In this document: positions 1-64,000 of the stretch, in pieces
How positions within the stretch are numbered: the first letter of the stretch is position 1
How the letters are laid out: each line of letters opens with the position of its first letter
Assembly (NCBI RefSeq): GCF_001894785.1
Contig: NZ_BCWW01000002.1
Span: forward strand, 1-64,000
DNA: 64,000 nt
Source of the DNA: Rhodococcoides fascians NBRC 12155 = LMG 3623
GTDB taxonomy: Bacteria > Actinomycetota > Actinomycetes > Mycobacteriales > Mycobacteriaceae
Reading direction: 5' to 3'
The notes under the pieces: generated by a model
Databases searched by the model: none
What the model saw: only the letters and a program-made list of their open reading frames with translations
Told to the model about the DNA's origin: nothing
Translations under genes and position numbers: made by a program

Positions 1-36
1 AACACGACCCCTGCTACGAAGTTCCACTCACATAGG
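1..36. repeat. Right half of an intergenic palindromic repeat (copy A)
   Basis: The stretch from about base 5 to base 36 matches the right arm and loop of the palindromes at 30031-30076 and 55570-55613: a loop reading CGACCCCTGCTACGA, then an arm ending in AAGTTCCACTCAC. The flank CTCACATAGG is also found beside the copies at 5681 and 15641. The partner arm would lie left of the window edge, so this copy cannot be shown to be a complete hairpin. Confidence 0.75.
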
Positions 37-108
37 TTGGTCTGCGTGACGGCACCAGTTGGGGCCGCGTTCACCATTCGTTAGCCGCGACTGAGCACAG
101 TCCTCGCG

Positions 109-1041
109 GTGAGTGCAACAACCGAACGAGTGCTGCCCACGGCAGGCAAGAAGAGCTTCTTCTCGCGGCCGTGGACCGATTACGCACTGTTCCTGATTCT
201 CGTGGGACCCAACCTGGTTCTGTTGGCGGTCTTCACGTACCGCCCGTTGGTGGAGAACTTCCAGTTCTCGTTCTTCGACTGGAACCTGTCCTCGCCCACG
301 TCCACGTTCGTCGGATTCGAGAACTACCGCGAGTGGGCCGCCCGTGACGACACGTGGCAGATAGTCGGCAACACTGTCGTGTTCACCGTGGCCGCCGTCG
401 TCGGCTCGCTGGTGCTCGGTCTGATACTTGCGCTGCTGCTCGATCGTAAACTGCGGGGCCGCAACTTCGTTCGCTCCGCAGTGTTCGCGCCGTACGTGAT
501 CTCCGGTGCCGCGATCGGTATCGCATTCCAGTTCGTCTTCGATCCCAACTTCGGACTCGTCCAGGACCTGATGCGCAGATTCGGCCTCGGTGCGGTCCCG
601 GATTTCTATCAGGATCCGAAATGGGCGATGGTCATGATCACCGTCACCTACTTGTGGAAGAACCTGGGCTACACCTTCGTCATCTATCTCGCGGCGCTGC
701 AGGGTGTGCGCAAGGAATTGATGGAAGCGGCCGAGATCGACCAGGCCGGCCGCTGGACCACGTTCCGCAAAGTGCTTCTGCCGCAACTGCGTCCGACGAC
801 GTTCTTCCTCTCGATCACGGTGTTGCTCAACTCCCTTCAGGTCTTCGACATCATCAATGTCATGACGCGCGGTGGCCCACTGGGCACCGGAACCACCACG
901 ATGGTCTACCAGGTCTACGAGGAAACGTTCCGCAACTTCCGGGCCGGCTACGGGGCGACCGTCGCGACCATCCTGTTCCTCGTGCTGTTGATCGTCACTC
1001 TCGTACAGGTACGAATCATGGATCGGGACGATCAGCGATGA
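109..1041 (+). CDS. ugpA: ABC transporter permease, UgpA/MalF type
   Basis: Inner-membrane permease of a CUT1-class importer, 310 residues. By eye there are about six membrane spans, the first near residues 24-44. The cytoplasmic EAA loop that docks on the ATPase is clear at about residues 206-224 (EAAEIDQAGRW followed by a leucine-proline end). The start is a GTG at 109; no strong ribosome site precedes it, so the start is less certain than the frame. It overlaps ugpE by ATGA (1038-1041). The order permease, permease, binding protein, ATPase is that of mycobacterial ugpAEBC. In mycobacteria this system imports glycerophosphodiesters such as glycerophosphocholine, so the same substrate class is inferred here. 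Confidence 0.9.
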   Translation: MSATTERVLPTAGKKSFFSRPWTDYALFLILVGPNLVLLAVFTYRPLVENFQFSFFDWNLSSPTSTFVGFENYREWAARDDTWQIVGNTVVFTVAAVVGSLVLGLILALLLDRKLRGRNFVRSAVFAPYVISGAAIGIAFQFVFDPNFGLVQDLMRRFGLGAVPDFYQDPKWAMVMITVTYLWKNLGYTFVIYLAALQGVRKELMEAAEIDQAGRWTTFRKVLLPQLRPTTFFLSITVLLNSLQVFDIINVMTRGGPLGTGTTTMVYQVYEETFRNFRAGYGATVATILFLVLLIVTLVQVRIMDRDDQR

Positions 1042-1928
1042 CCTTGGTGAGCAAGCCCGATGCTGCAGTCCCGGAAAAGCCTTCGCTCGGTCGGGACCCG
1101 CAGCGCACGCGTCGCAGCGCGAATGTCCTCGGCTACGCGGCGATGGTTGCCGTCCTGCTGATGATCGGCCTGCCGCTGTTCTGGATTCTGGTCACCTCGT
1201 TCAAGGACCGCCCGGACATCTACGTTCAGCCGGTCACGTGGTGGCCCAGCAGTTTTCATCCGCAGAACTACAACGAGGCGACGACGGAGGTGCCGTTCTT
1301 CACGTACCTGCGCAACTCGATCGTCATCACCACGGCGGTCGCGTCGATCAAGTTCGTCCTCGGTGTGCTCAGTGCGTACGGCCTGGTGTTCCTGCGCTTT
1401 CCGGGCAAGAACATCGTCTTCCTCGTCATCATTGCCGCGCTGATGGTGCCCAACCAGATCACCGTCATCTCCAACTACTCGCTCATCTCCGAGCTCGGTT
1501 GGCGAAATTCGTTTCAGGGCATCATCATTCCGCTGGCAGGCGTTGCATTCGGTACCTTCCTGATGCGTAACCACTTCCTGTCGCTGCCACCGGAGATCAT
1601 CGAGGCCGCGCGCATGGACGGCGCGGGCCCGGTGCGGTTGATGTTCCGCGTCATCCTGCCGCTGTCGGGTCCGACGATGGTGGCGTTCGCGATCATCACC
1701 ATCGTCACCGAATGGAACGAATACCTCTGGCCGTTCCTGATGTCCGACGACTCGTCGGTTGCTCCGCTCCCGGTCGGCCTGACGCTGCTCCAGAACAGCG
1801 AGGGCTACACCAACTGGGGAGCGGTCATGGCCGCGACAGTGCTCACCATTCTGCCGATTCTTCTCGTCTTCCTCGTCCTGCAGCGCCACATGATCAAGGG
1901 CCTCACCTCCGGTGCGGTCAAGGGCTGA
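1038..1928 (+). CDS. ugpE: ABC transporter permease, UgpE/MalG type
   Basis: Second permease of the importer, 296 residues with about six membrane spans. The EAA loop is at about residues 189-208 (EAARMDGAG) and the C-terminus reads LTSGAVKG, typical of MalG-like proteins. The ATG at 1038 overlaps the ugpA stop by four bases, implying translational coupling. An in-frame reading upstream of 1038 is antisense-like arginine/proline-rich sequence inside ugpA and is not accepted as an N-terminus. It should pair with UgpA to form the channel and bind UgpC. Confidence 0.92.
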   Translation: MTLVSKPDAAVPEKPSLGRDPQRTRRSANVLGYAAMVAVLLMIGLPLFWILVTSFKDRPDIYVQPVTWWPSSFHPQNYNEATTEVPFFTYLRNSIVITTAVASIKFVLGVLSAYGLVFLRFPGKNIVFLVIIAALMVPNQITVISNYSLISELGWRNSFQGIIIPLAGVAFGTFLMRNHFLSLPPEIIEAARMDGAGPVRLMFRVILPLSGPTMVAFAIITIVTEWNEYLWPFLMSDDSSVAPLPVGLTLLQNSEGYTNWGAVMAATVLTILPILLVFLVLQRHMIKGLTSGAVKG

Positions 1929-1956
1929 TCCACCTCACTATCAGGAGTCGAACACC

Positions 1957-3282
1957 ATGGCACACATCATCAATCGGCGTGGCTTCCTCACGCTCACCGG
2001 TGCGGCTGCGGCCGCTGCAGCCCTCGCGGCGTGCAGCGGTCCCGGATCGGGATCGTCCGGCGGCGGCGGCGTCGAAGGCGATGCGAACACCATCAACTTC
2101 TGGTCGAACCACCCGGGCAAGTCCCAGGAATTCGAGAAGGAGCTGATCTCGCGGTTCCAGGCGCAGAACCCCGGACTGACGGTCAATCTCATCGACGGCG
2201 GCAAGAACTACGAGGAGGTGTCGCAGAAGTTCAATGCGGCATTGTCCGGCAACGATGTGCCCGACGTAGTCGTACTCTCGGATGTCTGGTGGTTCAACTA
2301 CGCACTGACCGGGGCGATCGAGCCCCTCGACAAGCACTTCTCTGCGGCCGGGGTCGACCAGTCCGATTACGTGGATTCGCTGCTGGCCGACTACAACTGG
2401 AACGGGAGCCACTGGGCTCTGCCGTACGCTCGCTCCACTCCGCTGTTCTACTACAACAAGGCCGTCTGGTCGGCAGCCGGCCTGCCCGATCGCGGACCGG
2501 CCACGTGGCAGGAATTCGACGAGTGGGGCCCGCGCATCCAGGCCGTCGTCGGAAACGGCAAGCTCGCCCACGGCTGGGGCAATGCCGTCGACTATCTCGG
2601 GTGGACGTTCGAGGGACCGATCTGGACCTTCGGCGGATCGTACTCCGATCAGTTCGAGCTGAAGTTCGACGACCCCAATACCATTGCGGCAGGCAAGTTC
2701 CTGCAGGACATGATCCACACCAAGAAGTACGCGGCGGTCTCCAACGACATCGCCAACGACTTCGCCGCGGGCATCCTCGCATCCACGATCGCCTCCACCG
2801 GAGACCTGTCCACCATCACCAAGGGTGCCGCGTTCGAGTTCGGTACGGCCTTCCTGCCGGCCACCGACGGCGCGCCCGGATGCCCCACCGGCGGCGCGGG
2901 TCTGGCCATCCCGGCCAAGATCTCCGACGAGCGCAAGGTGAACGCACTCAAGTTCATCGATTTCGTGACCAACGGTGCCAACACTGCGTACTTCTCGCAG
3001 AACACCGGGTACATGCCGGTCCGCAAGTCGGCGCAGCAGGACCCGTCGGAAATCGCGTTCCTCGAGGCCAACCCGAACGCGAAGACGGCCGTCGACCAGT
3101 TGGCGCGTACCCGCTCCCAGGACGCTGCCCGCGTGTTCGTGCCCGGCGGCGACAAGATCATCGGTAGCGGTCTCGAGCAGATCGCTCTGCAGAATGCAGA
3201 CGTCGCAACGACATTCGCGTCCGTCTCGGATCAATTACAACAGATCATCGACCGCCAGATCACCCCGAAGCTGCCGAAGTAA
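1957..3282 (+). CDS. ugpB: Extracellular substrate-binding lipoprotein, UgpB family
   Basis: Binding lipoprotein of 441 residues. The N-terminus carries an NRR twin-arginine-like stretch (residues 6-8), an alanine-rich hydrophobic segment and a lipobox LAAC with Cys26, so it is probably exported and lipid-anchored. Stretches recalled from M. tuberculosis UgpB are present, such as DYVDSLLADYNWNG, YARSTPLFYYNKA and CPTGGAGLAIPAK, which makes orthology likely. The start at 1957 is supported by TCAGGAG at 1941-1947. The stop overlaps the ugpC start by one base (TAATG). Substrate specificity is inferred from the mycobacterial protein (glycerophosphodiesters). Confidence 0.92.
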   Translation: MAHIINRRGFLTLTGAAAAAAALAACSGPGSGSSGGGGVEGDANTINFWSNHPGKSQEFEKELISRFQAQNPGLTVNLIDGGKNYEEVSQKFNAALSGNDVPDVVVLSDVWWFNYALTGAIEPLDKHFSAAGVDQSDYVDSLLADYNWNGSHWALPYARSTPLFYYNKAVWSAAGLPDRGPATWQEFDEWGPRIQAVVGNGKLAHGWGNAVDYLGWTFEGPIWTFGGSYSDQFELKFDDPNTIAAGKFLQDMIHTKKYAAVSNDIANDFAAGILASTIASTGDLSTITKGAAFEFGTAFLPATDGAPGCPTGGAGLAIPAKISDERKVNALKFIDFVTNGANTAYFSQNTGYMPVRKSAQQDPSEIAFLEANPNAKTAVDQLARTRSQDAARVFVPGGDKIIGSGLEQIALQNADVATTFASVSDQLQQIIDRQITPKLPK

Positions 3283-4364
3283 TGGCGACCGTTCACTATG
3301 CGGGTGTCTCGCACAGGTACCCGGGCGCGGACTCTCTCGCCGTCGACACGCTCGAACTCGACATAGCGGACGGCGAGTTCATCGTGCTGGTGGGACCGTC
3401 CGGATGTGGAAAGTCGACGAGTCTGCGGATGCTGGCCGGCCTCGAATCCGTCGAGAGCGGCCACATCGACATCGGCGGAGTGGACGTCACCTCGCTCGCC
3501 CCACGGGCGAGGGACGTCGCGATGGTGTTCCAGAACTACGCGCTGTACCCCAACATGACCGTCGGCGACAACATGGGCTTCGCATTGCGAAACGCGGGAA
3601 TGAGCAAGGCCGACACTGCGGCTCGCGTACTGGACGCCGCGAGGATGCTCGAACTCGAGCCGCTGCTGGGTCGCAAGCCCGGCAAGCTCTCCGGTGGGCA
3701 GCGGCAGCGAGTGGCCATGGGGCGAGCCATCGTTCGTCAACCCAAGGTGTTCTGCATGGACGAGCCGCTGTCCAACCTCGACGCCAAATTGCGAGTGTCG
3801 ACGAGGGCCCAGATCGCCGGACTGCAGAAGCGATTGGGTACCACCACCGTGTACGTCACCCATGATCAGGTCGAGGCGATGACGATGGGTGACCGGGTTG
3901 CGGTGTTGCGGGACGGCAAGTTACAGCAGATCGCCGCTCCGCGGGAGCTGTACGACAACCCCGTCAACACCTTCGTCGCCGGGTTCATCGGGTCTCCCGG
4001 CATGAACCTCGTCGACGCTCCCGTGCACGAGGGCGCTGCGGTCCTCGGAGACGTTCGGATCCCTGTTCCGTCGTCGGCGGGCCACCGCGTCGTCGTCGGG
4101 GTTCGGCCGGAATCGTGGGAGCTCGTCGGCGAACATGCGGGCGGACTCCGACTCACCGTCGAATTGATCGAGGAATTGGGTGCGGAGTCGTTCGTGTACG
4201 CCTCGGCACCCAACGCCGACGGTCAGTGGACGACGCCCTCTGGACGTATCTCGGTGAGGGTGGACCGCAAGCTGTCGGTCGCCCTCGCCGAGACCGTCCG
4301 GTTGAAGCCGGTGCTCGACGAACTGTTCTTCTTCGACGCCGCTACCGGCCTGCGGTTGTCCTGA
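3282..4364 (+). CDS. ugpC: ABC transporter ATPase, UgpC/MsiK family
   Basis: Cytoplasmic ATPase of 360 residues. Walker A GPSGCGKST is at 38-46, the Q-loop at about 84, the signature LSGGQRQRV at 136-144, Walker B ending CMDEP at 158-162 and the switch histidine at His194. The C-terminal third is the regulatory OB/TOBE region of CUT1 ATPases. Members of this family, such as MsiK, can energise several sugar importers, which matters because the importer at 57663-60849 has no ATPase gene. Its last 23 bases overlap the 3' end of the convergent P450 gene. Confidence 0.93.
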   Translation: MATVHYAGVSHRYPGADSLAVDTLELDIADGEFIVLVGPSGCGKSTSLRMLAGLESVESGHIDIGGVDVTSLAPRARDVAMVFQNYALYPNMTVGDNMGFALRNAGMSKADTAARVLDAARMLELEPLLGRKPGKLSGGQRQRVAMGRAIVRQPKVFCMDEPLSNLDAKLRVSTRAQIAGLQKRLGTTTVYVTHDQVEAMTMGDRVAVLRDGKLQQIAAPRELYDNPVNTFVAGFIGSPGMNLVDAPVHEGAAVLGDVRIPVPSSAGHRVVVGVRPESWELVGEHAGGLRLTVELIEELGAESFVYASAPNADGQWTTPSGRISVRVDRKLSVALAETVRLKPVLDELFFFDAATGLRLS

Positions 4365-5652
4365 CGGGTTCGCCCAGATCCACCGGAAGTGTTGCCCACC
4401 CGTGCAATACGCGCGTGTCGCGACGGGTTCCCTCGCCTGCAGAACGTAGGTGGGGGAACCTGTCGAACAACGTCTTCAGACCCACCTCCGACTCTGCCTT
4501 CGCCAGCGCTGCGCCCAGGCAGTAGTGGCGTCCGCCGGAGAACGACAGGTGCTTACCCGCGTTGTCGCGGGTGACGTCGAACCGGTCGGGGTCCTCGAAT
4601 ACCAGCGGATCGCGGTTGGCACCGGCCAGCACGAGGACGACCAGTGAGTCCTTCGTGATCGGCACACCCTCCACGACGACGTCGTGCTTGGCCGCCCGAG
4701 CCGTCAGCTGAACGGGAGATTCCATCCGCAACATCTCGTCGATCGCGGTGGGCCAGTGCGATGGATCCTGTTGCAGTACAGCCAGTTGATCCGGATGATC
4801 GAGCAGGAGTCGGATGCCGCTGCCGAGCAGATTGACGGTTGTCTCGAACCCGGCCGCCAATACCAATCCTGCTGTGGCCCTGAGCTCTTCGTCGTTCAGG
4901 CCGATGCCCTCGTCCTCGGCGGCGATCAGTTGGCTCATCAGGTCGTCGCCGGGGTTGCGGCGAAGTTCGGCGATGTGCTGCGAGAGCCACGCGTCGAAAC
5001 CGATGAGGCCACGCTCCACCTGCTTGAACTGGCTCCACGAGATACCGATGTCGAGGCTGGGTGCCGCCATTTCGCCGAATTCGAGGACGCGCTGATTGTC
5101 CTTCTCCGGAACGCCGAGGATGCGGCCGATGACTGCGACGGGAAGGCGAGCGCAGTATCGGTCGACGATGTCGACGACAGGGCTGCCGTCGGTCAGTTCG
5201 TCGAGTAGCGCGTCCGCGGTTTCCTGCACCTGATCTCGCATCTGCGCGACCGCCCGGGCGGTGAAGACCGAGGACACCAGCTTGCGGTAGCGGGTGTGAT
5301 CGGGTGGCTCGACCGACAGCAGGGACGGCGGAAGGATCGGATGCAGGGCACCGGAGCGGGTGTGGCGTTCCACCCACTTCAGCGGTGCCGGCAGCGTGCC
5401 GCCCAGCTGGGTGACCCGAAAATCGTCGGAGCGCAGCAGCGCGAACGCCACCCGGTGATGCACGGTGATGTTGGAGATTCGGGTCTTCACCAGCGGTGCC
5501 GTCGCCCGCAGTTCCTCGTACACCGGCGTCGGATTTGCCCGTGTCGCCGGATCGGCGACCAGCATGGCCTGCCGGTCACCGGCGGCCGCAGCACGCTTGG
5601 CCCCGAACCTGATGACCCCGTGTGCCGCGATCCACCGTACGAATTCCCTCAT
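4342..5652 (-). CDS. Cytochrome P450
   Basis: Soluble bacterial P450 of 436 residues. The I-helix oxygen-binding motif AGFETT is at 267-272, the K-helix ExxR is E306-R309, and the haem loop FSGGRHYCLG is at 371-380 with Cys378 as the haem thiolate. The start at 5652 is chosen because GGGAGGA precedes it by about eight bases; a longer frame begins at 5718 but lies within the palindromic repeat. No ferredoxin or reductase gene is adjacent, so the redox partner must come from elsewhere. Substrate is unknown. The 3' end overlaps ugpC tail-to-tail by 23 bp. Confidence 0.93.
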   Translation of the reverse strand: MREFVRWIAAHGVIRFGAKRAAAAGDRQAMLVADPATRANPTPVYEELRATAPLVKTRISNITVHHRVAFALLRSDDFRVTQLGGTLPAPLKWVERHTRSGALHPILPPSLLSVEPPDHTRYRKLVSSVFTARAVAQMRDQVQETADALLDELTDGSPVVDIVDRYCARLPVAVIGRILGVPEKDNQRVLEFGEMAAPSLDIGISWSQFKQVERGLIGFDAWLSQHIAELRRNPGDDLMSQLIAAEDEGIGLNDEELRATAGLVLAAGFETTVNLLGSGIRLLLDHPDQLAVLQQDPSHWPTAIDEMLRMESPVQLTARAAKHDVVVEGVPITKDSLVVLVLAGANRDPLVFEDPDRFDVTRDNAGKHLSFSGGRHYCLGAALAKAESEVGLKTLFDRFPHLRSAGEGTRRDTRVLHGWATLPVDLGEPVRTTAGR

Positions 5653-5680
5653 CCGACTGTCCTCCCCGTTGTCCCGCCCT

Positions 5681-5725
5681 ATGTGAGTGGTTTCTCGTAG
5701 CAGACTACGAAGTTCCACTCACGTG
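5681..5725. repeat. Intergenic palindromic repeat (copy B)
   Basis: Left arm 5681-5700 (ATGTGAGTGGTTTCTCGTAG) faces a right arm at 5705-5724. GTGAGTGG and TCGTAG pair perfectly and are separated by a four-base mismatch. The loop is CAGA, the complement of the TCTG loop in copy C. The element starts one base after the zmp1 stop codon on the minus strand, so it could serve as a terminator for zmp1 and separates it from the P450 gene. Confidence 0.8.
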
Positions 5726-7684
5726 CTACCAGATCTTGACGCGCTTCCCCGGGTCCAAGTACAGCGCATCACCGGGCTGTACGTCGAACGCTTCGTGAAA
5801 ACTGTCCAGATTGCGCACGACTCCGTTGCACCGGAACTCCGGCGGTGAGTGCGGATCGACGGCGAGGCGGCGAAGTGCTTCGGCGTCTCGTGCCTTGGTG
5901 CGCCACACCTGCGACCAGCCGAAGAACACGCGCTGCAACCCGGTCAGGCCGTCGAGCACCGGTGCGTCCTTGCCCTCGAGCGAGATTTCGTATGCGGCGA
6001 CGGCGATGGACAGGCCACCCAGATCGCCGATGTTCTCACCGATGGTGAATTCGCCGTTGACCTTGTGGCCGGGCAGTGCCTTCGGCTCGAATTCGTTGTA
6101 CTGCTCGATCAGGGCTGTGGTGCGCTTACCGAATTCGGTGCGGTCGCTGTCGGTCCACCAATCCACCATGTTGCCGTCGCCGTCGTACTTGGCACCCTGG
6201 TCGTCGAATCCGTGCCCGATCTCGTGACCGATGACGGCTCCGATCCCGCCGTAGTTGGCTGCGTCGTCGGCCTCGGCGTCGAAGAACGGCGGCTGCAGAA
6301 TGGCTGCGGGAAAGACGATTTCGTTCATCCCGGGGTTGTAGTACGCGTTGACGGTCTGCGGCGTCATGAACCATTCGTCGCGATCGACCGGACCGCCGAG
6401 CTTGTCGAGATCACGCTGATAGTCGGCCTCGTAACCGCGGCGGTAGTTGCCGAGCAGATCGTCGGCGGCGATGACGACGCTCGAGTAGTCGCGCCAGCGG
6501 TCGGGGTAGCCGATCTTGGGAGTGAACTTGTCCAGCTTGTCCAAGGCCTTGCGGCGCGTCTCCGGGCTCATCCATTCGAGCTCGGAGATGTTGCGGCGGT
6601 AGGCCTCGGCGAGGTTGTCGACGAGCACCTGCATGCGTGCCTTCGAGTCCGCCGGGAAGTGGCGTTCGACGTAGAGCTTGCCGACGGCCTCGCCGAGGAC
6701 GTCCTGTACGAGCGAGACGCCGCGCTTCCAGCGCTCGCGGTTCTCCTCGGTTCCGGTCAGCGTCGTTCCGTAGAACGCGAAGTTCTCGTCGACGAGTGCG
6801 CTGGTCAGGAACGGAGCCCGGGCATGGACGACGCGCCACGCGAGCCACGCCTTCCACGTCTCGATGTCCTCCGACGTCCACAGGGACACGAACGTGTTGA
6901 CGAACGGTGGCTGGCGCACGACGATCTCGGCGAACTGTTCGGTGGTGCCGCCGAGGCCGGAAATCCATGCGGTCCAATTGAATCCGGGCTCGTTCTGCAC
7001 CAGAGTGTCGAACTGGACGAGGTTGTAGCTCTTCTCGGCGTCGCGCCGGGCGACGACGTCCCAGTGGCCCGCGGCGATCTTTCGCTCGAGATCGAACACC
7101 GTCTGCGCGTCGTACTCGACGCCGCTGAGCGCGAACATCTTCGCGATGTGCGCGATGTAGCTCGTGCGGATGTCGGCGTATTCGTCCTGACGGTAGTACG
7201 ACTCGTCGGGCAAGCCGATTCCCGACTGGCTGAAGTGCACCAGGTAGCGGTCGGATCGCTTGGCGTCGGTGTCGACGTAGTGAGCGATACCGCCGCCGAC
7301 TCCGGTGCGTTGCAGAGAACCGAGAACGCCTGCGAGCGTGACCAAGTCGGTCGCATCGGCAACCGCGGCGAGCTCGTCGGCGATCGGGGTGGTGCCGAGC
7401 TGTTCGGCCCGGTCGGCGTCCATGAAGCTCGAGAACAGGTCGCCGATCTTCTGTGCGTCGCTACCGGCGGGCGGATTCGCGGCCGCCGATTCTTCGATGA
7501 TGGTCTGTACGTCGACCTCGGCGCGGTCGTACAACGTCCGGAACGCACCGTCGACGGCGCGGTCGGCGGGAATGCTGTAGTCCTCCAGCCATTTGCCGTT
7601 GACGTGCACGAAGAGGTCGTCCTGCGCGCGTGTGTTCTCGTCCTGGTAGCTGAGATCGATGCCCGAGTTCACTACTGAAGTCAT
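5726..7684 (-). CDS. zmp1: M13-family zinc metallopeptidase, Zmp1/PepO type
   Basis: Zinc endopeptidase of 652 residues, close to the roughly 660 of mycobacterial Zmp1. The zinc site HEIGH is at 487-491, and the third ligand is E550 in ENIGDLGG. The substrate-binding NAYYNPGMNE and the C-terminal YLDPGKRVKIW are typical of neprilysin-like enzymes. There is no signal peptide or N-terminal membrane anchor, as in Zmp1, which leaves cells by an unclear route. The N-terminus (SGIDLSYQDENTRAQDDLF) aligns from memory with Zmp1, supporting the start. It is divergent from the TetR-ABC operon with only 54 bp between start codons. Mycobacterial Zmp1 affects host inflammasome responses; no such role is claimed here. 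Confidence 0.94.
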   Translation of the reverse strand: MTSVVNSGIDLSYQDENTRAQDDLFVHVNGKWLEDYSIPADRAVDGAFRTLYDRAEVDVQTIIEESAAANPPAGSDAQKIGDLFSSFMDADRAEQLGTTPIADELAAVADATDLVTLAGVLGSLQRTGVGGGIAHYVDTDAKRSDRYLVHFSQSGIGLPDESYYRQDEYADIRTSYIAHIAKMFALSGVEYDAQTVFDLERKIAAGHWDVVARRDAEKSYNLVQFDTLVQNEPGFNWTAWISGLGGTTEQFAEIVVRQPPFVNTFVSLWTSEDIETWKAWLAWRVVHARAPFLTSALVDENFAFYGTTLTGTEENRERWKRGVSLVQDVLGEAVGKLYVERHFPADSKARMQVLVDNLAEAYRRNISELEWMSPETRRKALDKLDKFTPKIGYPDRWRDYSSVVIAADDLLGNYRRGYEADYQRDLDKLGGPVDRDEWFMTPQTVNAYYNPGMNEIVFPAAILQPPFFDAEADDAANYGGIGAVIGHEIGHGFDDQGAKYDGDGNMVDWWTDSDRTEFGKRTTALIEQYNEFEPKALPGHKVNGEFTIGENIGDLGGLSIAVAAYEISLEGKDAPVLDGLTGLQRVFFGWSQVWRTKARDAEALRRLAVDPHSPPEFRCNGVVRNLDSFHEAFDVQPGDALYLDPGKRVKIW

Positions 7685-7702
7685 GTATCCATCTTTACAC
7701 TC

Positions 7703-7729
7703 TTGCGCTCGATTGAACGGGTGTTTAAT
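7703..7729 (+). promoter_or_regulatory. Candidate promoter with overlapping TetR operator
   Basis: An imperfect 18-bp palindrome, ATTGAAC-GGGT-GTTTAAT (7712-7729, one mismatched pair), covers a candidate -10 TTTAAT (7724-7729). A weak -35, TTGCGC, is at 7703-7708. Transcription from this -10 would begin at or just before the ATG at 7739, suggesting a leaderless mRNA, consistent with the absence of a ribosome site there. Location suggests autoregulation by the TetR protein; zmp1 reads away on the other strand and might be affected too. Confidence 0.5.
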
Positions 7730-7738
7730 GTGCTGTAC

Positions 7739-8344
7739 ATGCGTTCAGCATCGGAGGATCTGACCACTCGCGCGCGGATCCGCGACACCGCGATCGACGT
7801 CTTCGGCATGCAGGGTTTCACCGCCGGTGTGCGGTCCATCGCCAGCGCCGCCGGCGTCTCACCCGGGCTGCTCAACCACCACTTCGGGTCCAAGGACGGA
7901 CTTCGGGCAGCGTGCGACGAGTACGTCCTGCGCACGATCCGCGAATCGAAGGCCGGTACTACCGGGGTGATGGAACAGCTTGCTCGCATCGACGAGTACG
8001 CACCGCTCGTCGCCTACATCGTGCGGAGCTTCTCCTCGGGCGGAGCGCTGGCCCGAGAGTTATTCGAGCACATGGTCGACGACGCGGTCCGGTACCTCGA
8101 CGACGGAGTACGCGACGGCCGATTCACACCCAGCCGCGACCCCGCGGCGCGCGCCCGGTTCCTGACGCGCCAGAACGTGGGCGGTCTGCTGTTGTACGTG
8201 CAGATGGCCGGCCCGGACGTCGATTTCCGTGCGGCTCTCAGCGCGCTCGGTGACGAGGTCATGTTGCCGGCACTCGAGCTGTACACCGATGGATTGTTCA
8301 CCGATTCCCGAATCTTGGACACCTATCTGGAGGCCGAGCAATGA
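7739..8344 (+). CDS. TetR-family transcriptional regulator
   Basis: Regulator of 201 residues. The N-terminal helix-turn-helix lies at about residues 8-55, with the typical [17 protein letters not shown] stretch as recognition helix and start of helix 4. The C-terminal part should bind a ligand. The ATG at 7739 is chosen because the protein then has a normal-length TetR N-terminus; an earlier ATG at 7703 would read through the candidate operator. The stop overlaps the downstream ATPase by ATGA, so regulator and exporter are one operon. The likely role is control of that exporter, as for many TetR regulators of drug efflux. Confidence 0.88.
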
Positions 8345-9219
8345 CCGACGCCATCGCAGTCGACGATCTGGTGAAGACGTTCGGTTCGGTCCGGGCCCTC
8401 GACGGCCTGAACCTGCACGTCGAGACCGGTGATGTGCACGGCTTTCTCGGCCCCAACGGGTCGGGTAAATCCACCACGATCCGCGTGCTGCTCGGTCTCG
8501 TGCGCGCGACGTCGGGGACGGTCCGGTTGCTCGGCGGTGATCCGTGGGCCGACGGCGTCGCACTGCATCGACGGCTGGCCTACGTTCCCGGAGATGTGAC
8601 GCTGTGGCCGTCGTTGACCGGCGGGGAGGTGATCGATCTGCTCGCCAGGATGCGCGGCGGTATCGATTCCGGCCGCCGGGCCGAGCTGATCGAACGGTTC
8701 TCCCTCGACCCAGGAAAGCGGAGTCGCACCTATTCGAAGGGCAATCGCCAGAAGGTCGCTCTGATCTCGGCCCTGGCATCGAACGTGGAGCTGCTGCTCC
8801 TCGACGAGCCCACTTCCGGTCTCGATCCCCTGATGGAGCAGCAGTTCGCCGAATGCGTGAAAGATGCTGCGCGACGCGGAGTCACGGTGCTGCTGTCCTC
8901 GCACATCCTGTCCGAGGTGGATGCGTTGTGCAGTTCGGTCACCATCGTCCGGGACGGGCGCACGGTGGACACCGGGACCCTGGCGTCGATGCGGCACCTC
9001 ACCCGCACGACGATGACCATCACTGTGGATCGAGTACCCGGCGATCTCGACAGGCTCACCGGGGTCAGCGGGGTGACCGTGGACGGGTCCACGATTACCT
9101 GCACGGTGGAGAACGAGGCGCTCGCTGCGGTGATGCACGTCCTGGCCGACGCAGGCGTGCAGAGCATGATCAGCTCCGCGCCGACTCTCGAAGAGCTGTT
9201 CCTGAGGTACTACGCATGA
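8341..9219 (+). CDS. ABC exporter ATPase, drug/polyketide type
   Basis: ATPase of 292 residues. Walker [10 protein letters not shown] is at 37-45 and Walker B LLLLDEP at 151-157. The signature is the variant SKGNR (132-136) instead of LSGGQ, seen in some antibiotic exporters of this group. The C-terminal extension of about 80 residues is usual for CcmA-like subunits. It overlaps both its neighbours by ATGA. It should energise the permease at 9216 in exporting a hydrophobic compound, substrate unknown. Confidence 0.9.
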
Positions 9220-10799
9220 ACAGCCTGAGCGGCACAGTGGCATTGCTGCGGTTGTATCTACGCCGCGACCGACTCGTGTTGCCGATCTGGGTCGTTCTGC
9301 TCGGAGCGCTCCCGCTGCTGTACGCGGTCAGCTTCGAGGGGCTGTATCCGACGGCGGCAGACCGTCGAGCGTTCTATCTCAGCACCGAGGCAGTGCCGGC
9401 GCAAGCGGCTCTCGTAGGGCCGATCTTCGGTAGCGACCTCGGTGCCCTGGTGTCGTGGCGCGCCGGACTGATGCTGACCCTCGTTCCGTTGGCGGCGATC
9501 CTCACTGTCGTTCGGCATACCCGCGGTGAGGAGGACGCGGGTCGTGTCGAGCTGGTCGGGTCGACTGCAGTGGGCAGATTTGCAGGGTTGACAGCGGCCG
9601 TGCTCCTGGCGGGCGGCGGTGTGATGGCGACGGGAATGCTGACGTCCGTCTCGCTGTGGGCGTTCGGTCTGCCGGTGGCCGGGAGCGTCGCGTTCGGTGC
9701 CTCGATCGTCGTCGTCGGTGCGGTGTTCGTCGGCTGCGCGGGGCTGGCAGCACAGGTGGCGTCCGGGGCTCGCGCGGATCGCGGCTATGCCCTCGGCGTG
9801 TTGGCCGCAGCGTTCGTTCTCAGAGCGATCGGCGACATCGGTTCGGGAACCCTGTCGTGGTTCTCGCCGATCGGGTGGTCGGCGCAGGTGCCACCGTTCG
9901 CCGACGAACGGTGGTGGCCGCTGTTGCTGTCGCTGGCGACCGCGACGGTGTTCGTCGCCGCAGCGTTCGTGGCAGCGAATCGACGCGATCTCGGCAGTGG
10001 TCTGCGGGCCGAACGCCGCGGCCGGGTGGCTGCCGTTCCGTCACTGTCCGGTCCCGTCGCCCTCGCGTGGCGACTGTCCCGCGGAACCACCGTCGTCTGG
10101 ACCGTCGGCCTCGCCCTGTTCGGTATCGCGATCGGATCGTCGACGGACGGCATCGGCGATCAACTCGGCAGCAGCGCCGCCATCAGCGACGCACTGGGCA
10201 AGTTCGGCGGCACCACGATCCAACAGTCGTTCATCGCCGTCGTGCTGAGCATGGTCGGCATCATGGTGGCGGCCTATTCCTCGTCGGCCGTGCTACGTCT
10301 GCACAGCGAGGAAGAGTCGGGTCTGGCCGAGATCGTGCTGGCCACCGGTATCTCGCGCCCTCGGTGGGCGGCGGGGTATCTACTCTTCGCCGTCCTCGGC
10401 CCGGCGTGGCTACTGCTGGTCGTCGGCCTCACCATCGGGCTGACGTACGGGTCGGCAACCGGCGACATGTCGCGCGAACTGCCGTCCGCCGTGGTCGGCG
10501 CTCTGGCTCAGCTCCCGGCCGTGTGGGTGGTGACGGCCATCGGCGTGGCATTGTTCGGCGCTGTCCCTCGATTCGCAACCGTCGTGTGGGCCGTCCTCGG
10601 CGGCTTCGTTGCCCTAGGGCAGATCGGGGCGGTAGTTGGGCTGCCCCAATGGTTGCAAGACATCTCGCCGTTCACCCACCTGCCCAAGCTGCCAGGTGGG
10701 GAGTTCTCGGTGGTGCCCTTGCTGTGGCTCGTCGCTGTCGCCGCCGCCGCAGGCGGTGCCGGAAGCATCGCGCTGCGTCGACGGGACGTCCGCGGCTGA
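9216..10799 (+). CDS. ABC exporter permease, polyketide/antibiotic exporter (TnrB3-like)
   Basis: Large membrane protein of 527 residues with roughly twelve hydrophobic spans by eye, twice the size of a common ABC-2 permease. It starts [15 protein letters not shown] and has the [11 protein letters not shown] loop near residue 100 typical of the tetronasin-exporter-like family. Start at 9216 overlaps the ATPase stop by ATGA. The TetR-ATPase-permease gene set is a common self-regulated efflux unit. It converges on the DUF4190 gene with 16 bp between stops. Confidence 0.85.
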
Positions 10800-10815
10800 A
10801 TGAGTCGGCCGCGAC

Positions 10816-11304
10816 TCAGTTCGGTGTCGAGTCGTCGTACTGGTTCTCGACGTTCTGCTTGAATTCGTCGGCGCATTGCTGTTGCGCTGCAGTATCGCTG
10901 CCTGCGTTGGTCATGCAGTCGGTGAAGTCCTGTCCACCGACTGCGTTGAACAGGCCGACGCCGACGACGACGAGAACGATCGACAAAGCCGCCGCCACGA
11001 AACCGAGGATGATCGCGATGAGAGACACGGTGCCGTTGGTGGCGACGCGCTTCTTGTACCTCGACCGACCGATGAAGCCGAGGACGATCGCGATCAGGCC
11101 GAGAACAATGCCGCCGACGATCGTCCAGGAGAACAACACGCCGAGAATCGCGAGAACCAGAGCCACTGTGCCGATGGTGTTCTTCGGCGCTACCGGCTGT
11201 TGCTCGTATCCACCCTGCTGATATCCACCCTGCTGATATCCGCCCTGCTGGGGGTACTCGCCGGGTGAAGGATAGTTTCCGGGCGGGGGATAGTCATTCG
11301 ACAC
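10816..11304 (-). CDS. DUF4190-type two-helix membrane protein with Tyr/Gln-rich N-terminus
   Basis: Predicted 162-residue membrane protein. The first 45 residues are rich in Pro, Gly, Tyr and Gln with repeated GGYQQ units. Two hydrophobic segments with a basic loop (GRSRYKKR) between them follow, as in DUF4190 proteins, and a C-terminal acidic tail contains two cysteines. The GTG start at 11304 is supported by GGAGG eight bases upstream. Function is unknown; such proteins are common in Actinobacteria and some have been linked to envelope processes, but nothing in the context fixes a role. Confidence 0.75.
   Translation of the reverse strand: MSNDYPPPGNYPSPGEYPQQGGYQQGGYQQGGYEQQPVAPKNTIGTVALVLAILGVLFSWTIVGGIVLGLIAIVLGFIGRSRYKKRVATNGTVSLIAIILGFVAAALSIVLVVVGVGLFNAVGGQDFTDCMTNAGSDTAAQQQCADEFKQNVENQYDDSTPN
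11207..11251. repeat. Three 15-bp tandem repeats inside the DUF4190 gene
   Basis: TATCCACCCTGCTGA occurs twice (11207-11221, 11222-11236) and a third time with two changes (11237-11251). Read on the minus strand they encode GGYQQ units. The array is in frame, so copy-number change would alter the protein tail length without breaking it. Confidence 0.85.
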
Positions 11305-11415
11305 GTCTGATACCTCCGAGATCGGCGATCGTGAACGCTCGGAGTGTATGCAGATCTCTGTCGTGCGCGCAGACGCCACGTGCCCCCGTGATCAACTTGT
11401 CATCGAGCGTGCCTG

Positions 11416-12180
11416 TCAGCCGCCCAGTCGCGAGTGCATCTCCCAGATCAGGATCTCGGCTGGCTCCGAGGCCGTAATTCGCTGTCCGCCAGTGGAACTC
11501 ATGCGTACCGCGTCACCCTCGTACAGTTCTCCGACACCCTCCATCGAGACGGTGCCGCGGACCACGAACACGTGCACGAACGGTGCGTCGGGAACGGTCA
11601 CGGTCGAATCCGGTGTCAGTCGCGCAGCGTGCAACGCGGCCGACTTCTGGCCGATGCCGATGGCCGCCTGACCACGGTGTCGGTTCATTCCCGACGCGAC
11701 GGTGACGAGTCCGCCGCGCAGCAGTTCGTCGTCGATCTCGAGTTGCTCGTAGCCCGGTGCGGTGCCGGGACTGTCGGGTATCACCCACATCTGTACGAAG
11801 CGGACGGGTTCGGTGTGCCGATTGCCGTCGATACTCCAGGAGTCGTTCTTCTCCGAGTGCATGATGCCTTCGCCCGCACTCATCCGTTGCGCCAGTCCGG
11901 GATAGATGATGCCGGAGTGCCCGATCGAATCCTGATGCACCAGAGAGCCCTGCACCACCCACGTGATGATCTCCGTGTCGCGGTGCGGATGCGTTTCGAA
12001 TCCCTGCCCGGCAGTGACGATGTCGTCGTTGTTCACCAACAACAGGCCGTGGTGGGTGTTCTCGGGGTCGTAGTGCTGACCGAAAGAGAACGAGTGCTTC
12101 GAGTCGAGCCAGGACACACGGGTTTTCAGTCGATCACCGGCACGATGCACGTCGATGTGGGCGGTCAGTGGAGCGGACAT
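11416..12180 (-). CDS. Pirin-family bicupin protein
   Basis: Protein of 254 residues. The N-terminal cupin carries the metal ligands expected for pirins: His64 and His66 in HPHRDTE, then His108 and Glu110 in MHSEKN. Some family members (YhhW) oxidise quercetin; others act as redox-sensitive cofactors. The physiological role here is unknown. The start at 12180 gives a normal pirin N-terminus and has GTGGGG just upstream; a longer frame is not typical. It is divergent from the maltokinase gene with 156 bp between starts. Confidence 0.9.
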   Translation of the reverse strand: MSAPLTAHIDVHRAGDRLKTRVSWLDSKHSFSFGQHYDPENTHHGLLLVNNDDIVTAGQGFETHPHRDTEIITWVVQGSLVHQDSIGHSGIIYPGLAQRMSAGEGIMHSEKNDSWSIDGNRHTEPVRFVQMWVIPDSPGTAPGYEQLEIDDELLRGGLVTVASGMNRHRGQAAIGIGQKSAALHAARLTPDSTVTVPDAPFVHVFVVRGTVSMEGVGELYEGDAVRMSSTGGQRITASEPAEILIWEMHSRLGG

Positions 12181-12336
12181 GTCCCCACTGTACGAGCATG
12201 TCGATGCACCGGCGTACGACCTGCATAACGTTCGGGTGTCTTTGCCGCCGGGGTGTGACGGCGGCCCCGAGTGGGTAGGTTCGGACACGGTACGGTCACA
12301 CGCTCTGCAACTCCCCGAAGGCGGCGAGAGATACTC

Positions 12337-13722
12337 ATGGTCGGTTCCAGCTCGAGCGCGGCACACGCTGTTCGACACCTGCTCGAGGACGCACTGGTGT
12401 CGTGGTTGCCAGGTCAACGATGGTTCGGCGCAAAGGGTTCGACGGTGGGTGCCGTACGGATCGTCGCTCGGGACGTACTGCACGACGAGCCGCATTTCGC
12501 CGCCGAGCACCTGCTCGTCGAGGTGGACCTCGTCCAAGACGGCACGTCGGTGACCCAGACCTATCAGGTGCCCCTCGGTTTCCGCACCGAGGTACCCGAG
12601 GAACTACGCCCGTGGCTGTTGCCGGTGCCCGGTGAGGTGGCAGTGTTCGACGGGTTACGTGATCCGGAGATCATCGCCCTGTACGGTGATGCGTTCTCCG
12701 ATGAGAACCCTACGGGCAGTATCGAATTCAAGGTCGTCGACGGTTCGAGCGTGCCGCAGGGCATGCGCGGTCGGGTTCTGGGTGCAGAGCAGTCCAACAC
12801 GTCGGTGATCCTCGGTGATCTGCTGCTGCTCAAGCTGTTTCGTCAGGTACCGCCCGGAATCAGTCCGGACGTCGAGTTGCACCGTGCGCTGGCCGAGGCC
12901 GGCAGCGTCAACGTGGCACCGCTGCGAGGGTGGCTCGAAGCGCAGGTCGGCGGTGAGACCACCACGCTGGGGATGATCCAGGACTTCGCCGCGAATTCTG
13001 CCGAGGGATGGACCACTGCGCTGGCCAGCGTGCGCGAGGTGTTCGATTCCCCCGACACACCGATCGAGGATTTGTCCGCCGATTTCGCTCCCCACGCGTA
13101 TCGACTCGGCGCTGCCGTCGCGCAGGTACACCACGACCTGGCCTCGGTCTTGGGGACCGCCGAACGGTCCGTGGAATCGACGGCCGTCGAAGAGATCCTC
13201 GAGCGCATCTCCGGAGTAGCGCGAGTGGTTCCGGAGATCGCCCAGTACATCCCCGCCGCGACGGCCCTGATCTCACGGGCCGAGGCGTCGAGCAGTACCA
13301 CCGTCCAACGCATTCACGGCGATCTGCATCTGGGGCAGGTATTGGGGACCCCCGAACGGTGGCTGCTCATCGATTTCGAGGGAGAGCCGGCCAAGACGCT
13401 GGACGAGCGCAGACAAATGGACAGTGCTTTGCGCGACGTCGCGGGAATGCTGCGGTCGTTCGACTATGCCGCCAACCACCTCCTCGTCGACCTGCCGGAG
13501 GACCCGGCTAGACGGGAACGCGCCGAGCAGTGGGCTGCGCGGAGCATCACGGCCTTCTTCGATGGGTACGCATCGGTGGCCGGCCACGATCCACGCGACG
13601 AAGCCGATCTGCTGCGCGCATACGAACTGGACAAAGCGGTCTACGAGGTTCTGTACGAAGCGCGCAATCGACCGACCTGGCTGTCTCTGCCGATGCGCGC
13701 GGTCGAACGGTTGGTCAGCTGA
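12337..13722 (+). CDS. mak: Maltokinase-like aminoglycoside-phosphotransferase-fold kinase
   Basis: Kinase of 461 residues, close to the 455 of mycobacterial maltokinase. The N-terminus has LPGQRWFGAKG (24-34), typical of actinobacterial maltokinases. The catalytic loop HGDLHLGQ is at 327-334 and the metal-binding IDFEGEP at 345-351. Maltokinase makes maltose 1-phosphate for GlgE-dependent glucan synthesis. The gene usually follows treS; no treS is in this window, so the substrate could differ. Some actinobacterial homologues phosphorylate glucosamine, and that remains an alternative. The start is set by GGCGAGAG upstream of 12337. Confidence 0.82.
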   Translation: MVGSSSSAAHAVRHLLEDALVSWLPGQRWFGAKGSTVGAVRIVARDVLHDEPHFAAEHLLVEVDLVQDGTSVTQTYQVPLGFRTEVPEELRPWLLPVPGEVAVFDGLRDPEIIALYGDAFSDENPTGSIEFKVVDGSSVPQGMRGRVLGAEQSNTSVILGDLLLLKLFRQVPPGISPDVELHRALAEAGSVNVAPLRGWLEAQVGGETTTLGMIQDFAANSAEGWTTALASVREVFDSPDTPIEDLSADFAPHAYRLGAAVAQVHHDLASVLGTAERSVESTAVEEILERISGVARVVPEIAQYIPAATALISRAEASSSTTVQRIHGDLHLGQVLGTPERWLLIDFEGEPAKTLDERRQMDSALRDVAGMLRSFDYAANHLLVDLPEDPARRERAEQWAARSITAFFDGYASVAGHDPRDEADLLRAYELDKAVYEVLYEARNRPTWLSLPMRAVERLVS

Positions 13723-13805
13723 CGGCCGGGAAACGGGCTGTAGGGGCGGGCGTGGACCGGCCCGTCTACGACAAGTACCGTATTGCCTGACACGGGAGGC
13801 AGGAC

Positions 13806-13973
13806 ATGAACGGTATTTTGGCAATTTTCGGCATCGCGGTGGTAGTCATCACCATCGTCGTGGTGGTCGTGCTCGTCGCGGTGTTGTTCGTCGCGTCGAT
13901 CAAGCCCGACAAGCTGAACATCGACCTCGGTCGCAAGAAGCGTGAACGGGAAGAAAGTTCCTCGAAGGTCTGA
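13806..13973 (+). CDS. Small single-pass membrane protein (55 residues)
   Basis: An ATG at 13806, preceded by GGGAGG at a good distance, opens a 55-residue frame ending at 13973. Residues 4-32 are a strongly hydrophobic Ile/Val helix. A charged tail follows (KPDKLNIDLGRKKRERE), so the likely topology is a short outside N-terminus and a basic cytoplasmic tail. Ribosome site, codon use and amphipathic design make it a credible gene. It is 83 bp downstream of the kinase and may be co-transcribed with it. Family and function are not recognised. Confidence 0.7.
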   Translation: MNGILAIFGIAVVVITIVVVVVLVAVLFVASIKPDKLNIDLGRKKREREESSSKV

Positions 13974-14026
13974 GACCTCGGTCACCTCTGGCACCGATTC
14001 GCGCAGACGCGGAGTTGTATCGATTC

Positions 14027-14046
14027 GAAGCGTCGGTCGACGCTTC
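14027..14046 (+). terminator. Hairpin in the leader of the GtrA gene
   Basis: GAAGCGTC (14027-14034) and GACGCTTC (14039-14046) form a perfect 8-bp stem with a GGTC loop. It lies 53 bases after the small membrane protein gene and 22 bases before the GtrA start. There is no T-run, so it may be an actinobacterial-type terminator or a leader structure; the sequence cannot decide. Confidence 0.45.
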
Positions 14047-14068
14047 CGGTTCTACAACTGGAGACCTC

Positions 14069-14545
14069 GTGAGCACAGCACTGTCAGCGCCTACGGAGCC
14101 CGACTGCAGGGCGCGCCTGTTCGGTGAGACTGTGCCGGCCCAGTTCGCTCGTTTCGTGATCGTCGGGGTATCGAGCAACGGCGTCTATGCACTGCTGTTC
14201 GTCGCTCTCGCGTCGTTCGGGTCTTTCCCCGCCAATCTTGCGGGAGCGTCGGCGAGCACCGTTCTCGCCAACGAGTTGCACCGTCGCCACACCTTCCACG
14301 CCGCCGACCGCGTCGGCTGGTTCCAGACCCAGTGGGAAGCGGGAGGACTCGCCCTGATCGGGCTGGGTCTGAGTACCGCCGCGCTGGCCGCAGTCCACCT
14401 CCTTGTTCCCGCCGCCGCCACGTACGTGCAAGTTCTGGCTGTGATCGCCGTCAGCGGTCTGGTCGGTGCCGCTCGATTCCTCGCCCTTCGCGGATGGGTA
14501 TTCCGTTCGCCGAGCCTCCCCGGGATGGAAGCGGCTCACTCGTGA
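14069..14545 (+). CDS. GtrA-like membrane protein
   Basis: Four-span membrane protein of 158 residues in the GtrA family (motifs RFVIVGVSSNGVYALL and ANELHRRHTFH). GtrA relatives help flip or use polyprenyl-linked sugars for cell-surface glycans, but many actinobacterial members are uncharacterised. The GTG start at 14069 is preceded by GGAGA six bases away. A TTG at 14015 would extend the protein through the hairpin at 14027-14046 and is disfavoured. Confidence 0.82.
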   Translation: MSTALSAPTEPDCRARLFGETVPAQFARFVIVGVSSNGVYALLFVALASFGSFPANLAGASASTVLANELHRRHTFHAADRVGWFQTQWEAGGLALIGLGLSTAALAAVHLLVPAAATYVQVLAVIAVSGLVGAARFLALRGWVFRSPSLPGMEAAHS

Positions 14546-14675
14546 TGCTGTGACAGAGCACGACCGGTCTCGAAGATCGGTTGCTACCTGTAACAGAGTT
14601 TCGGCGAGGCTTCGTGATAGTCGCCCGTATCGACCTAGGCTCGTGAGCTGACGTCAATGCGAGGAGGCATGTCGA

Positions 14676-15632
14676 ATGGCCAGGGATCTGACACAGCTCG
14701 AGCTTCTGCAGGAGCTGGTGCCCACTGCCGAGGACAATGTGAACCGTCATATTTCGATGGCGCGCGAATGGCATCCCCACGACTACGTGCCGTGGGACGA
14801 AGGCCGCAACTTCGCCGCGCTCGGCGGCACGGACTACGACCCGGAGCAGTCCAAGCTCTCCGACGTCGCGCAGGCCGCGATGATCACCAACCTGCTCACC
14901 GAGGACAATCTGCCGTCCTACCACCGTGAGATCGCCGAGAACTTCTCCCAGGACGGTGCCTGGGGAACCTGGGTCGGCCGGTGGACCGCCGAGGAGAACC
15001 GCCACGGCATCGTCATGCGCGACTACCTCGTCGTCACCCGCGGTGTCGATCCCGTCGCCCTCGAAGAAGCCCGCATGATTCACATGACCAACGGGTACGC
15101 GTCGCCCGCCGGCGCAGGGGTCGGTCTGTTGCACTCGGTCGCGTACGTGACGTTCCAGGAACTGGCGACCCGCGTCTCGCACCGCAACACCGGCAAGGTC
15201 TGTGACGACCCGATCGCCGACCGCATGCTCCAGCGCATCGCCGCCGACGAGAACCTGCACATGATCTTCTACCGCAACATCACCGGCGCAGCGATGGACA
15301 TCTCGCCGGATCAGACGTTGCAGGCCGTCTCGGACATCGTGACGAACTTCGTCATGCCCGGTGCCGGCATGCCGAACTTCCGCCGCAACGGTGTGTTGAT
15401 GGCCAAGCACGGCATCTACGACCTGCGTCAGCACCTCGAAGACGTCGTCTGGCCCGTGCTGCGCAAATGGCAGGTCTTCGAGCGCAACGACTTCACCGCA
15501 CGCGGTGAGAACAAGCGTGAAGAACTCGCCGCGTTCCTCGAAGACCTCGAACGTCAGGCCACCAAGTTCGAGGAGATGCGAGATCGCTCGCTGGCCCGCG
15601 AACGGGCCAAGGCCGAGGCGCGCGCGTCCTGA
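14676..15632 (+). CDS. Acyl-ACP desaturase, DesA family
   Basis: Soluble di-iron desaturase of 318 residues. Iron ligands are visible as E76 (EDN), E107-x-x-H110 (EENRH), E162 and E192-x-x-H195 (DENLH). The sequence resembles mycobacterial DesA1/DesA2, which introduce double bases into long-chain acyl-ACP, including mycolic-acid precursors. GAGGAGG lies just before the ATG. The stop is followed after eight bases by a perfect palindrome (copy C). Confidence 0.92.
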   Translation: MARDLTQLELLQELVPTAEDNVNRHISMAREWHPHDYVPWDEGRNFAALGGTDYDPEQSKLSDVAQAAMITNLLTEDNLPSYHREIAENFSQDGAWGTWVGRWTAEENRHGIVMRDYLVVTRGVDPVALEEARMIHMTNGYASPAGAGVGLLHSVAYVTFQELATRVSHRNTGKVCDDPIADRMLQRIAADENLHMIFYRNITGAAMDISPDQTLQAVSDIVTNFVMPGAGMPNFRRNGVLMAKHGIYDLRQHLEDVVWPVLRKWQVFERNDFTARGENKREELAAFLEDLERQATKFEEMRDRSLARERAKAEARAS

Positions 15633-15640
15633 GGTGACCC

Positions 15641-15684
15641 ATGTGAGCGGAACTTCGTAGTCTGCTACGAAGTTCCGCTCACAT
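15641..15684. repeat. Intergenic palindromic repeat (copy C), perfect 20-bp stem
   Basis: The left arm ATGTGAGCGGAACTTCGTAG (15641-15660) is the exact reverse complement of 15665-15684, with loop TCTG. It lies eight bases after the desaturase stop and ten before the next start codon. Arms and loop are shared with copies A, B, D and E. No T-run follows. Confidence 0.9.
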
Positions 15685-15694
15685 AGGGTGTGGT

Positions 15695-16399
15695 GTGAAC
15701 GAATTCTGGGACCGCATTTCCGCGGTGAGTCCTGATCCACCCGTGTGGATCGTCCAAGTGGCTGCCCTGGCGGCGCTCGTCATCGTCGTGTTGCCGCAGA
15801 CCTGGCGGATTGCACGCAACGTGGTGACCATCGCGCACGAGGGTGCGCATCTGTTCGTCGCGTTGATCACCGGGCGTCAGTTGATGGGTCTTCGGCTGCA
15901 TTCGGATACTTCCGGCGTCGCGATCTCCAAGGGCAAGCCCACCGGTCTCGGTGTCATCGCCATGACTTTTGCGGGCTACGTCGGGCCGTCGCTTCTCGGA
16001 CTCGGAGCCGCTCTGGTACTGGGTACACAGCGAGCGTCGGCCGTGCTGTGGATCGGCATCATCTCGATTGCGTTGATGCTGTTGATGATTCGAAATATCT
16101 ACGGACTGCTGTCTCTCGTCACCGTCGGTGGGCTGCTGTTCGTCGTGTCCTGGTGGGGTACCGGGGAACAACAGGTCGCTGCGGCGTACTTCATCACGTT
16201 CTTCCTGCTGATCGCCGGTCCGCGCCCCGTTCTCGAACTGCAGAAATCCCGAAGCGCCGGACGGGCGCGGGACTCCGACGCCGATCAACTGGCTCGGCTC
16301 ACATTCCTGCCCGGCATCGTCTGGGTCGGACTGTTTCTCGTCGTCACCGTCGGCGCACTCGCACTGGGGGCGTGGAGAATCCTGGTTCCGGTGCAGTGA
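15695..16399 (+). CDS. M50-type membrane metalloprotease-like protein
   Basis: Membrane protein of 234 residues with about six spans. HEGAH (His48-His52) lies in an early membrane helix and fits the zinc-site HExxH of the M50B peptidase group; the third ligand is not obvious. Such proteins act as intramembrane proteases or are degenerate relatives. The GTG start at 15695 has only AGGGTG as a weak ribosome site, and that sequence abuts the palindromic repeat, so the 5' end is the least certain part. Confidence 0.75.
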   Translation: MNEFWDRISAVSPDPPVWIVQVAALAALVIVVLPQTWRIARNVVTIAHEGAHLFVALITGRQLMGLRLHSDTSGVAISKGKPTGLGVIAMTFAGYVGPSLLGLGAALVLGTQRASAVLWIGIISIALMLLMIRNIYGLLSLVTVGGLLFVVSWWGTGEQQVAAAYFITFFLLIAGPRPVLELQKSRSAGRARDSDADQLARLTFLPGIVWVGLFLVVTVGALALGAWRILVPVQ

Positions 16400-16418
16400 C
16401 GGCGGCATGGATGAGGCG

Positions 16419-17822
16419 CTAGAACACCACCCACAGCAGCGACGCGAGGGCGAAGATAGCCAGTCCCAGTGTCGTTTCCATGACCGTCCAGGTCTTGAGG
16501 GTGGTTTTTTCGTCCATGCCGAAGAAGCGGCTGACGAGCCAGAAGCCGGAGTCGTTGACGTGGGAGAGCACGGTGGCTCCGGCGGCCAGTGCGAACACCA
16601 ACAGCGCGATCTTGAAATTGCTCAGATCGAGCTCGGCGACCTGGACCGAGATCAGCCCGGCGGTGGTGGTCAAGGCGACGGTGGCCGAACCCTGCGCCAC
16701 GCGTAGCGCGGTGGCGATCAGGAAGGCCTGCAACAGGATCGGCAGTCCGAGATCGGACAACGAGGCGGTCAGAGACTGGCCGATGCCACTGGCCCGAAGT
16801 ACTCCGCCGAACATGCCGCCGGCACCGGTGATCAGGATGATCGAGCAGATCGGACCGAGGGCCTGGTCCATGTACTTGGCACCGTCGGCGACGGGGAATC
16901 GTCCGGGCGCGAGGATGAACAGGGCCAACAGCAAGGTGATGAGCAGCGCGATGGGCGTCTGCCCGATGAGAGTCAGGGCCGCTGCCCAGGTCTCGTCTCC
17001 GGTCAGCACACCCGAGGTGGTCAGAGTGTTGACCACGGTGTTGAGCGAGATCAGTACGAGCGGTGTCAACAGAATGAACAGCACCGCACCGAACTTGGGG
17101 GCCGGGTCGCGGAGGCCGGCCATCTCTTTGTCGTGTTCTTCGGAGTTGGCTGCGCCGTCGGCGAAGAGGTCGGCAGGCGCGGTGACGAATCGTTTGCCGA
17201 GCTGGGTACCGACCAGGTAGGAGCCGACGAACCAGGAGACGACTGCGACGGGGACGCCGACGAGAAGCACCGAACCGATATCTCCGCCGAGGAGTTCCGT
17301 GGCGGCGACGGGACCGGGGTGCGGGGGAACGATGGCGTGCATCGCGGCGAACGCGCCTGCGGTCGGCAGTGCGTACAGCAGCACCGACCCGCCGAAACGC
17401 CTGGCAACTGTGAAGATGATCGGTAGGAAGACGACGAGTCCGGCGTCGAAGAAGATGGGGAAGCCGAAGATCAGCGCGGCGACACCGAGGGCGAGCGGTG
17501 CGCGCTTGGCTCCGAATCGGTTGATCAGAGTATCGGCCAATACTTGAGCGCCACCGGTGATTTCGAGCAGTCGGCCGACCATCACGCCCAGGGCGACGAG
17601 TAGAGCGACCGAACCGAGGGTGGAACTGAAGCCCGAGAGCAATGCCGACGGCACGTCTGCCAGTGGGATCCCCGCTGCGACGGCGGTGACGGCGCTGACC
17701 AGAACCAGCGAGACGAAGGCGTGCAGTTTCACCTTCATGATCAGGAACAGCAGAACTGCGACGGCTGCTGCGGCGATCAGGAGTAGGGGAGTCGTCCCGT
17801 ACGCCGGTTCGATCGGATCCAT
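16419..17822 (-). CDS. GntP-family gluconate:H+ symporter
   Basis: Twelve- to fourteen-span permease of 467 residues. Family traits include GxxFGxxxxxSG (GAGGMFGGVLRASGIG), HAIVPPHPGPVAATELLG and the C-terminal NDSGFWLVSRFFGM. GntP transporters take up gluconate and related sugar acids. No gluconate kinase is adjacent, so the substrate is not fixed. Start at 17822 has GAGGT upstream and gives a normal N-terminus. It is divergent from the acyltransferase gene with 116 bp between. Confidence 0.9.
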   Translation of the reverse strand: MDPIEPAYGTTPLLLIAAAAVAVLLFLIMKVKLHAFVSLVLVSAVTAVAAGIPLADVPSALLSGFSSTLGSVALLVALGVMVGRLLEITGGAQVLADTLINRFGAKRAPLALGVAALIFGFPIFFDAGLVVFLPIIFTVARRFGGSVLLYALPTAGAFAAMHAIVPPHPGPVAATELLGGDIGSVLLVGVPVAVVSWFVGSYLVGTQLGKRFVTAPADLFADGAANSEEHDKEMAGLRDPAPKFGAVLFILLTPLVLISLNTVVNTLTTSGVLTGDETWAAALTLIGQTPIALLITLLLALFILAPGRFPVADGAKYMDQALGPICSIILITGAGGMFGGVLRASGIGQSLTASLSDLGLPILLQAFLIATALRVAQGSATVALTTTAGLISVQVAELDLSNFKIALLVFALAAGATVLSHVNDSGFWLVSRFFGMDEKTTLKTWTVMETTLGLAIFALASLLWVVF

Positions 17823-17938
17823 CTGTGTACCTCGTTCACTCGGCTGGAGATTCGACCATAACGGACAGCTCAGTGCCCGCGCGGGGATACCGAGCACGGC
17901 CGTCGGACCTGGAGTTCGTGGTGGAGTACCGTGCGAGT

Positions 17939-18904
17939 ATGAGTGATGGGGATCACGTAGTGGGTGGGGACAGCTCCGACAAGCCTTCGAAGGACGCTCT
18001 ACGCGAGCAAGCGCAGCGCTATGCCGCAGCGGCCCGGCTGAAGATGAAGGAGCGACGCGCGAAGGCGTCGGGTGGCCTCGGGTCCGTGGTCGCCGACCGC
18101 GCAGGAGATTGGGATCTCGACGATCAGAACACCGTGGCGATGGACCGTCAGCAGAAGCTCTGGAACGGGGTCATGGATCGCTACTTCCGAATGGAGATCG
18201 ATGGGTGGGAGACGATTCCCGAGTCGCCGGTTCTCGTCGTCGGAGTGCATTCGGGTGCGCCGTTCGTGTGGGACGCGTGGACGGTGGGTGCGCAGTGGTG
18301 GCGACACTTCGGCGACAAGCGCATCCTGCACGGCACTGCGCACGACGCGCTGATGGCATTTCCGTTGATCGGCAAAGTCTTTCGGTCCATGGGAGTGTTA
18401 CCGGCGGCTCCGGACTCGATGTCGACCGCGTTGGCCGAGGGCCGAGACGTGATCGTGTGGCCCGGTGGTGAGGTCGATTCGCTGCGGCCGTGGAGCAAGC
18501 GTGACGAGGCGACACTGGGTGGTCGTACCGGTTTCGTCAAGCTTGCGATCCGGATGGGTGTGCCCATCGTGCCGGTGGCGACCGTGGGCGGGGCCGACGC
18601 CATGCCGGTGCTCATTCGAGGCGACAAGCTCGCAAAAGCGCTCGGACTGGACAGGTTTGCGCGCCTGAAGGTCTTTCCCATCGCCATCTCGCTGCCGTGG
18701 ATCATCGCGCCTGCCGCGCTGCCGCAGATTCCGTTGCCCGCCAAGATCCGAACCCGGTTCATGCCTCCGGTCGAGCTGGACCACGATCCGTCGCGCTGTG
18801 ACGACGAGGCCTACGTCGACGCGAAATACGACGAGGTCCGGGCCAGTATTCAGGCCGGCATGGACGAGCTCGCCAGCAAGCGCAAGTTCCCGGTGTTCGG
18901 CTAG
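17939..18904 (+). CDS. Lysophospholipid acyltransferase-like protein (PlsC fold)
   Basis: Acyltransferase of 321 residues. The catalytic region VGVHSGAPFVWD places His104 and Asp112 as the family His/Asp pair in the wider spacing typical of the HSG-type subgroup, and VWPGGEVDS (174-182) replaces the usual PEG motif. It probably transfers acyl chains to a glycerophospholipid or related acceptor at the membrane. A charged N-terminal 70-residue extension is poorly conserved-looking. GGTGGAG precedes the ATG. It stands upstream of an ABC exporter and a second acyltransferase. Confidence 0.8.
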   Translation: MSDGDHVVGGDSSDKPSKDALREQAQRYAAAARLKMKERRAKASGGLGSVVADRAGDWDLDDQNTVAMDRQQKLWNGVMDRYFRMEIDGWETIPESPVLVVGVHSGAPFVWDAWTVGAQWWRHFGDKRILHGTAHDALMAFPLIGKVFRSMGVLPAAPDSMSTALAEGRDVIVWPGGEVDSLRPWSKRDEATLGGRTGFVKLAIRMGVPIVPVATVGGADAMPVLIRGDKLAKALGLDRFARLKVFPIAISLPWIIAPAALPQIPLPAKIRTRFMPPVELDHDPSRCDDEAYVDAKYDEVRASIQAGMDELASKRKFPVFG

Positions 18905-18963
18905 TTCGCTCGCGCCGGGCATCGCGGACCGTAGCTGACCGCGATCGTTTCTAGCGTCTCCTC

Positions 18964-18985
18964 TCGTACGGATTCACCGATACGA
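18964..18985. promoter_or_regulatory. Dyad upstream of an ABC exporter operon
   Basis: TCGTACGG (18964-18971) and CCGATACGA (18977-18985) pair over eight bases with one bulged A and a five-base loop. The element ends 15 bases before the ATPase start. It could be an operator or a leader hairpin; no regulator gene is adjacent. Confidence 0.35.
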
Positions 18986-19000
18986 CGAGGGGCGCACGAG

Positions 19001-19984
19001 ATGATCGAAACATCGGGATTGACCAAGACTTTTCGGCAGGGCAAGAAGACCGTGGAGGCGGTGCGCGGCATCGATCTGACGATTGGTGAGGGAGAACTGG
19101 TCGCTCTCCTCGGCCCCAACGGTGCGGGCAAGTCGACCACGCTGCGAATGCTGACCACACTGCTGGCACCGACGTCGGGTTCGGCCCGGATCGCGGGGTT
19201 CGACGTGGGCAGGGACCGGGACAGTGTCCGGCGCAGTCTCGGCTACGTGGGGCAGGGAAACGGCGCGGGACACAACCAGCGCGTGCGAGACGAACTCGTC
19301 GTGCAGGGCCTGTGCTACGGCATGACTCGTCAGCGATCACGAACTCGCGCAGACGAATTGATCGACGCACTCGAACTCGGTGAACTGCGCCCGCGCACCG
19401 TCTCGACGCTCTCCGGCGGACAGCGTCGTCGACTCGATATCGCCCTGGGGCTGGTGCACCGACCGGCACTGTTGTTCCTCGACGAGCCGACCACCGGGAT
19501 GGACCCGCAGAGTCGGGCCAACCTGTGGGATCACATCCTCCGGCTGCGACGCGAGATGGGCACGACCATCGTTCTGACCACCCACTACCTCGACGAGGCC
19601 GATTCGATGGCCGAGCGGGTCATCGTCGTCGACCACGGAACCGTCATCGCCGACGACACCGCCGCGTCGCTGAAATCGGAACTGGCAGGCGATCTGATCG
19701 TTCTCACCGTGTCCGACGCGTCGGCGCTTCTTCCGCTTCTCGACGGCATCGACGGCATCAGAGACGTCACGAGATCGGGTTCGCGCCTGAACCTGCGTGT
19801 CGGACGCGCCGAAGTCGTTCTCCCGGAAGTGCTGCGGCGGTGCGAGTTACACGCTATCCGCGTCCATACTGCGGACATGACCCGACCGACTCTCGACGAC
19901 GTGTTCCTCGGACTGACCGGCCGTAGTCTTCGAGAAAGTGCCGCAGCGCTCGACAACGCTAGCGTGGCAGGAGAACTCCGATGA
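19001..19984 (+). CDS. ABC exporter ATPase, DrrA family
   Basis: ATPase of 327 residues with Walker A GPNGAGKST near residue 39, signature LSGGQRRRL near 138 and Walker B LLFLDEPT near 158. The C-terminal part, ending near DDVFLGLTGRSLRE, is the regulatory domain of daunorubicin-resistance-like ATPases. It overlaps the permease start by ATGA. The two form an export unit, substrate unknown; drugs and membrane lipids are both precedented for this family. Confidence 0.9.
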   Translation: MIETSGLTKTFRQGKKTVEAVRGIDLTIGEGELVALLGPNGAGKSTTLRMLTTLLAPTSGSARIAGFDVGRDRDSVRRSLGYVGQGNGAGHNQRVRDELVVQGLCYGMTRQRSRTRADELIDALELGELRPRTVSTLSGGQRRRLDIALGLVHRPALLFLDEPTTGMDPQSRANLWDHILRLRREMGTTIVLTTHYLDEADSMAERVIVVDHGTVIADDTAASLKSELAGDLIVLTVSDASALLPLLDGIDGIRDVTRSGSRLNLRVGRAEVVLPEVLRRCELHAIRVHTADMTRPTLDDVFLGLTGRSLRESAAALDNASVAGELR

Positions 19985-20736
19985 ACGTTCTCTCCGGAAG
20001 CACTCTGGTGATGGGTCGGGAATTGCGGCCGATGGTGCGCGATCCGTTCACCGTCATCTTCAGTCTCGTCCAACCGCTGATCCTGCTCGCTCTGTTCGGC
20101 CCACTGCTCGCCGATGTCCCCGGTCTCGGCGACGGAAGTGTCTGGGACTGGTTCGTGCCGGGTGTTCTCGCCATGATCACCATCTTCGGCACTTCCATGA
20201 CGGGCTCGAATCTGCTGGCCGAATTGCAACAGGGTTCTCACGAGCGAATGTTGGTGACCCCGTTGCCGCGATCTGCTCTGCTCGTCGGGCGGGCGTTCAA
20301 AGAAATGGTGCCGCTCGCTGCGCAGGCCGTGTTGATCGTTCTGGTCGCATTGCCGCTGGGGTTGTCCGTGAATCCGATCGGTGCCGCTGTGGGAATCGTG
20401 CTGCTCGGGGTGTTCGGCGTCGGGCTCGGCGCGCTGTCCTACGCGTTGGCTTTGGCTGTGCGCGGACAGGATTGGGTGTTCTGGTCCATCCAGCAGACGT
20501 TGATGTTCCCGCTGCTGATCCTCTCCGGCACGATGTTGCCGCTGACGGCCGCACCGGGGTGGATGCAGTTCCTGGTGAACATCAACCCGCTCGGATATCT
20601 CGTCGACGCCGAACGTGCACTCTTCGCCGGAGACTTCGCGAGTTCGACGGTGATGGCAGGTGTCGTCGCAGCCGCGGCCACTGCGGCGGTCGGGTTGATC
20701 GTCGGCATCCGGGCTATGGGCTCCTCGCGCGAGTGA
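19981..20736 (+). CDS. ABC-2 type exporter permease, DrrB family
   Basis: Six-span permease of 251 residues, usual size for the ABC-2 family. RDPFTVIFSLVQPLILL at the start and FPLLILSGTMLPL in the fifth span are family traits. The ATG overlaps the ATPase stop. The next gene, a PlsC-type acyltransferase, starts 15 bp after the stop and is probably co-transcribed. Confidence 0.9.
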   Translation: MNVLSGSTLVMGRELRPMVRDPFTVIFSLVQPLILLALFGPLLADVPGLGDGSVWDWFVPGVLAMITIFGTSMTGSNLLAELQQGSHERMLVTPLPRSALLVGRAFKEMVPLAAQAVLIVLVALPLGLSVNPIGAAVGIVLLGVFGVGLGALSYALALAVRGQDWVFWSIQQTLMFPLLILSGTMLPLTAAPGWMQFLVNINPLGYLVDAERALFAGDFASSTVMAGVVAAAATAAVGLIVGIRAMGSSRE

Positions 20737-20751
20737 GGCTAAGCTCGCGTC

Positions 20752-21489
20752 ATGGATCGGCCTGCGGTAATTCTCGAGAACGACGAGACGGTGTACGACT
20801 TCTATCTGCGGCATCAGCAGAATCGTCAGGTTGCGAGGCTGGCGTATGCCGCCCTCGCCCGGCGCTTCCGCCCGCGGGTGTCGTATTCCGACGGTGCCCG
20901 GGAGGAGCTGCGGCGTCTGGTGTACGACAACACGCGTCTGCTCATCGCGGTCAATCACCTCACCGAGAGTGATCCGTACACCCTCGCAGCGGCGGCCTGG
21001 GCGTCGCCGCTGCGTCCGGTGATCGGGCGCACCAGAGTGCTCGCGAAGGACGAATTGTTCCAGGACCCCAAGCAGCGCAAGCGAATCGACATGATGGGTG
21101 GCATTCCCGTCTTTCGCGGTAAGAATCACGGGATGCGGGCAGTCAGTGCGGCAGGCAACCGCATGATGGACATCAGTGCCGAAAGAATGAAGCGCGGCGA
21201 CGACCTCGCAGTGTTCCCGGAAGGCACCTGCAACCTCGAGGACCCGACGACGGTGCAACACGTCGGCAGCGGAATCGGCCACATCGCGATGCGGGCCCGC
21301 AAACTCGGCGTCGAGCCGACGTTGATCTGCATCGGACTGAGTTACGGCCCCGGCTCGGCGAAAGTGAAGCAGGCGAGCGTCTACTTCGATACTCCCATCA
21401 CCGATCTGCCCCAGAAACCGATCGACATCACCCGGGTGGTGGCAGAGGGAATGCAGAAAGCACTCGACGGAGCGGTGGCTGCGTACTGA
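20752..21489 (+). CDS. PlsC-type glycerolipid acyltransferase
   Basis: Acyltransferase of 245 residues with the four family blocks in order: NHLTESD (68-74, catalytic His69 and Asp74), GGIPVFRG (116-123) and FPEGT (155-159). It likely acylates a lysophosphatidate or similar acceptor at the inner membrane. It follows an ABC exporter by 15 bp and precedes a FabG-type reductase by 68 bp, hinting at a lipid-assembly role for the group, which is inference only. Confidence 0.85.
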   Translation: MDRPAVILENDETVYDFYLRHQQNRQVARLAYAALARRFRPRVSYSDGAREELRRLVYDNTRLLIAVNHLTESDPYTLAAAAWASPLRPVIGRTRVLAKDELFQDPKQRKRIDMMGGIPVFRGKNHGMRAVSAAGNRMMDISAERMKRGDDLAVFPEGTCNLEDPTTVQHVGSGIGHIAMRARKLGVEPTLICIGLSYGPGSAKVKQASVYFDTPITDLPQKPIDITRVVAEGMQKALDGAVAAY

Positions 21490-21557
21490 CTGCGCCGCCG
21501 GGGTTGGTAGAAACAGATGACAGGTAATTCGATTCGGCGTTGTGTCAGGAGATATTC

Positions 21558-22316
21558 GTGAGTGATCAGATCAAGACGGCCATCGTCACCGGTAGTGCCC
21601 GGGGCATCGGTGCAGCAGTGGCCAAGCGACTGGCCAAGGACGGTTTCGGCGTCGCGGTGGTCGACCTCGACGAGGCCGCATGCAGCGACACCGTCGGCGC
21701 GATCGAGTCCGCAGGCGGGCAGGCCGTGGCCATCGGCGCAAACGTGGCCGACGAGGAGTCGGTGCAGACTGCAGTCGACCGCATCGCGAGCGAGTTCGGT
21801 GCACCGACCGTACTGATCAACAACGCAGGCATCACCCGCGACAACCTGCTGTTCAAGATGACGGTGCAGGACTGGGATTCCGTGCTCGGCGTACACCTGC
21901 GCGGCTCGTTCCTGATGACGCGTGCGGTGCAGAAGCACATGATCGACGCCAAGTGGGGTCGCATCGTCAACCTGTCGAGCACCTCGGCCCTGGGCAACCG
22001 CGGCCAGGCGAACTACTCCGCGGCCAAGGCCGGCATGCAGGGATTCACCAAGACTCTCGCCATCGAGCTCGGCAAGTTCGGCGTCACCGCCAACGCCATC
22101 GCCCCCGGATTCATCGAAACCGAGATGACGGCAGCCACCGCCGAGCGGGTCGGAATGTCGTTCGACGACTTCAAAGCTGCTGCGGCGTCGCAGATCCCGG
22201 TTAACCGCGTCGGACATCCCGACGACATCGCCCACCTGGCGTCGTTCTTCGTCAGCGAGGGTGCCGGATTCATCTCGGGTCAGGTCGTTTACGCAGCCGG
22301 TGGCCCGAAGGACTGA
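21558..22316 (+). CDS. FabG-type 3-oxoacyl-ACP reductase (SDR)
   Basis: Short-chain dehydrogenase of 252 residues. The cofactor motif TGSARGIG is at 11-18, NNAG near 88-91, and the catalytic set Ser141, Tyr153 and Lys157 is intact. The C-terminus FISGQVVYAAGGP is FabG-like. It is expected to reduce 3-oxoacyl thioesters with NADPH. The GTG start at 21558 is supported by AGGAGA six bases away. It converges on the SDR gene at 22402 with a palindrome between. Confidence 0.85.
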   Translation: MSDQIKTAIVTGSARGIGAAVAKRLAKDGFGVAVVDLDEAACSDTVGAIESAGGQAVAIGANVADEESVQTAVDRIASEFGAPTVLINNAGITRDNLLFKMTVQDWDSVLGVHLRGSFLMTRAVQKHMIDAKWGRIVNLSSTSALGNRGQANYSAAKAGMQGFTKTLAIELGKFGVTANAIAPGFIETEMTAATAERVGMSFDDFKAAAASQIPVNRVGHPDDIAHLASFFVSEGAGFISGQVVYAAGGPKD

Positions 22317-22328
22317 CGTCTCCCGCAT

Positions 22329-22380
22329 GCGTGCATGGACCATTCACGAGCCCAGACGGGTGTGAATGGTCCATTCACGC
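22329..22380. terminator. Palindrome between convergent SDR genes
   Basis: GCGTGCATGGACCATTCAC (22329-22347) and GTGAATGGTCCATTCACGC (22362-22380) pair in 18 of 19 positions around a 14-base loop. The right arm is itself a palindrome (GTGAATGG-T-CCATTCAC), so two alternative folds exist. It lies between two stop codons (22316 and 22402) and is a good candidate for a bidirectional terminator without T-run. Confidence 0.65.
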
Positions 22381-22401
22381 AGAGCGCGGAGCGCACAGCG
22401 A

Positions 22402-23295
22402 CTACGGCGTCGGCATTCCGCCGTTGACGTTGAGGGTGTCTCCGGTGACGTATCCCGATTCCGCTGAGGACAGGTACACGTACGCGCCGGCGATCTCGGC
22501 CGGCTGACCTGCCCGGCCCAGTGGGGTTTCCTTGCCGAATTCCGGCAGTGCCGACGTCGGCTGCCCGCCCGCGGCCTGCAGCGGAGTCCAGAACGGACCG
22601 GGCGCAACGACATTGACGCGAATTCCCTTCGGTGCCAACTGCTGCGCGAGTGCCTTGCTGATGGTGTTGATGGCCATCTTCGTCGTCGCGTAGTCCACCA
22701 GACCGGGCGAGGGCGTGTACGCCTGGATGGAGCTGGTGTTCACGATCGTCGAGCCGGCAGGCATGTGCGGCACGGCTTCCTGAATGATCCAGAACAGTGC
22801 GTACACATTGGTTTTGAAGGTCTGGTCGAACTGCTCCGACGTGAGATCCGCCAGATCCTCGACGAACTGTTGCTTGCCTGCAACGTTGATCAACAGGTCC
22901 AGGCCGCCGAGCTCGTCGACGGCGGTATGCACGAGGGCACGCGCAGCTTTCTCGTCGGTGAGATCTGCCGGTGCCAGGACGGCGGTGCGACCGGCGTCGC
23001 GAACCAGCTGGGCGACGTCCTGCGCGTCCTTCTCCTCCGACGGCAGATAGTTCAGGACTACGTCGGCACCCTCGCGGGCGATGGCGATTGCGGCCGCACG
23101 CCCGATGCCGGAGTCGGCACCGGTGATCAGGGCCTTACGGCCGGTCAGCCGTCCGGACCCGCGGTACGTCTGCTCGCCGTGGTCGGCCAGGGGTTGTAGA
23201 TCGGCAGCGAGACCGGGCGGATCCTGGTGCTGCTCAGGGAATCCGTCCTGGCGGTACTGCGTGACGGGATTGGTGAAGGTGTACTGATCACTCAC
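22402..23295 (-). CDS. SDR oxidoreductase, general-stress (YhdF/Gsp39) type
   Basis: Short-chain dehydrogenase of 297 residues with the N-terminal extension typical of stress SDRs ([13 protein letters not shown], then a 35-residue polar stretch). Cofactor motif TGADSGIG is at 58-65; catalytic Ser188/189, Tyr202 and Lys206 are present. Substrate is unknown. The GTG at 23295 gives the customary N-terminus; an ATG at 23325 would add ten residues and cannot be ruled out, since neither has a strong ribosome site. Confidence 0.82.
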
Positions 23296-23454
23296 GATGG
23301 GGTCGTCTCCGAACCTGGTATTCATTGCGTGGGGAACCTGCTGCTCGATTCCGTCTCCACGCCGAATGCCCAGAGTCGCCCGCAAACAAACTGAGTCGGG
23401 TCTCTCCCTGGCTCACGCCATCCCCCAAGTTCACACCATCCCCGCCAACGGATG

Positions 23455-23495
23455 AATGCGGCATTCAGCTACTTGGAGTAGCTGAATGCCGCATT
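23455..23495. terminator. Perfect 18-bp hairpin downstream of fadB2
   Basis: AATGCGGCATTCAGCTAC (23455-23472) is the exact reverse complement of 23478-23495, with loop TTGGA. It starts 43 bases past the fadB2 stop on the minus strand and 130 bases before the next gene in that direction. It is a likely terminator of the fadE25-fadB2 operon. Each arm also contains a smaller dyad (GAATGCGGCATTC). Confidence 0.7.
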
Positions 23496-23537
23496 GATCC
23501 AGAAGGGGGCGGCGTGCCGGAAAAGCAAGGCAGCGGG

Positions 23538-24395
23538 CTAGGAGTACGTGTAGAAACCCTTGCCGCTCTTGCGACCCAGCATTCCCGCGTCCACCATGCG
23601 CTGCAGCAGCGGGGGCGGAGCGTAATGCGGCTCGCGGAATTCGGCGTACAGCGATTCTGCGACCGCGAGGGTGACGTCGAGGCCGACGGTGTCGGTCAGA
23701 CGCAACGGTCCCATGGGGTGGGCGCAACCGTTGACCATGCCGTCGTCGATGTCCTCGGCGCTGGCGAAGCCGGATTCGAGCATCCGGATGGCCGAGACCA
23801 TGTACGGGATGAGCAGCGCGTTGACGATGAATCCCGCACGGTCGCCCGCACGAATCGTCTTCTTGCCCAATGTGTTCGCCGCGTAATCGGTGACGGCGTC
23901 GACGGTCTCTTCGCTGGTGAGGAGGCTGACGACGATTTCGACCAACGGCAGTACCGGCACCGGGTTGAAGAAGTGCACTCCGACGACCTGGTCGGGTCGC
24001 TTCGTCGCGTTGGCCATCTTGATGACGGGGATCGACGAGGTGTTCGTCGCCAGGATTCCTTCGGGCTTGACGATGGAATCGAGCTTGCCGAACAGATCCA
24101 GCTTCAGCGATTCGATCTCCGGTGCCGCCTCGATCACGAGGTCGCGGTCCGCGAAATCGTTGATGTCGAGCGTCAACGAGATTGCGGCGCGGGCTTTCTC
24201 GGCCGCGTCGGCGTCGATGCGGCCGGACTTGACGGCCCGTGCGAACGACTTGTCCAGGCGTGCTTCGGCGGCGTCGGCGGTGCCCTGGGTGGTTTCCAGG
24301 ATCAGCACCGAGCTACCGGAGCGGGCGCACATTTCGGCGATACCGGCACCCATGGTGCCGCCGCCGATGACACCTACGAGTTCGATGGTGCTCAT
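23538..24395 (-). CDS. fadB2: 3-hydroxybutyryl-CoA dehydrogenase
   Basis: NAD-dependent enzyme of 285 residues. The Rossmann motif GVIGGGTMGAG is at 8-18. Catalytic His141 (in VGVHFFNPVP), Glu153 and Asn192 (GFIVNALL) are in place. It oxidises (S)-3-hydroxyacyl-CoA in beta-oxidation or the butyrate route. The start overlaps the fadE25 stop by ATGA (24392-24395), so the two are coupled. The C-terminal KSGKGFYTYS is typical of the family. Confidence 0.93.
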   Translation of the reverse strand: MSTIELVGVIGGGTMGAGIAEMCARSGSSVLILETTQGTADAAEARLDKSFARAVKSGRIDADAAEKARAAISLTLDINDFADRDLVIEAAPEIESLKLDLFGKLDSIVKPEGILATNTSSIPVIKMANATKRPDQVVGVHFFNPVPVLPLVEIVVSLLTSEETVDAVTDYAANTLGKKTIRAGDRAGFIVNALLIPYMVSAIRMLESGFASAEDIDDGMVNGCAHPMGPLRLTDTVGLDVTLAVAESLYAEFREPHYAPPPLLQRMVDAGMLGRKSGKGFYTYS

Positions 24396-25549
24396 TTGAG
24401 CAGCGCCCGCGACATGACGACACGCTGAATCTGGTTGGTGCCCTCGTAGATCTGCGTGATCTTGGCGTCGCGCATCATGCGCTCGACGGGGAAGTCGGTG
24501 GTGTAGCCGGCACCGCCGAAGAGCTGGACGGCGTCGGTGGTGACCTCCATGGCCACGTCGGAGGCGAAGCACTTCGCTGCGGCAGAGATGAATCCGAGGT
24601 TCTTTTCGCCGCGCTCGGCGCGTGCCGCGGAGCTGTAGACCATCAGGCGGGCGGCTTCGACCTTCATTGCCATGTCGGCGAGCATGAACTGCACGGCCTG
24701 GAAGCTCGAGATCGACGTGCCGAACTGCTTGCGGTCCTTGGTGTATGCGATGGCTGCGTCGAGAGCGCCCTGAGCGAGGCCGACGGCCTGTGCACCGATG
24801 GTGGGCCGGGTGTGGTCGAGAGTCTCGAGCGCGGTCTTGAACCCGGTACCGGGCTCACCGATAATGCGGTCTCCGGGGATCTTGCAGTTCTCGAAGTAGA
24901 GCTCGGCGGTGGGCGAACCCTTGATGCCGAGCTTCTTCTCCTTGGGGCCGACGACGAATCCTTCGTCGTCCTTGTGCACGATGAACGAGCTGATGCCGTT
25001 GGCACCCTTGTCGGGATCCGTGACGGCCATGACGGTGTACCAGTCGGACTTGCCGCCGTTGGTGATCCAACACTTGGAGCCGTTGAGGATCCAGTCGTCT
25101 CCGTCGGCCTTCGCGCGGGTCCGCATGCTGGCGGCGTCGGAGCCGGCTTCGCGTTCGGACAGTGCGTACGACGCCATCGCGCCGCCTGCGAGCGAGGGCA
25201 GAACCTGCTTCTTGAGCTCCTCGGAGCCCTTGAGGATGAGGCCCATCGTGCCGAGCTTGTTGACGGCGGGAATCAGTGAGGACGAGCCGCAGACGCGGGC
25301 GACCTCTTCGATGACGATGCAGGCGGCAACCGAGTCGGCACCCTGACCGTCGTATTCCTCGGGTACGTGCACGGCGTTGAAGCCGGAGGCGTTGAGGGCA
25401 TCGAGTGCCTCCTGCGGGAAGCGCGAGTCCTCGTCGACCTCCTTGGCGTACGGGGCGATCTCCTTCTCCGACAGGGCCCGGATCGCTGCGCGCAGCTCCT
25501 CGTGCTCCTCGGGTGACTGGTAGAGATCGAAGTCGGGATTTCCGGCCAT
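24392..25549 (-). CDS. fadE25: Acyl-CoA dehydrogenase, FadE25 type
   Basis: Flavoprotein of 385 residues closely resembling M. tuberculosis FadE25 as recalled, for example GFNAVHVPEEYDGQGADS, NGSKCWITNGGKS and DHTRPTIGAQAVG. The catalytic base is Glu369 in YEGTNQIQR. It should perform the first, FAD-dependent step of acyl-CoA oxidation with electrons passed to ETF. The start at 25549 gives the conserved AGNPDFDLY N-terminus. It is coupled to fadB2 downstream. Confidence 0.94.
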   Translation of the reverse strand: MAGNPDFDLYQSPEEHEELRAAIRALSEKEIAPYAKEVDEDSRFPQEALDALNASGFNAVHVPEEYDGQGADSVAACIVIEEVARVCGSSSLIPAVNKLGTMGLILKGSEELKKQVLPSLAGGAMASYALSEREAGSDAASMRTRAKADGDDWILNGSKCWITNGGKSDWYTVMAVTDPDKGANGISSFIVHKDDEGFVVGPKEKKLGIKGSPTAELYFENCKIPGDRIIGEPGTGFKTALETLDHTRPTIGAQAVGLAQGALDAAIAYTKDRKQFGTSISSFQAVQFMLADMAMKVEAARLMVYSSAARAERGEKNLGFISAAAKCFASDVAMEVTTDAVQLFGGAGYTTDFPVERMMRDAKITQIYEGTNQIQRVVMSRALLK

Positions 25550-25597
25550 GTCGGCCACGCTCCTCGCGATGTCGGGGGTACAGCACTGCCCAGAAAG

Positions 25598-25610
25598 GGC
25601 ACTCAGTGCC
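25598..25610. promoter_or_regulatory. 13-bp palindrome upstream of fadE25
   Basis: GGCACTCAGTGCC is a perfect dyad around a central C, 48 bases upstream of the fadE25 start. The same dyad with central G occurs at 25671-25683. The position fits an operator for fadE25, possibly for the adjacent TetR, but could equally be half of a repeat element. Confidence 0.4.
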
Positions 25611-25665
25611 AAGCTTCATCCCAGTGTACGACCGGACCGGCCTCGATTCAAGGGTGGGGCTCGCC

Positions 25666-25688
25666 GAGACGGCACTGAGTGCCATCTC
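25666..25688. terminator. Hairpin downstream of the TetR gene
   Basis: GAGACGGCACT and AGTGCCATCTC pair in 10 of 11 positions around a single central G. The element starts nine bases past the TetR stop on the minus strand, as expected for a terminator. Its core is the same GGCACT-N-AGTGCC dyad found at 25598. Confidence 0.5.
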
Positions 25689-25697
25689 GGGTGGGTG

Positions 25698-26345
25698 TCA
25701 CTCGGGGAGGTGGCGGGCCAACGCGTCGGCGACGGTGTTCACGGACGTGCCCCGCGGGAATGTCGCGACCACGACGTCTCCCGAGGACTGGGCGCGGACC
25801 TGCGCCAACGCTGCGCGCAAGTCGGTGACGGACGTCGGCAGGCCGTCGCGAATCATCCGTCGTAGAAAGTAGTTGTGGGTCGCGGTCACCGAGGCGGAGA
25901 ACTGCAGGATCTCCAGATGAGGGTGGTCGGGAAGCGCCCGCTGCAGGTATTCGACGAAGAGACGGTCGTAGCGGAACACGGTGACGATCTCGCGATCGCG
26001 CAGGGCGGGAATTCGATGCACCACCTGATATCGCAGCCGCGACATCTCTTTCCAGTCCGAGAATCGCTCGTACACCAACTGGGCGGCATCGCAGACGGCC
26101 TGCCATGGGTCGCCGGTGTTGGACGCGAGCAAAGCGCCGACCTGTTCGAGCAGAATCTCGTGATCGGCGAAGACGACGTCTTCCTTGGCGCGGAACTGCC
26201 GGAAGAACGTTCGACGCGAGATTCCGGCCGCCACCGCGATGTCGTCCACCGTCGTCGAGTCGTAGCCCTTGACCGAGAACAGATCCAGGGCCGCGGTGGC
26301 CACGGTCAGCCTGAAGTCGGTGGATTCCTCGGGTTCTCCGCGCAT
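25698..26345 (-). CDS. TetR-family transcriptional regulator
   Basis: Regulator of 215 residues. The helix-turn-helix is at about residues 10-50 (VDDIAVAAGISRRTFFRQF, then KEDVVF). The C-terminal domain has no recognised ligand signature. The start at 26345 is chosen for a normal-length N-terminus. It is divergent from arsR (115 bp between starts) and lies upstream of fadE25 on the same strand, so control of fadE25-fadB2 is plausible but not shown. Confidence 0.85.
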   Translation of the reverse strand: MRGEPEESTDFRLTVATAALDLFSVKGYDSTTVDDIAVAAGISRRTFFRQFRAKEDVVFADHEILLEQVGALLASNTGDPWQAVCDAAQLVYERFSDWKEMSRLRYQVVHRIPALRDREIVTVFRYDRLFVEYLQRALPDHPHLEILQFSASVTATHNYFLRRMIRDGLPTSVTDLRAALAQVRAQSSGDVVVATFPRGTSVNTVADALARHLPE

Positions 26346-26460
26346 GCCAGTGAAGGTAGCGGAGTTTCGGCAGGGGCACTGAGGTCGTCCTTCTCGGTGG
26401 CTGATTGCTAGTGTTCGCAAGTAGCCTGCTTCGCAGTGCTCGGCGAAGCGGAAGGACGTC

Positions 26461-26805
26461 ATGGCCACGGATTCGAGTCGACCGCTGTACAGAATGAAGG
26501 CCGACTTCTTCAAGACGTTGGCTCATCCCGCGCGTATTCGAGTGCTGGAACTGTTGAGCGAACGCGAACACGCAGTGTCCGAGATGCTGCCCGAGGTGGG
26601 CATCGAGCCGGCGAATCTGTCACAGCAGCTGTCGATTCTGCGTCGCGCGGGTCTCATCGAGGGCACTCGGGAGGGGTTGTCGGTGTCGTACACGCTGACG
26701 TCGCCGAAAGTGGCGGACCTCCTCGTGGTGGCCCGGGAGATATTGACCGGCGTGGTGGCCAACCAGGTAGAACTGCTGGACGGCGAGTCCGGATCGCGCA
26801 CCTGA
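26461..26805 (+). CDS. ArsR-family transcriptional regulator without cysteines
   Basis: Winged-helix repressor of 114 residues; recognition helix in PANLSQQLSILRRAGL (about 50-65). The protein contains no cysteine, so it lacks the Cys-based metal sites of ArsR or CadC sensors and may respond to another ligand. GGAAGGA lies before the ATG. It stands 107 bp upstream of a SulP transporter with a strong dyad between them, suggesting it controls that gene. Confidence 0.9.
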   Translation: MATDSSRPLYRMKADFFKTLAHPARIRVLELLSEREHAVSEMLPEVGIEPANLSQQLSILRRAGLIEGTREGLSVSYTLTSPKVADLLVVAREILTGVVANQVELLDGESGSRT

Positions 26806-26856
26806 GCTGACCGTCGAGGGAGGTGTGCAGTATCTCGCGGCGACTTGATTCATTAC

Positions 26857-26872
26857 TTGCTAAACTTAGCAA
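26857..26872. promoter_or_regulatory. Candidate ArsR operator in front of sulP
   Basis: TTGCTAA-AC-TTAGCAA is a perfect 7-2-7 dyad, AT-rich within GC-rich DNA, 41 bases upstream of the SulP start. A candidate -35 TTGATT (26845-26850) and -10 TAGCAA (26867-26872) with 16-base spacing would place the dyad over the promoter. This layout fits repression by the upstream ArsR protein. Confidence 0.6.
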
Positions 26873-26912
26873 TCAACTGGATCAAGAACGATGAGCTTTC
26901 AGGAAGCGTCGC

Positions 26913-28610
26913 ATGTCCGAACCGACGAAACGCACCCGCACGAACGACGCCCTGAGGGCGGTTTCCGCCCTTCTACCCAGATGGAGCGAGTGGAAGCCCG
27001 CGCTGCGCGCACCCGGTTCGGATCTTCTCGCCGGCCTCATCGTGGCGCTGGTGGCGCTGCCCCTCGCGCTCGGATTCGGAGTCAGCACCGGGCTGGGTGC
27101 AGCGGCGGGACTGACCACCGCCATCATCGCGGGAGTCGTGGCAGCGGTATTCGGTGGCTCACGGTTTCAGGTATCGGGTCCGACCGGTGCGATGACGGTG
27201 GTGCTGGTCCCGATCGTCGCCGAATTCGGGCCGACGGGAGTGCTCGCGGTCGGGCTGCTGGCCGGGATAATTCTGTTGGTGCTCGCGGTAGCAGGAATCG
27301 GCCGAGCTGTGCGGTACATGCCCGCGCCCGTCATCGAAGGATTCACCGCGGGCATCGCCGTTGTCATTGCACTGCAACAGGTTCCGTCGGCGCTGGGTAT
27401 CACGGACGCCGAAGGTGACAAGGTCTGGCAGTCCGCGTTCGATGCCGCCCGTTCGTTTGTCGCGCATGCGAGCATCCTCACCCCCGCTGTGGCGATCGCC
27501 GTCGCGATCGTCATGCTCGTCGGCGGCCGCCTGGCACCGAAGATCCCGTTCTCGTTGGTCGCGGTTGCTGCCGCTACCGTGGCCACCCAGCTGTTCGATC
27601 TGGACATCGCCCGCATCGGCACCATTCCGTCGTCGTTGTCCGCCCCGAGCCTGGGCTTTTTCCACCTGGGTGACGTGACGGCGTTGCTGGCCCCGGCGTG
27701 TGCCGTCGCAGCTCTGGCTGCCCTGGAATCGTTGCTGTCCGCCACCGCCGCGGACTCGATGGGCGTCGGCGCTCGCCACAACCCCGACCGGGAATTGTTC
27801 GGACAGGGCCTTGCGAACATCGCCGCACCCCTGTTCGGGGGCATTCCCGCCACAGGTGCGATCGCCCGGACAGCAGTCAACGTTCGATCCGGTGCCCGCA
27901 CCAGGCTTGCGGCCCTCACCCACGCGGTGATCCTCGCCGTCATCATGTACTCCGCGGCCGGGTTGGTCGCCGATATCCCGCTTGCAGCCCTGGCCGGAGT
28001 GCTGCTCGCAACCACCGTGCGGATGGTCGAGACCGCGTCCATCCGGGCGATCACCCGCGCCGGCCGCGGGGACACCGTGGTGATGGCGGCGACCTTCCTC
28101 GTCACGGTGGTCTTCGATCTCGTGACGGCGGTGGCGGTCGGCGTCGGGTTCGCTGCCGTCCTGGCTCTCCGGGCCGTTGCGCGATCGGCCACGGTCGAGC
28201 AGGTCCCCCTGAACACACTCGATGCGGTCTCGAAGGAAGAAGGAGACCTGCTGCGGGAACACATCGTCGCGTACCGCATCGACGGTGCGCTGTTTTTCGG
28301 TGCCGCGCACAGCTTCCTGCTCGAACTCGCCGACGTCTCGGACGTGAAGGTGGTGATCCTGCGCATGTCCCGAGTCACCACGATCGACGCCACCGGCGCC
28401 ATGGTTCTCAAGGACACCATCACCGAACTCGAACACCGACACATCACCGTCCTGATCTCCGGTGCCAAGCCCGAGCACCTGCGTCCCCTCGCAGCCCTGG
28501 GCGTGTTCACCACCAAGGACGACGACGCTCGACACGTCTTCGACACCACCCCGCAGGCCATCGCCTGTGCACGCACGCTGGTGACCGAGGCGACCACGCC
28601 CCGCGGGTAG
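26913..28610 (+). CDS. SulP-family anion transporter with STAS domain
   Basis: Transporter of 565 residues. About residues 35-420 hold the ten to fourteen membrane spans of the SulP fold, including [15 protein letters not shown] and [14 protein letters not shown] near the anion site. Residues about 440-550 are a cytoplasmic STAS domain ([16 protein letters not shown]). Substrates in the family include sulfate and bicarbonate. AGGAAG precedes the ATG. Regulation by the preceding ArsR is likely from the operator at 26857. Confidence 0.9.
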
Positions 28611-28650
28611 GGTCGTAGGTCACACTTGCGTACGAAAGGACCAGCTCATC

Positions 28651-30051
28651 GTGGCTCTCGTTGCCGGAATCGACTCTTCCACCCAATCGTGCAAGGTTTT
28701 CGTTCGCGATGCCGACACCGGGGAGTTGGTGCGTCACGGCCGTGCCGGTCATCCCGACGGCACCGAGATCGACCCGCAGCGGTGGAAAGAAGCACTCGAC
28801 GAGGCCGTCGACGCCGCCGGCGGGCTGGACGATGTCGCTGCGGTGTCGGTCGGCGCGCAACAACACGGCATGGTCTGCCTCGACGACAACGGATCCGTGG
28901 TCCGTAAAGCATTGCTGTGGAACGACACTCGATCGGCCCAGGCGGCAGAGGATCTGATCGCGGAGCTCGGCGAGAAGACCGGTGGCGACGGCGGTCAGGC
29001 CTGGGCCGACGCGGTCGGCGTGGTTCCGTTGGCCTCGATCACCGTCGCCAAGCTGCGGTGGCTCGCCGACAACGAGCCCGACAACGCCGATCGCACTGCG
29101 GCGGTGTGCCTTCCGCACGATTGGATCGGCTGGCAGCTCGGTGGCGCGTCGGGGCTCGACGCCTTGGCCACCGATCGCGGCGATGCGAGCGGCACCGGAT
29201 ACTTCTCGGCGGCCACGAACGAGTATCGAACGGATCTGTTGCAGTTGGGCTTTCGTGGCCGCAACCCACTGCTGCCCCGCGTGGCTGCGCCGAATGAGGC
29301 GATAGGCCACACTGCCGCCGGGGCGCTGATCGGCCCGGGTACCGGAGACAATGCCGCGGCGGCGCTTGCCCTCGACGCACAGCCCGGTGATGTGGTGGTC
29401 TCGATAGGCACGTCCGGCGTCGTCTCGGCGGTGACCACCGCAGCCGCGGCCGACGGTTCGGGCCTGGTCGCCGGATTCGCCGACGCCACCGGGCGTCAGC
29501 TGCCGTTGGTGTGCACGCTCAACGCGGCTCGCGTCCTCGATGCGACGGCGCGAATGCTGGGCGTCGATCACGACGAGTTGTCGCGGTTGGCTCTGTCGAC
29601 GACGAGCGACGGTGTGGTGATGGTGCCGTACTTCGAGGGCGAGCGGACGCCCAATCTCCCCGATGCGTCCGGTGCGATTCATGGACTACGACTGAACAAT
29701 TCGACTCCGGGCCACCTGGCTCGCGCTGCCGTCGAAGGACTGCTGTGCGGACTGGCCGACGGTATCGACTACCTGCGTGCACAGGGAGTGGACGTGCAGC
29801 GAGTACTGCTCATCGGCGGCGGTGCGAAGTCCGCGGCGCTCCGAGCCTTGGCCCCGGCAATTCTCGGGGTGCCGGTGGCCGTACCCGAGCCCGGTGAATA
29901 CGTCGCCGACGGGGCAGCGCGCCAGGCAGCATGGACTTTGGCCGGGACCAGTGAACCGCCGACCTGGGCGCAGGCCACCTCGAAGACATACGAGGCAGAC
30001 CCCACGCCGGCGGTGCGAGAGCGCTACGCGCATGTGAGTGGAAACTCGTAG
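28651..30051 (+). CDS. xylB: Xylulokinase
   Basis: FGGY-family sugar kinase of 466 residues. The N-terminal ATPase core starts [10 protein letters not shown] (6-15); [10 protein letters not shown] and LLWNDTRS are the sugar-site blocks of xylulokinases; GTSGV and [12 protein letters not shown] form the second nucleotide domain. It makes xylulose 5-phosphate for the pentose phosphate pathway. No xylose isomerase is nearby. The GTG start has AAAGGA 11 bases upstream. The last seven residues and the TAG stop are encoded inside palindromic repeat copy D, so the native tail may have been replaced by the repeat. Confidence 0.92.
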
Positions 30052-30076
30052 CAGGGGTCGAGTTTCCACGCACATG
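30031..30076. repeat. Intergenic palindromic repeat (copy D) overlapping the xylB stop
   Basis: CATGTGAGTGGAAACTCG (30031-30048) pairs with 30059-30076 in 17 of 18 positions. The loop, read on the minus strand, extends the CGACCCCTGCTACGA motif shared with copies A and E. A second hairpin, GCGGC-GCA-GCCGC (30076-30088), abuts it and ends at the stop codon of the convergent gene. The xylB TAG is at 30049-30051. Confidence 0.85.
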
Positions 30077-30088
30077 CGGCGCAGCCGC

Positions 30089-31162
30089 TCAGGGAATCAG
30101 ACGTGCATCTCGGTAACGCTGAATCACCGAGGCGATGGCATCGGGCGTGGATCGGAAGCCCAAGAAGCCGGCCTTCTTGGACTTGTTCATGTCCGTCAGG
30201 CATTCCATGTCGCGGCCGAGGTCACCGTCGGTGTGCCACCACGACGCCAGCCGTGAGACGTCGCTCTCCACCAGATCGTGCTTCTCGGCGATCCGCTTCC
30301 ACGTCGCGGCCGCGTCGGACATGCGGGGTTCGAGGGGACGCGGCTCGGTGTCGAAGCCCTCGGGCTCGACGCCGAAGTGCTCGGCGAACTGCGGCCACAG
30401 CCAGCGCCAGCGAAAGACGTCACCGTTGGCGATGTTGAACGCCTCGTTGCGCGCGTTGTCGTCGGTTGCCGCCCAAATCATCTGCTCGGCGAGCAAGTCG
30501 GCGTCGGTGAGGTCGGTCAAGCCGTTCCACTGGGTTTCGGAGCCGGGGAAGACGAACTTCTCGCCCAGTTCTTTGCAGATCGACGCGTAGACGGACAGCG
30601 TCAGCATCATGTTCATCGCGTTGCCCACGGCAAAACCGGAGACGGTGTGTGCGCGGTGCACGCTCCACCCGAATCCGAGTTTCTCTGCGCCGGCGAACAG
30701 TTCGTCTTCCTGCGCGTAGTAGAAGTTCGGCGTGTCGAGGCGGTCCTCGGTTTCGTGGAACGGCGTCTCGGCCATCACGGCCTCACCGTATGCATCGAAC
30801 GGGCCGAGGTAGTGCTTGAGTCCGGTCATCAGCGCGACGTGCTTCACCGAATCGAGGGGACCGAGAACGTTCAGCACGTTGCGGAGGGTCGCCGAGTTGA
30901 CCTCGATGTTCTCCTGCTCGGAGTCCTTCTTCATCCACGCGGTGAAGAACACGACCTCGGGGCGGACGTCCTTCAGCGCGTCCTCGAGGGACTGCGGGTC
31001 CAGCAGATCCGCCGCGACCGGCACGACGCCGTCGACGGGGGTACTGCCGCTCCGACTCAGTCCGTAGGTGGTCCAGCCTGCATCGAGTGCTGCGCGGCAC
31101 AGCGCCTGCCCGGAAATGCCGGTGGCACCGACGATCAACGCGCGCGTGGTGTTCGTAGTCAT
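30089..31162 (-). CDS. PRISE-type enone reductase (progesterone 5-beta-reductase-like SDR)
   Basis: Extended SDR of 357 residues. The cofactor motif GATGISG is at 12-18. Lys116 in TGLKHYLGPF and Tyr148 in NFYYAQED match the Lys147/Tyr179 pair of plant progesterone 5-beta-reductase, with the same 32-residue spacing, and both surrounding motifs are PRISE hallmarks. These enzymes reduce activated C=C bonds of enones with NADPH. Bacterial members are known but their natural substrates are mostly not. It converges on xylB with only the repeat between. Confidence 0.85.
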   Translation of the reverse strand: MTTNTTRALIVGATGISGQALCRAALDAGWTTYGLSRSGSTPVDGVVPVAADLLDPQSLEDALKDVRPEVVFFTAWMKKDSEQENIEVNSATLRNVLNVLGPLDSVKHVALMTGLKHYLGPFDAYGEAVMAETPFHETEDRLDTPNFYYAQEDELFAGAEKLGFGWSVHRAHTVSGFAVGNAMNMMLTLSVYASICKELGEKFVFPGSETQWNGLTDLTDADLLAEQMIWAATDDNARNEAFNIANGDVFRWRWLWPQFAEHFGVEPEGFDTEPRPLEPRMSDAAATWKRIAEKHDLVESDVSRLASWWHTDGDLGRDMECLTDMNKSKKAGFLGFRSTPDAIASVIQRYRDARLIP

Positions 31163-31208
31163 CGAATCCGGTTACCCACTGGAGCCGATGCAACACGTGA
31201 CGCTTCAC

Positions 31209-31949
31209 TCACGTCAGGGCCAGTACTTGCTGGACCACCAGCACGATCGCGCCCACGGCCGAGACGGCGATTGCCGTGATACGTAGGCGTCGCCGATCGA
31301 GAACTCGGTTGATCACCCGAGAGAGCAGGAACCCCAGAACTGTCGCCGGGGCCAGGAACGCGAACAGCGTGGCGGTGTGGCTGTTCACCGCTCCGGCCAC
31401 CGTCAACACCGCGATGGAAATGATCGAGCCGACGAGGAAGAAGCAACTCATGGTGCTGCGGAGTTCGGCTCCGGAGTTGCCTTGCCACACCAGAGCCATC
31501 GGTGGCCCACCGATGGAGGTGGCGGTTCCCAGAACTCCCGACGCGGCCCCGGCGACGACGAGATTACGTCTGTGCGGCAACGGAACCCAGCCGAACGACG
31601 TCAGCGCGACGCCGCCCAGGACCACGAGTGCCAACAGTATCGCCAGCCCGCGTTCGGGCAACAGGACCAGTAGCAGCGCACCCACCACCGAGCCGGGGAG
31701 TCGTCCGGCGAGTGCCCACCCGGCTCCCGAGAGATCGAGAGCCGTCCGGTCGCGTACCAGTACGAGCACGCTGACCACGACCGCGAGCATGATCAGCGTT
31801 CCCGGTACCAGTCCGGGGTCGACGATGGCCACGATGGGGGCGGCCAGCATGCCCATGCCGAAGCCGATCGACGCCTGCATCGCGGATGCGAAGAAGATCG
31901 CGAGCGCGACGACGACGAAGCCGGTGACACTCAGGTGCGTGAGTGTCAT
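31209..31949 (-). CDS. TSUP (TauE/SafE) family membrane transporter
   Basis: Membrane protein of 246 residues with about eight spans. The two family half-repeats are visible: QASIGFGMGMLAAPI (N-terminal) and GVLGTATSIGGPPMAL (C-terminal). TSUP proteins move sulfite, sulfonates, sulfoacetate or other organic anions. Its start overlaps the upstream ATPase stop by ATGA, so it is the last gene of the peptide-type ABC operon and is translated with it. The pairing suggests a shared substrate or efflux of a breakdown product. Confidence 0.85.
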   Translation of the reverse strand: MTLTHLSVTGFVVVALAIFFASAMQASIGFGMGMLAAPIVAIVDPGLVPGTLIMLAVVVSVLVLVRDRTALDLSGAGWALAGRLPGSVVGALLLVLLPERGLAILLALVVLGGVALTSFGWVPLPHRRNLVVAGAASGVLGTATSIGGPPMALVWQGNSGAELRSTMSCFFLVGSIISIAVLTVAGAVNSHTATLFAFLAPATVLGFLLSRVINRVLDRRRLRITAIAVSAVGAIVLVVQQVLALT

Positions 31950-32941
31950 GTTCCGGCGGCGACGAGACCGAGATTTCCTGCCACGAGCGGATAATGGCAT
32001 TCGGCAACATGATCGGCCTCGTCGGCGTCGTGTGCGACGGGTGGTGCGTCGCTCGCGCACAGGTCGGTCGCCTTCCAGCAGCGAGTACGGAAACGGCATC
32101 CCGACGGCGGATTCAGTGGCGACGGCACCTCGCCTTTCAGCAGAATCTTGTCCCCGCGGCTCGACGCGTCGAGTGTGGGTGCGGCCGACATCAACGCTGC
32201 GGTGTAGGGGTGGGCGGGCCGATCGAATACTGCCTCGGTGGCTCCGGATTCGACGATGCGGCCCAGGTACATCACCGCGACTCGGTCGGCGACGTGCCGG
32301 ACCACCGAGAGATCGTGCGAGATGAAGACGTAGGAGATGCTGAGTTGCTTCTGCAGATCGTTGAGCAGGTTGAGCACCTGGGCCTGGACCGAGAGATCGA
32401 GAGCCGACACCGGCTCGTCGCAGATGATGACGTCGGGGTTCAGTGCCAGAGCTCGCGCGATGCCGAGGCGCTGGCGCTGACCGCCGGAGAACTCCTGTGG
32501 GAACCGGTTCTCGTCGCTCGGCCGCAAGCCCACCAGATGCAGCAGCTCACGCACCCGCGCGGAGCGGTCACGCCGAGTCTTGTACAGGCCCTTGTGGGTT
32601 CGCCACGGCTCGCCGATGATGTCACCTGCCGTCATGCGCGAGTTCAGTGAACCGTACGGGTCCTGGAAGACCATCTGTACTCGTCGACGCCACGCGAGGA
32701 GGTCCTTGCCGCGCAGCGCGAACGGATCGATGCCGTCGAAGGCGACGGTGCCCGAGTCGGGTCGTTCGAGCATCATCAGGGTGCGAGCGAGAGTGGACTT
32801 GCCGCAGCCGGATTCGCCCACGAGGCCGAGGGTCTCGCCACGTCGTAGATCGAGGTCGATGGCGTCGAGGGCCCGGAGCTTCCCGCGGCCGACGTCGAAG
32901 GTCTTGTTCAGGCCGCGCACGGTCAGCAGTTGCTCAGACAT
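31946..32941 (-). CDS. Peptide/nickel-class ABC importer ATPase, DppF/OppF type
   Basis: ATPase of 331 residues. Walker A GESGCGKST is at 42-50, and FSGGQRQRLGIARAL and VIICDEPVSALD are the signature and Walker B. The C-terminal oligopeptide-transporter domain contains a cysteine set (CRFRTRCWKATDLC and a later CHYP) known in this subfamily. It overlaps dppD by eight bases and the TSUP gene by four. Confidence 0.92.
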   Translation of the reverse strand: MSEQLLTVRGLNKTFDVGRGKLRALDAIDLDLRRGETLGLVGESGCGKSTLARTLMMLERPDSGTVAFDGIDPFALRGKDLLAWRRRVQMVFQDPYGSLNSRMTAGDIIGEPWRTHKGLYKTRRDRSARVRELLHLVGLRPSDENRFPQEFSGGQRQRLGIARALALNPDVIICDEPVSALDLSVQAQVLNLLNDLQKQLSISYVFISHDLSVVRHVADRVAVMYLGRIVESGATEAVFDRPAHPYTAALMSAAPTLDASSRGDKILLKGEVPSPLNPPSGCRFRTRCWKATDLCASDAPPVAHDADEADHVAECHYPLVAGNLGLVAAGT

Positions 32942-33959
32942 GGCTGGGTACCTCGTTCGGGAAGTGGCAGGCCGACATCCGGCCGGTGCCGACGGATTCG
33001 AGCGGCGGTCGAGTGCTGATGCAGATCTCGCGGGCGAGAGGGCAGCGGGCCTGATAGACGCATCCGCTGGGAATGGAATGCAGATCCGGTGGGGTGCCGC
33101 CGATGGATTTGAGATCCTCGCCGCGGACGGCGTGCACGGGTACCGAGTCGAGCAGACCCTTGGTGTAGGGGTGGCGCGGCGATCCGAACACCTCCGAAAC
33201 CAACCCGGTTTCGACGACGTTGCCCGCGTACATGATTGCCACTCGATCGGCTTCTTCGGCCACCAGAGCGAGGTCGTGGGTGATGAGTACGACGGCCATG
33301 TCGTGCTCGGTGCGCAATTCCTTGAGCAGTGCCATGATCTGCGCCTGCACGGTCACGTCGAGGGCGGTGGTCGGTTCGTCGGCCAGCAGTACCGACGGAC
33401 TCAGGGCCACGGCCATCGCGATCAGCAGGCGCTGCCGCATGCCGCCGGAGAACTGGTGCGGGTAGGAGTCGGCGCGTGATTCGGGCTCGGGGATACCGAC
33501 GCGGGCCATCAGGGCGATGGCCTCGACTCGCGCCTGCTTGGCCGACATACCCCGGTGGATCCGAAACGGCTCGGCCAGTTGAGTTCCCACGGTATAGACG
33601 GGATTGAGTGCGGTCAGTGCATCCTGGAAGACGATGGCCAGTTCGGTGGCCGCGATCGTGCGTCGCACCTTGGTCTTGGCGGTGACCAAATCGACGTCGC
33701 CCATCTCCACCGAGCCGCCGGTGATGTCGGCGATCGGCTCGAGCAACCCGACGATGGCCTGTGCCGTCATCGACTTGCCGCAGCCGGATTCACCGAGCAG
33801 AGCCAGGGTTTCACCGCGGCGAGCGCTGAAGGTGACGTTGTCGACGGCGCGGATGACACCCGACGGCGTTCGCAGGTCGACGGTCAGTCCGCGTACGTCC
33901 AGGGCGACACTGCCGGTGTCGGGTCGCGCCGACGGTGCGCTGGTTGCCGGTGCGCTCAT
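32934..33959 (-). CDS. Peptide/nickel-class ABC importer ATPase, DppD/OppD type
   Basis: ATPase of 341 residues with Walker A GESGCGKS (56-63), signature FSGGMRQR (170-177) and Walker B LLADEP (191-196). The C-terminal region has the matching cysteine pattern (CVYQARCPLAREIC, CHF). Start at 33959 overlaps the upstream permease stop by ATGA. It forms the heterodimeric motor with the DppF-type subunit. Confidence 0.92.
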   Translation of the reverse strand: MSAPATSAPSARPDTGSVALDVRGLTVDLRTPSGVIRAVDNVTFSARRGETLALLGESGCGKSMTAQAIVGLLEPIADITGGSVEMGDVDLVTAKTKVRRTIAATELAIVFQDALTALNPVYTVGTQLAEPFRIHRGMSAKQARVEAIALMARVGIPEPESRADSYPHQFSGGMRQRLLIAMAVALSPSVLLADEPTTALDVTVQAQIMALLKELRTEHDMAVVLITHDLALVAEEADRVAIMYAGNVVETGLVSEVFGSPRHPYTKGLLDSVPVHAVRGEDLKSIGGTPPDLHSIPSGCVYQARCPLAREICISTRPPLESVGTGRMSACHFPNEVPSHV

Positions 33960-34942
33960 GAGACGACCTTTCGTGCGGGGATCAGGCGAGACCGCTTGGA
34001 GCGGGGGACATTGAGTCGCCACCGCTGCGCGGGATCGGTGGCGATGCGGGCCCAGGCGGCGAGAACGGTGGCCGAGACGGTCGTCAACACGATCGCGAGG
34101 CCGGGGAAGAAGGAGAGCCACCAGGCGGTCTGCAGGTAGGTGCGGCCCTGCGAGACCATCAGGCCCCAGGAGACGTCGGGCGGCTGAATGCCGATGCCCA
34201 GGAAGCTCAGTGACGACTCGGCCAGGATGACGAAGCAGAAGTCCAGGGTTGCGACGGTCAGCAGAGTCGGCAGCAGAATCGGTGCCACGTGACGCCGGAT
34301 CACCGATCCGCTCTTCGCGCCGAACGTACGGGCAGCGTCCACGAACAACCGACTCTGCAGTTCTGCGGACTCGGCGCGGGCGGTACGCAGGTAGATCGGG
34401 ATACGCGTGACCGTCAGGACCAGAACGATGTTCGCGGCACTGGGCGAGAAGACGTAGAGCACGACGACGGCCATCAGCAGGGACGGAAAGCTGAGGATGA
34501 CGTCGGCGACGCGCATCGCCGCGGTCTCGCGCCAGCCGCGATGGAAACCGGCCCACATACCGATGAACGAGCCGATGATCGCCGAAAGGATCACTGCTGG
34601 AATGGCCACCGAGAGTGTGGTTCTGCTGGCGACGATCAGCCGTGCCAACATGCTGCGTCCCAGTGGATCCGTGCCGAAGATGTTCATCCAGCCGGTGTCG
34701 AGGGTGAACGGTGGCAGGTTGGAGCGGTCGAGATCCTGATCGGTGGCGGCGTCACCGACCAGCATCGGGCCGAAGATTGCGGTGAGGAAGACCAGCACCA
34801 GGATTGCGGCAGCGACGGTGGCCACCCTGTCTCGCAGGAGTAGCTTCCACAGCGGGGCCGACGTCTTGCGGGCTTCCACCGGAGCCGTCGGTGGAACATC
34901 CTCCGGCTCGGATGTTTTCGGTGCTTCGAAGTCGAGTGACAT
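33956..34942 (-). CDS. Peptide/nickel-class ABC importer permease, DppC type
   Basis: Permease of 328 residues with a 35-residue polar N-terminus and about six spans. FGTDPLGRSMLARLI is the typical DppC entry motif and the docking loop is at DAARTFGAKSGSVIRRH. It lies four bases after dppB and is coupled to dppD by ATGA. Confidence 0.92.
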   Translation of the reverse strand: MSLDFEAPKTSEPEDVPPTAPVEARKTSAPLWKLLLRDRVATVAAAILVLVFLTAIFGPMLVGDAATDQDLDRSNLPPFTLDTGWMNIFGTDPLGRSMLARLIVASRTTLSVAIPAVILSAIIGSFIGMWAGFHRGWRETAAMRVADVILSFPSLLMAVVVLYVFSPSAANIVLVLTVTRIPIYLRTARAESAELQSRLFVDAARTFGAKSGSVIRRHVAPILLPTLLTVATLDFCFVILAESSLSFLGIGIQPPDVSWGLMVSQGRTYLQTAWWLSFFPGLAIVLTTVSATVLAAWARIATDPAQRWRLNVPRSKRSRLIPARKVVS

Positions 34943-34946
34943 GTTC

Positions 34947-35876
34947 TTAGACCTTCACCTTGTCGCGAACCCGGGCATCGAGCAGTGCATAGCAGGCATC
35001 GATGACGATGTTGAGCACGAAGATGCTCACCGCCGTCAACAGCACGGCCGCCTGCAGAACAGCGAAGTCGCGCTGCAGGATGGCGTCGATCATCAGTTTT
35101 CCGATACCGGGCCAGCCGAAGATGGCCTCGACCACCACTGCGCCGTTGACGAGCCCGACCATCAGGTCGCCTGCGACAGTCAACGCCGGTGCCGCGGCGT
35201 TGCGCAGAGCGTGGTGGGTGACGACCCGAAGGTCGCCTGCCCCTTTGCTTCTCGCCAATCGAACGTATGGTGCCGACAGCGCCGAGACCATCGCGCCACG
35301 GACGACCTGTGTCAGGACTCCGAGCGGTCGAATGAGCAGTGTGGCAATCGGCAACACCCAGGAGAGCATTCCGCTGTCCACGCCGGAGGTGGGCAGCCAA
35401 CCGAACAGGATGGCGAAGACGTAGACGCCCATGATGGCGAACCAGAAGTCGGGAATGGATGCGGCCGTCATCGACAGCAGGCTCGAGATGCGATCGGCGA
35501 GCGAGTTCGGCCGGTATGCGGCCCAGCAGCCGATGATCACCGCACCGAGGATGGCGAGGAACATCGTTGCGAACGCCAGCTGCAGCGTTGCGGGGAAGGC
35601 GCGTAAGGCCATCGCCGACGCGTCCTCACCGGTGCGGAGCGACTGCCCGAAATCGAGTTGTACGACACCTTTGAAGTAGTCAAGCAACTGAGTCAGCACC
35701 GGCTGATCGAAGCCGTTGGTGGCACGGAATGCTTCGCGTTGGGCCTGGGTCGCGGATTCGGGGAGGTACAGGCTGGTGGGGTCGCCGGTGAGCCGGGCGA
35801 GAAAGAAGACGCCCAGCAGAACGACGAACAGCGGGATCAAGCTGGTGTAGATCCGTCGGCGCAGAAATCTGAACAT
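34947..35876 (-). CDS. Peptide/nickel-class ABC importer permease, DppB type
   Basis: Permease of 309 residues with six spans. It starts with RRRIYTSLIPLFVVLLGVFFL and carries LDFGQSLRTG and the docking loop YVRLARSKGAGDLRVV. One base separates it from the binding-protein gene stop. Substrate specificity rests with the binding protein. Confidence 0.92.
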   Translation of the reverse strand: MFRFLRRRIYTSLIPLFVVLLGVFFLARLTGDPTSLYLPESATQAQREAFRATNGFDQPVLTQLLDYFKGVVQLDFGQSLRTGEDASAMALRAFPATLQLAFATMFLAILGAVIIGCWAAYRPNSLADRISSLLSMTAASIPDFWFAIMGVYVFAILFGWLPTSGVDSGMLSWVLPIATLLIRPLGVLTQVVRGAMVSALSAPYVRLARSKGAGDLRVVTHHALRNAAAPALTVAGDLMVGLVNGAVVVEAIFGWPGIGKLMIDAILQRDFAVLQAAVLLTAVSIFVLNIVIDACYALLDARVRDKVKV

Positions 35877-35877
35877 G

Positions 35878-37455
35878 TCAGGGCCTCTCGGTCTCGGCGC
35901 GGGTCATCGCGGCCAGATGCATTTCGTCGACCGTGGCCGAGTCCGGCGTGTAGTCGACCGAGGCGGCCTTGGCGAGCACCCCGTTCATGTGTGCGATATA
36001 GGCCATCTGCATGATGTCCTTCGGTTCGTCCGCGAATACCTGCGCGTACGCGGCCTGCCTGTCTTCTCCGGTGAGTGCACCGGCGGCGGCGATCTCCTTG
36101 TCGAAGTCCGCTGTGCCGTAAGCGCTCTGGAACCCGTCACTGGTGAAGTACTGATCGACGGTGAAGGCGGAGTCGCCGGCCTGGTTGCCGTGCTGAATCA
36201 CCAGTAGATACGGCCCGACGTTCGGGAACGGACGTTCCTGGTATTCGGCCGTACCTGCGGCGTCCATCATTTCGATCTTGACGTTCATGCCGATCTTGGA
36301 CAGCGAGTTCTGGATTACCTCCACTGTCTCGTTGATCTTGGGGAACTGTCCGGTGCGTCCGATCAGGCGGATCTCTGTGTCCACCGGTACCCCGTCTGCC
36401 CGCGCCTCGTCGATCAGCGTGCGTGCCTGGTCCATGTCGTAGGGCCACGGCGTCAGGTCCTCGTTGTAGCCGACGACACCCTCGGAGATGAGCTGTGCTG
36501 CAGGGGAACCGAGTCCACGGAAGAGCGCCTTGACGATGCCGTCGCGGTTGATGGCGTAATTGATCGCCTGCCGCACCCGCATGTCGTCCAGTGGCGGTTG
36601 CGCGGCCTGCATGCGCAGTGCCGTGGTCTCGTTGTTGGGATAGGCCACGCCGAGGTCGCCTGCACCGTCCTCCGGTCCGACCGACGTGGCGATCTCGGCC
36701 TCGCCGTTGGTCACCATCGACGCGCGGACACTGCCCTCGCTGCGCCACTGGTATTCGGCCCTGGCGTATTCGGGCTTCGGACCCCAGTAGGTCTCGTTGC
36801 GTACCAGCGAGAGCTTCTGGCCGTAGTCCCACCGCTCGATCGCGAACGGGCCGGTGCCGATCGGCTCGCGCACCCGCTCGGTGTAGCTCGCAGTGCGCGG
36901 AACCATCTCCACGAACGAGAGCCGCAGCGGCAGAATGGGATCGGGCTCGGGTGACTGCACCGTCAGCGTCAACGGGTCGACGGCTTTCACCACCAGATCG
37001 GCGTCGCCGAAGACATATCCCTCGACGTTGCATCCCAGTTCGGAGTTGACGGTGCGGTCGATGGAGAACGCTGCATCCTCGGCTTCGAAGGGGCTGCCGT
37101 CGCTGAACGTCACGCCGGGGTGAATGGCGAACGTCCACTCGGTGTCCGAGGTCTGCTCCCAGGAGTCCGCCAACTTCGGTTCGAGATCACCGGTACTCGG
37201 ATTGCGCTCCATCAGCGGCTCGGTGATGTTCGAGCGCGTGACCACTCCGACCGACGTCAGCGATACGTCGCAGGCTTCGAGGGTGGGCGGTTCCTGAGGC
37301 AGAACGATGCGCAGGGTGTCTGCGCGGGCTGCGGTTCCGTTGCTCGAGTTCGCGACGGTGCAGCCGCTTGCGATCAATGAAAGTGATAGTGCGCCAACAG
37401 CAATAGCGGCGACGCGATGGGTCCGTCCCTGCTGCACGGACAGTGCAGGGCTCAT
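35878..37455 (-). CDS. Peptide/nickel-class ABC substrate-binding lipoprotein (SBP_bac_5)
   Basis: Lipoprotein of 525 residues. The signal segment ends in SLIASGC with Cys32 as the likely lipidated residue. Family blocks follow: the N-terminal TLRIVLPQEPPTLEACD, LADSWEQTSDTEWTFAIHPGVTFSDG and VRQAINYAINRDGIVKALF. It binds a peptide or other small molecule; the ligand is unknown. GGAGG precedes the ATG. It is first in a six-gene operon ending with the TSUP gene. Confidence 0.92.
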   Translation of the reverse strand: MSPALSVQQGRTHRVAAIAVGALSLSLIASGCTVANSSNGTAARADTLRIVLPQEPPTLEACDVSLTSVGVVTRSNITEPLMERNPSTGDLEPKLADSWEQTSDTEWTFAIHPGVTFSDGSPFEAEDAAFSIDRTVNSELGCNVEGYVFGDADLVVKAVDPLTLTVQSPEPDPILPLRLSFVEMVPRTASYTERVREPIGTGPFAIERWDYGQKLSLVRNETYWGPKPEYARAEYQWRSEGSVRASMVTNGEAEIATSVGPEDGAGDLGVAYPNNETTALRMQAAQPPLDDMRVRQAINYAINRDGIVKALFRGLGSPAAQLISEGVVGYNEDLTPWPYDMDQARTLIDEARADGVPVDTEIRLIGRTGQFPKINETVEVIQNSLSKIGMNVKIEMMDAAGTAEYQERPFPNVGPYLLVIQHGNQAGDSAFTVDQYFTSDGFQSAYGTADFDKEIAAAGALTGEDRQAAYAQVFADEPKDIMQMAYIAHMNGVLAKAASVDYTPDSATVDEMHLAAMTRAETERP

Positions 37456-37798
37456 GGTGGCCTCCAGTGGGAAAAGGGATACGCGTCATCGAGCCGCATT
37501 CGGATCTGTGACGGTAGACACACGGTAGGAGTGGGTGATCTCCACCGTCAACCGGACGAAAGCGACGTTTCGGCCCGTTATCCACGTCACAATCGTGCTG
37601 GATCAGTGCGGATGCTCGCAGTTCAGCGCCTCTGAGCAGGTCGAACGTCCAAACGGGTTAGGTCTACCTGCATGCTGAGGGTCATGTTCATGCCGTTTGG
37701 GTATCGGTCCATGTTATTTGCGTGTTGGACAGGTATCCGAGAAGCGGCATACCGTACAGGAAACGCGCACGCTCCACCACATCGCGAGGAGAACAACG
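37456..37798. other. 343-bp intergenic region between divergent genes
   Basis: No gene is apparent. The right part holds a candidate promoter for the dehydrogenase gene: TTGGAC (37725-37730) and TACCGT (37750-37755) with a 19-base spacer, followed by AGGAGA before the GTG. The left part must hold the promoter of the peptide-type ABC operon; I see no convincing -35/-10 pair there. No long dyad was found. Confidence 0.5.
37725..37755 (+). promoter_or_regulatory. Candidate promoter of the 2-hydroxyacid dehydrogenase gene
   Basis: -35 TTGGAC and -10 TACCGT separated by 19 bases, 44 bases upstream of the start codon. The same -35 and an equal spacer occur upstream of gudD. Confidence 0.4.
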
Positions 37799-38791
37799 GT
37801 GACCACCGGTCAACAGGAAAAGTCTGTGTTGCAACAAGATTCACGCCCAGGGGGCCGCGTGCTCCGAGTCGGGCCGCTGAAGCCGTCCCTGATGGACACT
37901 CTGGTTGCCGACTACGACGCGCTGACCTTGCCCGACGGGGACGAGCGTGAGCAGTTCCTGGCCGAGCACGGCCCGTCGATCACCGCCGTCGTCACCTCCG
38001 GCCGAACCGGCGTCGACGCAGCGCTGATGGAGCGGTTGCCGCAGCTCGGAGCCGTCGTGAACTTCGGAGTCGGATACGACACCACCGACGTCGACGCGGC
38101 CACCGAGCGTGGCATCGGGGTCAGCAACACCCCGGACGTGCTCACCGACTGCGTCGCGGATCTCGCTGTCGGCCTGGTGATCGACACCGTGCGTGGGCTC
38201 TCGTCCGCGGAGCGATTCGTACGGGCCGGCCGCTGGCCGGCCGAGGGCAACACTCCGCTGACCCGTCAGGTCACCGGCAAACGAGTCGGGATCATCGGGC
38301 TCGGCCGGATCGGATCTGCAATCGCGGACCGGCTCACCGCATTCCGATGCCCCATCTCGTACCACAACCGGAACGAGATCGACGGTTCACCGTATGTGTA
38401 CGCGGCCAGTCCTGTAGCGCTCGCCGAGAGCGTCGACGTACTGATCGTCGCCGCTTCGGGCGGTTCGGGAACGGCCCATCTGGTCGATCGCGCGGTGCTC
38501 GACGCGCTGGGGCCGCAGGGCTATCTGATCAACGTGGCCCGCGGAAGCGTCGTCGACGAGGAGGCGCTGATCGAACTGCTCGCCTCCGGGCAGCTCGCCG
38601 GTGCGGGTCTGGACGTGTTCGCCCACGAACCGAACGTGCCCGACTCTCTGCTCGCGATGGACAACGTGGTGCTGCTGCCGCACGTGGGCAGCGCAACGGT
38701 GGAGACTCGCGCGGCCATGGAAGCACTGACACTGGAGAACCTCGATCGATTCCTGGCCGACGGCTCCCTCGTCACGCCGGTGACGAAGTGA
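37799..38791 (+). CDS. D-isomer-specific 2-hydroxyacid dehydrogenase (GHRB-like)
   Basis: NAD(P)-dependent enzyme of 330 residues. The Rossmann motif GLGRIG is at 167-172. The catalytic triad Arg248 (VARGSVVDE), Glu277 (AHEPNVP) and His295 (LLPHVGS) is complete. Closest by feel are glyoxylate/hydroxypyruvate reductases. The GTG at 37799 is supported by AGGAGA seven bases away. Its stop overlaps the Usp gene start (GTGA). Confidence 0.87.
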   Translation: MTTGQQEKSVLQQDSRPGGRVLRVGPLKPSLMDTLVADYDALTLPDGDEREQFLAEHGPSITAVVTSGRTGVDAALMERLPQLGAVVNFGVGYDTTDVDAATERGIGVSNTPDVLTDCVADLAVGLVIDTVRGLSSAERFVRAGRWPAEGNTPLTRQVTGKRVGIIGLGRIGSAIADRLTAFRCPISYHNRNEIDGSPYVYAASPVALAESVDVLIVAASGGSGTAHLVDRAVLDALGPQGYLINVARGSVVDEEALIELLASGQLAGAGLDVFAHEPNVPDSLLAMDNVVLLPHVGSATVETRAAMEALTLENLDRFLADGSLVTPVTK

Positions 38792-39183
38792 CCGTCGTCG
38801 TCGGCTACTCGCCGACCACCGAAGGAAAAGGCGCGCTGCCCTTCGCATTTCGCGAGGCCCAGATGCGCGGAACGGATCTGCTCATCGTCGCCGAGGACAA
38901 CAGCGCGGCAGACGCCGAGTTCGCTGCCACCGTCGAATCGGCTCGCGAGGAGGCGTCGGCGGTCGGTGTCACGACGAAGATTCACGACAACGAGGCCGGC
39001 CGCTCGCACGCCGACAACCTGATCGACCTGTCGTTCGACGAGCAGGCTCAGCTGGTCGTCATCGGCATCCGACGTCGATCGCCCGTCGGAAAGTTGTTCA
39101 TGGGCAGCATCTCTCAGCGCGTACTGCTCGAGGCGCACTGCCCGGTGACGGCCGTCAAGCCGCCGGTGGGGACGCCGCGGTAG
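38788..39183 (+). CDS. Universal stress protein (UspA domain)
   Basis: Single Usp domain of 131 residues. The strand-1 VVVGYSPTTEGKGAL and the nucleotide-binding IGIRRRSPVGKLFMGS followed by VLLEAHCPV fit ATP-binding Usps (G-2x-G-9x-G(S) pattern is approximate). The GTG start overlaps the dehydrogenase stop, so the two are translated together. Upstream readings of this frame inside the dehydrogenase are rejected. Confidence 0.87.
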   Translation: MTVVVGYSPTTEGKGALPFAFREAQMRGTDLLIVAEDNSAADAEFAATVESAREEASAVGVTTKIHDNEAGRSHADNLIDLSFDEQAQLVVIGIRRRSPVGKLFMGSISQRVLLEAHCPVTAVKPPVGTPR

Positions 39184-39186
39184 TCG

Positions 39187-40080
39187 TCACGCCCACTCGC
39201 GCGTCGGCAGCACGTCGGTCATGAAGCGGTGCAGTGCCGGGTTGTCGTTGTCGACGCGCCAGGCAGCGTCGAGTTCGACGGGGCGTTCCTTTACGGTCCG
39301 AACCGGCCGGAACACAACGCCTTCCGGCCGCATGGTCGACGCCGACTCGGGTACCAGGGCCAGTCCGATTCCCGAGCGAACGAGCACCAGCATCGTGTGC
39401 ACCTGCGTCACGTACTGCACGTAGCGCGGTGAGACCCCGACGATGGTGAAGGTGCTGATCAGCAGTTCGTGGAAGTACCGCGCGTCGACGGGCGAGTACA
39501 TGATGATCGGCTGCTCGTCGAAGTCCTCTACCGACAGTTCGTCCTTCTCGGCCAGCGGGTGTTCTTCGGGCATCGCCGCGATCAACGACTCGTGCAGCAC
39601 CGGCCGGGACGCGATGCCCGGTCGCTTGAGCGGGGGTCTGGCCAACCCGAGATCCAGATCGCCGATGGCCAGAGACTCCATCTGTACCGCCGAGACCATC
39701 TCGCGTAGAACGATTTTCACGTCCGGTAGCTTCTCGCGCGCGGCGTCGAGCAGCTGCGGGAGCACCGCATGCGCCGATGCCCCGGTGAAGCCCACGATCA
39801 CTGTCCCCAAGTCTCCGGTGGGAACGCGTCGCACCGTCAGCAGTGCGCCCTCGGCGAGGTCGAGGATGCGTCGGGCCTCGGGTAGGAAGGCCAATCCCGC
39901 GGCCGTCAGGGTCACCGACCGGCTCGTGCGGTCGATCAGCTGCACGCCGACTTCGCTCTCGAGTTGTTGGATCTGTCTGCTGAGCGGCGGCTGCGTCATG
40001 TGGAGACGTTCGGCGGCGCGGCCGAAGTGCAATTCCTCGGCGACGGCGATGAAGCAGGACAGCCTGTTGAGCGAGAACAT
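39187..40080 (-). CDS. LysR-family transcriptional regulator
   Basis: Regulator of 297 residues. The helix-turn-helix is at residues 3-60 (LHFGRAAERLHMTQPPLSRQIQQLE) and the effector-binding domain fills the rest. The start at 40080 is preceded by AAGGA. It is divergent from a SulP transporter with 173 bp between; LysR proteins often control the divergent gene. The subgroup recalls regulators of aromatic or organic-acid catabolism. Its stop is only three bases past the convergent Usp stop. Confidence 0.9.
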   Translation of the reverse strand: MFSLNRLSCFIAVAEELHFGRAAERLHMTQPPLSRQIQQLESEVGVQLIDRTSRSVTLTAAGLAFLPEARRILDLAEGALLTVRRVPTGDLGTVIVGFTGASAHAVLPQLLDAAREKLPDVKIVLREMVSAVQMESLAIGDLDLGLARPPLKRPGIASRPVLHESLIAAMPEEHPLAEKDELSVEDFDEQPIIMYSPVDARYFHELLISTFTIVGVSPRYVQYVTQVHTMLVLVRSGIGLALVPESASTMRPEGVVFRPVRTVKERPVELDAAWRVDNDNPALHRFMTDVLPTREWA

Positions 40081-40253
40081 CGATTCATTCCTTGCATCGC
40101 GCTGGGAGTTCCGGCGTGCCTTTTCGTATAAATCTAGCGCACGTCGTCCGTGCTTCAGTGATTGGTAACCTTCCCTCCGGTAAGAGTAGAGTTGCTCGCG
40201 GAGTGGACGCCCATCCCGGTTGTCGTCCCTCGTAACCATCGAACGGAGTCGTC

Positions 40254-41762
40254 GTGTCTCGAGCTGCCCAGGTGCCCGGCACCGCCGTCGAAGACGTCTC
40301 GGTGCTGGGTGCGTTGCGCTCACCGAGGCGACTGAAGACCGAGGTTCTTGCCGGGCTGGTGGTGGCGCTGGCGTTGATCCCGGAAGCCATTTCGTTCTCG
40401 ATCATCGCCGGTGTCGATCCACGCGTCGGCCTGTTCGCGTCGTTCACGATGGCCGTCACCATCTCCATCGTCGGGGGTCGACCGGCGATGATCTCCGCGG
40501 CCACCGGAGCGATCGCCCTGGTGGTCGCCCCCTTGGCTCGCGAGTACGGCCTCGACTACCTCATTGCCGCGGTCATCCTCGGCGGAGTGCTGCAGATCGT
40601 GTTGAGCGTCCTCGGTGTCGCCAAGTTGATGCGATTCATCCCGCGCAGTGTCATGGTCGGATTCGTCAACGCCCTGGCTATCCTGATCTTCACCTCACAG
40701 GTGCCGTACCTGATCGGGGTGCCGTGGTTGGTCTACCCGATGGTGGCCGTCGGACTGCTCATCATGTTCTTCTTGCCGAAGCTCACCTCTGTCGTGCCTG
40801 CACCTCTGATCGCCATCGTGATCCTCACCGCCGTCACGCTCGTCTTCGCGCTGGCCGTCCCGGACGTGGGCGACGAGGGTGAACTGCCGTCCTCGCTGCC
40901 GTCGTTCCTGATCCCGGACGTACCGTTCACGTTCGACACCCTGTCGATCATCGCGCCGTTCGCTCTGGCCATTGCCCTGGTCGGTCTGCTCGAATCACTG
41001 ATGACGGCCAAGCTCGTCGACGACATCACCGACTCGCACTCCAACAAGACTCGTGAGGGCTGGGGCCAGGGCGTGGCGAATCTGGTCACCGGATTCACCG
41101 GCGGTATGGGCGGCTGCGCGATGATCGGCCAGACCATGATCAACGTGAAGGTCTCCGGTGCCCGCACCCGTATCTCCACGTTCCTCGCCGGCACCTTCCT
41201 GCTGATCCTGGTGGTCGGTCTCGGCGACATCGTCGCGCTCATTCCGATGGCCGCATTGGTCGCCGTGATGATCATGGTGTCGGTCGGCACCTTCGACTGG
41301 CACAGCATTCACCCGAAGACGTTGCGGCGCATGCCCAAGAGCGAAACTCTCGTCATGGTGGCCACCGTCGCTGTCACCGTGGTCACCCACAACCTCGCGT
41401 ACGGCGTCGTGGTCGGAGTGATCACCGCGATGGTCTTGTTCGCCAGGCGGGTTGCACACCTGACCGAGGTTGTCGACGTCGCACATCCCGACGACGACAC
41501 CCGCGTCTACGCCGTCAAGGGCGAGTTGTTCTTCGCGTCGAGCAACGATCTGATCTACCAGTTCGACTACGTCGGAGATCCGAAGAACGTCGTCATCGAC
41601 ATGTCCGAGTCGCACATCTGGGACGCGTCGACCGTGGCGACCCTGGACGCCATCACCACCAAGTACGCCGCCAAGGGCAAGACGGTGGAGATCGTGGGCC
41701 TGAACGCGCCGTCGACCGAGCGGCACGATCGTCTCAGTGGGAACCTGGGTGCCGAGCACTGA
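40254..41762 (+). CDS. SulP-family anion transporter with STAS domain (second copy)
   Basis: Transporter of 502 residues: ten or more spans over about 30-400 (LAGLVVALALIPEAISFSII, then GGRPAMISAATGAIALVV) and a STAS domain at about 415-495. It differs clearly from the transporter at 26913 and belongs to another SulP branch. Substrate unknown; bicarbonate or sulfate are precedented. The GTG start has CGGAG upstream. The 173-bp upstream gap holds no clear dyad that I can assign to LysR. Confidence 0.88.
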   Translation: MSRAAQVPGTAVEDVSVLGALRSPRRLKTEVLAGLVVALALIPEAISFSIIAGVDPRVGLFASFTMAVTISIVGGRPAMISAATGAIALVVAPLAREYGLDYLIAAVILGGVLQIVLSVLGVAKLMRFIPRSVMVGFVNALAILIFTSQVPYLIGVPWLVYPMVAVGLLIMFFLPKLTSVVPAPLIAIVILTAVTLVFALAVPDVGDEGELPSSLPSFLIPDVPFTFDTLSIIAPFALAIALVGLLESLMTAKLVDDITDSHSNKTREGWGQGVANLVTGFTGGMGGCAMIGQTMINVKVSGARTRISTFLAGTFLLILVVGLGDIVALIPMAALVAVMIMVSVGTFDWHSIHPKTLRRMPKSETLVMVATVAVTVVTHNLAYGVVVGVITAMVLFARRVAHLTEVVDVAHPDDDTRVYAVKGELFFASSNDLIYQFDYVGDPKNVVIDMSESHIWDASTVATLDAITTKYAAKGKTVEIVGLNAPSTERHDRLSGNLGAEH

Positions 41763-41796
41763 CTAGGGTGGTTGGTCGGGCGAAGAGAGGCGGCAC

Positions 41797-42201
41797 ATGA
41801 CAGACGACGGCGTACACATGCAGATCGGGCAGGTAGCTCAGCGAACCGAGCTGTCGATTCGCACGGTTCGTCATTACGACGATGTCGGTCTGGTCACGCC
41901 CTCTGCTCGGACCGTCGGCGGCTTCCGGCTCTACACCGAGTCCGACGTCGAAAGACTGCTCGTCATTCGCCGGATGAAGCCACTCGACTTCACGTTGGCC
42001 GAAATGAAACAGCTACTGGAATCCCTCGACATTCTCGGCGACGAGAACGCGACCGACGACGCGAGGTCGTCGGCCGCGGCCTTCGTTCGTGAGTGCCACA
42101 CCAAGGCCGAGGAAAGCTGCCGCACGTTGCGGCGGCAGCTCGCCTACGCCGAGGAGCTGACCGAGGTGCTGTCCACCCGTGGTGCGGCAGCTCAGATCTG
42201 A
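41797..42201 (+). CDS. MerR-family transcriptional regulator
   Basis: Regulator of 134 residues with an N-terminal winged helix (QIGQVAQRTELSIRTVRHYDDVGL) and a C-terminal coiled-coil helix of dimerisation. Two cysteines (RECHTKAEESC) are seven apart in that helix; they do not match the CueR or MerR metal sites. GAGAGG precedes the ATG. It is 34 bp after the SulP gene and may be co-transcribed with it. Effector unknown. Confidence 0.9.
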   Translation: MTDDGVHMQIGQVAQRTELSIRTVRHYDDVGLVTPSARTVGGFRLYTESDVERLLVIRRMKPLDFTLAEMKQLLESLDILGDENATDDARSSAAAFVRECHTKAEESCRTLRRQLAYAEELTEVLSTRGAAAQI

Positions 42202-42212
42202 CCGGACCGGCT

Positions 42213-43922
42213 TTAGCCGTCCACGACCACCGGGACGATGAGGGGCTGGCGGCCCAGGGTCTGCTTGGCCCAGCGGGCCGATTCCTGCACGATGCGCTTC
42301 TCAATGTTTTCGCGCGAGGCAACCTTGACGTCGCTCTCGCGTGTGAGGGTCTTGCCGATCGCCTTGGCCAACGAGTCGAAAGCGTTTGCCTCGTGGGCGA
42401 ATCCGCGTCCGATGAAGTCGACGTCGTCGACCAGCAGCCCGGTGTCGGGATCGACGATGGCGATGACGGTCAGCACGCCCTCGTTCGCGAGGAGGCGACG
42501 CTCGGCCAGTGAATCCTCCGTCACGCCACCGACGGCACTGCCGTCGACGTAGATCAGTTCGATGGGGACGGAGCCGGTGATCTGCGCGACGCCGTCGTAC
42601 AGGTCGATGACGCTTCCGTTCTCGGCGATGATCACGCGATCGCGAGGAACACCGGTCCTGATGGCGAGATCGGCATTGGCACGCAGGTGCCGCGACTCAC
42701 CGTGTACGGGAAGCACATTGGCGGGTTCGAGGATGTTGTAGCAGTAGACGAGCTCGCCGGCGCTGGCGTGACCGGAGACGTGCACCTTCGCATTTCCCTT
42801 GTGCACCACGCGTGCACCCTTGTCGACGAGGCCGTTGATGACGCGGTAGATCGCGTTCTCGTTGCCGGGGATCAGGCTGCTCGCCATCAGCACGGTGTCG
42901 CCGTCGCCGACCTTGATCTGATGCTCGCCCGACGCCATCCGCGACAGCGCCGCGAGGGGCTCGCCCTGGGAGCCGGTGCAGATCAGGGTGATCTTGTTGG
43001 CCGGGAGCCGGTTGAGCTTCGGGAGGTCCACGACGAGGCCGTCGGGAACGTCGAGGTAGCTCAGGTCGGTCGCAATCTTCATGTTGCGCACCATCGATCG
43101 GCCGACGAACGCAACCTTGCGGCCCTGCGCATGTGCGGCGTCGAGTACCTGTTGAATGCGGTGCACGTGACTGGCGAAGCTCGAAACGATCACGCGTCCC
43201 GTCGTTTCGCGGAACACCTTCTCGATGGCCGGGACCAGGTCGCGTTCGGAGACCATGAACCCGGGCACTTCGGCGTTGGTGGAGTCGACGAGGAGTAGAT
43301 CGAGCCCCTCCTCGCCGAGGCGTGCGAAGCTCCGGAGGTCGGTGATCCGACCGTCCAGCGGGAACTGTTCCATCTTGAAGTCACCGGTGTGCAGCACCAG
43401 CCCGGCGTCGGTACGAATGGCGATGGCCAGACCGTCGGGAATCGAGTGGTTGACGGCGATGAACTCGAGCTCGAACGGGCCTTCCTGCCGGGTTTGCCCC
43501 GCCTCGACCTCGATCAGCGTCGTCGAGACCTTGAACTCCTCGAACTTGGCAGCCAGGAAATGCAGCGTCAGCCGCGACGAGATGACGGGAATGTCGCCAC
43601 GCTCGCGCAGCAGATACGGGACGCCGCCGATGTGGTCCTCGTGTCCGTGCGTCAGAACGATGGCGACGACGTCGTCGAGGCGATCCCGGATGCAACTCCA
43701 GTCGGGGAGGATGACGTCGACGCCGGGCTGATGCTCCTCGGGAAACAGCACGCCGCAGTCGACGATGAGCAGCTTTCCGTCGAATTCGAAGACGGTCATG
43801 TTCCGGCCGATCTCGCCGAGACCGCCCGTCGCGATCACGCGAAGGTGCCCTGCCGACAGCGCTGAGGAGGATCGCTTTCGAGGTGCGGCGGGGGATCTGC
43901 GGTTCCGTGGTGATCTCGACAT
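42213..43922 (-). CDS. rnj: Ribonuclease J
   Basis: Metallo-beta-lactamase-fold nuclease of 569 residues. The metal motif HGHEDH has His92, His94, Asp96 and His97; a second cluster HTGDFK and the beta-CASP block SSFASHVHRIQQ follow; HVSGHASAGEL is near the C-terminal third. RNase J is a 5' exonuclease and endonuclease in mRNA turnover and rRNA maturation. A short basic N-terminus of about 25 residues precedes the domain. The start at 43922 has only a weak AAGAGG. Confidence 0.94.
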   Translation of the reverse strand: MSRSPRNRRSPAAPRKRSSSALSAGHLRVIATGGLGEIGRNMTVFEFDGKLLIVDCGVLFPEEHQPGVDVILPDWSCIRDRLDDVVAIVLTHGHEDHIGGVPYLLRERGDIPVISSRLTLHFLAAKFEEFKVSTTLIEVEAGQTRQEGPFELEFIAVNHSIPDGLAIAIRTDAGLVLHTGDFKMEQFPLDGRITDLRSFARLGEEGLDLLLVDSTNAEVPGFMVSERDLVPAIEKVFRETTGRVIVSSFASHVHRIQQVLDAAHAQGRKVAFVGRSMVRNMKIATDLSYLDVPDGLVVDLPKLNRLPANKITLICTGSQGEPLAALSRMASGEHQIKVGDGDTVLMASSLIPGNENAIYRVINGLVDKGARVVHKGNAKVHVSGHASAGELVYCYNILEPANVLPVHGESRHLRANADLAIRTGVPRDRVIIAENGSVIDLYDGVAQITGSVPIELIYVDGSAVGGVTEDSLAERRLLANEGVLTVIAIVDPDTGLLVDDVDFIGRGFAHEANAFDSLAKAIGKTLTRESDVKVASRENIEKRIVQESARWAKQTLGRQPLIVPVVVDG

Positions 43923-44083
43923 GCCTCTTACGCTACGGGGGCCGCCCGACCTGGCTTCGACCCCGGTCCGAAGATCCACGCATTGCTCGCCGTCGAGGGT
44001 GGAATGCCGACCGTGTCATGGCCGTCCTCGAGCCATGGGACAGCTCGTCGTCCACGTCGATCTCGCGGCCGGCGCTCGTGTCG

Positions 44084-44695
44084 TCAGGGGGTGCAGAGTG
44101 AACGCGATGCAGCAACCAAGGCTGCAGCGTGCACGATGTCGCTGTCGTGGGCGGTGTTCGTGGCAACGACCGCTTGGACGAGGTCCGTGTAGCACGTCGG
44201 TGATCGAAGGGCTTGCGCGTTCGAGGCAAGCTGGGTGACCACCGCAGAACTGAGTGCGGTGATGCGTTCCCGGATCGGCGCGAGGTCCGCGGGCGCATCG
44301 GGAGCCCCGGCCGGATCGGCGTGCCACTGGGCCAGGCGGAGCGATTGGATCGCCTTGCCCACCTCGATCTGGTCGCGAACCACAGTCCCTGCGCGTTCTG
44401 GTGCAAGTCCGAGCCCGATGGCAGCGTTCTGCGCCGCATCGATCACCTGGGCCTCGCGCTCGGGATCGCTGACGGGGCCGCCTGTCTTCCACTTCACCGC
44501 GGCCACGCTGTCTGCGGTGGCCAGACGGTCTGCAAGAACGTCGGTCAGAGATTGCAGATTCTCGGCAGGCGTCTCGGCCGCGCTCGTCGCCGCCGTCGGT
44601 AACAGGACCAGCGGTACGACCGCTGAGATCACGGCAATTCTGGCGATGCGACGCAGCCGCGACGCGTTTGCCGGTAAGGACACCTCAGGAGACAT
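44084..44695 (-). CDS. Secreted chorismate mutase (AroQ-gamma type)
   Basis: Protein of 203 residues with a cleavable signal peptide (basic RLRRIARI, hydrophobic core, ATSAAE cleavage region). The mature part resembles the exported chorismate mutase of M. tuberculosis as recalled: LADRLATADSVAAVKWKTGGP, DQIEVGKAIQSLRLAQWHADP and two C-terminal cysteines that could form a disulfide. It converts chorismate to prephenate outside the cytoplasm; why is unclear in any organism. GAAAGG precedes the ATG. A much longer in-frame reading upstream is antisense to the monooxygenase and rejected. Confidence 0.88.
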   Translation of the reverse strand: MSPEVSLPANASRLRRIARIAVISAVVPLVLLPTAATSAAETPAENLQSLTDVLADRLATADSVAAVKWKTGGPVSDPEREAQVIDAAQNAAIGLGLAPERAGTVVRDQIEVGKAIQSLRLAQWHADPAGAPDAPADLAPIRERITALSSAVVTQLASNAQALRSPTCYTDLVQAVVATNTAHDSDIVHAAALVAASRSLCTP

Positions 44696-44766
44696 CTCAC
44701 GCACCTTTCGTTCGACGGTTCGACGCCGATAGTGACCGACGACGGTGAACAACAAGGGAACCGCCA

Positions 44767-44802
44767 TTGCGGAATCACGCGTCATCACTTTAATGTGATG
44801 AC
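44767..44802 (+). promoter_or_regulatory. Promoter and 22-bp operator of the monooxygenase operon
   Basis: GTCATCAC-TTTAAT-GTGATGAC (44781-44802) is a perfect 8-6-8 dyad. Its centre TTTAAT (44789-44794) makes a fair -10, with TTGCGG (44767-44772) as -35 at 16-base spacing. The operon encodes a TetR protein as its last gene, a natural candidate to bind here. Confidence 0.6.
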
Positions 44803-44845
44803 ACGCAACATCGGATTGCGTCTTGTGCTGGAGGGGTTCGTCGAT

Positions 44846-46336
44846 ATGCGTATTCACACCGTGGTGATCATCGGTAGTGGCTTCGGAGGTCAATGCGCCG
44901 CCAAAGCCCTGCTCGACCGCGGTATCGACGACCTCGTCATTCTCGAGCGAAGGCCCTTTCTCGGTGGAACCTGGAAGCAGAATCGCTACCCGGGCGCGGC
45001 AGTCGACGTGCAGAGTCCCCTGTACTCCATTGCCTCCGAGCCGTTCCAGTGGTCGCGCATGTTCGCCGAGCGGGAGGAACTCGAGCGCTACACCCAGCAC
45101 GTGCTCGAGTCCAACGGTCTGCCGCAACGCACACATGCCGACACCGACGTTCAGAAGATCCAATGGGTCGGCGATCACTGGCTGATCACCACGTCGCGCG
45201 GTGACTACGCAGCGAAGTTCGTCGTCAATGCGTCCGGGCCGCTCAGCACCCCGGTGATCCCTCCGTTCTCGGGCCGAGAGAAGTTCCGCGGCAAGCAGTT
45301 CCACACCAACGACTGGGACACTTCCTACGATCACGCCGGAAAACGGGTAGCCATCGTCGGTAGCGGTGCCAGCGCCGCACAGGTGATCCCCGCGATCCAG
45401 CCCGACGTCGAAGCGTTGCACGTCTTCCAGCGCACGCCACACTGGGTGATGCCGCGTCACGATCGCGAATTCACGCCGCTGCAACGAAAGTTGCTGCGAT
45501 TCGAGCCCATTCGACGGCTGGTGCGAGCCGGCATCTACTGGAGTCTCGAGACCCGCATCATCGGATTCAAGTACTCGCGGCAGATGCTGAAAGCCGTGGC
45601 CCAGCGGACTGCCCTGAAGCACATCGAGTCTCAGGTTCCGGACTCCCAGCTTCGGGCGAAAGTCACCCCCGACTACACCATCGGGTGCAAGCGGGTGCTG
45701 CTGTCCAACACGCTGTATCCCGCACTGGGGCAGCCGAACGTGACCCTGCACGACAAGAACGACGGCATCGCCGAGATCACCGAAACCGGGATCGTGACCA
45801 CCTCGGGGGAACACGTCGACGTCGACCTGCTGGTGTGGTCGACCGGATACGACGCCACCGACGGGGTCATCTCGTATCCGGTGATCGGGCGGGACGGCCG
45901 GGCGCTGTCCGAGGTCTGGGATCCCTACCCCCGCGCTTACCTCGGCACCACGATTCCCGGTTTCCCCAACCTGTTCGTGGTCACCGGGCCGAACACCGGA
46001 ATCGGGCACACCTCCGCCATCTTCCTCATCGAGGCGCAGATGGAATACATCGTTCGAGCCGTCGACGCAGTTCAGCGCGCGGGTGCAACCGCCATCGAGG
46101 TCACTGCCGCCGCCGAGCAGGAGTACACCGACACGATTCACCGCGAGATGGACGGCACCGTCTGGAAGGACGGCGGCTGCCACAGCTGGTACCAGTCGAA
46201 ATCCGGGCATGTCGTCGCCATGTTCCCCGGCTTCAGCTTCACGTTCCGACGGTGGGCCAAGCGTTTTCGGCCGGAAGCCCATCACATCCATCGGTCGTCC
46301 ACCGACGTGACGACGAAGGACGAGGTATCGGCATGA
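44846..46336 (+). CDS. Flavin monooxygenase, Baeyer-Villiger type
   Basis: FAD- and NADPH-dependent oxygenase of 496 residues. GSGFGG (10-15) binds FAD and GSGASA (172-177) binds NADPH. Between them F147-x-G149-x3-H153-x3-W157 matches the Baeyer-Villiger fingerprint. Substrate is unknown; ketones are usual. The start at 44846 is preceded by GGAGGGG. An ATG at 44732 would put the operator inside the coding region. It overlaps the SDR start by ATGA, forming an operon with an SDR and a TetR gene, so alcohol oxidation followed by ester formation is a reasonable idea. Confidence 0.88.
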   Translation: MRIHTVVIIGSGFGGQCAAKALLDRGIDDLVILERRPFLGGTWKQNRYPGAAVDVQSPLYSIASEPFQWSRMFAEREELERYTQHVLESNGLPQRTHADTDVQKIQWVGDHWLITTSRGDYAAKFVVNASGPLSTPVIPPFSGREKFRGKQFHTNDWDTSYDHAGKRVAIVGSGASAAQVIPAIQPDVEALHVFQRTPHWVMPRHDREFTPLQRKLLRFEPIRRLVRAGIYWSLETRIIGFKYSRQMLKAVAQRTALKHIESQVPDSQLRAKVTPDYTIGCKRVLLSNTLYPALGQPNVTLHDKNDGIAEITETGIVTTSGEHVDVDLLVWSTGYDATDGVISYPVIGRDGRALSEVWDPYPRAYLGTTIPGFPNLFVVTGPNTGIGHTSAIFLIEAQMEYIVRAVDAVQRAGATAIEVTAAAEQEYTDTIHREMDGTVWKDGGCHSWYQSKSGHVVAMFPGFSFTFRRWAKRFRPEAHHIHRSSTDVTTKDEVSA

Positions 46337-47178
46337 AGAATCATTCGGGCCAGGTAGCGCTGATAACCGGTGCGGCAGGCGGTATCGGCTCTGCTGTGGC
46401 GGCAGCACTGCATCGGCGCGGTGCCTCGATCGTTCTGGTCGACATGGCGTCGACCGATCTTGAGTCGGTAGCAGCGAAGCTGGGCAACCAGCGCGTAGCG
46501 ATCGCCTATGCCGACGTCACCGTGCGAGAGCAACTCGACGCGGCGGTCGCCACCGCGATCGACACCTTCGGCTCGCTCGACATCGTGATGGCCAACGCCG
46601 GAATCTCCAGCGGTGCACTGGCATCGACGATCCGTTCCGTCGACGATGGTGTTTTCGAGAGAGTCATCGGGGTCAACCTCGTCGGCGTGTGGAACACGGT
46701 GCGAGCGGCGCTGCCGCACATCGTCGAGTCCGGGGGCTACGTGCTGCTCACCTCCTCGACGTACGCCTATCTCAACGGTCTGGCGAACGCACCGTACGCG
46801 GCCTCGAAGGCGGCGGTGGAACAACTCGGTCGCGCTCTGCGTGCGGAACTCGCGGGCACGAAAGCGACAGCGGGAGTGCTGTATCCGGGGTGGGTGGCGA
46901 CGCCGATCGCCGACGTTGCGTTCGGCGGCGACACCGTCGCTACGGCGATGACTGCCCGCGCCTTTCCCTCGCCACTGCTCCGCCCGATCACACCGGACAA
47001 GCTGGCCCGCGTGGCCGTACGAGGCATCGGACGCCGGGCGGCGCGCATCGCCGTGCCCGGTCGCTGGATCCCGATCTCGATATTGCGCGGCATCGTCAAC
47101 CCGATCATGGACGCCGCGATGGAGCGGGATGCCGAATTGATCCGTCTGACTGCCGAACTGGATGCCCGGCGGTCATGA
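46333..47178 (+). CDS. SDR-family oxidoreductase
   Basis: Short-chain dehydrogenase of 281 residues. Cofactor motif TGAAGGIG is at 12-19, and Asp38 after the second strand (VLVDMAS) points to NAD. Ser141/142, Tyr155 and Lys159 form the active site. The C-terminal 60 residues are longer than in plain SDRs. It is coupled by ATGA on both sides, to the monooxygenase and the TetR gene, and probably makes the ketone used by the monooxygenase; that link is inference. Confidence 0.87.
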   Translation: MKNHSGQVALITGAAGGIGSAVAAALHRRGASIVLVDMASTDLESVAAKLGNQRVAIAYADVTVREQLDAAVATAIDTFGSLDIVMANAGISSGALASTIRSVDDGVFERVIGVNLVGVWNTVRAALPHIVESGGYVLLTSSTYAYLNGLANAPYAASKAAVEQLGRALRAELAGTKATAGVLYPGWVATPIADVAFGGDTVATAMTARAFPSPLLRPITPDKLARVAVRGIGRRAARIAVPGRWIPISILRGIVNPIMDAAMERDAELIRLTAELDARRS

Positions 47179-47822
47179 GCACCGTGTCCGAAGCGGCCGG
47201 CCGCGCCTACGGCGGTGAAAGCGCGGCCGACCGCGACGATCGCAGGCGGCGACAGCTGCTGGACGCGGGACTGCGGGTGTTCGGCAGCGTCGGGTACCGC
47301 GCTGCGACCGTCCGTGGACTGTGCCGCGAGGCCAAGATCGCCGACCGGCACTTCTATCAGTATTTCGACAAGACCGAGGATCTTCTGCTCGCCGTCTATG
47401 CCGAATGCATTGCACGCCTGACCGATTCGGTGTCCGACGCAATTGTGCAGGTGAATCGGGACGGTGATCTGAGGGCTGTCACCGAGCAGTTGCTCGACCC
47501 GTTCTTCCGGGTCGTCGAGGACCCGCACCTGGCCCGCGTGGTGTGGATGGAGGTGCTCGGCGTCAGCCCTCGCGTGGAGCAGACGTATCTGACGGTGATG
47601 CAGCAATTCGGCACCCTGCTGCTCGGCTACCTCCGCACGTTCGCCGGCGAGGTGCCGTCGGGCCCGGAGCTCGACGTGGACCTGCTCGCCACCGCTGCCA
47701 TCGGTGCCATCAGCCACACCGCCATGACCTGGTACCAGAGCGACTACGCCGCGGATCGACGCATCGTCGTCGCCACGATCGCGACCATGCTCGCCAATAT
47801 CGTCGCGCCGCTGCAGACGTAG
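47175..47822 (+). CDS. TetR-family transcriptional regulator
   Basis: Regulator of 215 residues with the helix-turn-helix at about 25-70 (GYRAATVRGLCREAKIADRHFYQYF). It is the last gene of the monooxygenase operon, joined to the SDR by ATGA, and likely represses the operon through the dyad at 44781. Its stop is eight bases from the stop of the convergent dehydratase gene. Confidence 0.88.
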   Translation: MSTVSEAAGRAYGGESAADRDDRRRRQLLDAGLRVFGSVGYRAATVRGLCREAKIADRHFYQYFDKTEDLLLAVYAECIARLTDSVSDAIVQVNRDGDLRAVTEQLLDPFFRVVEDPHLARVVWMEVLGVSPRVEQTYLTVMQQFGTLLLGYLRTFAGEVPSGPELDVDLLATAAIGAISHTAMTWYQSDYAADRRIVVATIATMLANIVAPLQT

Positions 47823-47829
47823 AGTCCGA

Positions 47830-49098
47830 TCACCAACGCGGGCAGGTGTTCTCGAAGCGCGGATCGATGCTCTGCATGTATCCGGTGTCGTCGCGGTCAC
47901 GAATTCCGCAGTCCAGGTACTGCTGATGCAGTGCCGCGAGCGCGTCCTCGTCGATCTCGATGCCCAGACCGGGTCCGGTGGGAACGGCCACTGCGCCGTC
48001 GACGAAGTTCAACACCCCCGGCACGACGACATCCTCGTTCTTCCAGGGCCAATGCGTGTCGCAGGCATAGGTCAAGTTCGGTGTCGCCGCTGCGAGATGA
48101 ACCATGGCGGCCAGACTGATTCCGAGGTGGCTGTTCGAGTGCATCGACAGTCCCATCTCGAACGTCTCGCAGATTCCGGCGAGCAACCTCGATCGCTGCA
48201 GTCCACCCCAATAGTGATGGTCTGACAACACCACCTGCACCGAATCCTTCACCACGGCAGGCTTCAGGTGATCGAAGGCAACGACACACATGTTCGTCGC
48301 CAGCGGCATCTTGGCTTCGCGCGCGACCTCGGCCATCCCGTCGAGCCCGGGCGTGGGATCTTCGAGATATTCGACGATGCCGTCGAGTTCGGCGGCTACC
48401 CGGATGGATGTGTCGACAGTCCAGGCGGCGTTGGGATCCAACCGCAACGGTAGCTCCGGGAACGCCTCACGAAGAGCCTTGATTCCGGCGATCTCCTCGT
48501 CGGGTGGAAAGACGCCGCCCTTGACCTTGACGGCCCCGAAGCCGTACTCGTCGATCATCTTTCGGGCCTGACGAACCAATCCGTCCGGATCGATCGCCTC
48601 ACCCCATTCGTCGGGCTCCTGGCCGGGATGAGCTGCCCACTTGTAGAACAGATACGCACTGAACGGAACGGAGTCCCGAACCTTGCCGCCGAGCAGGTCG
48701 GACACCGGTCGACCCAGGACCTTGCCCTGCACGTCCAGGCACGCGATCTCGAACGGGGAGAACACCCGATCGGTGGTGCTGGCCGTGGTGATCATGCCTG
48801 CGACGCCGTCTCCGCCGGTGATCGACAGGGTTCCCAGAACGGCATCGATGGCATCTCGGATCTCGTTGAGCGCGAACACGTCCAGACCGGAGATGGCGGT
48901 GGAGGCCGCTTCCAGTCGAGCCAGATGAGCAGTGTCGGCGTACGTTTCACCGAGTCCGACGACACCGGCGTCGGTGTCCAGCTGAATTATCGCGCGGAGC
49001 GCATACGGCTGATGTACGCCGACGGTGTTGAGCAACGGAGGATCGACGAAGGCGATCGGTGTGATTCGAGCGCCGGTGATCAGGACCGGTTCTTGCAT
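47830..49098 (-). CDS. Glucarate-dehydratase-type enolase-superfamily enzyme
   Basis: Enzyme of 422 residues. K191-x-K193 (VKVKGG), metal ligand Asp221 (RLDPNAAW), Glu246 (YLEDP) and His320 (MHSNSHLG) match the catalytic layout of glucarate dehydratases. The sequence differs from the classic GudD at 51943, notably at the N-terminus (DPPLLNTVGVHQPYA). It belongs to the actinobacterial 'glucarate dehydratase family' type, so the exact acid sugar is open. It overlaps the KdgD-type gene by one base (TGATG) and closes an operon with it and the aldehyde dehydrogenase. Confidence 0.85.
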   Translation of the reverse strand: MQEPVLITGARITPIAFVDPPLLNTVGVHQPYALRAIIQLDTDAGVVGLGETYADTAHLARLEAASTAISGLDVFALNEIRDAIDAVLGTLSITGGDGVAGMITTASTTDRVFSPFEIACLDVQGKVLGRPVSDLLGGKVRDSVPFSAYLFYKWAAHPGQEPDEWGEAIDPDGLVRQARKMIDEYGFGAVKVKGGVFPPDEEIAGIKALREAFPELPLRLDPNAAWTVDTSIRVAAELDGIVEYLEDPTPGLDGMAEVAREAKMPLATNMCVVAFDHLKPAVVKDSVQVVLSDHHYWGGLQRSRLLAGICETFEMGLSMHSNSHLGISLAAMVHLAAATPNLTYACDTHWPWKNEDVVVPGVLNFVDGAVAVPTGPGLGIEIDEDALAALHQQYLDCGIRDRDDTGYMQSIDPRFENTCPRW

Positions 49099-50024
49099 CA
49101 GTGCACCGCAAGCTCGTCTGCCAGCACGGCCCGGCCGGCGGCAACGATTGCGGTGAGTTCCTCGAGGTGCGGTGCGCTGATGTCCACCAGGGGTGGGCGA
49201 ACCGGCCCTGCTTCGATGCCCTCCATCGTCACGCCGGCCTTGATGAGGGAGACGGCGTAGCCGGGAACCTTGTCGCGCAAGCGCACGAGCGGGTGGAAGA
49301 ACTCGCGGAGCAATGCGGCAGTGAGCTTTTCGTTTCCGCTGTCGAGAGAGCGGTAGAACGCCAGTGCCAGTTCGGGTGCGAACGCGAATGTCGCGGAGGA
49401 GTACAGCGTGACACCGATCGCTCGGTACGCCTGCTGGGAGACCTCGGCGGTCGGTAGTCCGTTGAAGAACTGGAAGGGCTTGCCCGACGGCTCCAGAGCG
49501 TCCAGTACCGCGCGGACGATGCGGCCGACCTGGTCGAGATCGCCGGTGCCATCCTTGAATCCGACGACCGTGGGAAGCTGCGCAACCTCGACGGCGGACT
49601 CCTCGGTGAAGCGAGCGTTGCCGCGGTTGTAGACGATCAGCGGCAGATCCGATGCGGCGGCAACGGCCTTGGTGTAGTTGACGAGACCGGCTTGCGGCAT
49701 CGTCACCAGGTACGGCGGCAGCAACAGGATGCCGTCGGCTCCGTTGGCCTTCGCCGCGTGTGCGAATGCCTTTGCCTGCGCGACGGATCCGCCTGCACCG
49801 GCGTAGACAGGAACGCGGCCTGCGACGCTGTCGACTGCGGCACGGACGATCTTGCCGAACTCCTCGAGTTCGAGGGCGTGGAATTCGCCGGTGCCGCAGG
49901 CAATGAACACTCCACCGGGTCCCGCGTCGACACCCTTCGTGATGTGAGCGGCCAGGAGGTCGTAATCGACCTCACCGGATGCGGTGAACGGGGTGACGGG
50001 GAAGAACAGAACTCCGTCGAGCAT
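49098..50024 (-). CDS. kdgD: 5-dehydro-4-deoxyglucarate dehydratase
   Basis: DapA/NanA-fold enzyme of 308 residues. Schiff-base Lys157 is in VVGFKDGTGD and the partner Tyr132 in IVYNRGN. It dehydrates and decarboxylates 5-dehydro-4-deoxyglucarate to 2,5-dioxopentanoate, the common step after glucarate and galactarate dehydratases. GGAG precedes the ATG. It sits between the aldehyde dehydrogenase (31 bp) and the dehydratase (one-base overlap), which supports the assignment. Confidence 0.92.
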   Translation of the reverse strand: MLDGVLFFPVTPFTASGEVDYDLLAAHITKGVDAGPGGVFIACGTGEFHALELEEFGKIVRAAVDSVAGRVPVYAGAGGSVAQAKAFAHAAKANGADGILLLPPYLVTMPQAGLVNYTKAVAAASDLPLIVYNRGNARFTEESAVEVAQLPTVVGFKDGTGDLDQVGRIVRAVLDALEPSGKPFQFFNGLPTAEVSQQAYRAIGVTLYSSATFAFAPELALAFYRSLDSGNEKLTAALLREFFHPLVRLRDKVPGYAVSLIKAGVTMEGIEAGPVRPPLVDISAPHLEELTAIVAAGRAVLADELAVH

Positions 50025-50055
50025 GGGGGTCTCCTCGAGAACTAGGTGGGGTGTG

Positions 50056-51654
50056 TCAGTCTTGGGTGAGCTGGCCGTCGATGCGGCGGAAGATGCCGTC
50101 CGGATTTCCGTCTGCGATGGCGTTGGGCAACAACGATTTCGGTACGTCCTGGTACGCGACCGGGCGCAGGAAGCGTTCGATCGCGAGCGATCCGACCGAC
50201 GTGGTGCGGGAGTCCGAGGTCGCGGGGAACGGCCCGCCGTGCACCATGGCATGGCCGACCTCGACTCCGGTGGGCCATCCGTCGAACAGGATCCGGCCGG
50301 CCTTGAGTTCGAGCACCGAGAGCAGCTTTCCGGCCTCGGAATGATCGGATTCGTCGGCATGAATGGTGGCGGTGAGCTGACCTTCGAGCTGTGCCGCCAC
50401 CTGCCGAACCTGCTGGGAATCTGCACAGCGCACGACGAGGCTCGACGCGCCGAACACCTCGGCCTGCGCTGCCTCCGAGGTGAGGAACGTGTCCGCATCG
50501 GTGTCGAACAGCGCTGCGCGGCACGCATTCGGGGCGTCGGTGTCGGATCCCCGCGCTACCACCGTCACCGCGTCGGACAGTGTTCGCACACCCTCGGCGT
50601 AGCTCGAGGCGATGTTCGGCGTCAGCATCGTGGAGGGAGCGGATTCTTGCACGGCGGCGGCAGCGGCGTCGATGAACGACTGCAAGCCCGGGCCGTCGAC
50701 GGCAATGACCAGACCGGGGTTGGTGCAGAACTGACCCGAGCCCATCGTCAGCGATGCGACGAACGCGCGGCCCAATTCGGCTCCACGGGTGGCGAGTGCA
50801 CCGTCCATGACGAACACCGGATTGATGGAACTCATCTCGGCGTACACCGGGATGGGCTCACGGCGACCCGCCGCCGCGGCGACGAGAGCTGTTCCACCCG
50901 AACGCGATCCGGTGAATCCGACGGCCTTGATGCGAGGGTCGGTCACCAGAGCGGTGCCGAGTCCGCGACCGGAGCCGAAGAGCAACGAGAATGTGCCGGA
51001 GGGCATTCCGGTGGAGACAACCGCGTCGGTGATGGCGCGGGCGACCAGCTCGGACGTTCCTGGATGGGCGTCGTGTGCCTTGACGATCACCGGGCAGCCG
51101 GCAGCGAGGGCGGACGCGGTGTCGCCGCCTGCGACGGAGAAGGCGAGGGGGAAGTTGCTGGCACCGAACACGGCAACCGGCCCGAGGGGGATCTTGCGCT
51201 GGCGGATGTCCGCCCGCGGCAGCGGGCTGCGCTCGGGCTGGGCCGGATCGATGCGGGCTCCGTTCCAACTGCCCTCGCGCAGAACCGAAGCGAACAGACG
51301 GAGTTGACCGGTGGTGCGGCCGACCTCGCCGGTGATGCGTGCCAGCGGCAGACCGGACTCGGCGACCGTACGCTCGATGAGCGTGTCGCCCAGGGCCGCG
51401 ATGTTGTCGGCGATGGTCTCGAGAAACCGTGCGCGAGTGTCCGACGAGGTAGCGCGGTAGTCGGCGAAGGCGTCGGCCGCTGCGGCACAGGCCCGCTCGA
51501 CATCCGAGTCGTCGCCGTGGCCGTAAGCGGGTTCGAGATTCTCTCCGGTACCGGGATCGATTCCGTGAATCTGCGTCCCGGCACCGAAAACCGGAACGCC
51601 GGCGATGATCATCCGACCGGTGAGGTCGGTGGACTGTGTCGTCGACGCTGTCAT
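50056..51654 (-). CDS. Aldehyde dehydrogenase, 2,5-dioxovalerate (ketoglutarate semialdehyde) type
   Basis: NAD(P)-dependent dehydrogenase of 532 residues. Catalytic Cys310 (GQFCTNPG), general base Glu273 ([10 protein letters not shown]) and Asn167 (ASNFPLAF) are present. [20 protein letters not shown] is typical of the ketoglutarate-semialdehyde subgroup. It would oxidise 2,5-dioxopentanoate to 2-oxoglutarate, ending the aldarate pathway. TAGGAGT precedes the ATG at 51654. It is divergent from gudD over a 288-bp control region. Confidence 0.92.
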
Positions 51655-51773
51655 GGGGTGACTCCTAAGGCTGTGGTGCGGTACGTGCAGTGACGCCGAG
51701 GCCGTGACCTGGCTCATAACTCACCACGGTAGGAGCTGGATCGATACATGTCCAAGTCTAAAAATGTTGTGTT

Positions 51774-51849
51774 TGATGCAGTCTCGGTATCGCCTGGCTG
51801 ACCGTCTACTCGAGCGTGGATGCCGATCCTCGATACCTCGACTGCATCA
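51774..51849. promoter_or_regulatory. 19-bp inverted repeat in the divergent control region
   Basis: TGATGCAGTCTCGGTATCG (51774-51792) and the reverse complement of 51831-51849 agree at 17 of 19 positions; 38 bases separate the arms. It lies between the divergent aldehyde dehydrogenase and gudD genes, just upstream of the gudD promoter. Two copies of a regulator site bound face to face is the simplest reading. A smaller dyad GCATC-AGTC-GATGC (51844-51857) overlaps the right arm. Confidence 0.6.
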
Positions 51850-51867
51850 GTCGATGCGCAGATGGTG

Positions 51868-51898
51868 TTGGACGGGAATCGATAGCTGGCCCTACTGT
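51868..51898 (+). promoter_or_regulatory. Candidate gudD promoter
   Basis: -35 TTGGAC (51868-51873) and -10 TACTGT (51893-51898) with a 19-base spacer. The start codon is 45 bases past the -10. Confidence 0.45.
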
Positions 51899-51942
51899 CG
51901 TCTGTGAGCCGAATCACCAGAGGTATGCGAGAAAGGTCGGGC

Positions 51943-53289
51943 ATGGTCGTCCACACCAGCACCCCCGTCGTCGCCGAAATGCGTGTCATTCCCATTGCCG
52001 GTCACGACGACATGTTGCTGAACCTCAGCGGCGCGCACGCGCCGTATTTCACCCGCAATCTGGTGGTGCTCACCGACTCGGACGGGCGCACCGGCGTCGG
52101 CGAAGTGCCGGGCGGGGAGCCGATTCGGCAGACGCTCGAAGACGCGCGCGTGCTGGTCGAGGGGCAGAACATCGGCCGGTACAACGCGGTGCTGGCCGCC
52201 ATGCGTCGCGCGTTCGCAGATCGTGATGCCGGTGGCCGCGGCGCGCAGACGTTCGATCTGCGGATCGCCATTCATGCGGTAACGGCAGTGGAATCGGCGT
52301 TGTTGGATCTGCTCGGTCAGCATCTCGGCGTCAGCGTCGCGGCGTTGCTGGGCGAAGGACAGCAGCGCGAGAAGGTGCAGGCGCTGGGCTACCTGTTCTT
52401 CGTCGCCGATCGCAACAAGACCGATCTCGCATACCGGAGCAGCGCCGACGAGGCGGCCGGAGCCGACGACTGGCTGCGGATCAGGCACGAGGAGGCGATG
52501 GATCCGGAGTCGATCGTGCGCCTCGCCGAGGCTGCGCAGGCACGCTACGGCTTCCAAGATTTCAAGCTCAAGGGTGGTGCACTGCCGGCAGCCGAGGAGG
52601 CCGCCGCTGTTCGTGCTCTGGCCGAGCGCTTTCCCGAGGCGCGAATCACGTTGGATCCCAACGGCGGCTGGTTGCTGAAGGATGCGATCGAGACCTGCCG
52701 AGGGCTGCGTGACGTGCTGGCGTACGCCGAGGATCCCGTCGGCCCCGAGGGTGGTTTCTCGGGCCGCGAGGTGATGACGGAGTTCAAGCGGGCCACCGGG
52801 TTACAGACCGCGACCAACATGATCGCGACGGACTGGCGCGAGATGGGCCACACCGTCCGGTCCGGTGCCGTGGACATCCCGCTGGCCGATCCACACTTCT
52901 GGACGATGGCCGGGTCCGTGCGCGTCGCGCAGCTCTGCGACGCGTGGGGCTTGACGTGGGGATCGCACTCCAACAACCACTTCGACGTCTCCCTGGCGAT
53001 GTTCACGCACGTCGCTGCTGCAGCTCCCGGGAACATCACCGCCATCGACACCCACTGGATCTGGCAGGACGGGCAGCGAGTGACCAAGGAGCCGTTCACG
53101 ATCGAGGATGGCTACCTCACGGTGCCCGACAAGCCGGGTCTGGGTGTCGAACTCGACTTCGAGCAGATCGATGCGGCGCACGAGCTGTACCAGAAGGAAG
53201 GACTGGGTGCCCGAGACGACGCCATCGGCATGCAGTACCTGATCGAGGGCTGGACATTCGACAGCAAGCGCCCGGCCCTCGTTCGATGA
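51943..53289 (+). CDS. gudD: Glucarate dehydratase
   Basis: Enolase-superfamily enzyme of 448 residues, near the 446 of E. coli Gud[18 protein letters not shown] and [18 protein letters not shown] are characteristic. With a constant offset of three from E. coli numbering, K208, K210, D238, N292 and H342 occupy the catalytic positions. It dehydrates glucarate to 5-dehydro-4-deoxyglucarate. Start at 51943 is preceded by AAAGG; a GTG at 51904 would lengthen it by 13 residues. It is coupled by ATGA to the next gene. Confidence 0.93.
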
Positions 53290-54272
53290 GTTCTGGTTCG
53301 AAAAGTTCTGGTGCGTCGATGAAGATCGTCGTCGGTGACCGCAACGTCGTGCCGCATCGCGAGCAGTTCGAGGCGGGTCTACCGGCGAACGCCGAGGTGG
53401 TGTGGAGCGTTCCCTTCGACGAGCAGGACGTGATCGCCCATCTCCACGACGCCGACGTCTATGTCGGCGGCAAGTTCAGTGCGGCCATGGGCGCGGCTGC
53501 CCCGAGGCTGCGGATGGTTCACGTTGCCGGCGCCGGTACCGACAACGTGGATCGATCCGGAATGCGGCCCGATGTGCAGGTGTGCAACACCTTTCACCAC
53601 GAGCAGTCGATTGCCGAATACGTCGTCGCGGCAACGGTGATGTTGCGACGAAAGTTCCTGGAGCAAGACCGCGCCCTCCGCTCGGGATTGTTTGCCACGT
53701 CCGTGTACGACCCGACCATCCCGCAGCCGTTGTCGCTGAGCGGTGCGCGGATCGGGTTCGTCGGGTTCGGACATATCGGCCGGCAGACCTGGCAGCTTTT
53801 TCGGGCATACGGGGCAACCGGTGCTGCCGTCACCGGGAGCGGTCGGGCTTCGGACGAGGGGCTCGAATGGGTTTCGGATGCAAAGGATTTGGGAAAGCTT
53901 GCCGAGTTCGCCGATGTACTCGTGGTTTCCGCACCGCTGAACGAGCACACCCGCGGCATGATCGGTGCCGAGGAACTGCGCAGGCTGGGAAGCGGAGGGA
54001 TAGTCGTCAACGTCGGTCGAGGCCCGCTGATTCAGGAACAACCACTGTTCGACGCTCTGTCTCGCAACGAGATTGCCGCCGCCGCCATCGATGTCTGGTA
54101 CAGCTACCCGGGGCCGGACGGGCGTGGTGAGCCCAGTTCCCTGCCGTTCCGCGAGCTGGAGAACGTGCTGATGACGCCGCACTCGTCGGGCGTCACGCAT
54201 CACACGTTCGTCGGCCGGGTCGCCGACATCGCGTCGAACATCAATGCACTTGCCGTATCGATGGCCCGCTGA
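53286..54272 (+). CDS. D-isomer-specific 2-hydroxyacid dehydrogenase
   Basis: Enzyme of 328 residues with Rossmann motif [16 protein letters not shown] in place of the usual VARG loop, and [11 protein letters not shown] holding the catalytic His. It should reduce or oxidise a 2-keto/2-hydroxy acid with NAD(P). Its place between two aldarate dehydratase genes suggests a sugar-acid intermediate as substrate, not proven. The ATG overlaps the gudD stop; a second ATG at 53319 is possible and would drop eleven polar residues. Confidence 0.85.
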
Positions 54273-54278
54273 ATTGTG

Positions 54279-54307
54279 TTGGACGCGTAAGGAACCCGAA
54301 TTAGGCT
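54279..54307 (+). promoter_or_regulatory. Candidate promoter of the talarate/galactarate dehydratase gene
   Basis: -35 TTGGAC (54279-54284) and -10 TAGGCT (54302-54307) with an optimal 17-base spacer, 37 bases upstream of the start. The GTGTTGGACG context is identical to that of the gudD promoter. Confidence 0.55.
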
Positions 54308-54344
54308 GTGAGGCAACGCCCTTCGCAAACACAGGAGATGTGAG

Positions 54345-55544
54345 ATGACAACGTACATCGACAAGCCCTCGAGCGGACTCACCGCGCCCGATGCGGCGAT
54401 TCGGGCCCTCGCATCCGGTGACGCGTCCGTCGACAGCATCTCCGAGGTGACGCTGTCCTCGATCGTGCTGCCGCTGCGCAATCCGATCAGCGACGCCAAG
54501 GTTCTCACCGGTCGACAGAAGGCGATGACCGAGGTGGTGTTTCTGTTCGTCGAGATCCGTACCGAACAGGGCCATGAGGGAATCGGTTTCAGCTATTCGA
54601 AGCGGGCGGGTGGGCCTGCCCAGTTCGCGCACGCCCAGGAGATCGCGCCGGTGCTCATCGGTGAGGACCCGAACGATATCGGCAAGGTCTGGACCAAGTT
54701 GGTGTGGGCCGGAGCGTCGGTCGGCCGCAGTGGCGTTGCGACACAGGCCATCGCTGCGATCGATATTGCCCTGTGGGATCTCAAAGCCAAGCGCGCCGGG
54801 TTACCGCTGGCGAAGCTGATCGGCGCGTCCCGCGATTCGGTGCAGACGTACAACACCTCCGGTGGATTTCTGCATACTCCGATCGAGGAGGTCATGGACA
54901 ACGCGGCCGGGTCGCTCGCGAACGGAATCGGCGGTATCAAACTGAAGGTGGGCCAACCTGATTGGCGCACCGACATCTCCCGCGTCACCGCGGTACGCGA
55001 GTTTCTCGGTGACGACGTCCCGCTGATGGTCGACGCGAATCAACAGTGGGATCGTCCGACGGCGAACCGCATGTGCCGCATCCTCGAGCAGTTCGACCTC
55101 GTCTGGATCGAAGAACCGCTCGATGCCTACGACGCCGAGGGGCATGCGATGCTGGCCAGGAATTTCGACACCTCCATTGCGACGGGGGAGATGCTGGCCA
55201 GCGTCGGCGAGCATGTCCGTCTCCTCGAGGCCGGCGCGGTCGACATCCTGCAGCCCGACGCACCCCGCATCGGCGGCATCACCCAGTTCCTGAAATTGGC
55301 CGGGCTGGCCGAACACCACAACGTGCAGCTCGCCCCGCACTTTGCGATGGAGATTCATCTGCACCTCGCAGCGGTGTACCCACTGCAGACCTGGGTGGAG
55401 CACTTCGACTGGTTGGACCCATTGTTCGACGAGCACCTCGAGACGCGGGACGGCCGGATGCACCTGTCCGCTCGCCCGGGGCTGGGATTCACATTGAGCG
55501 AGCAGGGCCGGGCCTGGACGGTGGCGAAGGCAGTGGTGCGCTGA
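54345..55544 (+). CDS. L-talarate/galactarate dehydratase-type enolase-superfamily enzyme
   Basis: Enzyme of 399 residues. Relative to the Salmonella talarate/galactarate dehydratase, a constant offset of four places K199, K201, D230, E256, E282 and H332 at the catalytic and metal positions. The active-site loop reads GFSYSKRAGG, as in that subgroup. It should give 5-dehydro-4-deoxyglucarate or its isomer from galactarate, feeding kdgD. AGGAG lies before the ATG. It has its own promoter 72 bp after the dehydrogenase gene. Confidence 0.88.
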   Translation: MTTYIDKPSSGLTAPDAAIRALASGDASVDSISEVTLSSIVLPLRNPISDAKVLTGRQKAMTEVVFLFVEIRTEQGHEGIGFSYSKRAGGPAQFAHAQEIAPVLIGEDPNDIGKVWTKLVWAGASVGRSGVATQAIAAIDIALWDLKAKRAGLPLAKLIGASRDSVQTYNTSGGFLHTPIEEVMDNAAGSLANGIGGIKLKVGQPDWRTDISRVTAVREFLGDDVPLMVDANQQWDRPTANRMCRILEQFDLVWIEEPLDAYDAEGHAMLARNFDTSIATGEMLASVGEHVRLLEAGAVDILQPDAPRIGGITQFLKLAGLAEHHNVQLAPHFAMEIHLHLAAVYPLQTWVEHFDWLDPLFDEHLETRDGRMHLSARPGLGFTLSEQGRAWTVAKAVVR

Positions 55545-55569
55545 CGTGGAGCCCAGACGTGGAGCGCTG

Positions 55570-55626
55570 ACGTGCGCGGAAACTCGACCCCTGCTACGAA
55601 GTTCCGCGCACGTGCCGCGAAGCGGC
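55570..55626. repeat. Intergenic palindromic repeat (copy E) with second hairpin
   Basis: ACGTGCGCGGAA (55570-55581) pairs perfectly with 55602-55613; the loop contains CGACCCCTGCTACGA as in copies A and D. GCCGC-GAA-GCGGC (55614-55626) follows directly, ending two bases before the IclR stop codon. It separates two convergent genes. Confidence 0.85.
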
Positions 55627-55627
55627 T

Positions 55628-56425
55628 TTACCGCACTCCCTCGGCTCGCAGTTCTCGGGCCCAGGCCGCAGCATGGTCGGTGAGGACGCCCGCGATGCGT
55701 TCGAGTTCGCCCGGGTACGACGCGACTTCGGCAGGCATGGAGACGCTGAGTGCGTCGGTGGCCGGAATTCGGTACGGCACCACGGTCGCGATGCAGACGA
55801 CGCCGGGGGTGCCCTGCTCCTGCTCCAGTGACCAGCCGCGGCGGCGAACCTGCGCGAGTTCGGCGATCAGGGCATCACGGTCGACGATGGTGTTCTCGGT
55901 GTACCGCTCGAGTTTCTTCGGCAGCAGCTGTGTCACCTCGTCGGTCGTGAGTTCGGCGAGCAGTGCTTGGCCGAGGGCGGTGACGTGGCACGGCAGCTTG
56001 CGTCCGACACGGTGCATGCGCCGCACCTCGAGCTTGGAACCGCGGCTGGCGAGGTAGATGACGCAATCCTCGTCGCGCCGGGCGAAGTGGACGGTGTGCC
56101 GGACGTCCGAGCGCAACGTCTCCAGTACCGCTGCGGCCCGACCGACGACGGAATCCTTGTCCAGGTAGGACGTGCCCGTGAGTAGCGCGTGAGTCCCGAT
56201 GCCATATCGCGAACCGGATTCGTCGGCCTCGATCCAGCGGAGGTCTTTCAGCGTCCTGAGCAGTGCATGCAGACTCGACCGCGGATACCCGCAGGCCTCC
56301 TGGAGCTCGCCGAGACTCATGCGGGCGGGAGACGCGGCCAGGGTCTCGAGGATGTGGATCGTGCGTTCGGCGGACTTCACCGGCTGGCTCTCCGGCGCAG
56401 CTGTTGCCGTGACATCGTTCACCAT
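55628..56425 (-). CDS. IclR-family transcriptional regulator
   Basis: Regulator of 265 residues: N-terminal winged helix at about 18-75 (RTIHILETLA, then YPRSSLHALLRTL) and an effector domain with VGRKLPCHVTALGQALLAEL, typical of IclR. It is the last gene downstream of a sugar importer and an enolase-superfamily gene on the same strand, 63 bp after the latter. Likely targets carry GTTC-N8-GAAC dyads (60952, 62044, 62063). Start is uncertain: ATGs at 56443 and 56470 are also in frame. Confidence 0.87.
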   Translation of the reverse strand: MVNDVTATAAPESQPVKSAERTIHILETLAASPARMSLGELQEACGYPRSSLHALLRTLKDLRWIEADESGSRYGIGTHALLTGTSYLDKDSVVGRAAAVLETLRSDVRHTVHFARRDEDCVIYLASRGSKLEVRRMHRVGRKLPCHVTALGQALLAELTTDEVTQLLPKKLERYTENTIVDRDALIAELAQVRRRGWSLEQEQGTPGVVCIATVVPYRIPATDALSVSMPAEVASYPGELERIAGVLTDHAAAWARELRAEGVR

Positions 56426-56488
56426 GGAGACAGTGTCCCCCATGATGAACGACGGCTCATACGCGGACACGAATTTTGTGGACGGACA

Positions 56489-57649
56489 TCAGTACTCGGC
56501 GACCAGATTGTTCGAGATGTACTCGAGGTCGATGTCCTCGCCCAGGCCCGGGCGGGTGGGCATCTGGACCATCCCGTTCGCGTCGATCGGATCGACGATG
56601 GACTTCAGATGCGGCGGCACCCAGTCGTAGTCCACCAGCGGATGCAGCAGGCCGCGCTCGTACCACTGGATGTTCGGAGCACCGCCGACGAGCGCGAGGT
56701 TGGGTGCGCCGTTGCCGTGGATCTCGCAGTCGAGTCCGAAGCCGTCGGCCATGTGCACCGTCTTGAGTGCAGGCGTGATGCCGCCGCCGTTCATCGCACC
56801 GACGCGCAGGATGTCGCAGGCATCGCTCGCAATCCAGTCCGCTCGCGAACGATGCCGACCTGGTGTGGTTTCGGGACCGATGACGGGTGTGGCGATCTGA
56901 TCCGCCAGCCACTTGTAGGAGCGCATCGAGAATTCGTCCATGGGCTCCTCGAACCAATCGAACTTCAGCGCATCGAGTTCGCGGCCGAGCTTGAGAGCGT
57001 CGGTGCGGGAGTACCAGTGATAGCCGTCGAGCATCAACGAAAACCCGGGCCCGACGGCATCTCGTACCGCGGCGCAGGCCTCGATGTCCCGAGTCAGGTT
57101 CGGAGCCCCCTCCAGGGGTGGCATCCAGGTGTGCAGTTTGATTCCCTGATAGCCCTGATTCTTCAGTGCAACAGCAAAATCCGCGTACTCCTGGGGACTC
57201 GAAAGGCCGCCCTCGATGGTGTCTCCGCACATGGTGCTCGCGTAGGCCTTGACTTCACTTCGGGCTCCGCCCAGCAGCTTCCACACCGGGGTGTCGAATC
57301 GGTTGCCGGCCAGATCCCACAGGGCCTGATCGAGGTAGCTGCAGGTGTGTTCGGGAAGCTCGACGGCCCTGGTGCGTTGTCGAATCGCGAACTTGCGATC
57401 CATCTCCTCGCGATGCAGCGGGTCGGTACCGATCAGCACCGGCCGAAAGTGCTGCTCCACTTGATCTTCACGCAGATAGTTGGTCTTGCCCAGCACGTGC
57501 CCGCTGACTCCGTCGGAATCGGTGATGCGCAGCAAAGCCTGGGTTGTGGGTATCGACGGTCCGGGGTGTCGATGTCCGTAGGAGTCGACGGCGGTACGGG
57601 CCTCGGTCTTGAAGACCTGGACGGCAATCTCGGTGATGACGCTGGACAT
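56489..57649 (-). CDS. Enolase-superfamily acid-sugar dehydratase, specificity unknown
   Basis: Enzyme of 386 residues of the mandelate-racemase/muconate-lactonizing group. Metal ligands are Asp208, Glu234 and Glu260. The usual K-x-K is K171-x-H173 (IKLHTW), and a His311 (EIHGNG) is opposite. K-x-H marks a separate mechanism class, so it is not a plain glucarate, galactarate or talarate dehydratase. It begins 13 bp after the binding-protein gene of a sugar importer and should act on the imported acid sugar. Confidence 0.8.
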   Translation of the reverse strand: MSSVITEIAVQVFKTEARTAVDSYGHRHPGPSIPTTQALLRITDSDGVSGHVLGKTNYLREDQVEQHFRPVLIGTDPLHREEMDRKFAIRQRTRAVELPEHTCSYLDQALWDLAGNRFDTPVWKLLGGARSEVKAYASTMCGDTIEGGLSSPQEYADFAVALKNQGYQGIKLHTWMPPLEGAPNLTRDIEACAAVRDAVGPGFSLMLDGYHWYSRTDALKLGRELDALKFDWFEEPMDEFSMRSYKWLADQIATPVIGPETTPGRHRSRADWIASDACDILRVGAMNGGGITPALKTVHMADGFGLDCEIHGNGAPNLALVGGAPNIQWYERGLLHPLVDYDWVPPHLKSIVDPIDANGMVQMPTRPGLGEDIDLEYISNNLVAEY

Positions 57650-57662
57650 AGTAGTGGAACCC

Positions 57663-58985
57663 CTATTTACCCTGTCGGGCATCGTATTTGGCCTTGGAAC
57701 GGTTGAGCTTCTCGGCGAAGTCGTCGGCGAAATCCTGGGCGCTGAGCTGTCCGATGAGCACCTTCTGCCACTGCCCGAGCATCTGAACCTGCACGATCTT
57801 TCCGAAATCGGGTAGATAGTCCGGCGGGGTGACCAGCACGGTCTTCGGATCGTCGAGGGCGGACTGGGCCGCCTGGACCGATGGCATCGTCTGGAAGGAC
57901 GGTGCGGATCTGGCGGTGGCATTGACCGGGATTTGGCCGACGTTCTCGTTCCAATAGGCCTGCGAATCCGGCGAGGTCATGAACTCGAGGAACTTCCAGG
58001 CCGCTGCCTGGTGCTGGCTACTCTTGAACACTGTGTAGGAGGGGAACGGATCGGTCATCACCGTGCGGACGCCGTTGTCCGCGAGTGGAAGCGCAACGGC
58101 ACCGACTTTGTCGCCGAGTGCCTTGCGGTGGTTGCTCAGTGATCCGAGGTTGTGCTGCATCATCGCAACCGAACCACCGCCGAAGCTGGCGACCATCTGT
58201 GGAAAACCGTTGTTGACGTCGGCGGTAGGTGTGTCGACGTCGTAGAGGGCCGCAAAACGTTCGATGGCGTCCACCATCTCGGGCCGGTTGACGGTGGATT
58301 CGCTACCGTCGAAGAAGTTGTCGATGCCGGTGGTGGCGAACATGTGCTGCAACAACGGGTAGATCGAGCCGGCACCGCCTCGGATGGTGAACCCGTAACG
58401 ACCCGCGGACTTGTCGGTCAGTTCGTCTGCGGCTTCGTAGAATTCGTCCCAGGTATCCGGTGGCTCGATGCCGGCCTCCGCGAACCAGTCGGCTCGGTAC
58501 CACAGCGTGGCGTTGTTACTGGTGAACGGCAGACCGTACAGGTTCTCGCCGCCTCCGGACTCCATCGCCGACTCGATGATCTTCGGGTCGTACTGGTCCT
58601 TCTGCGGAAAGGCTGCCATGAAGTCGTCGAGCGGAATCACGGCACTCTGGGCAACGAGCGGTGCGAGGTACGCGGTGGATACGATGCCCAGATCGGGAGC
58701 CGACCCACCGGCGAGGGCTGTCTGATACTTCTGCTGGGCACTGTCGGACGGTAGACCGACGTATTCGATGTCGATGCCTGGGTTGATGTTCTCGAAGCGT
58801 CGAATCAGTTCCTCGTACAACGGGGTTCGATCAGGCCCGGCGTTGTTGTCCCAGAACGTGAGGGTTCCGCTGTTCGGATCGCCGAGGGCACCGTCGGGCA
58901 GGGAGGTCTCGGAACTGCAGGATGCCAGCACGAGCGTGGCCACCGCACCGACGAGGGTGGTGCGCAGCAGGGTGCGTCGATTCAT
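57663..58985 (-). CDS. Sugar ABC importer substrate-binding lipoprotein (CUT1)
   Basis: Lipoprotein of 440 residues. The signal segment RRTLLRTTLVGAVATLVLASC gives Cys23 as the lipidated residue, shown here without the first two residues. TLTFWDNNAG and YGLPFTSNNATLWYRADW are family blocks of extracellular solute-binding protein family 1. The ligand is probably an oligo- or mono-uronide, judging from the catabolic genes around it. GGAAAGAGA precedes the ATG at 58985; an upstream ATG at 59009 is less likely. Confidence 0.9.
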   Translation of the reverse strand: MNRRTLLRTTLVGAVATLVLASCSSETSLPDGALGDPNSGTLTFWDNNAGPDRTPLYEELIRRFENINPGIDIEYVGLPSDSAQQKYQTALAGGSAPDLGIVSTAYLAPLVAQSAVIPLDDFMAAFPQKDQYDPKIIESAMESGGGENLYGLPFTSNNATLWYRADWFAEAGIEPPDTWDEFYEAADELTDKSAGRYGFTIRGGAGSIYPLLQHMFATTGIDNFFDGSESTVNRPEMVDAIERFAALYDVDTPTADVNNGFPQMVASFGGGSVAMMQHNLGSLSNHRKALGDKVGAVALPLADNGVRTVMTDPFPSYTVFKSSQHQAAAWKFLEFMTSPDSQAYWNENVGQIPVNATARSAPSFQTMPSVQAAQSALDDPKTVLVTPPDYLPDFGKIVQVQMLGQWQKVLIGQLSAQDFADDFAEKLNRSKAKYDARQGK

Positions 58986-59011
58986 GTCGATTCTCTTTCC
59001 GTACGTCATGA

Positions 59012-59893
59012 TCAGCCCTTCACCGCACCGGCGCTGAGGCCTTGGACGAGGTACTTCTGGATGACGGCGAAGACCGCGACCACGGGCACTGCGGCGATCA
59101 GACCGCCGGCCGCGAGGACGCCGAAGTCGACGTTGTAGGAGCCGATCGTGTAGCTCAAACCGACTGGGAGAGTGAACTTGTCCTGGCTACTGATGAACAT
59201 CAGACCGAACAGGAAGTTGTTCCAGCTGCCGATGAATGCGAAGGAACCGACGGCGATCAACCCGGGCCGCAGAAGCGGGAGCATGATGATTCGGAAGGCT
59301 TTCAGACGCGAGCAGCCATCGACCATCGCGGCCTCTTCGAGTTCGACGGGGATCTGAGAGATGAAGCCTGCCATCAGCATTGCTGCAAGTGGTAGTTGGA
59401 AGACGGTATCGGCGACGATGAGACCGAAGAGGTTGTTCACCAGGCCCATTTCGCGGAAAACCTGGAACAGCGGAATGAGCAGCATCGCGCCGGGGACGAA
59501 CTGGCTGCACAGCAGAGCCATCACGAGGGGAATCTTGGCGCGGAATTTGAAGCGTGCCAACGCATAGCCGGTCGCCAGCGCGACGAAGGTGGTGAGCACG
59601 AGAGACAGGCCGGCCACGATGAGGCTGTTCTTGAAGAAGAAGCTGAAGCCGAGGGTGTTCCAGACGGTGTCGAAATGGTCGAGCGTGATAGGCCAGGGGA
59701 GCATCGAATTGGACCCGGCAGGCCGGAACGCGAAGACGATCATCCAGTAGAACGGGACGAGGGTGAAGAGCAGGTAGACGGCCAACGGAAGGCCGACGCT
59801 GAACACGCGGGGCTTTGCGCGATGCACGCGCACCTTCTCGGAGTGGTCCTGCGGCGGAGTGGTCACGACGGGACGGTCTGCGGTAGTGGTCAT
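59012..59893 (-). CDS. Sugar ABC importer permease, MalG type (CUT1)
   Basis: Permease of 293 residues with six spans; docking loop at EEAAMVDGCSRLKAFRIIMLP and C-terminus QGLSAGAVKG, both typical. It lies 26 bp before the binding-protein gene and 5 bp after the other permease. No ATPase gene is in this operon. Confidence 0.92.
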   Translation of the reverse strand: MTTTADRPVVTTPPQDHSEKVRVHRAKPRVFSVGLPLAVYLLFTLVPFYWMIVFAFRPAGSNSMLPWPITLDHFDTVWNTLGFSFFFKNSLIVAGLSLVLTTFVALATGYALARFKFRAKIPLVMALLCSQFVPGAMLLIPLFQVFREMGLVNNLFGLIVADTVFQLPLAAMLMAGFISQIPVELEEAAMVDGCSRLKAFRIIMLPLLRPGLIAVGSFAFIGSWNNFLFGLMFISSQDKFTLPVGLSYTIGSYNVDFGVLAAGGLIAAVPVVAVFAVIQKYLVQGLSAGAVKG

Positions 59894-59898
59894 GTGCG

Positions 59899-60849
59899 TC
59901 AGGCCTTATCGCTGTTGAATTTGCTGAGGCGCAAGTAGAGGATCGAGCAGAAGAGCAGGATCACGAAGGCCACGGTGGTCAGAGCCGATCCGTACCCGAA
60001 GTCCTGCGCGGTGGTTGCGAGCTGAGAGACGTAGAGCGGCAACGTGGTTGTCACGTCGGCCGGTCCGCCCGCAGTGAGGGTGTAGAGAAGATCGACGTTG
60101 TTGAACTCCCAGACCCCGCGCAGCAGGGTGGACAGAATAATCACGGCTTTGAGGTGTGGCAGCGTCACGAACCGGAAGCGTTGCCAGCGGTTCGCGCCGT
60201 CCACGTTCGCGGCCTCGTACAGATCCTTGGGCGCACTCTGCAGTTCGGCCAGGATGAGAATGGCGAAGAACGGAACTCCGCGCCAGAGCTCGGCAACGCT
60301 GGTGGCCCAGAACGCGGTGTCCGGATCGGCGATCGGCGCGGCGGTACCGTCGCCGATGCCCATGTTGCCCAGCAGTTTGAACAATCCCGTCGACGGGTTG
60401 TAGATGAGCAGCCAGATGCCGGTGGTGAGCACCCCGGAGACGGCCCAGGGAGAGAACACCAGGGCACGGGCCAGGCCGCGTCCGCGGAACACCTCGTTGA
60501 CCAGCAGGGCCAGTCCGAGGCCGAGGATCAGCTGGAACACGACCTGCACGCCCACCCACTTGGCGGTGACGACGAGGCTGTTCCAGAACAGGTCGTCGGC
60601 GAACATCAGCTTGAAGTTCTCCAGGCCCGCAAAGCCGTTGTCCCACGGCGTCGTCGGGTTGTAGAACTGCAGGCTGTAGTAGAAGACGCTGCCGACCGGG
60701 TAGAAGATGAACACTGCCAGCAGGATGACGACGGGCGCGATCAGGATGTACGGGGCCGAGATGCGGCGCTTGCGTTTCGGTCGAACGGGAGGGATGGCCG
60801 CGCTGGACGCGCGGGTACCTCCCGACCGGGGTGGTGTGGTGGTGACCAT
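59899..60849 (-). CDS. Sugar ABC importer permease, MalF type (CUT1)
   Basis: Permease of 316 residues with six spans. It has a 30-residue polar N-terminus, then ISAPYILIAPVVILLAVFIF. The docking loop is YEAANVDGANRWQRFRFVTLP. It is first in the operon permease, permease, binding protein, enolase-type enzyme, IclR. The upstream region holds a GTTC-N8-GAAC dyad. Confidence 0.92.
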   Translation of the reverse strand: MVTTTPPRSGGTRASSAAIPPVRPKRKRRISAPYILIAPVVILLAVFIFYPVGSVFYYSLQFYNPTTPWDNGFAGLENFKLMFADDLFWNSLVVTAKWVGVQVVFQLILGLGLALLVNEVFRGRGLARALVFSPWAVSGVLTTGIWLLIYNPSTGLFKLLGNMGIGDGTAAPIADPDTAFWATSVAELWRGVPFFAILILAELQSAPKDLYEAANVDGANRWQRFRFVTLPHLKAVIILSTLLRGVWEFNNVDLLYTLTAGGPADVTTTLPLYVSQLATTAQDFGYGSALTTVAFVILLFCSILYLRLSKFNSDKA

Positions 60850-60951
60850 GGGGACGCTCCGAAGCGTTCGGGGCCGGATGGAAAGCCGGCGAGCGGGTCT
60901 GGCGGGATGTCTTCCGACCCTGAGTGAGCCGGGTCGTGCAAGTTTTGTCTG

Positions 60952-60985
60952 TTCACATATCTGAACGAGCGTCTTCTATGTGAAT
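60952..60985. promoter_or_regulatory. Candidate IclR operator upstream of the sugar importer
   Basis: GTTCACATATCTGAAC (60952-60967) has GTTC/GAAC ends eight bases apart. A second pairing, TTCACATA (60953-60960) with TATGTGAA (60978-60985), overlaps it. The site is about 100 bases upstream of the importer start. Matching sites occur at 62044 and 62063. Confidence 0.55.
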
Positions 60986-61034
60986 TTCTGGACCAACTAT
61001 GACGGCAGTCACAAGCGCTGTCAAGCATTCCCGG

Positions 61035-62051
61035 TCACACGTGCAGGCTCAACCAGCCGGCCGCCGCGTCCTGCATGGTCGTGGTGAATCGATGCGGTTC
61101 CGAAAACCATTGTGTGAACAGTGTTTCCGATTCTCCGTAGTCGCGGCGCAATGATGCCTCGGCGTCGCGCATGCCGGGGATGCCGAAATGGGAGTCCAGC
61201 TCAGCGAATTGGACCAACAATGGGGTCGGGGCTGCTGCCCCGGCGATCTCCGGCCAGTCGCACACCGCAGGCAGGCCCGGGGTGATCATCAACCAGGTGG
61301 TGTCGTCCGCGTGACCGTTCGCGATATCGGCGAACGTGCTCATCGATGCCGTAATCACTCCTGCCCGCAGGCGATCGCTGCACGCCAGTAGATGTGCGAC
61401 GCGCACTCCGCCACCGGAGAAGCCGGCAGTGGCGATGCGGTGTGCGTCCACCTCGGGGCACTCCGTCATTACCTGCAGCGCGATCAGGTCCTCGCTCAGC
61501 ACCTGCCCGGCCAATGAACTGCCCCGTAGCGCTGCCATTTTTGCGAGTCCGTGCTCGTGCTCGCGTGCGGCGGCCTCGTATCTCGGCAGCCCTTCCAGTT
61601 GGGCACCGGCACGTCGAGCCCGCTCGGGGAGGTCCTCCCACGGCACCCGGCGACTGCCCCACGGGAACACGTCGTGGACCAGGACTGCGAAACCCGCTGC
61701 AACCAGACGGGCGGCGGGCGCGCTGCCGCCGTATCCGCGCCTGCGCAACTCCTCGAGGTCGGGTGCCATGCCGTCAGGGCCCTCTGCCACCTTCTCCTTG
61801 CCGTAGAACTTCATCCCGTCGTGACCGTGCATGAGCAGGATCGCGGGCAGTGGAGTCTTTGCGTCCGGGGGCGTCAGCAGCCATGCGGACGTGTCATCCC
61901 AGTTCAGCTCCACGCCGGAGATGCCATCGCGTGTCCAGGTCCGACCGCGGGTCACGTGCGGACGCGAAGGATCGTCGAATGCCCCCAGGGCTCGCCGGAT
62001 CTCTGCTCGTCGCGTGAATCGTGGACAGTTGGGCTCGAATTGTGTTCCCAT
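61035..62051 (-). CDS. Alpha/beta hydrolase, dienelactone-hydrolase-like
   Basis: Cytoplasmic-looking hydrolase of 338 residues. The nucleophile is Ser212 in GFSGGG; Asp286 (AELDSHF) and His320 (SEPHRF) complete a likely triad; MHGHDG at 74-79 supplies the oxyanion region. Possible roles next to uronate genes are an esterase removing acyl or methyl groups or a sugar-acid lactonase; the sequence does not decide. The start codon overlaps the dyad at 62044, suggesting tight control. Confidence 0.78.
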   Translation of the reverse strand: MGTQFEPNCPRFTRRAEIRRALGAFDDPSRPHVTRGRTWTRDGISGVELNWDDTSAWLLTPPDAKTPLPAILLMHGHDGMKFYGKEKVAEGPDGMAPDLEELRRRGYGGSAPAARLVAAGFAVLVHDVFPWGSRRVPWEDLPERARRAGAQLEGLPRYEAAAREHEHGLAKMAALRGSSLAGQVLSEDLIALQVMTECPEVDAHRIATAGFSGGGVRVAHLLACSDRLRAGVITASMSTFADIANGHADDTTWLMITPGLPAVCDWPEIAGAAAPTPLLVQFAELDSHFGIPGMRDAEASLRRDYGESETLFTQWFSEPHRFTTTMQDAAAGWLSLHV

Positions 62052-62078
62052 GTGTGAACTCAGTTCTCTCTATCGAAC
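62044..62078. promoter_or_regulatory. Tandem GTTC-N8-GAAC dyads in a divergent promoter
   Basis: GTTCCCATGTGTGAAC (62044-62059) and GTTCTCTCTATCGAAC (62063-62078) are 19 bases apart, nearly two helical turns, between the hydrolase and the 62105 gene. They share their ends with the site at 60952. Binding by the IclR protein encoded at 55628 is inferred. Confidence 0.55.
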
Positions 62079-62104
62079 AAATCAGCCATCGAAGGATGAT
62101 CTTC

Positions 62105-63274
62105 ATGACCGTCGACCGCATCGTCGCGCACGCCTACCCCTGGGACGTCCTGGGCGATCCGCATTTCGTCGAACGCGCCAACACACTCGGGGTGCACGAG
62201 ATCTCGCTTGCCGCGACGTACCACTCCACCAGAGCGGCAACCCCGCTGCATCCGCAGCACAAAGTGGTCGACGCCCACCACGCAGCGCTGTATCGACCGG
62301 TTCGTCCCGACGCTTGGGCCGGGCACACGATCACTGCGCGGACGGCCGCCTGGGGCGGTGCCGAGGACGCGTTCGGCGAGGCAGCGGGTGTGCTGCGGGA
62401 GGCCGGATTCCTGGTGAACGCGTGGATCGTGCTGACACACAGCACAATTCTCGGCCACGCCCATCCCGAGGCGACCGTCGTCAACTGTTTCGGAGATGCC
62501 TATCGCTATGCCCTCGCACCAGGGCATCCCGACATCGTGCGTTACAGCGCCACGCTCGCGGCCGAAGCGATCCGCGGCGTCGAAGTACACGGGGTGTCCG
62601 TCGAGGCCTGCGGGCAGCTGGGCTTCGCTCATGTCGGACCACACGAGAAGACGGACGGCGCGTTCCCTGGCATCGGCGACACGCTGATGTCGATCAGCTG
62701 CACACAGCGCGAGCTCGACGCCTGGAGCGAACGAGGCGTCGACTCGGGGAAGGTGACGCACAAGCTGCGCGACGGTGTCGACGCCCTGTCGGCCGGAACC
62801 TTGCCTGCCGGTGCGGCGATCACGGACGTGTTGGCCGCCGACGAGATCGACGCGGTGCTCGCCGTCCGGCACGCCGACGCCGATCACCTTCGCGCGGAAG
62901 TGCTTGCCGCCGTGCGTGAACAGGCGCCGTCGGCACGCGTGACGCTGCACGGTCACCCGGATCCATGGAAGACCGGGCCTTCGCCTGCGTTGACCGCCTC
63001 CGCGCCCGCCGATGTCGATGCGGTGCTCGTGTCGGCCTGGCCGGGAACGGCCGAGACGGTGTCGGTGGTGCAGGCAACCCGCGCGGCCGTCGGCGACGGG
63101 GTGGACGTCGGTGCCTACGTATCGGTACTGCCGCCGAAGAAGCTGGACGAGGTCGCTGCGCATGTGGCCGCGACCCTCGACGCGGGGGCGAACGAGCTGC
63201 ACCTCTATCACCTCGGTCTCGTCAATCGACCCCAGCTCGATGCGCTGGGGTCGATCGTCACAACGTATTCGTAG
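62105..63274 (+). CDS. Protein of unknown function in the sugar-acid region
   Basis: Soluble protein of 389 residues, not recognised. It has no signal peptide or membrane span. Histidine-rich blocks stand out: LGDPHFVERAN, HPQHKVVDAHHAALY, LTHSTILGHAHPEATVVNCFGD, and GVSVEACGQLGFAHVGPHEK. Alternating strand/helix texture and the end ELHLYHLGLVN suggest a TIM-barrel enzyme, possibly hydrolase-like; that is inference. GAAGG precedes the ATG at 62105. It is divergent from the hydrolase with two dyads between, so it probably belongs to the same regulon. Confidence 0.7.
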   Translation: MTVDRIVAHAYPWDVLGDPHFVERANTLGVHEISLAATYHSTRAATPLHPQHKVVDAHHAALYRPVRPDAWAGHTITARTAAWGGAEDAFGEAAGVLREAGFLVNAWIVLTHSTILGHAHPEATVVNCFGDAYRYALAPGHPDIVRYSATLAAEAIRGVEVHGVSVEACGQLGFAHVGPHEKTDGAFPGIGDTLMSISCTQRELDAWSERGVDSGKVTHKLRDGVDALSAGTLPAGAAITDVLAADEIDAVLAVRHADADHLRAEVLAAVREQAPSARVTLHGHPDPWKTGPSPALTASAPADVDAVLVSAWPGTAETVSVVQATRAAVGDGVDVGAYVSVLPPKKLDEVAAHVAATLDAGANELHLYHLGLVNRPQLDALGSIVTTYS

Positions 63275-63288
63275 GGGTCGACAACGGG

Positions 63289-63346
63289 TGCTCCACTCGA
63301 CCGGCCTCGGCGCGGAATCCCGCAGTCCGGGTGGTCGAGTGGAGCA
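63289..63346. terminator. Long-loop hairpin between convergent genes
   Basis: TGCTCCACTCGACC (63289-63302) is the exact reverse complement of 63333-63346, with a 30-base loop. It begins 14 bases after the unknown-protein stop and ends nine before the uronate dehydrogenase stop. CCACTCGA resembles the arm text of the other repeats but the loop is different. Confidence 0.6.
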
Positions 63347-63355
63347 GAGGGTGCA

Positions 63356-64000
63356 TCACCGCATCCGTTGGCCGAGCGGGTGATCACAGAACGCGCCGCC
63401 GACTCGCTGCAGGATCGGATCGCTGAACGTCCACTCGTGTTCGGCCAGGAATTGCTCGGCGAACTGTTCCGCGTCGTCGCGAGGCAGGTATCCGATCTCC
63501 GCACCCTCGTTGCCCGACCACCATGCGCGCGAGTTCTTCGAGATTCCCCACACGGTGTGAAAACCTTTGGCGCTGTCCGACAGTGAGGCCTCGATCAGTC
63601 GCGCAGTGTCGGCGGGCGACATCCAGGTGGCCAGGCCGCGGTAGTTGGGCGGCGCGGCGAAGCTCGAACCGATACGCAGATTGACGACGTCGATACCGAA
63701 GCGGTCGTGGTACATCCGGCCGAGGGCTTCGACCGCTGCCTTGCTCCACCCGTAGAATCCGTCGGGTCGCGGAACGGCGTCGCCCGGAAGTGGCGAGTCG
63801 CCTGCCTCGTCGTGCGTCCAGAATCCGACTGCGTGATTGCTCGACGCCACCACTATCCGAGAAACCCCCTGCGCCACAGCGGCTTCGAAGACTGCCTGAG
63901 TGCCGTCGACGTTCACCGACAGAATGTTGGCCCACGAGTCCTCGGTGCTCAATCCCCCAAGGTGCAGGATTGCATCGACACCGTCCACCGCGGCGGCCAC
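63356..64000 (-). CDS. udh: Uronate dehydrogenase, N-terminus beyond the window
   Basis: The visible 214 residues lack about the first 50, including the Rossmann glycine motif. LHLGGLS, ASSNHAVGFW, RPDGFYGWSK (catalytic Tyr83 and Lys87 in visible numbering), NLRIGSSF and VWGISKNSRAWW are hallmarks of NAD-dependent uronate dehydrogenases such as that of Agrobacterium. The enzyme oxidises glucuronate or galacturonate to the aldarolactone, the entry step of the aldarate pathway encoded at 47830-55544. An apparent start at 64000 is an edge artefact. Confidence 0.9.
   Translation of the reverse strand: MAAAVDGVDAILHLGGLSTEDSWANILSVNVDGTQAVFEAAVAQGVSRIVVASSNHAVGFWTHDEAGDSPLPGDAVPRPDGFYGWSKAAVEALGRMYHDRFGIDVVNLRIGSSFAAPPNYRGLATWMSPADTARLIEASLSDSAKGFHTVWGISKNSRAWWSGNEGAEIGYLPRDDAEQFAEQFLAEHEWTFSDPILQRVGGAFCDHPLGQRMR

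Follow-up and report, generated by a model that had tools for sequence, protein, structure and literature searches.

The window, the whole 64,000-nucleotide stretch of Rhodococcoides fascians DNA analysed here, carries five palindromes that the initial annotation had placed correctly, with coordinates agreeing within 1–3 nt. Copy A (1..33, minus strand) is part of an element: the window begins at base 1 of contig C2, within the palindrome, and the other side of the copy is the end of contig C22, with a 14-nt overlap. Copy B (5681..5724, plus strand) is a 44-nt palindrome with imperfect arms at 5681–5700 and 5705–5724. Both of its flanking genes are on the minus strand, a peptidase M13 gene upstream, whose predicted end is 1 nt from the copy, and a P450 gene downstream. 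Copy C (15641..15684, minus strand) has perfect 20-bp arms and the tip TCTG/CAGA, and a DesA-type fatty acid desaturase gene ends 8 nt before it. Copies D (30032..30075, plus strand) and E (55570..55613, minus strand) both lie between convergent genes, for an FGGY kinase (+) and a PRISE-like protein (−) at D, and for an enolase-superfamily protein (+) and an IclR-type regulator (−) at E; the kinase ORF stops at a TAG within copy D. A mini-hairpin follows each of these two copies, GCGGCGCAGCCGC at D and GCCGCGAAGCGGC at E. Folded with their flanks, the four copies B to E gave −23.9 to −43.3 kcal/mol, the latter for the RNA of copy C (z −10.2), and shuffles folded as well in 2 of 200 cases for copy E and in none for copies B, C and D. 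A domain scan of eight genes neighbouring the window copies returned no transposase domain, and a search of the window against Rfam at the gathering threshold returned only ASdes (14994–15061). A different hairpin, made of GAATGGNCCATTC-type units, occupies 22328..22381 (no strand assigned), and similar units adjoin a second IS30 subgroup in other genomes.

The palindromes had been grouped by a shared arm text and two loop texts. They do belong to one family, but the shared text does not hold letter for letter: copy A reads CACGACCCCTGCTACGA, one mismatch from the loop given for it, the arm of copy E is GTGCGCGGAA and the left arm of copy B is GTGAGTGGTT. The short arm GTGAGYGGAA, with up to 2 mismatches, was found 102 times in the window against 119 expected, which is not beyond chance. 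Both loops exceeded expectation in the window: CTCGACCCCTGCTACGA, with up to 3 mismatches, matched three times against 0.35 expected (1 of 100 shuffles as high), and TCGTAGN4CTACGA, with up to 2 mismatches, matched eight times against 1.85 expected (0 of 100 shuffles as high), only copies B and C of the eight being exact.

The element is a gapless 44 nt, consisting of a 20-nt arm, a 4-nt tip and a second 20-nt arm, and its consensus arm is ATGTGAGTGGAACTTCGTAG. The view of the palindromes as a dispersed repeat family with many further copies was borne out, as a covariance model, R1, gave 110 matches in the own genome, from 150 candidates scored, corresponding to at least 56 places and all covering model positions 1–44, and GTGAGTGGAANNTCG has 62 exact matches there against none for a reversed control. 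The exact half-sites in the available contigs of the own genome, a pattern that misses variant arms, were searched for a parent element bounded by the arms, and none was found. A further eight copies in the own genome are not intact: IS30 splits one, another repeat is nested in an arm of four, and three lie at contig breaks (C22/C2, C11/C23 and C1/C9). Watson–Crick pairs are kept at a mean of 16.4 of 20 arm positions (lowest 11; six copies perfect; n = 56). Counted with their reverse complements, the tips are CAGG in 32 copies, CCCA in 19, CAGA in four and TCCA in one (n = 56), counts taken from the 56 R1 places and not from the seeded alignment; the choice of R1 rows by a CGTAGCAG seed, with copy B added, inflates tip conservation. 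In the seeded alignment of 29 copies, the covariation score was 0.138 against 0.103 when shuffled. Neither this score nor the share of paired cells was reached by any of the 500 shuffles or any slid control. In that alignment, two of the five measures of covariation lay within the shuffle range; pairs changed on both sides were as high in 262 of 500 shuffles, and pair types in 110 of 500. Mini-hairpins like those beside copies D and E occur in 43 of 112 flanks (29 copies with one, seven with two), compared with 5% of random places.

Genes were called by a codon-usage script and are predictions, not annotation. One of the 56 places, C1:644291, lies within a weak ORF call and was omitted from the 55 classified copies; the rest lie between predicted genes or overlap a gene end. 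Thirty-four of the 55 are convergently flanked, 21 are in tandem and none is divergent, for which the chance is 5e-8 if the share of divergent gaps in the window is taken (9 of 34 gaps of at least 20 nt) and 6e-19 by intergenic length. The copies also lie close to stop codons: 52 of 55 have a predicted stop no more than 20 nt away, and the nearest 3' end is a median of 4 nt distant. In 12 of 55 the element itself contains a predicted stop, either in ATG-TGA at the foot or in TCG-TAG at the tip; at C3:688589 the predicted ORF continues across the element, which is therefore not among the 12. Copies in relatives (n = 44) comprise 22 convergent, 19 tandem, two divergent and one unclassified. The hairpins are followed by no U-tract: T makes up 10% of the 8 nt beyond them, compared with 18% of the window, and four or more T stand in 3 of 112 flanks. 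This low T content means that they are not textbook terminators. Where the hairpins lie and how they fold point to a role at transcript ends, and they are probably two-way terminators of transcription, or mRNA 3' ends, that work without a U-tract.

In a search of 61 genomes, at least 27 of 37 from the own genus (own included) had R1 matches, and matches were absent from the 24 drawn from other parts of the order, under filters stricter than those of the own-genome search and with the number of candidates capped. The same stricter filtering and capping applied to a family-wide draw, in which at least 8 of 151 genomes had matches, five in the genus and three in two other genera. Copy C had no match at E 0.01 in plasmid and phage collections. 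As far as these searches reach, most of the family is found in Rhodococcus/Rhodococcoides relatives, a group inferred from the named relatives of the DesA gene beside copy C, which are such strains.

Across these genomes the arms fall into dialects. The rows compared come from eight genomes, whose best R1 matches were taken, and cover 25 of 29 loci, a choice biased towards own-like forms; of the other four loci, three entered the context or ortholog comparisons, and L401, of different length, entered neither. Every dialect row keeps the 20-4-20 geometry. The own and close genomes carry the arm GGAACTTCGTAG, and G025 has three forms among four copies (GGAAATCCATAG, GGAAATACGTGG or GGAAATACATAG). 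Genome G030 has GGAAATACGTCG and once GGAAATACGTTG, G003 has GGAAATACATAG, G004 has GGAAATGCGCAC or GGAAATGCGTCC, and G010 has GCGCGAATGTACAG. Four identical copies of GTGAAATTTCACCG were read in G085, from another genus; in G032, three of the four copies read have arms like ATACATAG or ATACACAG and the fourth is own-like, and G020 has three different arm forms. The motif GTGNGNGCGAATGNACAG matched 50 times in G010 and not at all in 36 other genomes, and the R1 matches listed in G010 sit apart from its GCGAATG copies. Dialects within a genome are thus mixed, not pure. The conservation of letters beyond what folding needs, together with dialects common to many copies, argues for copying between sites.

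Comparison of orthologous sites gave a varied picture. Among five syntenic relatives, an own-type palindrome stands at the same place in one of four comparable genomes at site C, in four of five at site D, and in one of two at site E, with G021 added by position. At site C, G024 has the own type with a paired change, G016 and G021 have a second palindrome family (CAGTGGTGCGGTTA-type), G035 has a 5-kb interruption and G013 is not comparable; named strains add more copies of own type, others that are disrupted or diverged, and one site that lacks a palindrome, one of these strains possibly being the same as G024. Site E is occupied in G016, holds other DNA in G024 and is not comparable in G035 and G013. 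On the 3' side of the site D kinase in 30 genomes, ten have the own-type palindrome (two with a nested repeat, one split by IS30), three another palindrome family, three other dialects (one nested), one other sequence and 13 none visible; the own right-hand neighbour was recognised in 12 of these 30 (own included), and 18 share the left gene only. Paired changes occur at orthologous sites, and the element at C1:1136238 is identical in G000, G021, G024, G035 and G012, with flanks alike; G008 and G016 have near own-type forms. Clearly different arms between the same two flanking genes were seen in four cases (G025/C8:77705, G030/site B, L409/C1:740765 and G011/C6:251877). Site B is empty in all three of G024, G016 and G021 and holds a different dialect in the more distant G030; next to the three empty relatives, the filled site shows no target duplication, and the flanks have diverged. 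A plain insertion at site B was considered and dropped, since the G030 dialect there leaves gain and loss indistinguishable.

An IS30 element lies within a palindrome of the own genome (C1:1087534-1088798) and encodes a 390-aa transposase that scores 298 bits against NF033563 (cut-off 80). Its terminal inverted repeats are imperfect, with the ends GGCGGATTCGAGC.../...GTGAACCCGTC, and ACG stands on both sides of the IS in the own genome and in G013 contig C58, a 3-bp duplication; the G010 IS copy read at both sides has TAC and CAC. In the close IS group, 19 of 22 junctions fall at one fixed palindrome position, with the IS between ...CTACG and ACGA..TTCC, comprising 2/2 in the own genome, 2/2 in G013 contig C58, 1/1 in G024 and 14/14 in G033. 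All 14 G033 fragments (89–100% identity) end in the palindrome at the identical base, seven as left and seven as right ends, and so represent 7 to 14 insertions. Of the three junctions off this position, two are in G009, and the third, in G013 contig C5, is at a copy that is degenerate. A relative of the IS in G010 (65–78% identity over matched segments) uses the equivalent place in the GCGAATG dialect at nine of nine junctions, two of them in mirror orientation, and one of two junctions in G003 is at the palindrome position. In a different IS30 subgroup (about 50–58% identity), eight of 12 copies read have a GAATGGNCCATTC-like unit set at a constant distance from an end and the other four do not, a unit being counted with up to 3 mismatches, for which 0.6% of random 40-nt stretches qualify. 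A transposase fragment in G021 (75%) gave no IS end by pattern. Searched against plasmids, the IS matched 690 records, none over 80% of the query and several annotated as IS30 family transposase, and the transposase matched six loci in viral contigs at 41–51%. Genomes G035, G016, G011 and G012 have many palindromes and yet no IS30 match, and maintenance of the palindrome family therefore does not depend on the IS. IS30 is a user of the palindromes rather than their demonstrated source.

The reading that we favour, and hold to be reasonably probable, is that gene-end hairpins, likely terminators or mRNA ends, serve as landing pads for IS30 while their copies are homogenised within lineages. The 44-nt palindromes form strong hairpins at gene 3' ends, most commonly between two convergent genes, and could end transcripts in both directions. 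Copies would be copied or homogenised within lineages by a process that we leave unnamed, giving one arm dialect to many copies. An IS30-family element enters the arm at a fixed point with a 3-bp target duplication, presumably recognising the palindrome through the DNA-binding part of its transposase, and a cousin of the IS does likewise in another dialect. The hairpins may thereby double as landing pads at low cost to the host. A further step, in which palindrome and transposase co-diversify, the palindromes being homogenised into dialects by copying of an undescribed kind, without a RAYT, and IS30 following by shifting its DNA recognition, is a tentative idea that we think somewhat doubtful, its probability being lowered by the finding that dialects are not pure within a genome.

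Part of the evidence could be read without any dispersal. Occupied orthologous sites with paired changes, and the copy identical in five genomes, fit terminators that are inherited vertically and alike by selection alone, but copies of one genome that are not orthologous have long arms in common and draw on just four tips, and the form of the arms varies between genomes, orthologous sites included. Selection on folding would not preserve letters and is by itself insufficient, and we judge this explanation unlikely. Movement by an autonomous element of which the 20-nt arms are the terminal repeats, as in a MITE, seems quite improbable: 10 of the 62 exact half-sites, a pattern blind to variant arms, lie outside the 56 places, the sole pair near enough to bound one element flanks the IS30 element, which has its own, different ends, and several sites are common to different species. 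The length fixed at 44 nt and the difference of some 40 nt between site B and three relatives would suit such an element; no target duplication is visible at that site, where the flanks have diverged. The description of the family as dispersed is supported, with four tip types in the own genome, and any mobility of the palindrome itself is putative.

The label REP-like likewise survives in part. High copy number, extragenic position and placement at gene ends agree with it, as they do with a classical system of REPs mobilised by an IS200/IS605-like tyrosine transposase, and GTAG is present in the arm. That motif, however, lies at the arm tip (positions 17–20) rather than at one foot of the hairpin, where no GTAG tag occurs. 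The expected REP-associated tyrosine transposase also failed to appear: PF01797 has no match in the available contigs of the own genome and is absent from 22 of 23 genus genomes (own included; one has it), yet was found in 5 of 14 control genomes. This explanation is largely refuted for present-day activity, and we give it very little credence. The puzzle that follows is how gene-end hairpins at fixed positions switch arms without a RAYT.

Several known systems resemble the landing pads of the favoured reading. Targeting of REPs by IS families is already known, as described in parts of Tobes and Pareja (2006, PMC1525189), which name the IS3, IS110, IS4, IS256 and IS5 families as REP-targeting and tabulate only 2/13 and 2/6 for IS1655. 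Like those REP/BIME targets, the palindromes are extragenic, often lie between convergent genes and receive a specific IS at one point; unlike them, they have a nearly exclusive IS30-family lander, and palindrome and IS co-vary in the genomes compared. The near-exclusive IS30 lander with matching dialects is the new part. IS30-family transposases are described in parts of PMC9333248 as picking nearly palindromic hot spots, as here, but ours belong to a repeat family of the chromosome, present dozens of times at gene ends, and the target duplication is 3 bp in contrast to a 2-bp spacing reported for IS30. The GTAG/CGTC-tagged repeats, as portrayed in parts of PMC3733652, are also short high-copy palindromes, the CGTC class likewise being said to lack a dedicated transposase, whereas our 44-nt element has no GTAG or CGTC at its foot; the main text of that paper makes no mention of Rhodococcus, Mycobacterium, Nocardia or Actinobacteria. 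The dRS3/NIME repeats of Neisseria, in the account of PMC3898611, are dispersed, have inverted ends and act as integration sites for a mobile element, a filamentous phage, but dRS3 measures 20 bp and its inverted ends 6 bp, and both the phylum and the integrating element are different. Titles and abstract openings found in literature searches describe no such palindrome family in Rhodococcus. If our reading is true, matched pairs of IS30 transposase and target in several dialects make target recognition testable by swapping. Within the own genome, the palindromes explain the 3' ends of many genes, as well as some of the stop codons and several breaks in the assembly.

Three pairs of contigs in the genome of R. 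fascians NBRC 12155 meet inside a copy of the 44-nt palindrome, with the ends of contigs C22, C11 and C1 joining the starts of C2 (window position 1), C23 and C9, respectively. The two contigs of each pair share a core of the form CGN10CG, which spans 14 nt in two of the pairs and 13 nt in one, and AACA precedes this core at the start of every right-hand contig. In a relative, G024, one locus (L329) reads CGTAGCCTG-AACA-CGTAGCCTGCTACG. This pattern of contig breaks with AACA may mark a second mobile element that is missing from the assembly and has a 14-bp duplication, or else the scar of such an element.

In several copies of the palindrome, a further small and slightly variable repeat, GGAGTGGAGCCTGCGGAACGACC or its reverse complement, sits within the arm (L318, L319, L320 and L322 in the same genome, site D of G013 and G012, and L185). 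At site D (the copy at window 30032-30075 and its counterparts), the tip at one and the same gene end is either CCCA or TGGG, depending on the species (G016, G024 and G009 versus G007 and G033), a difference that resembles an inversion of the palindrome's centre.

Elsewhere in the window, a hairpin with GAATGGNCCATTC-type units (22328-22381) has counterparts at roughly equal position in five relatives, and in other genomes such units adjoin the second IS30 subgroup. An Rfam ASdes match lies on the minus strand at 14994-15061, inside the DesA-type fatty acid desaturase gene (72 bits against a cut-off of 40).
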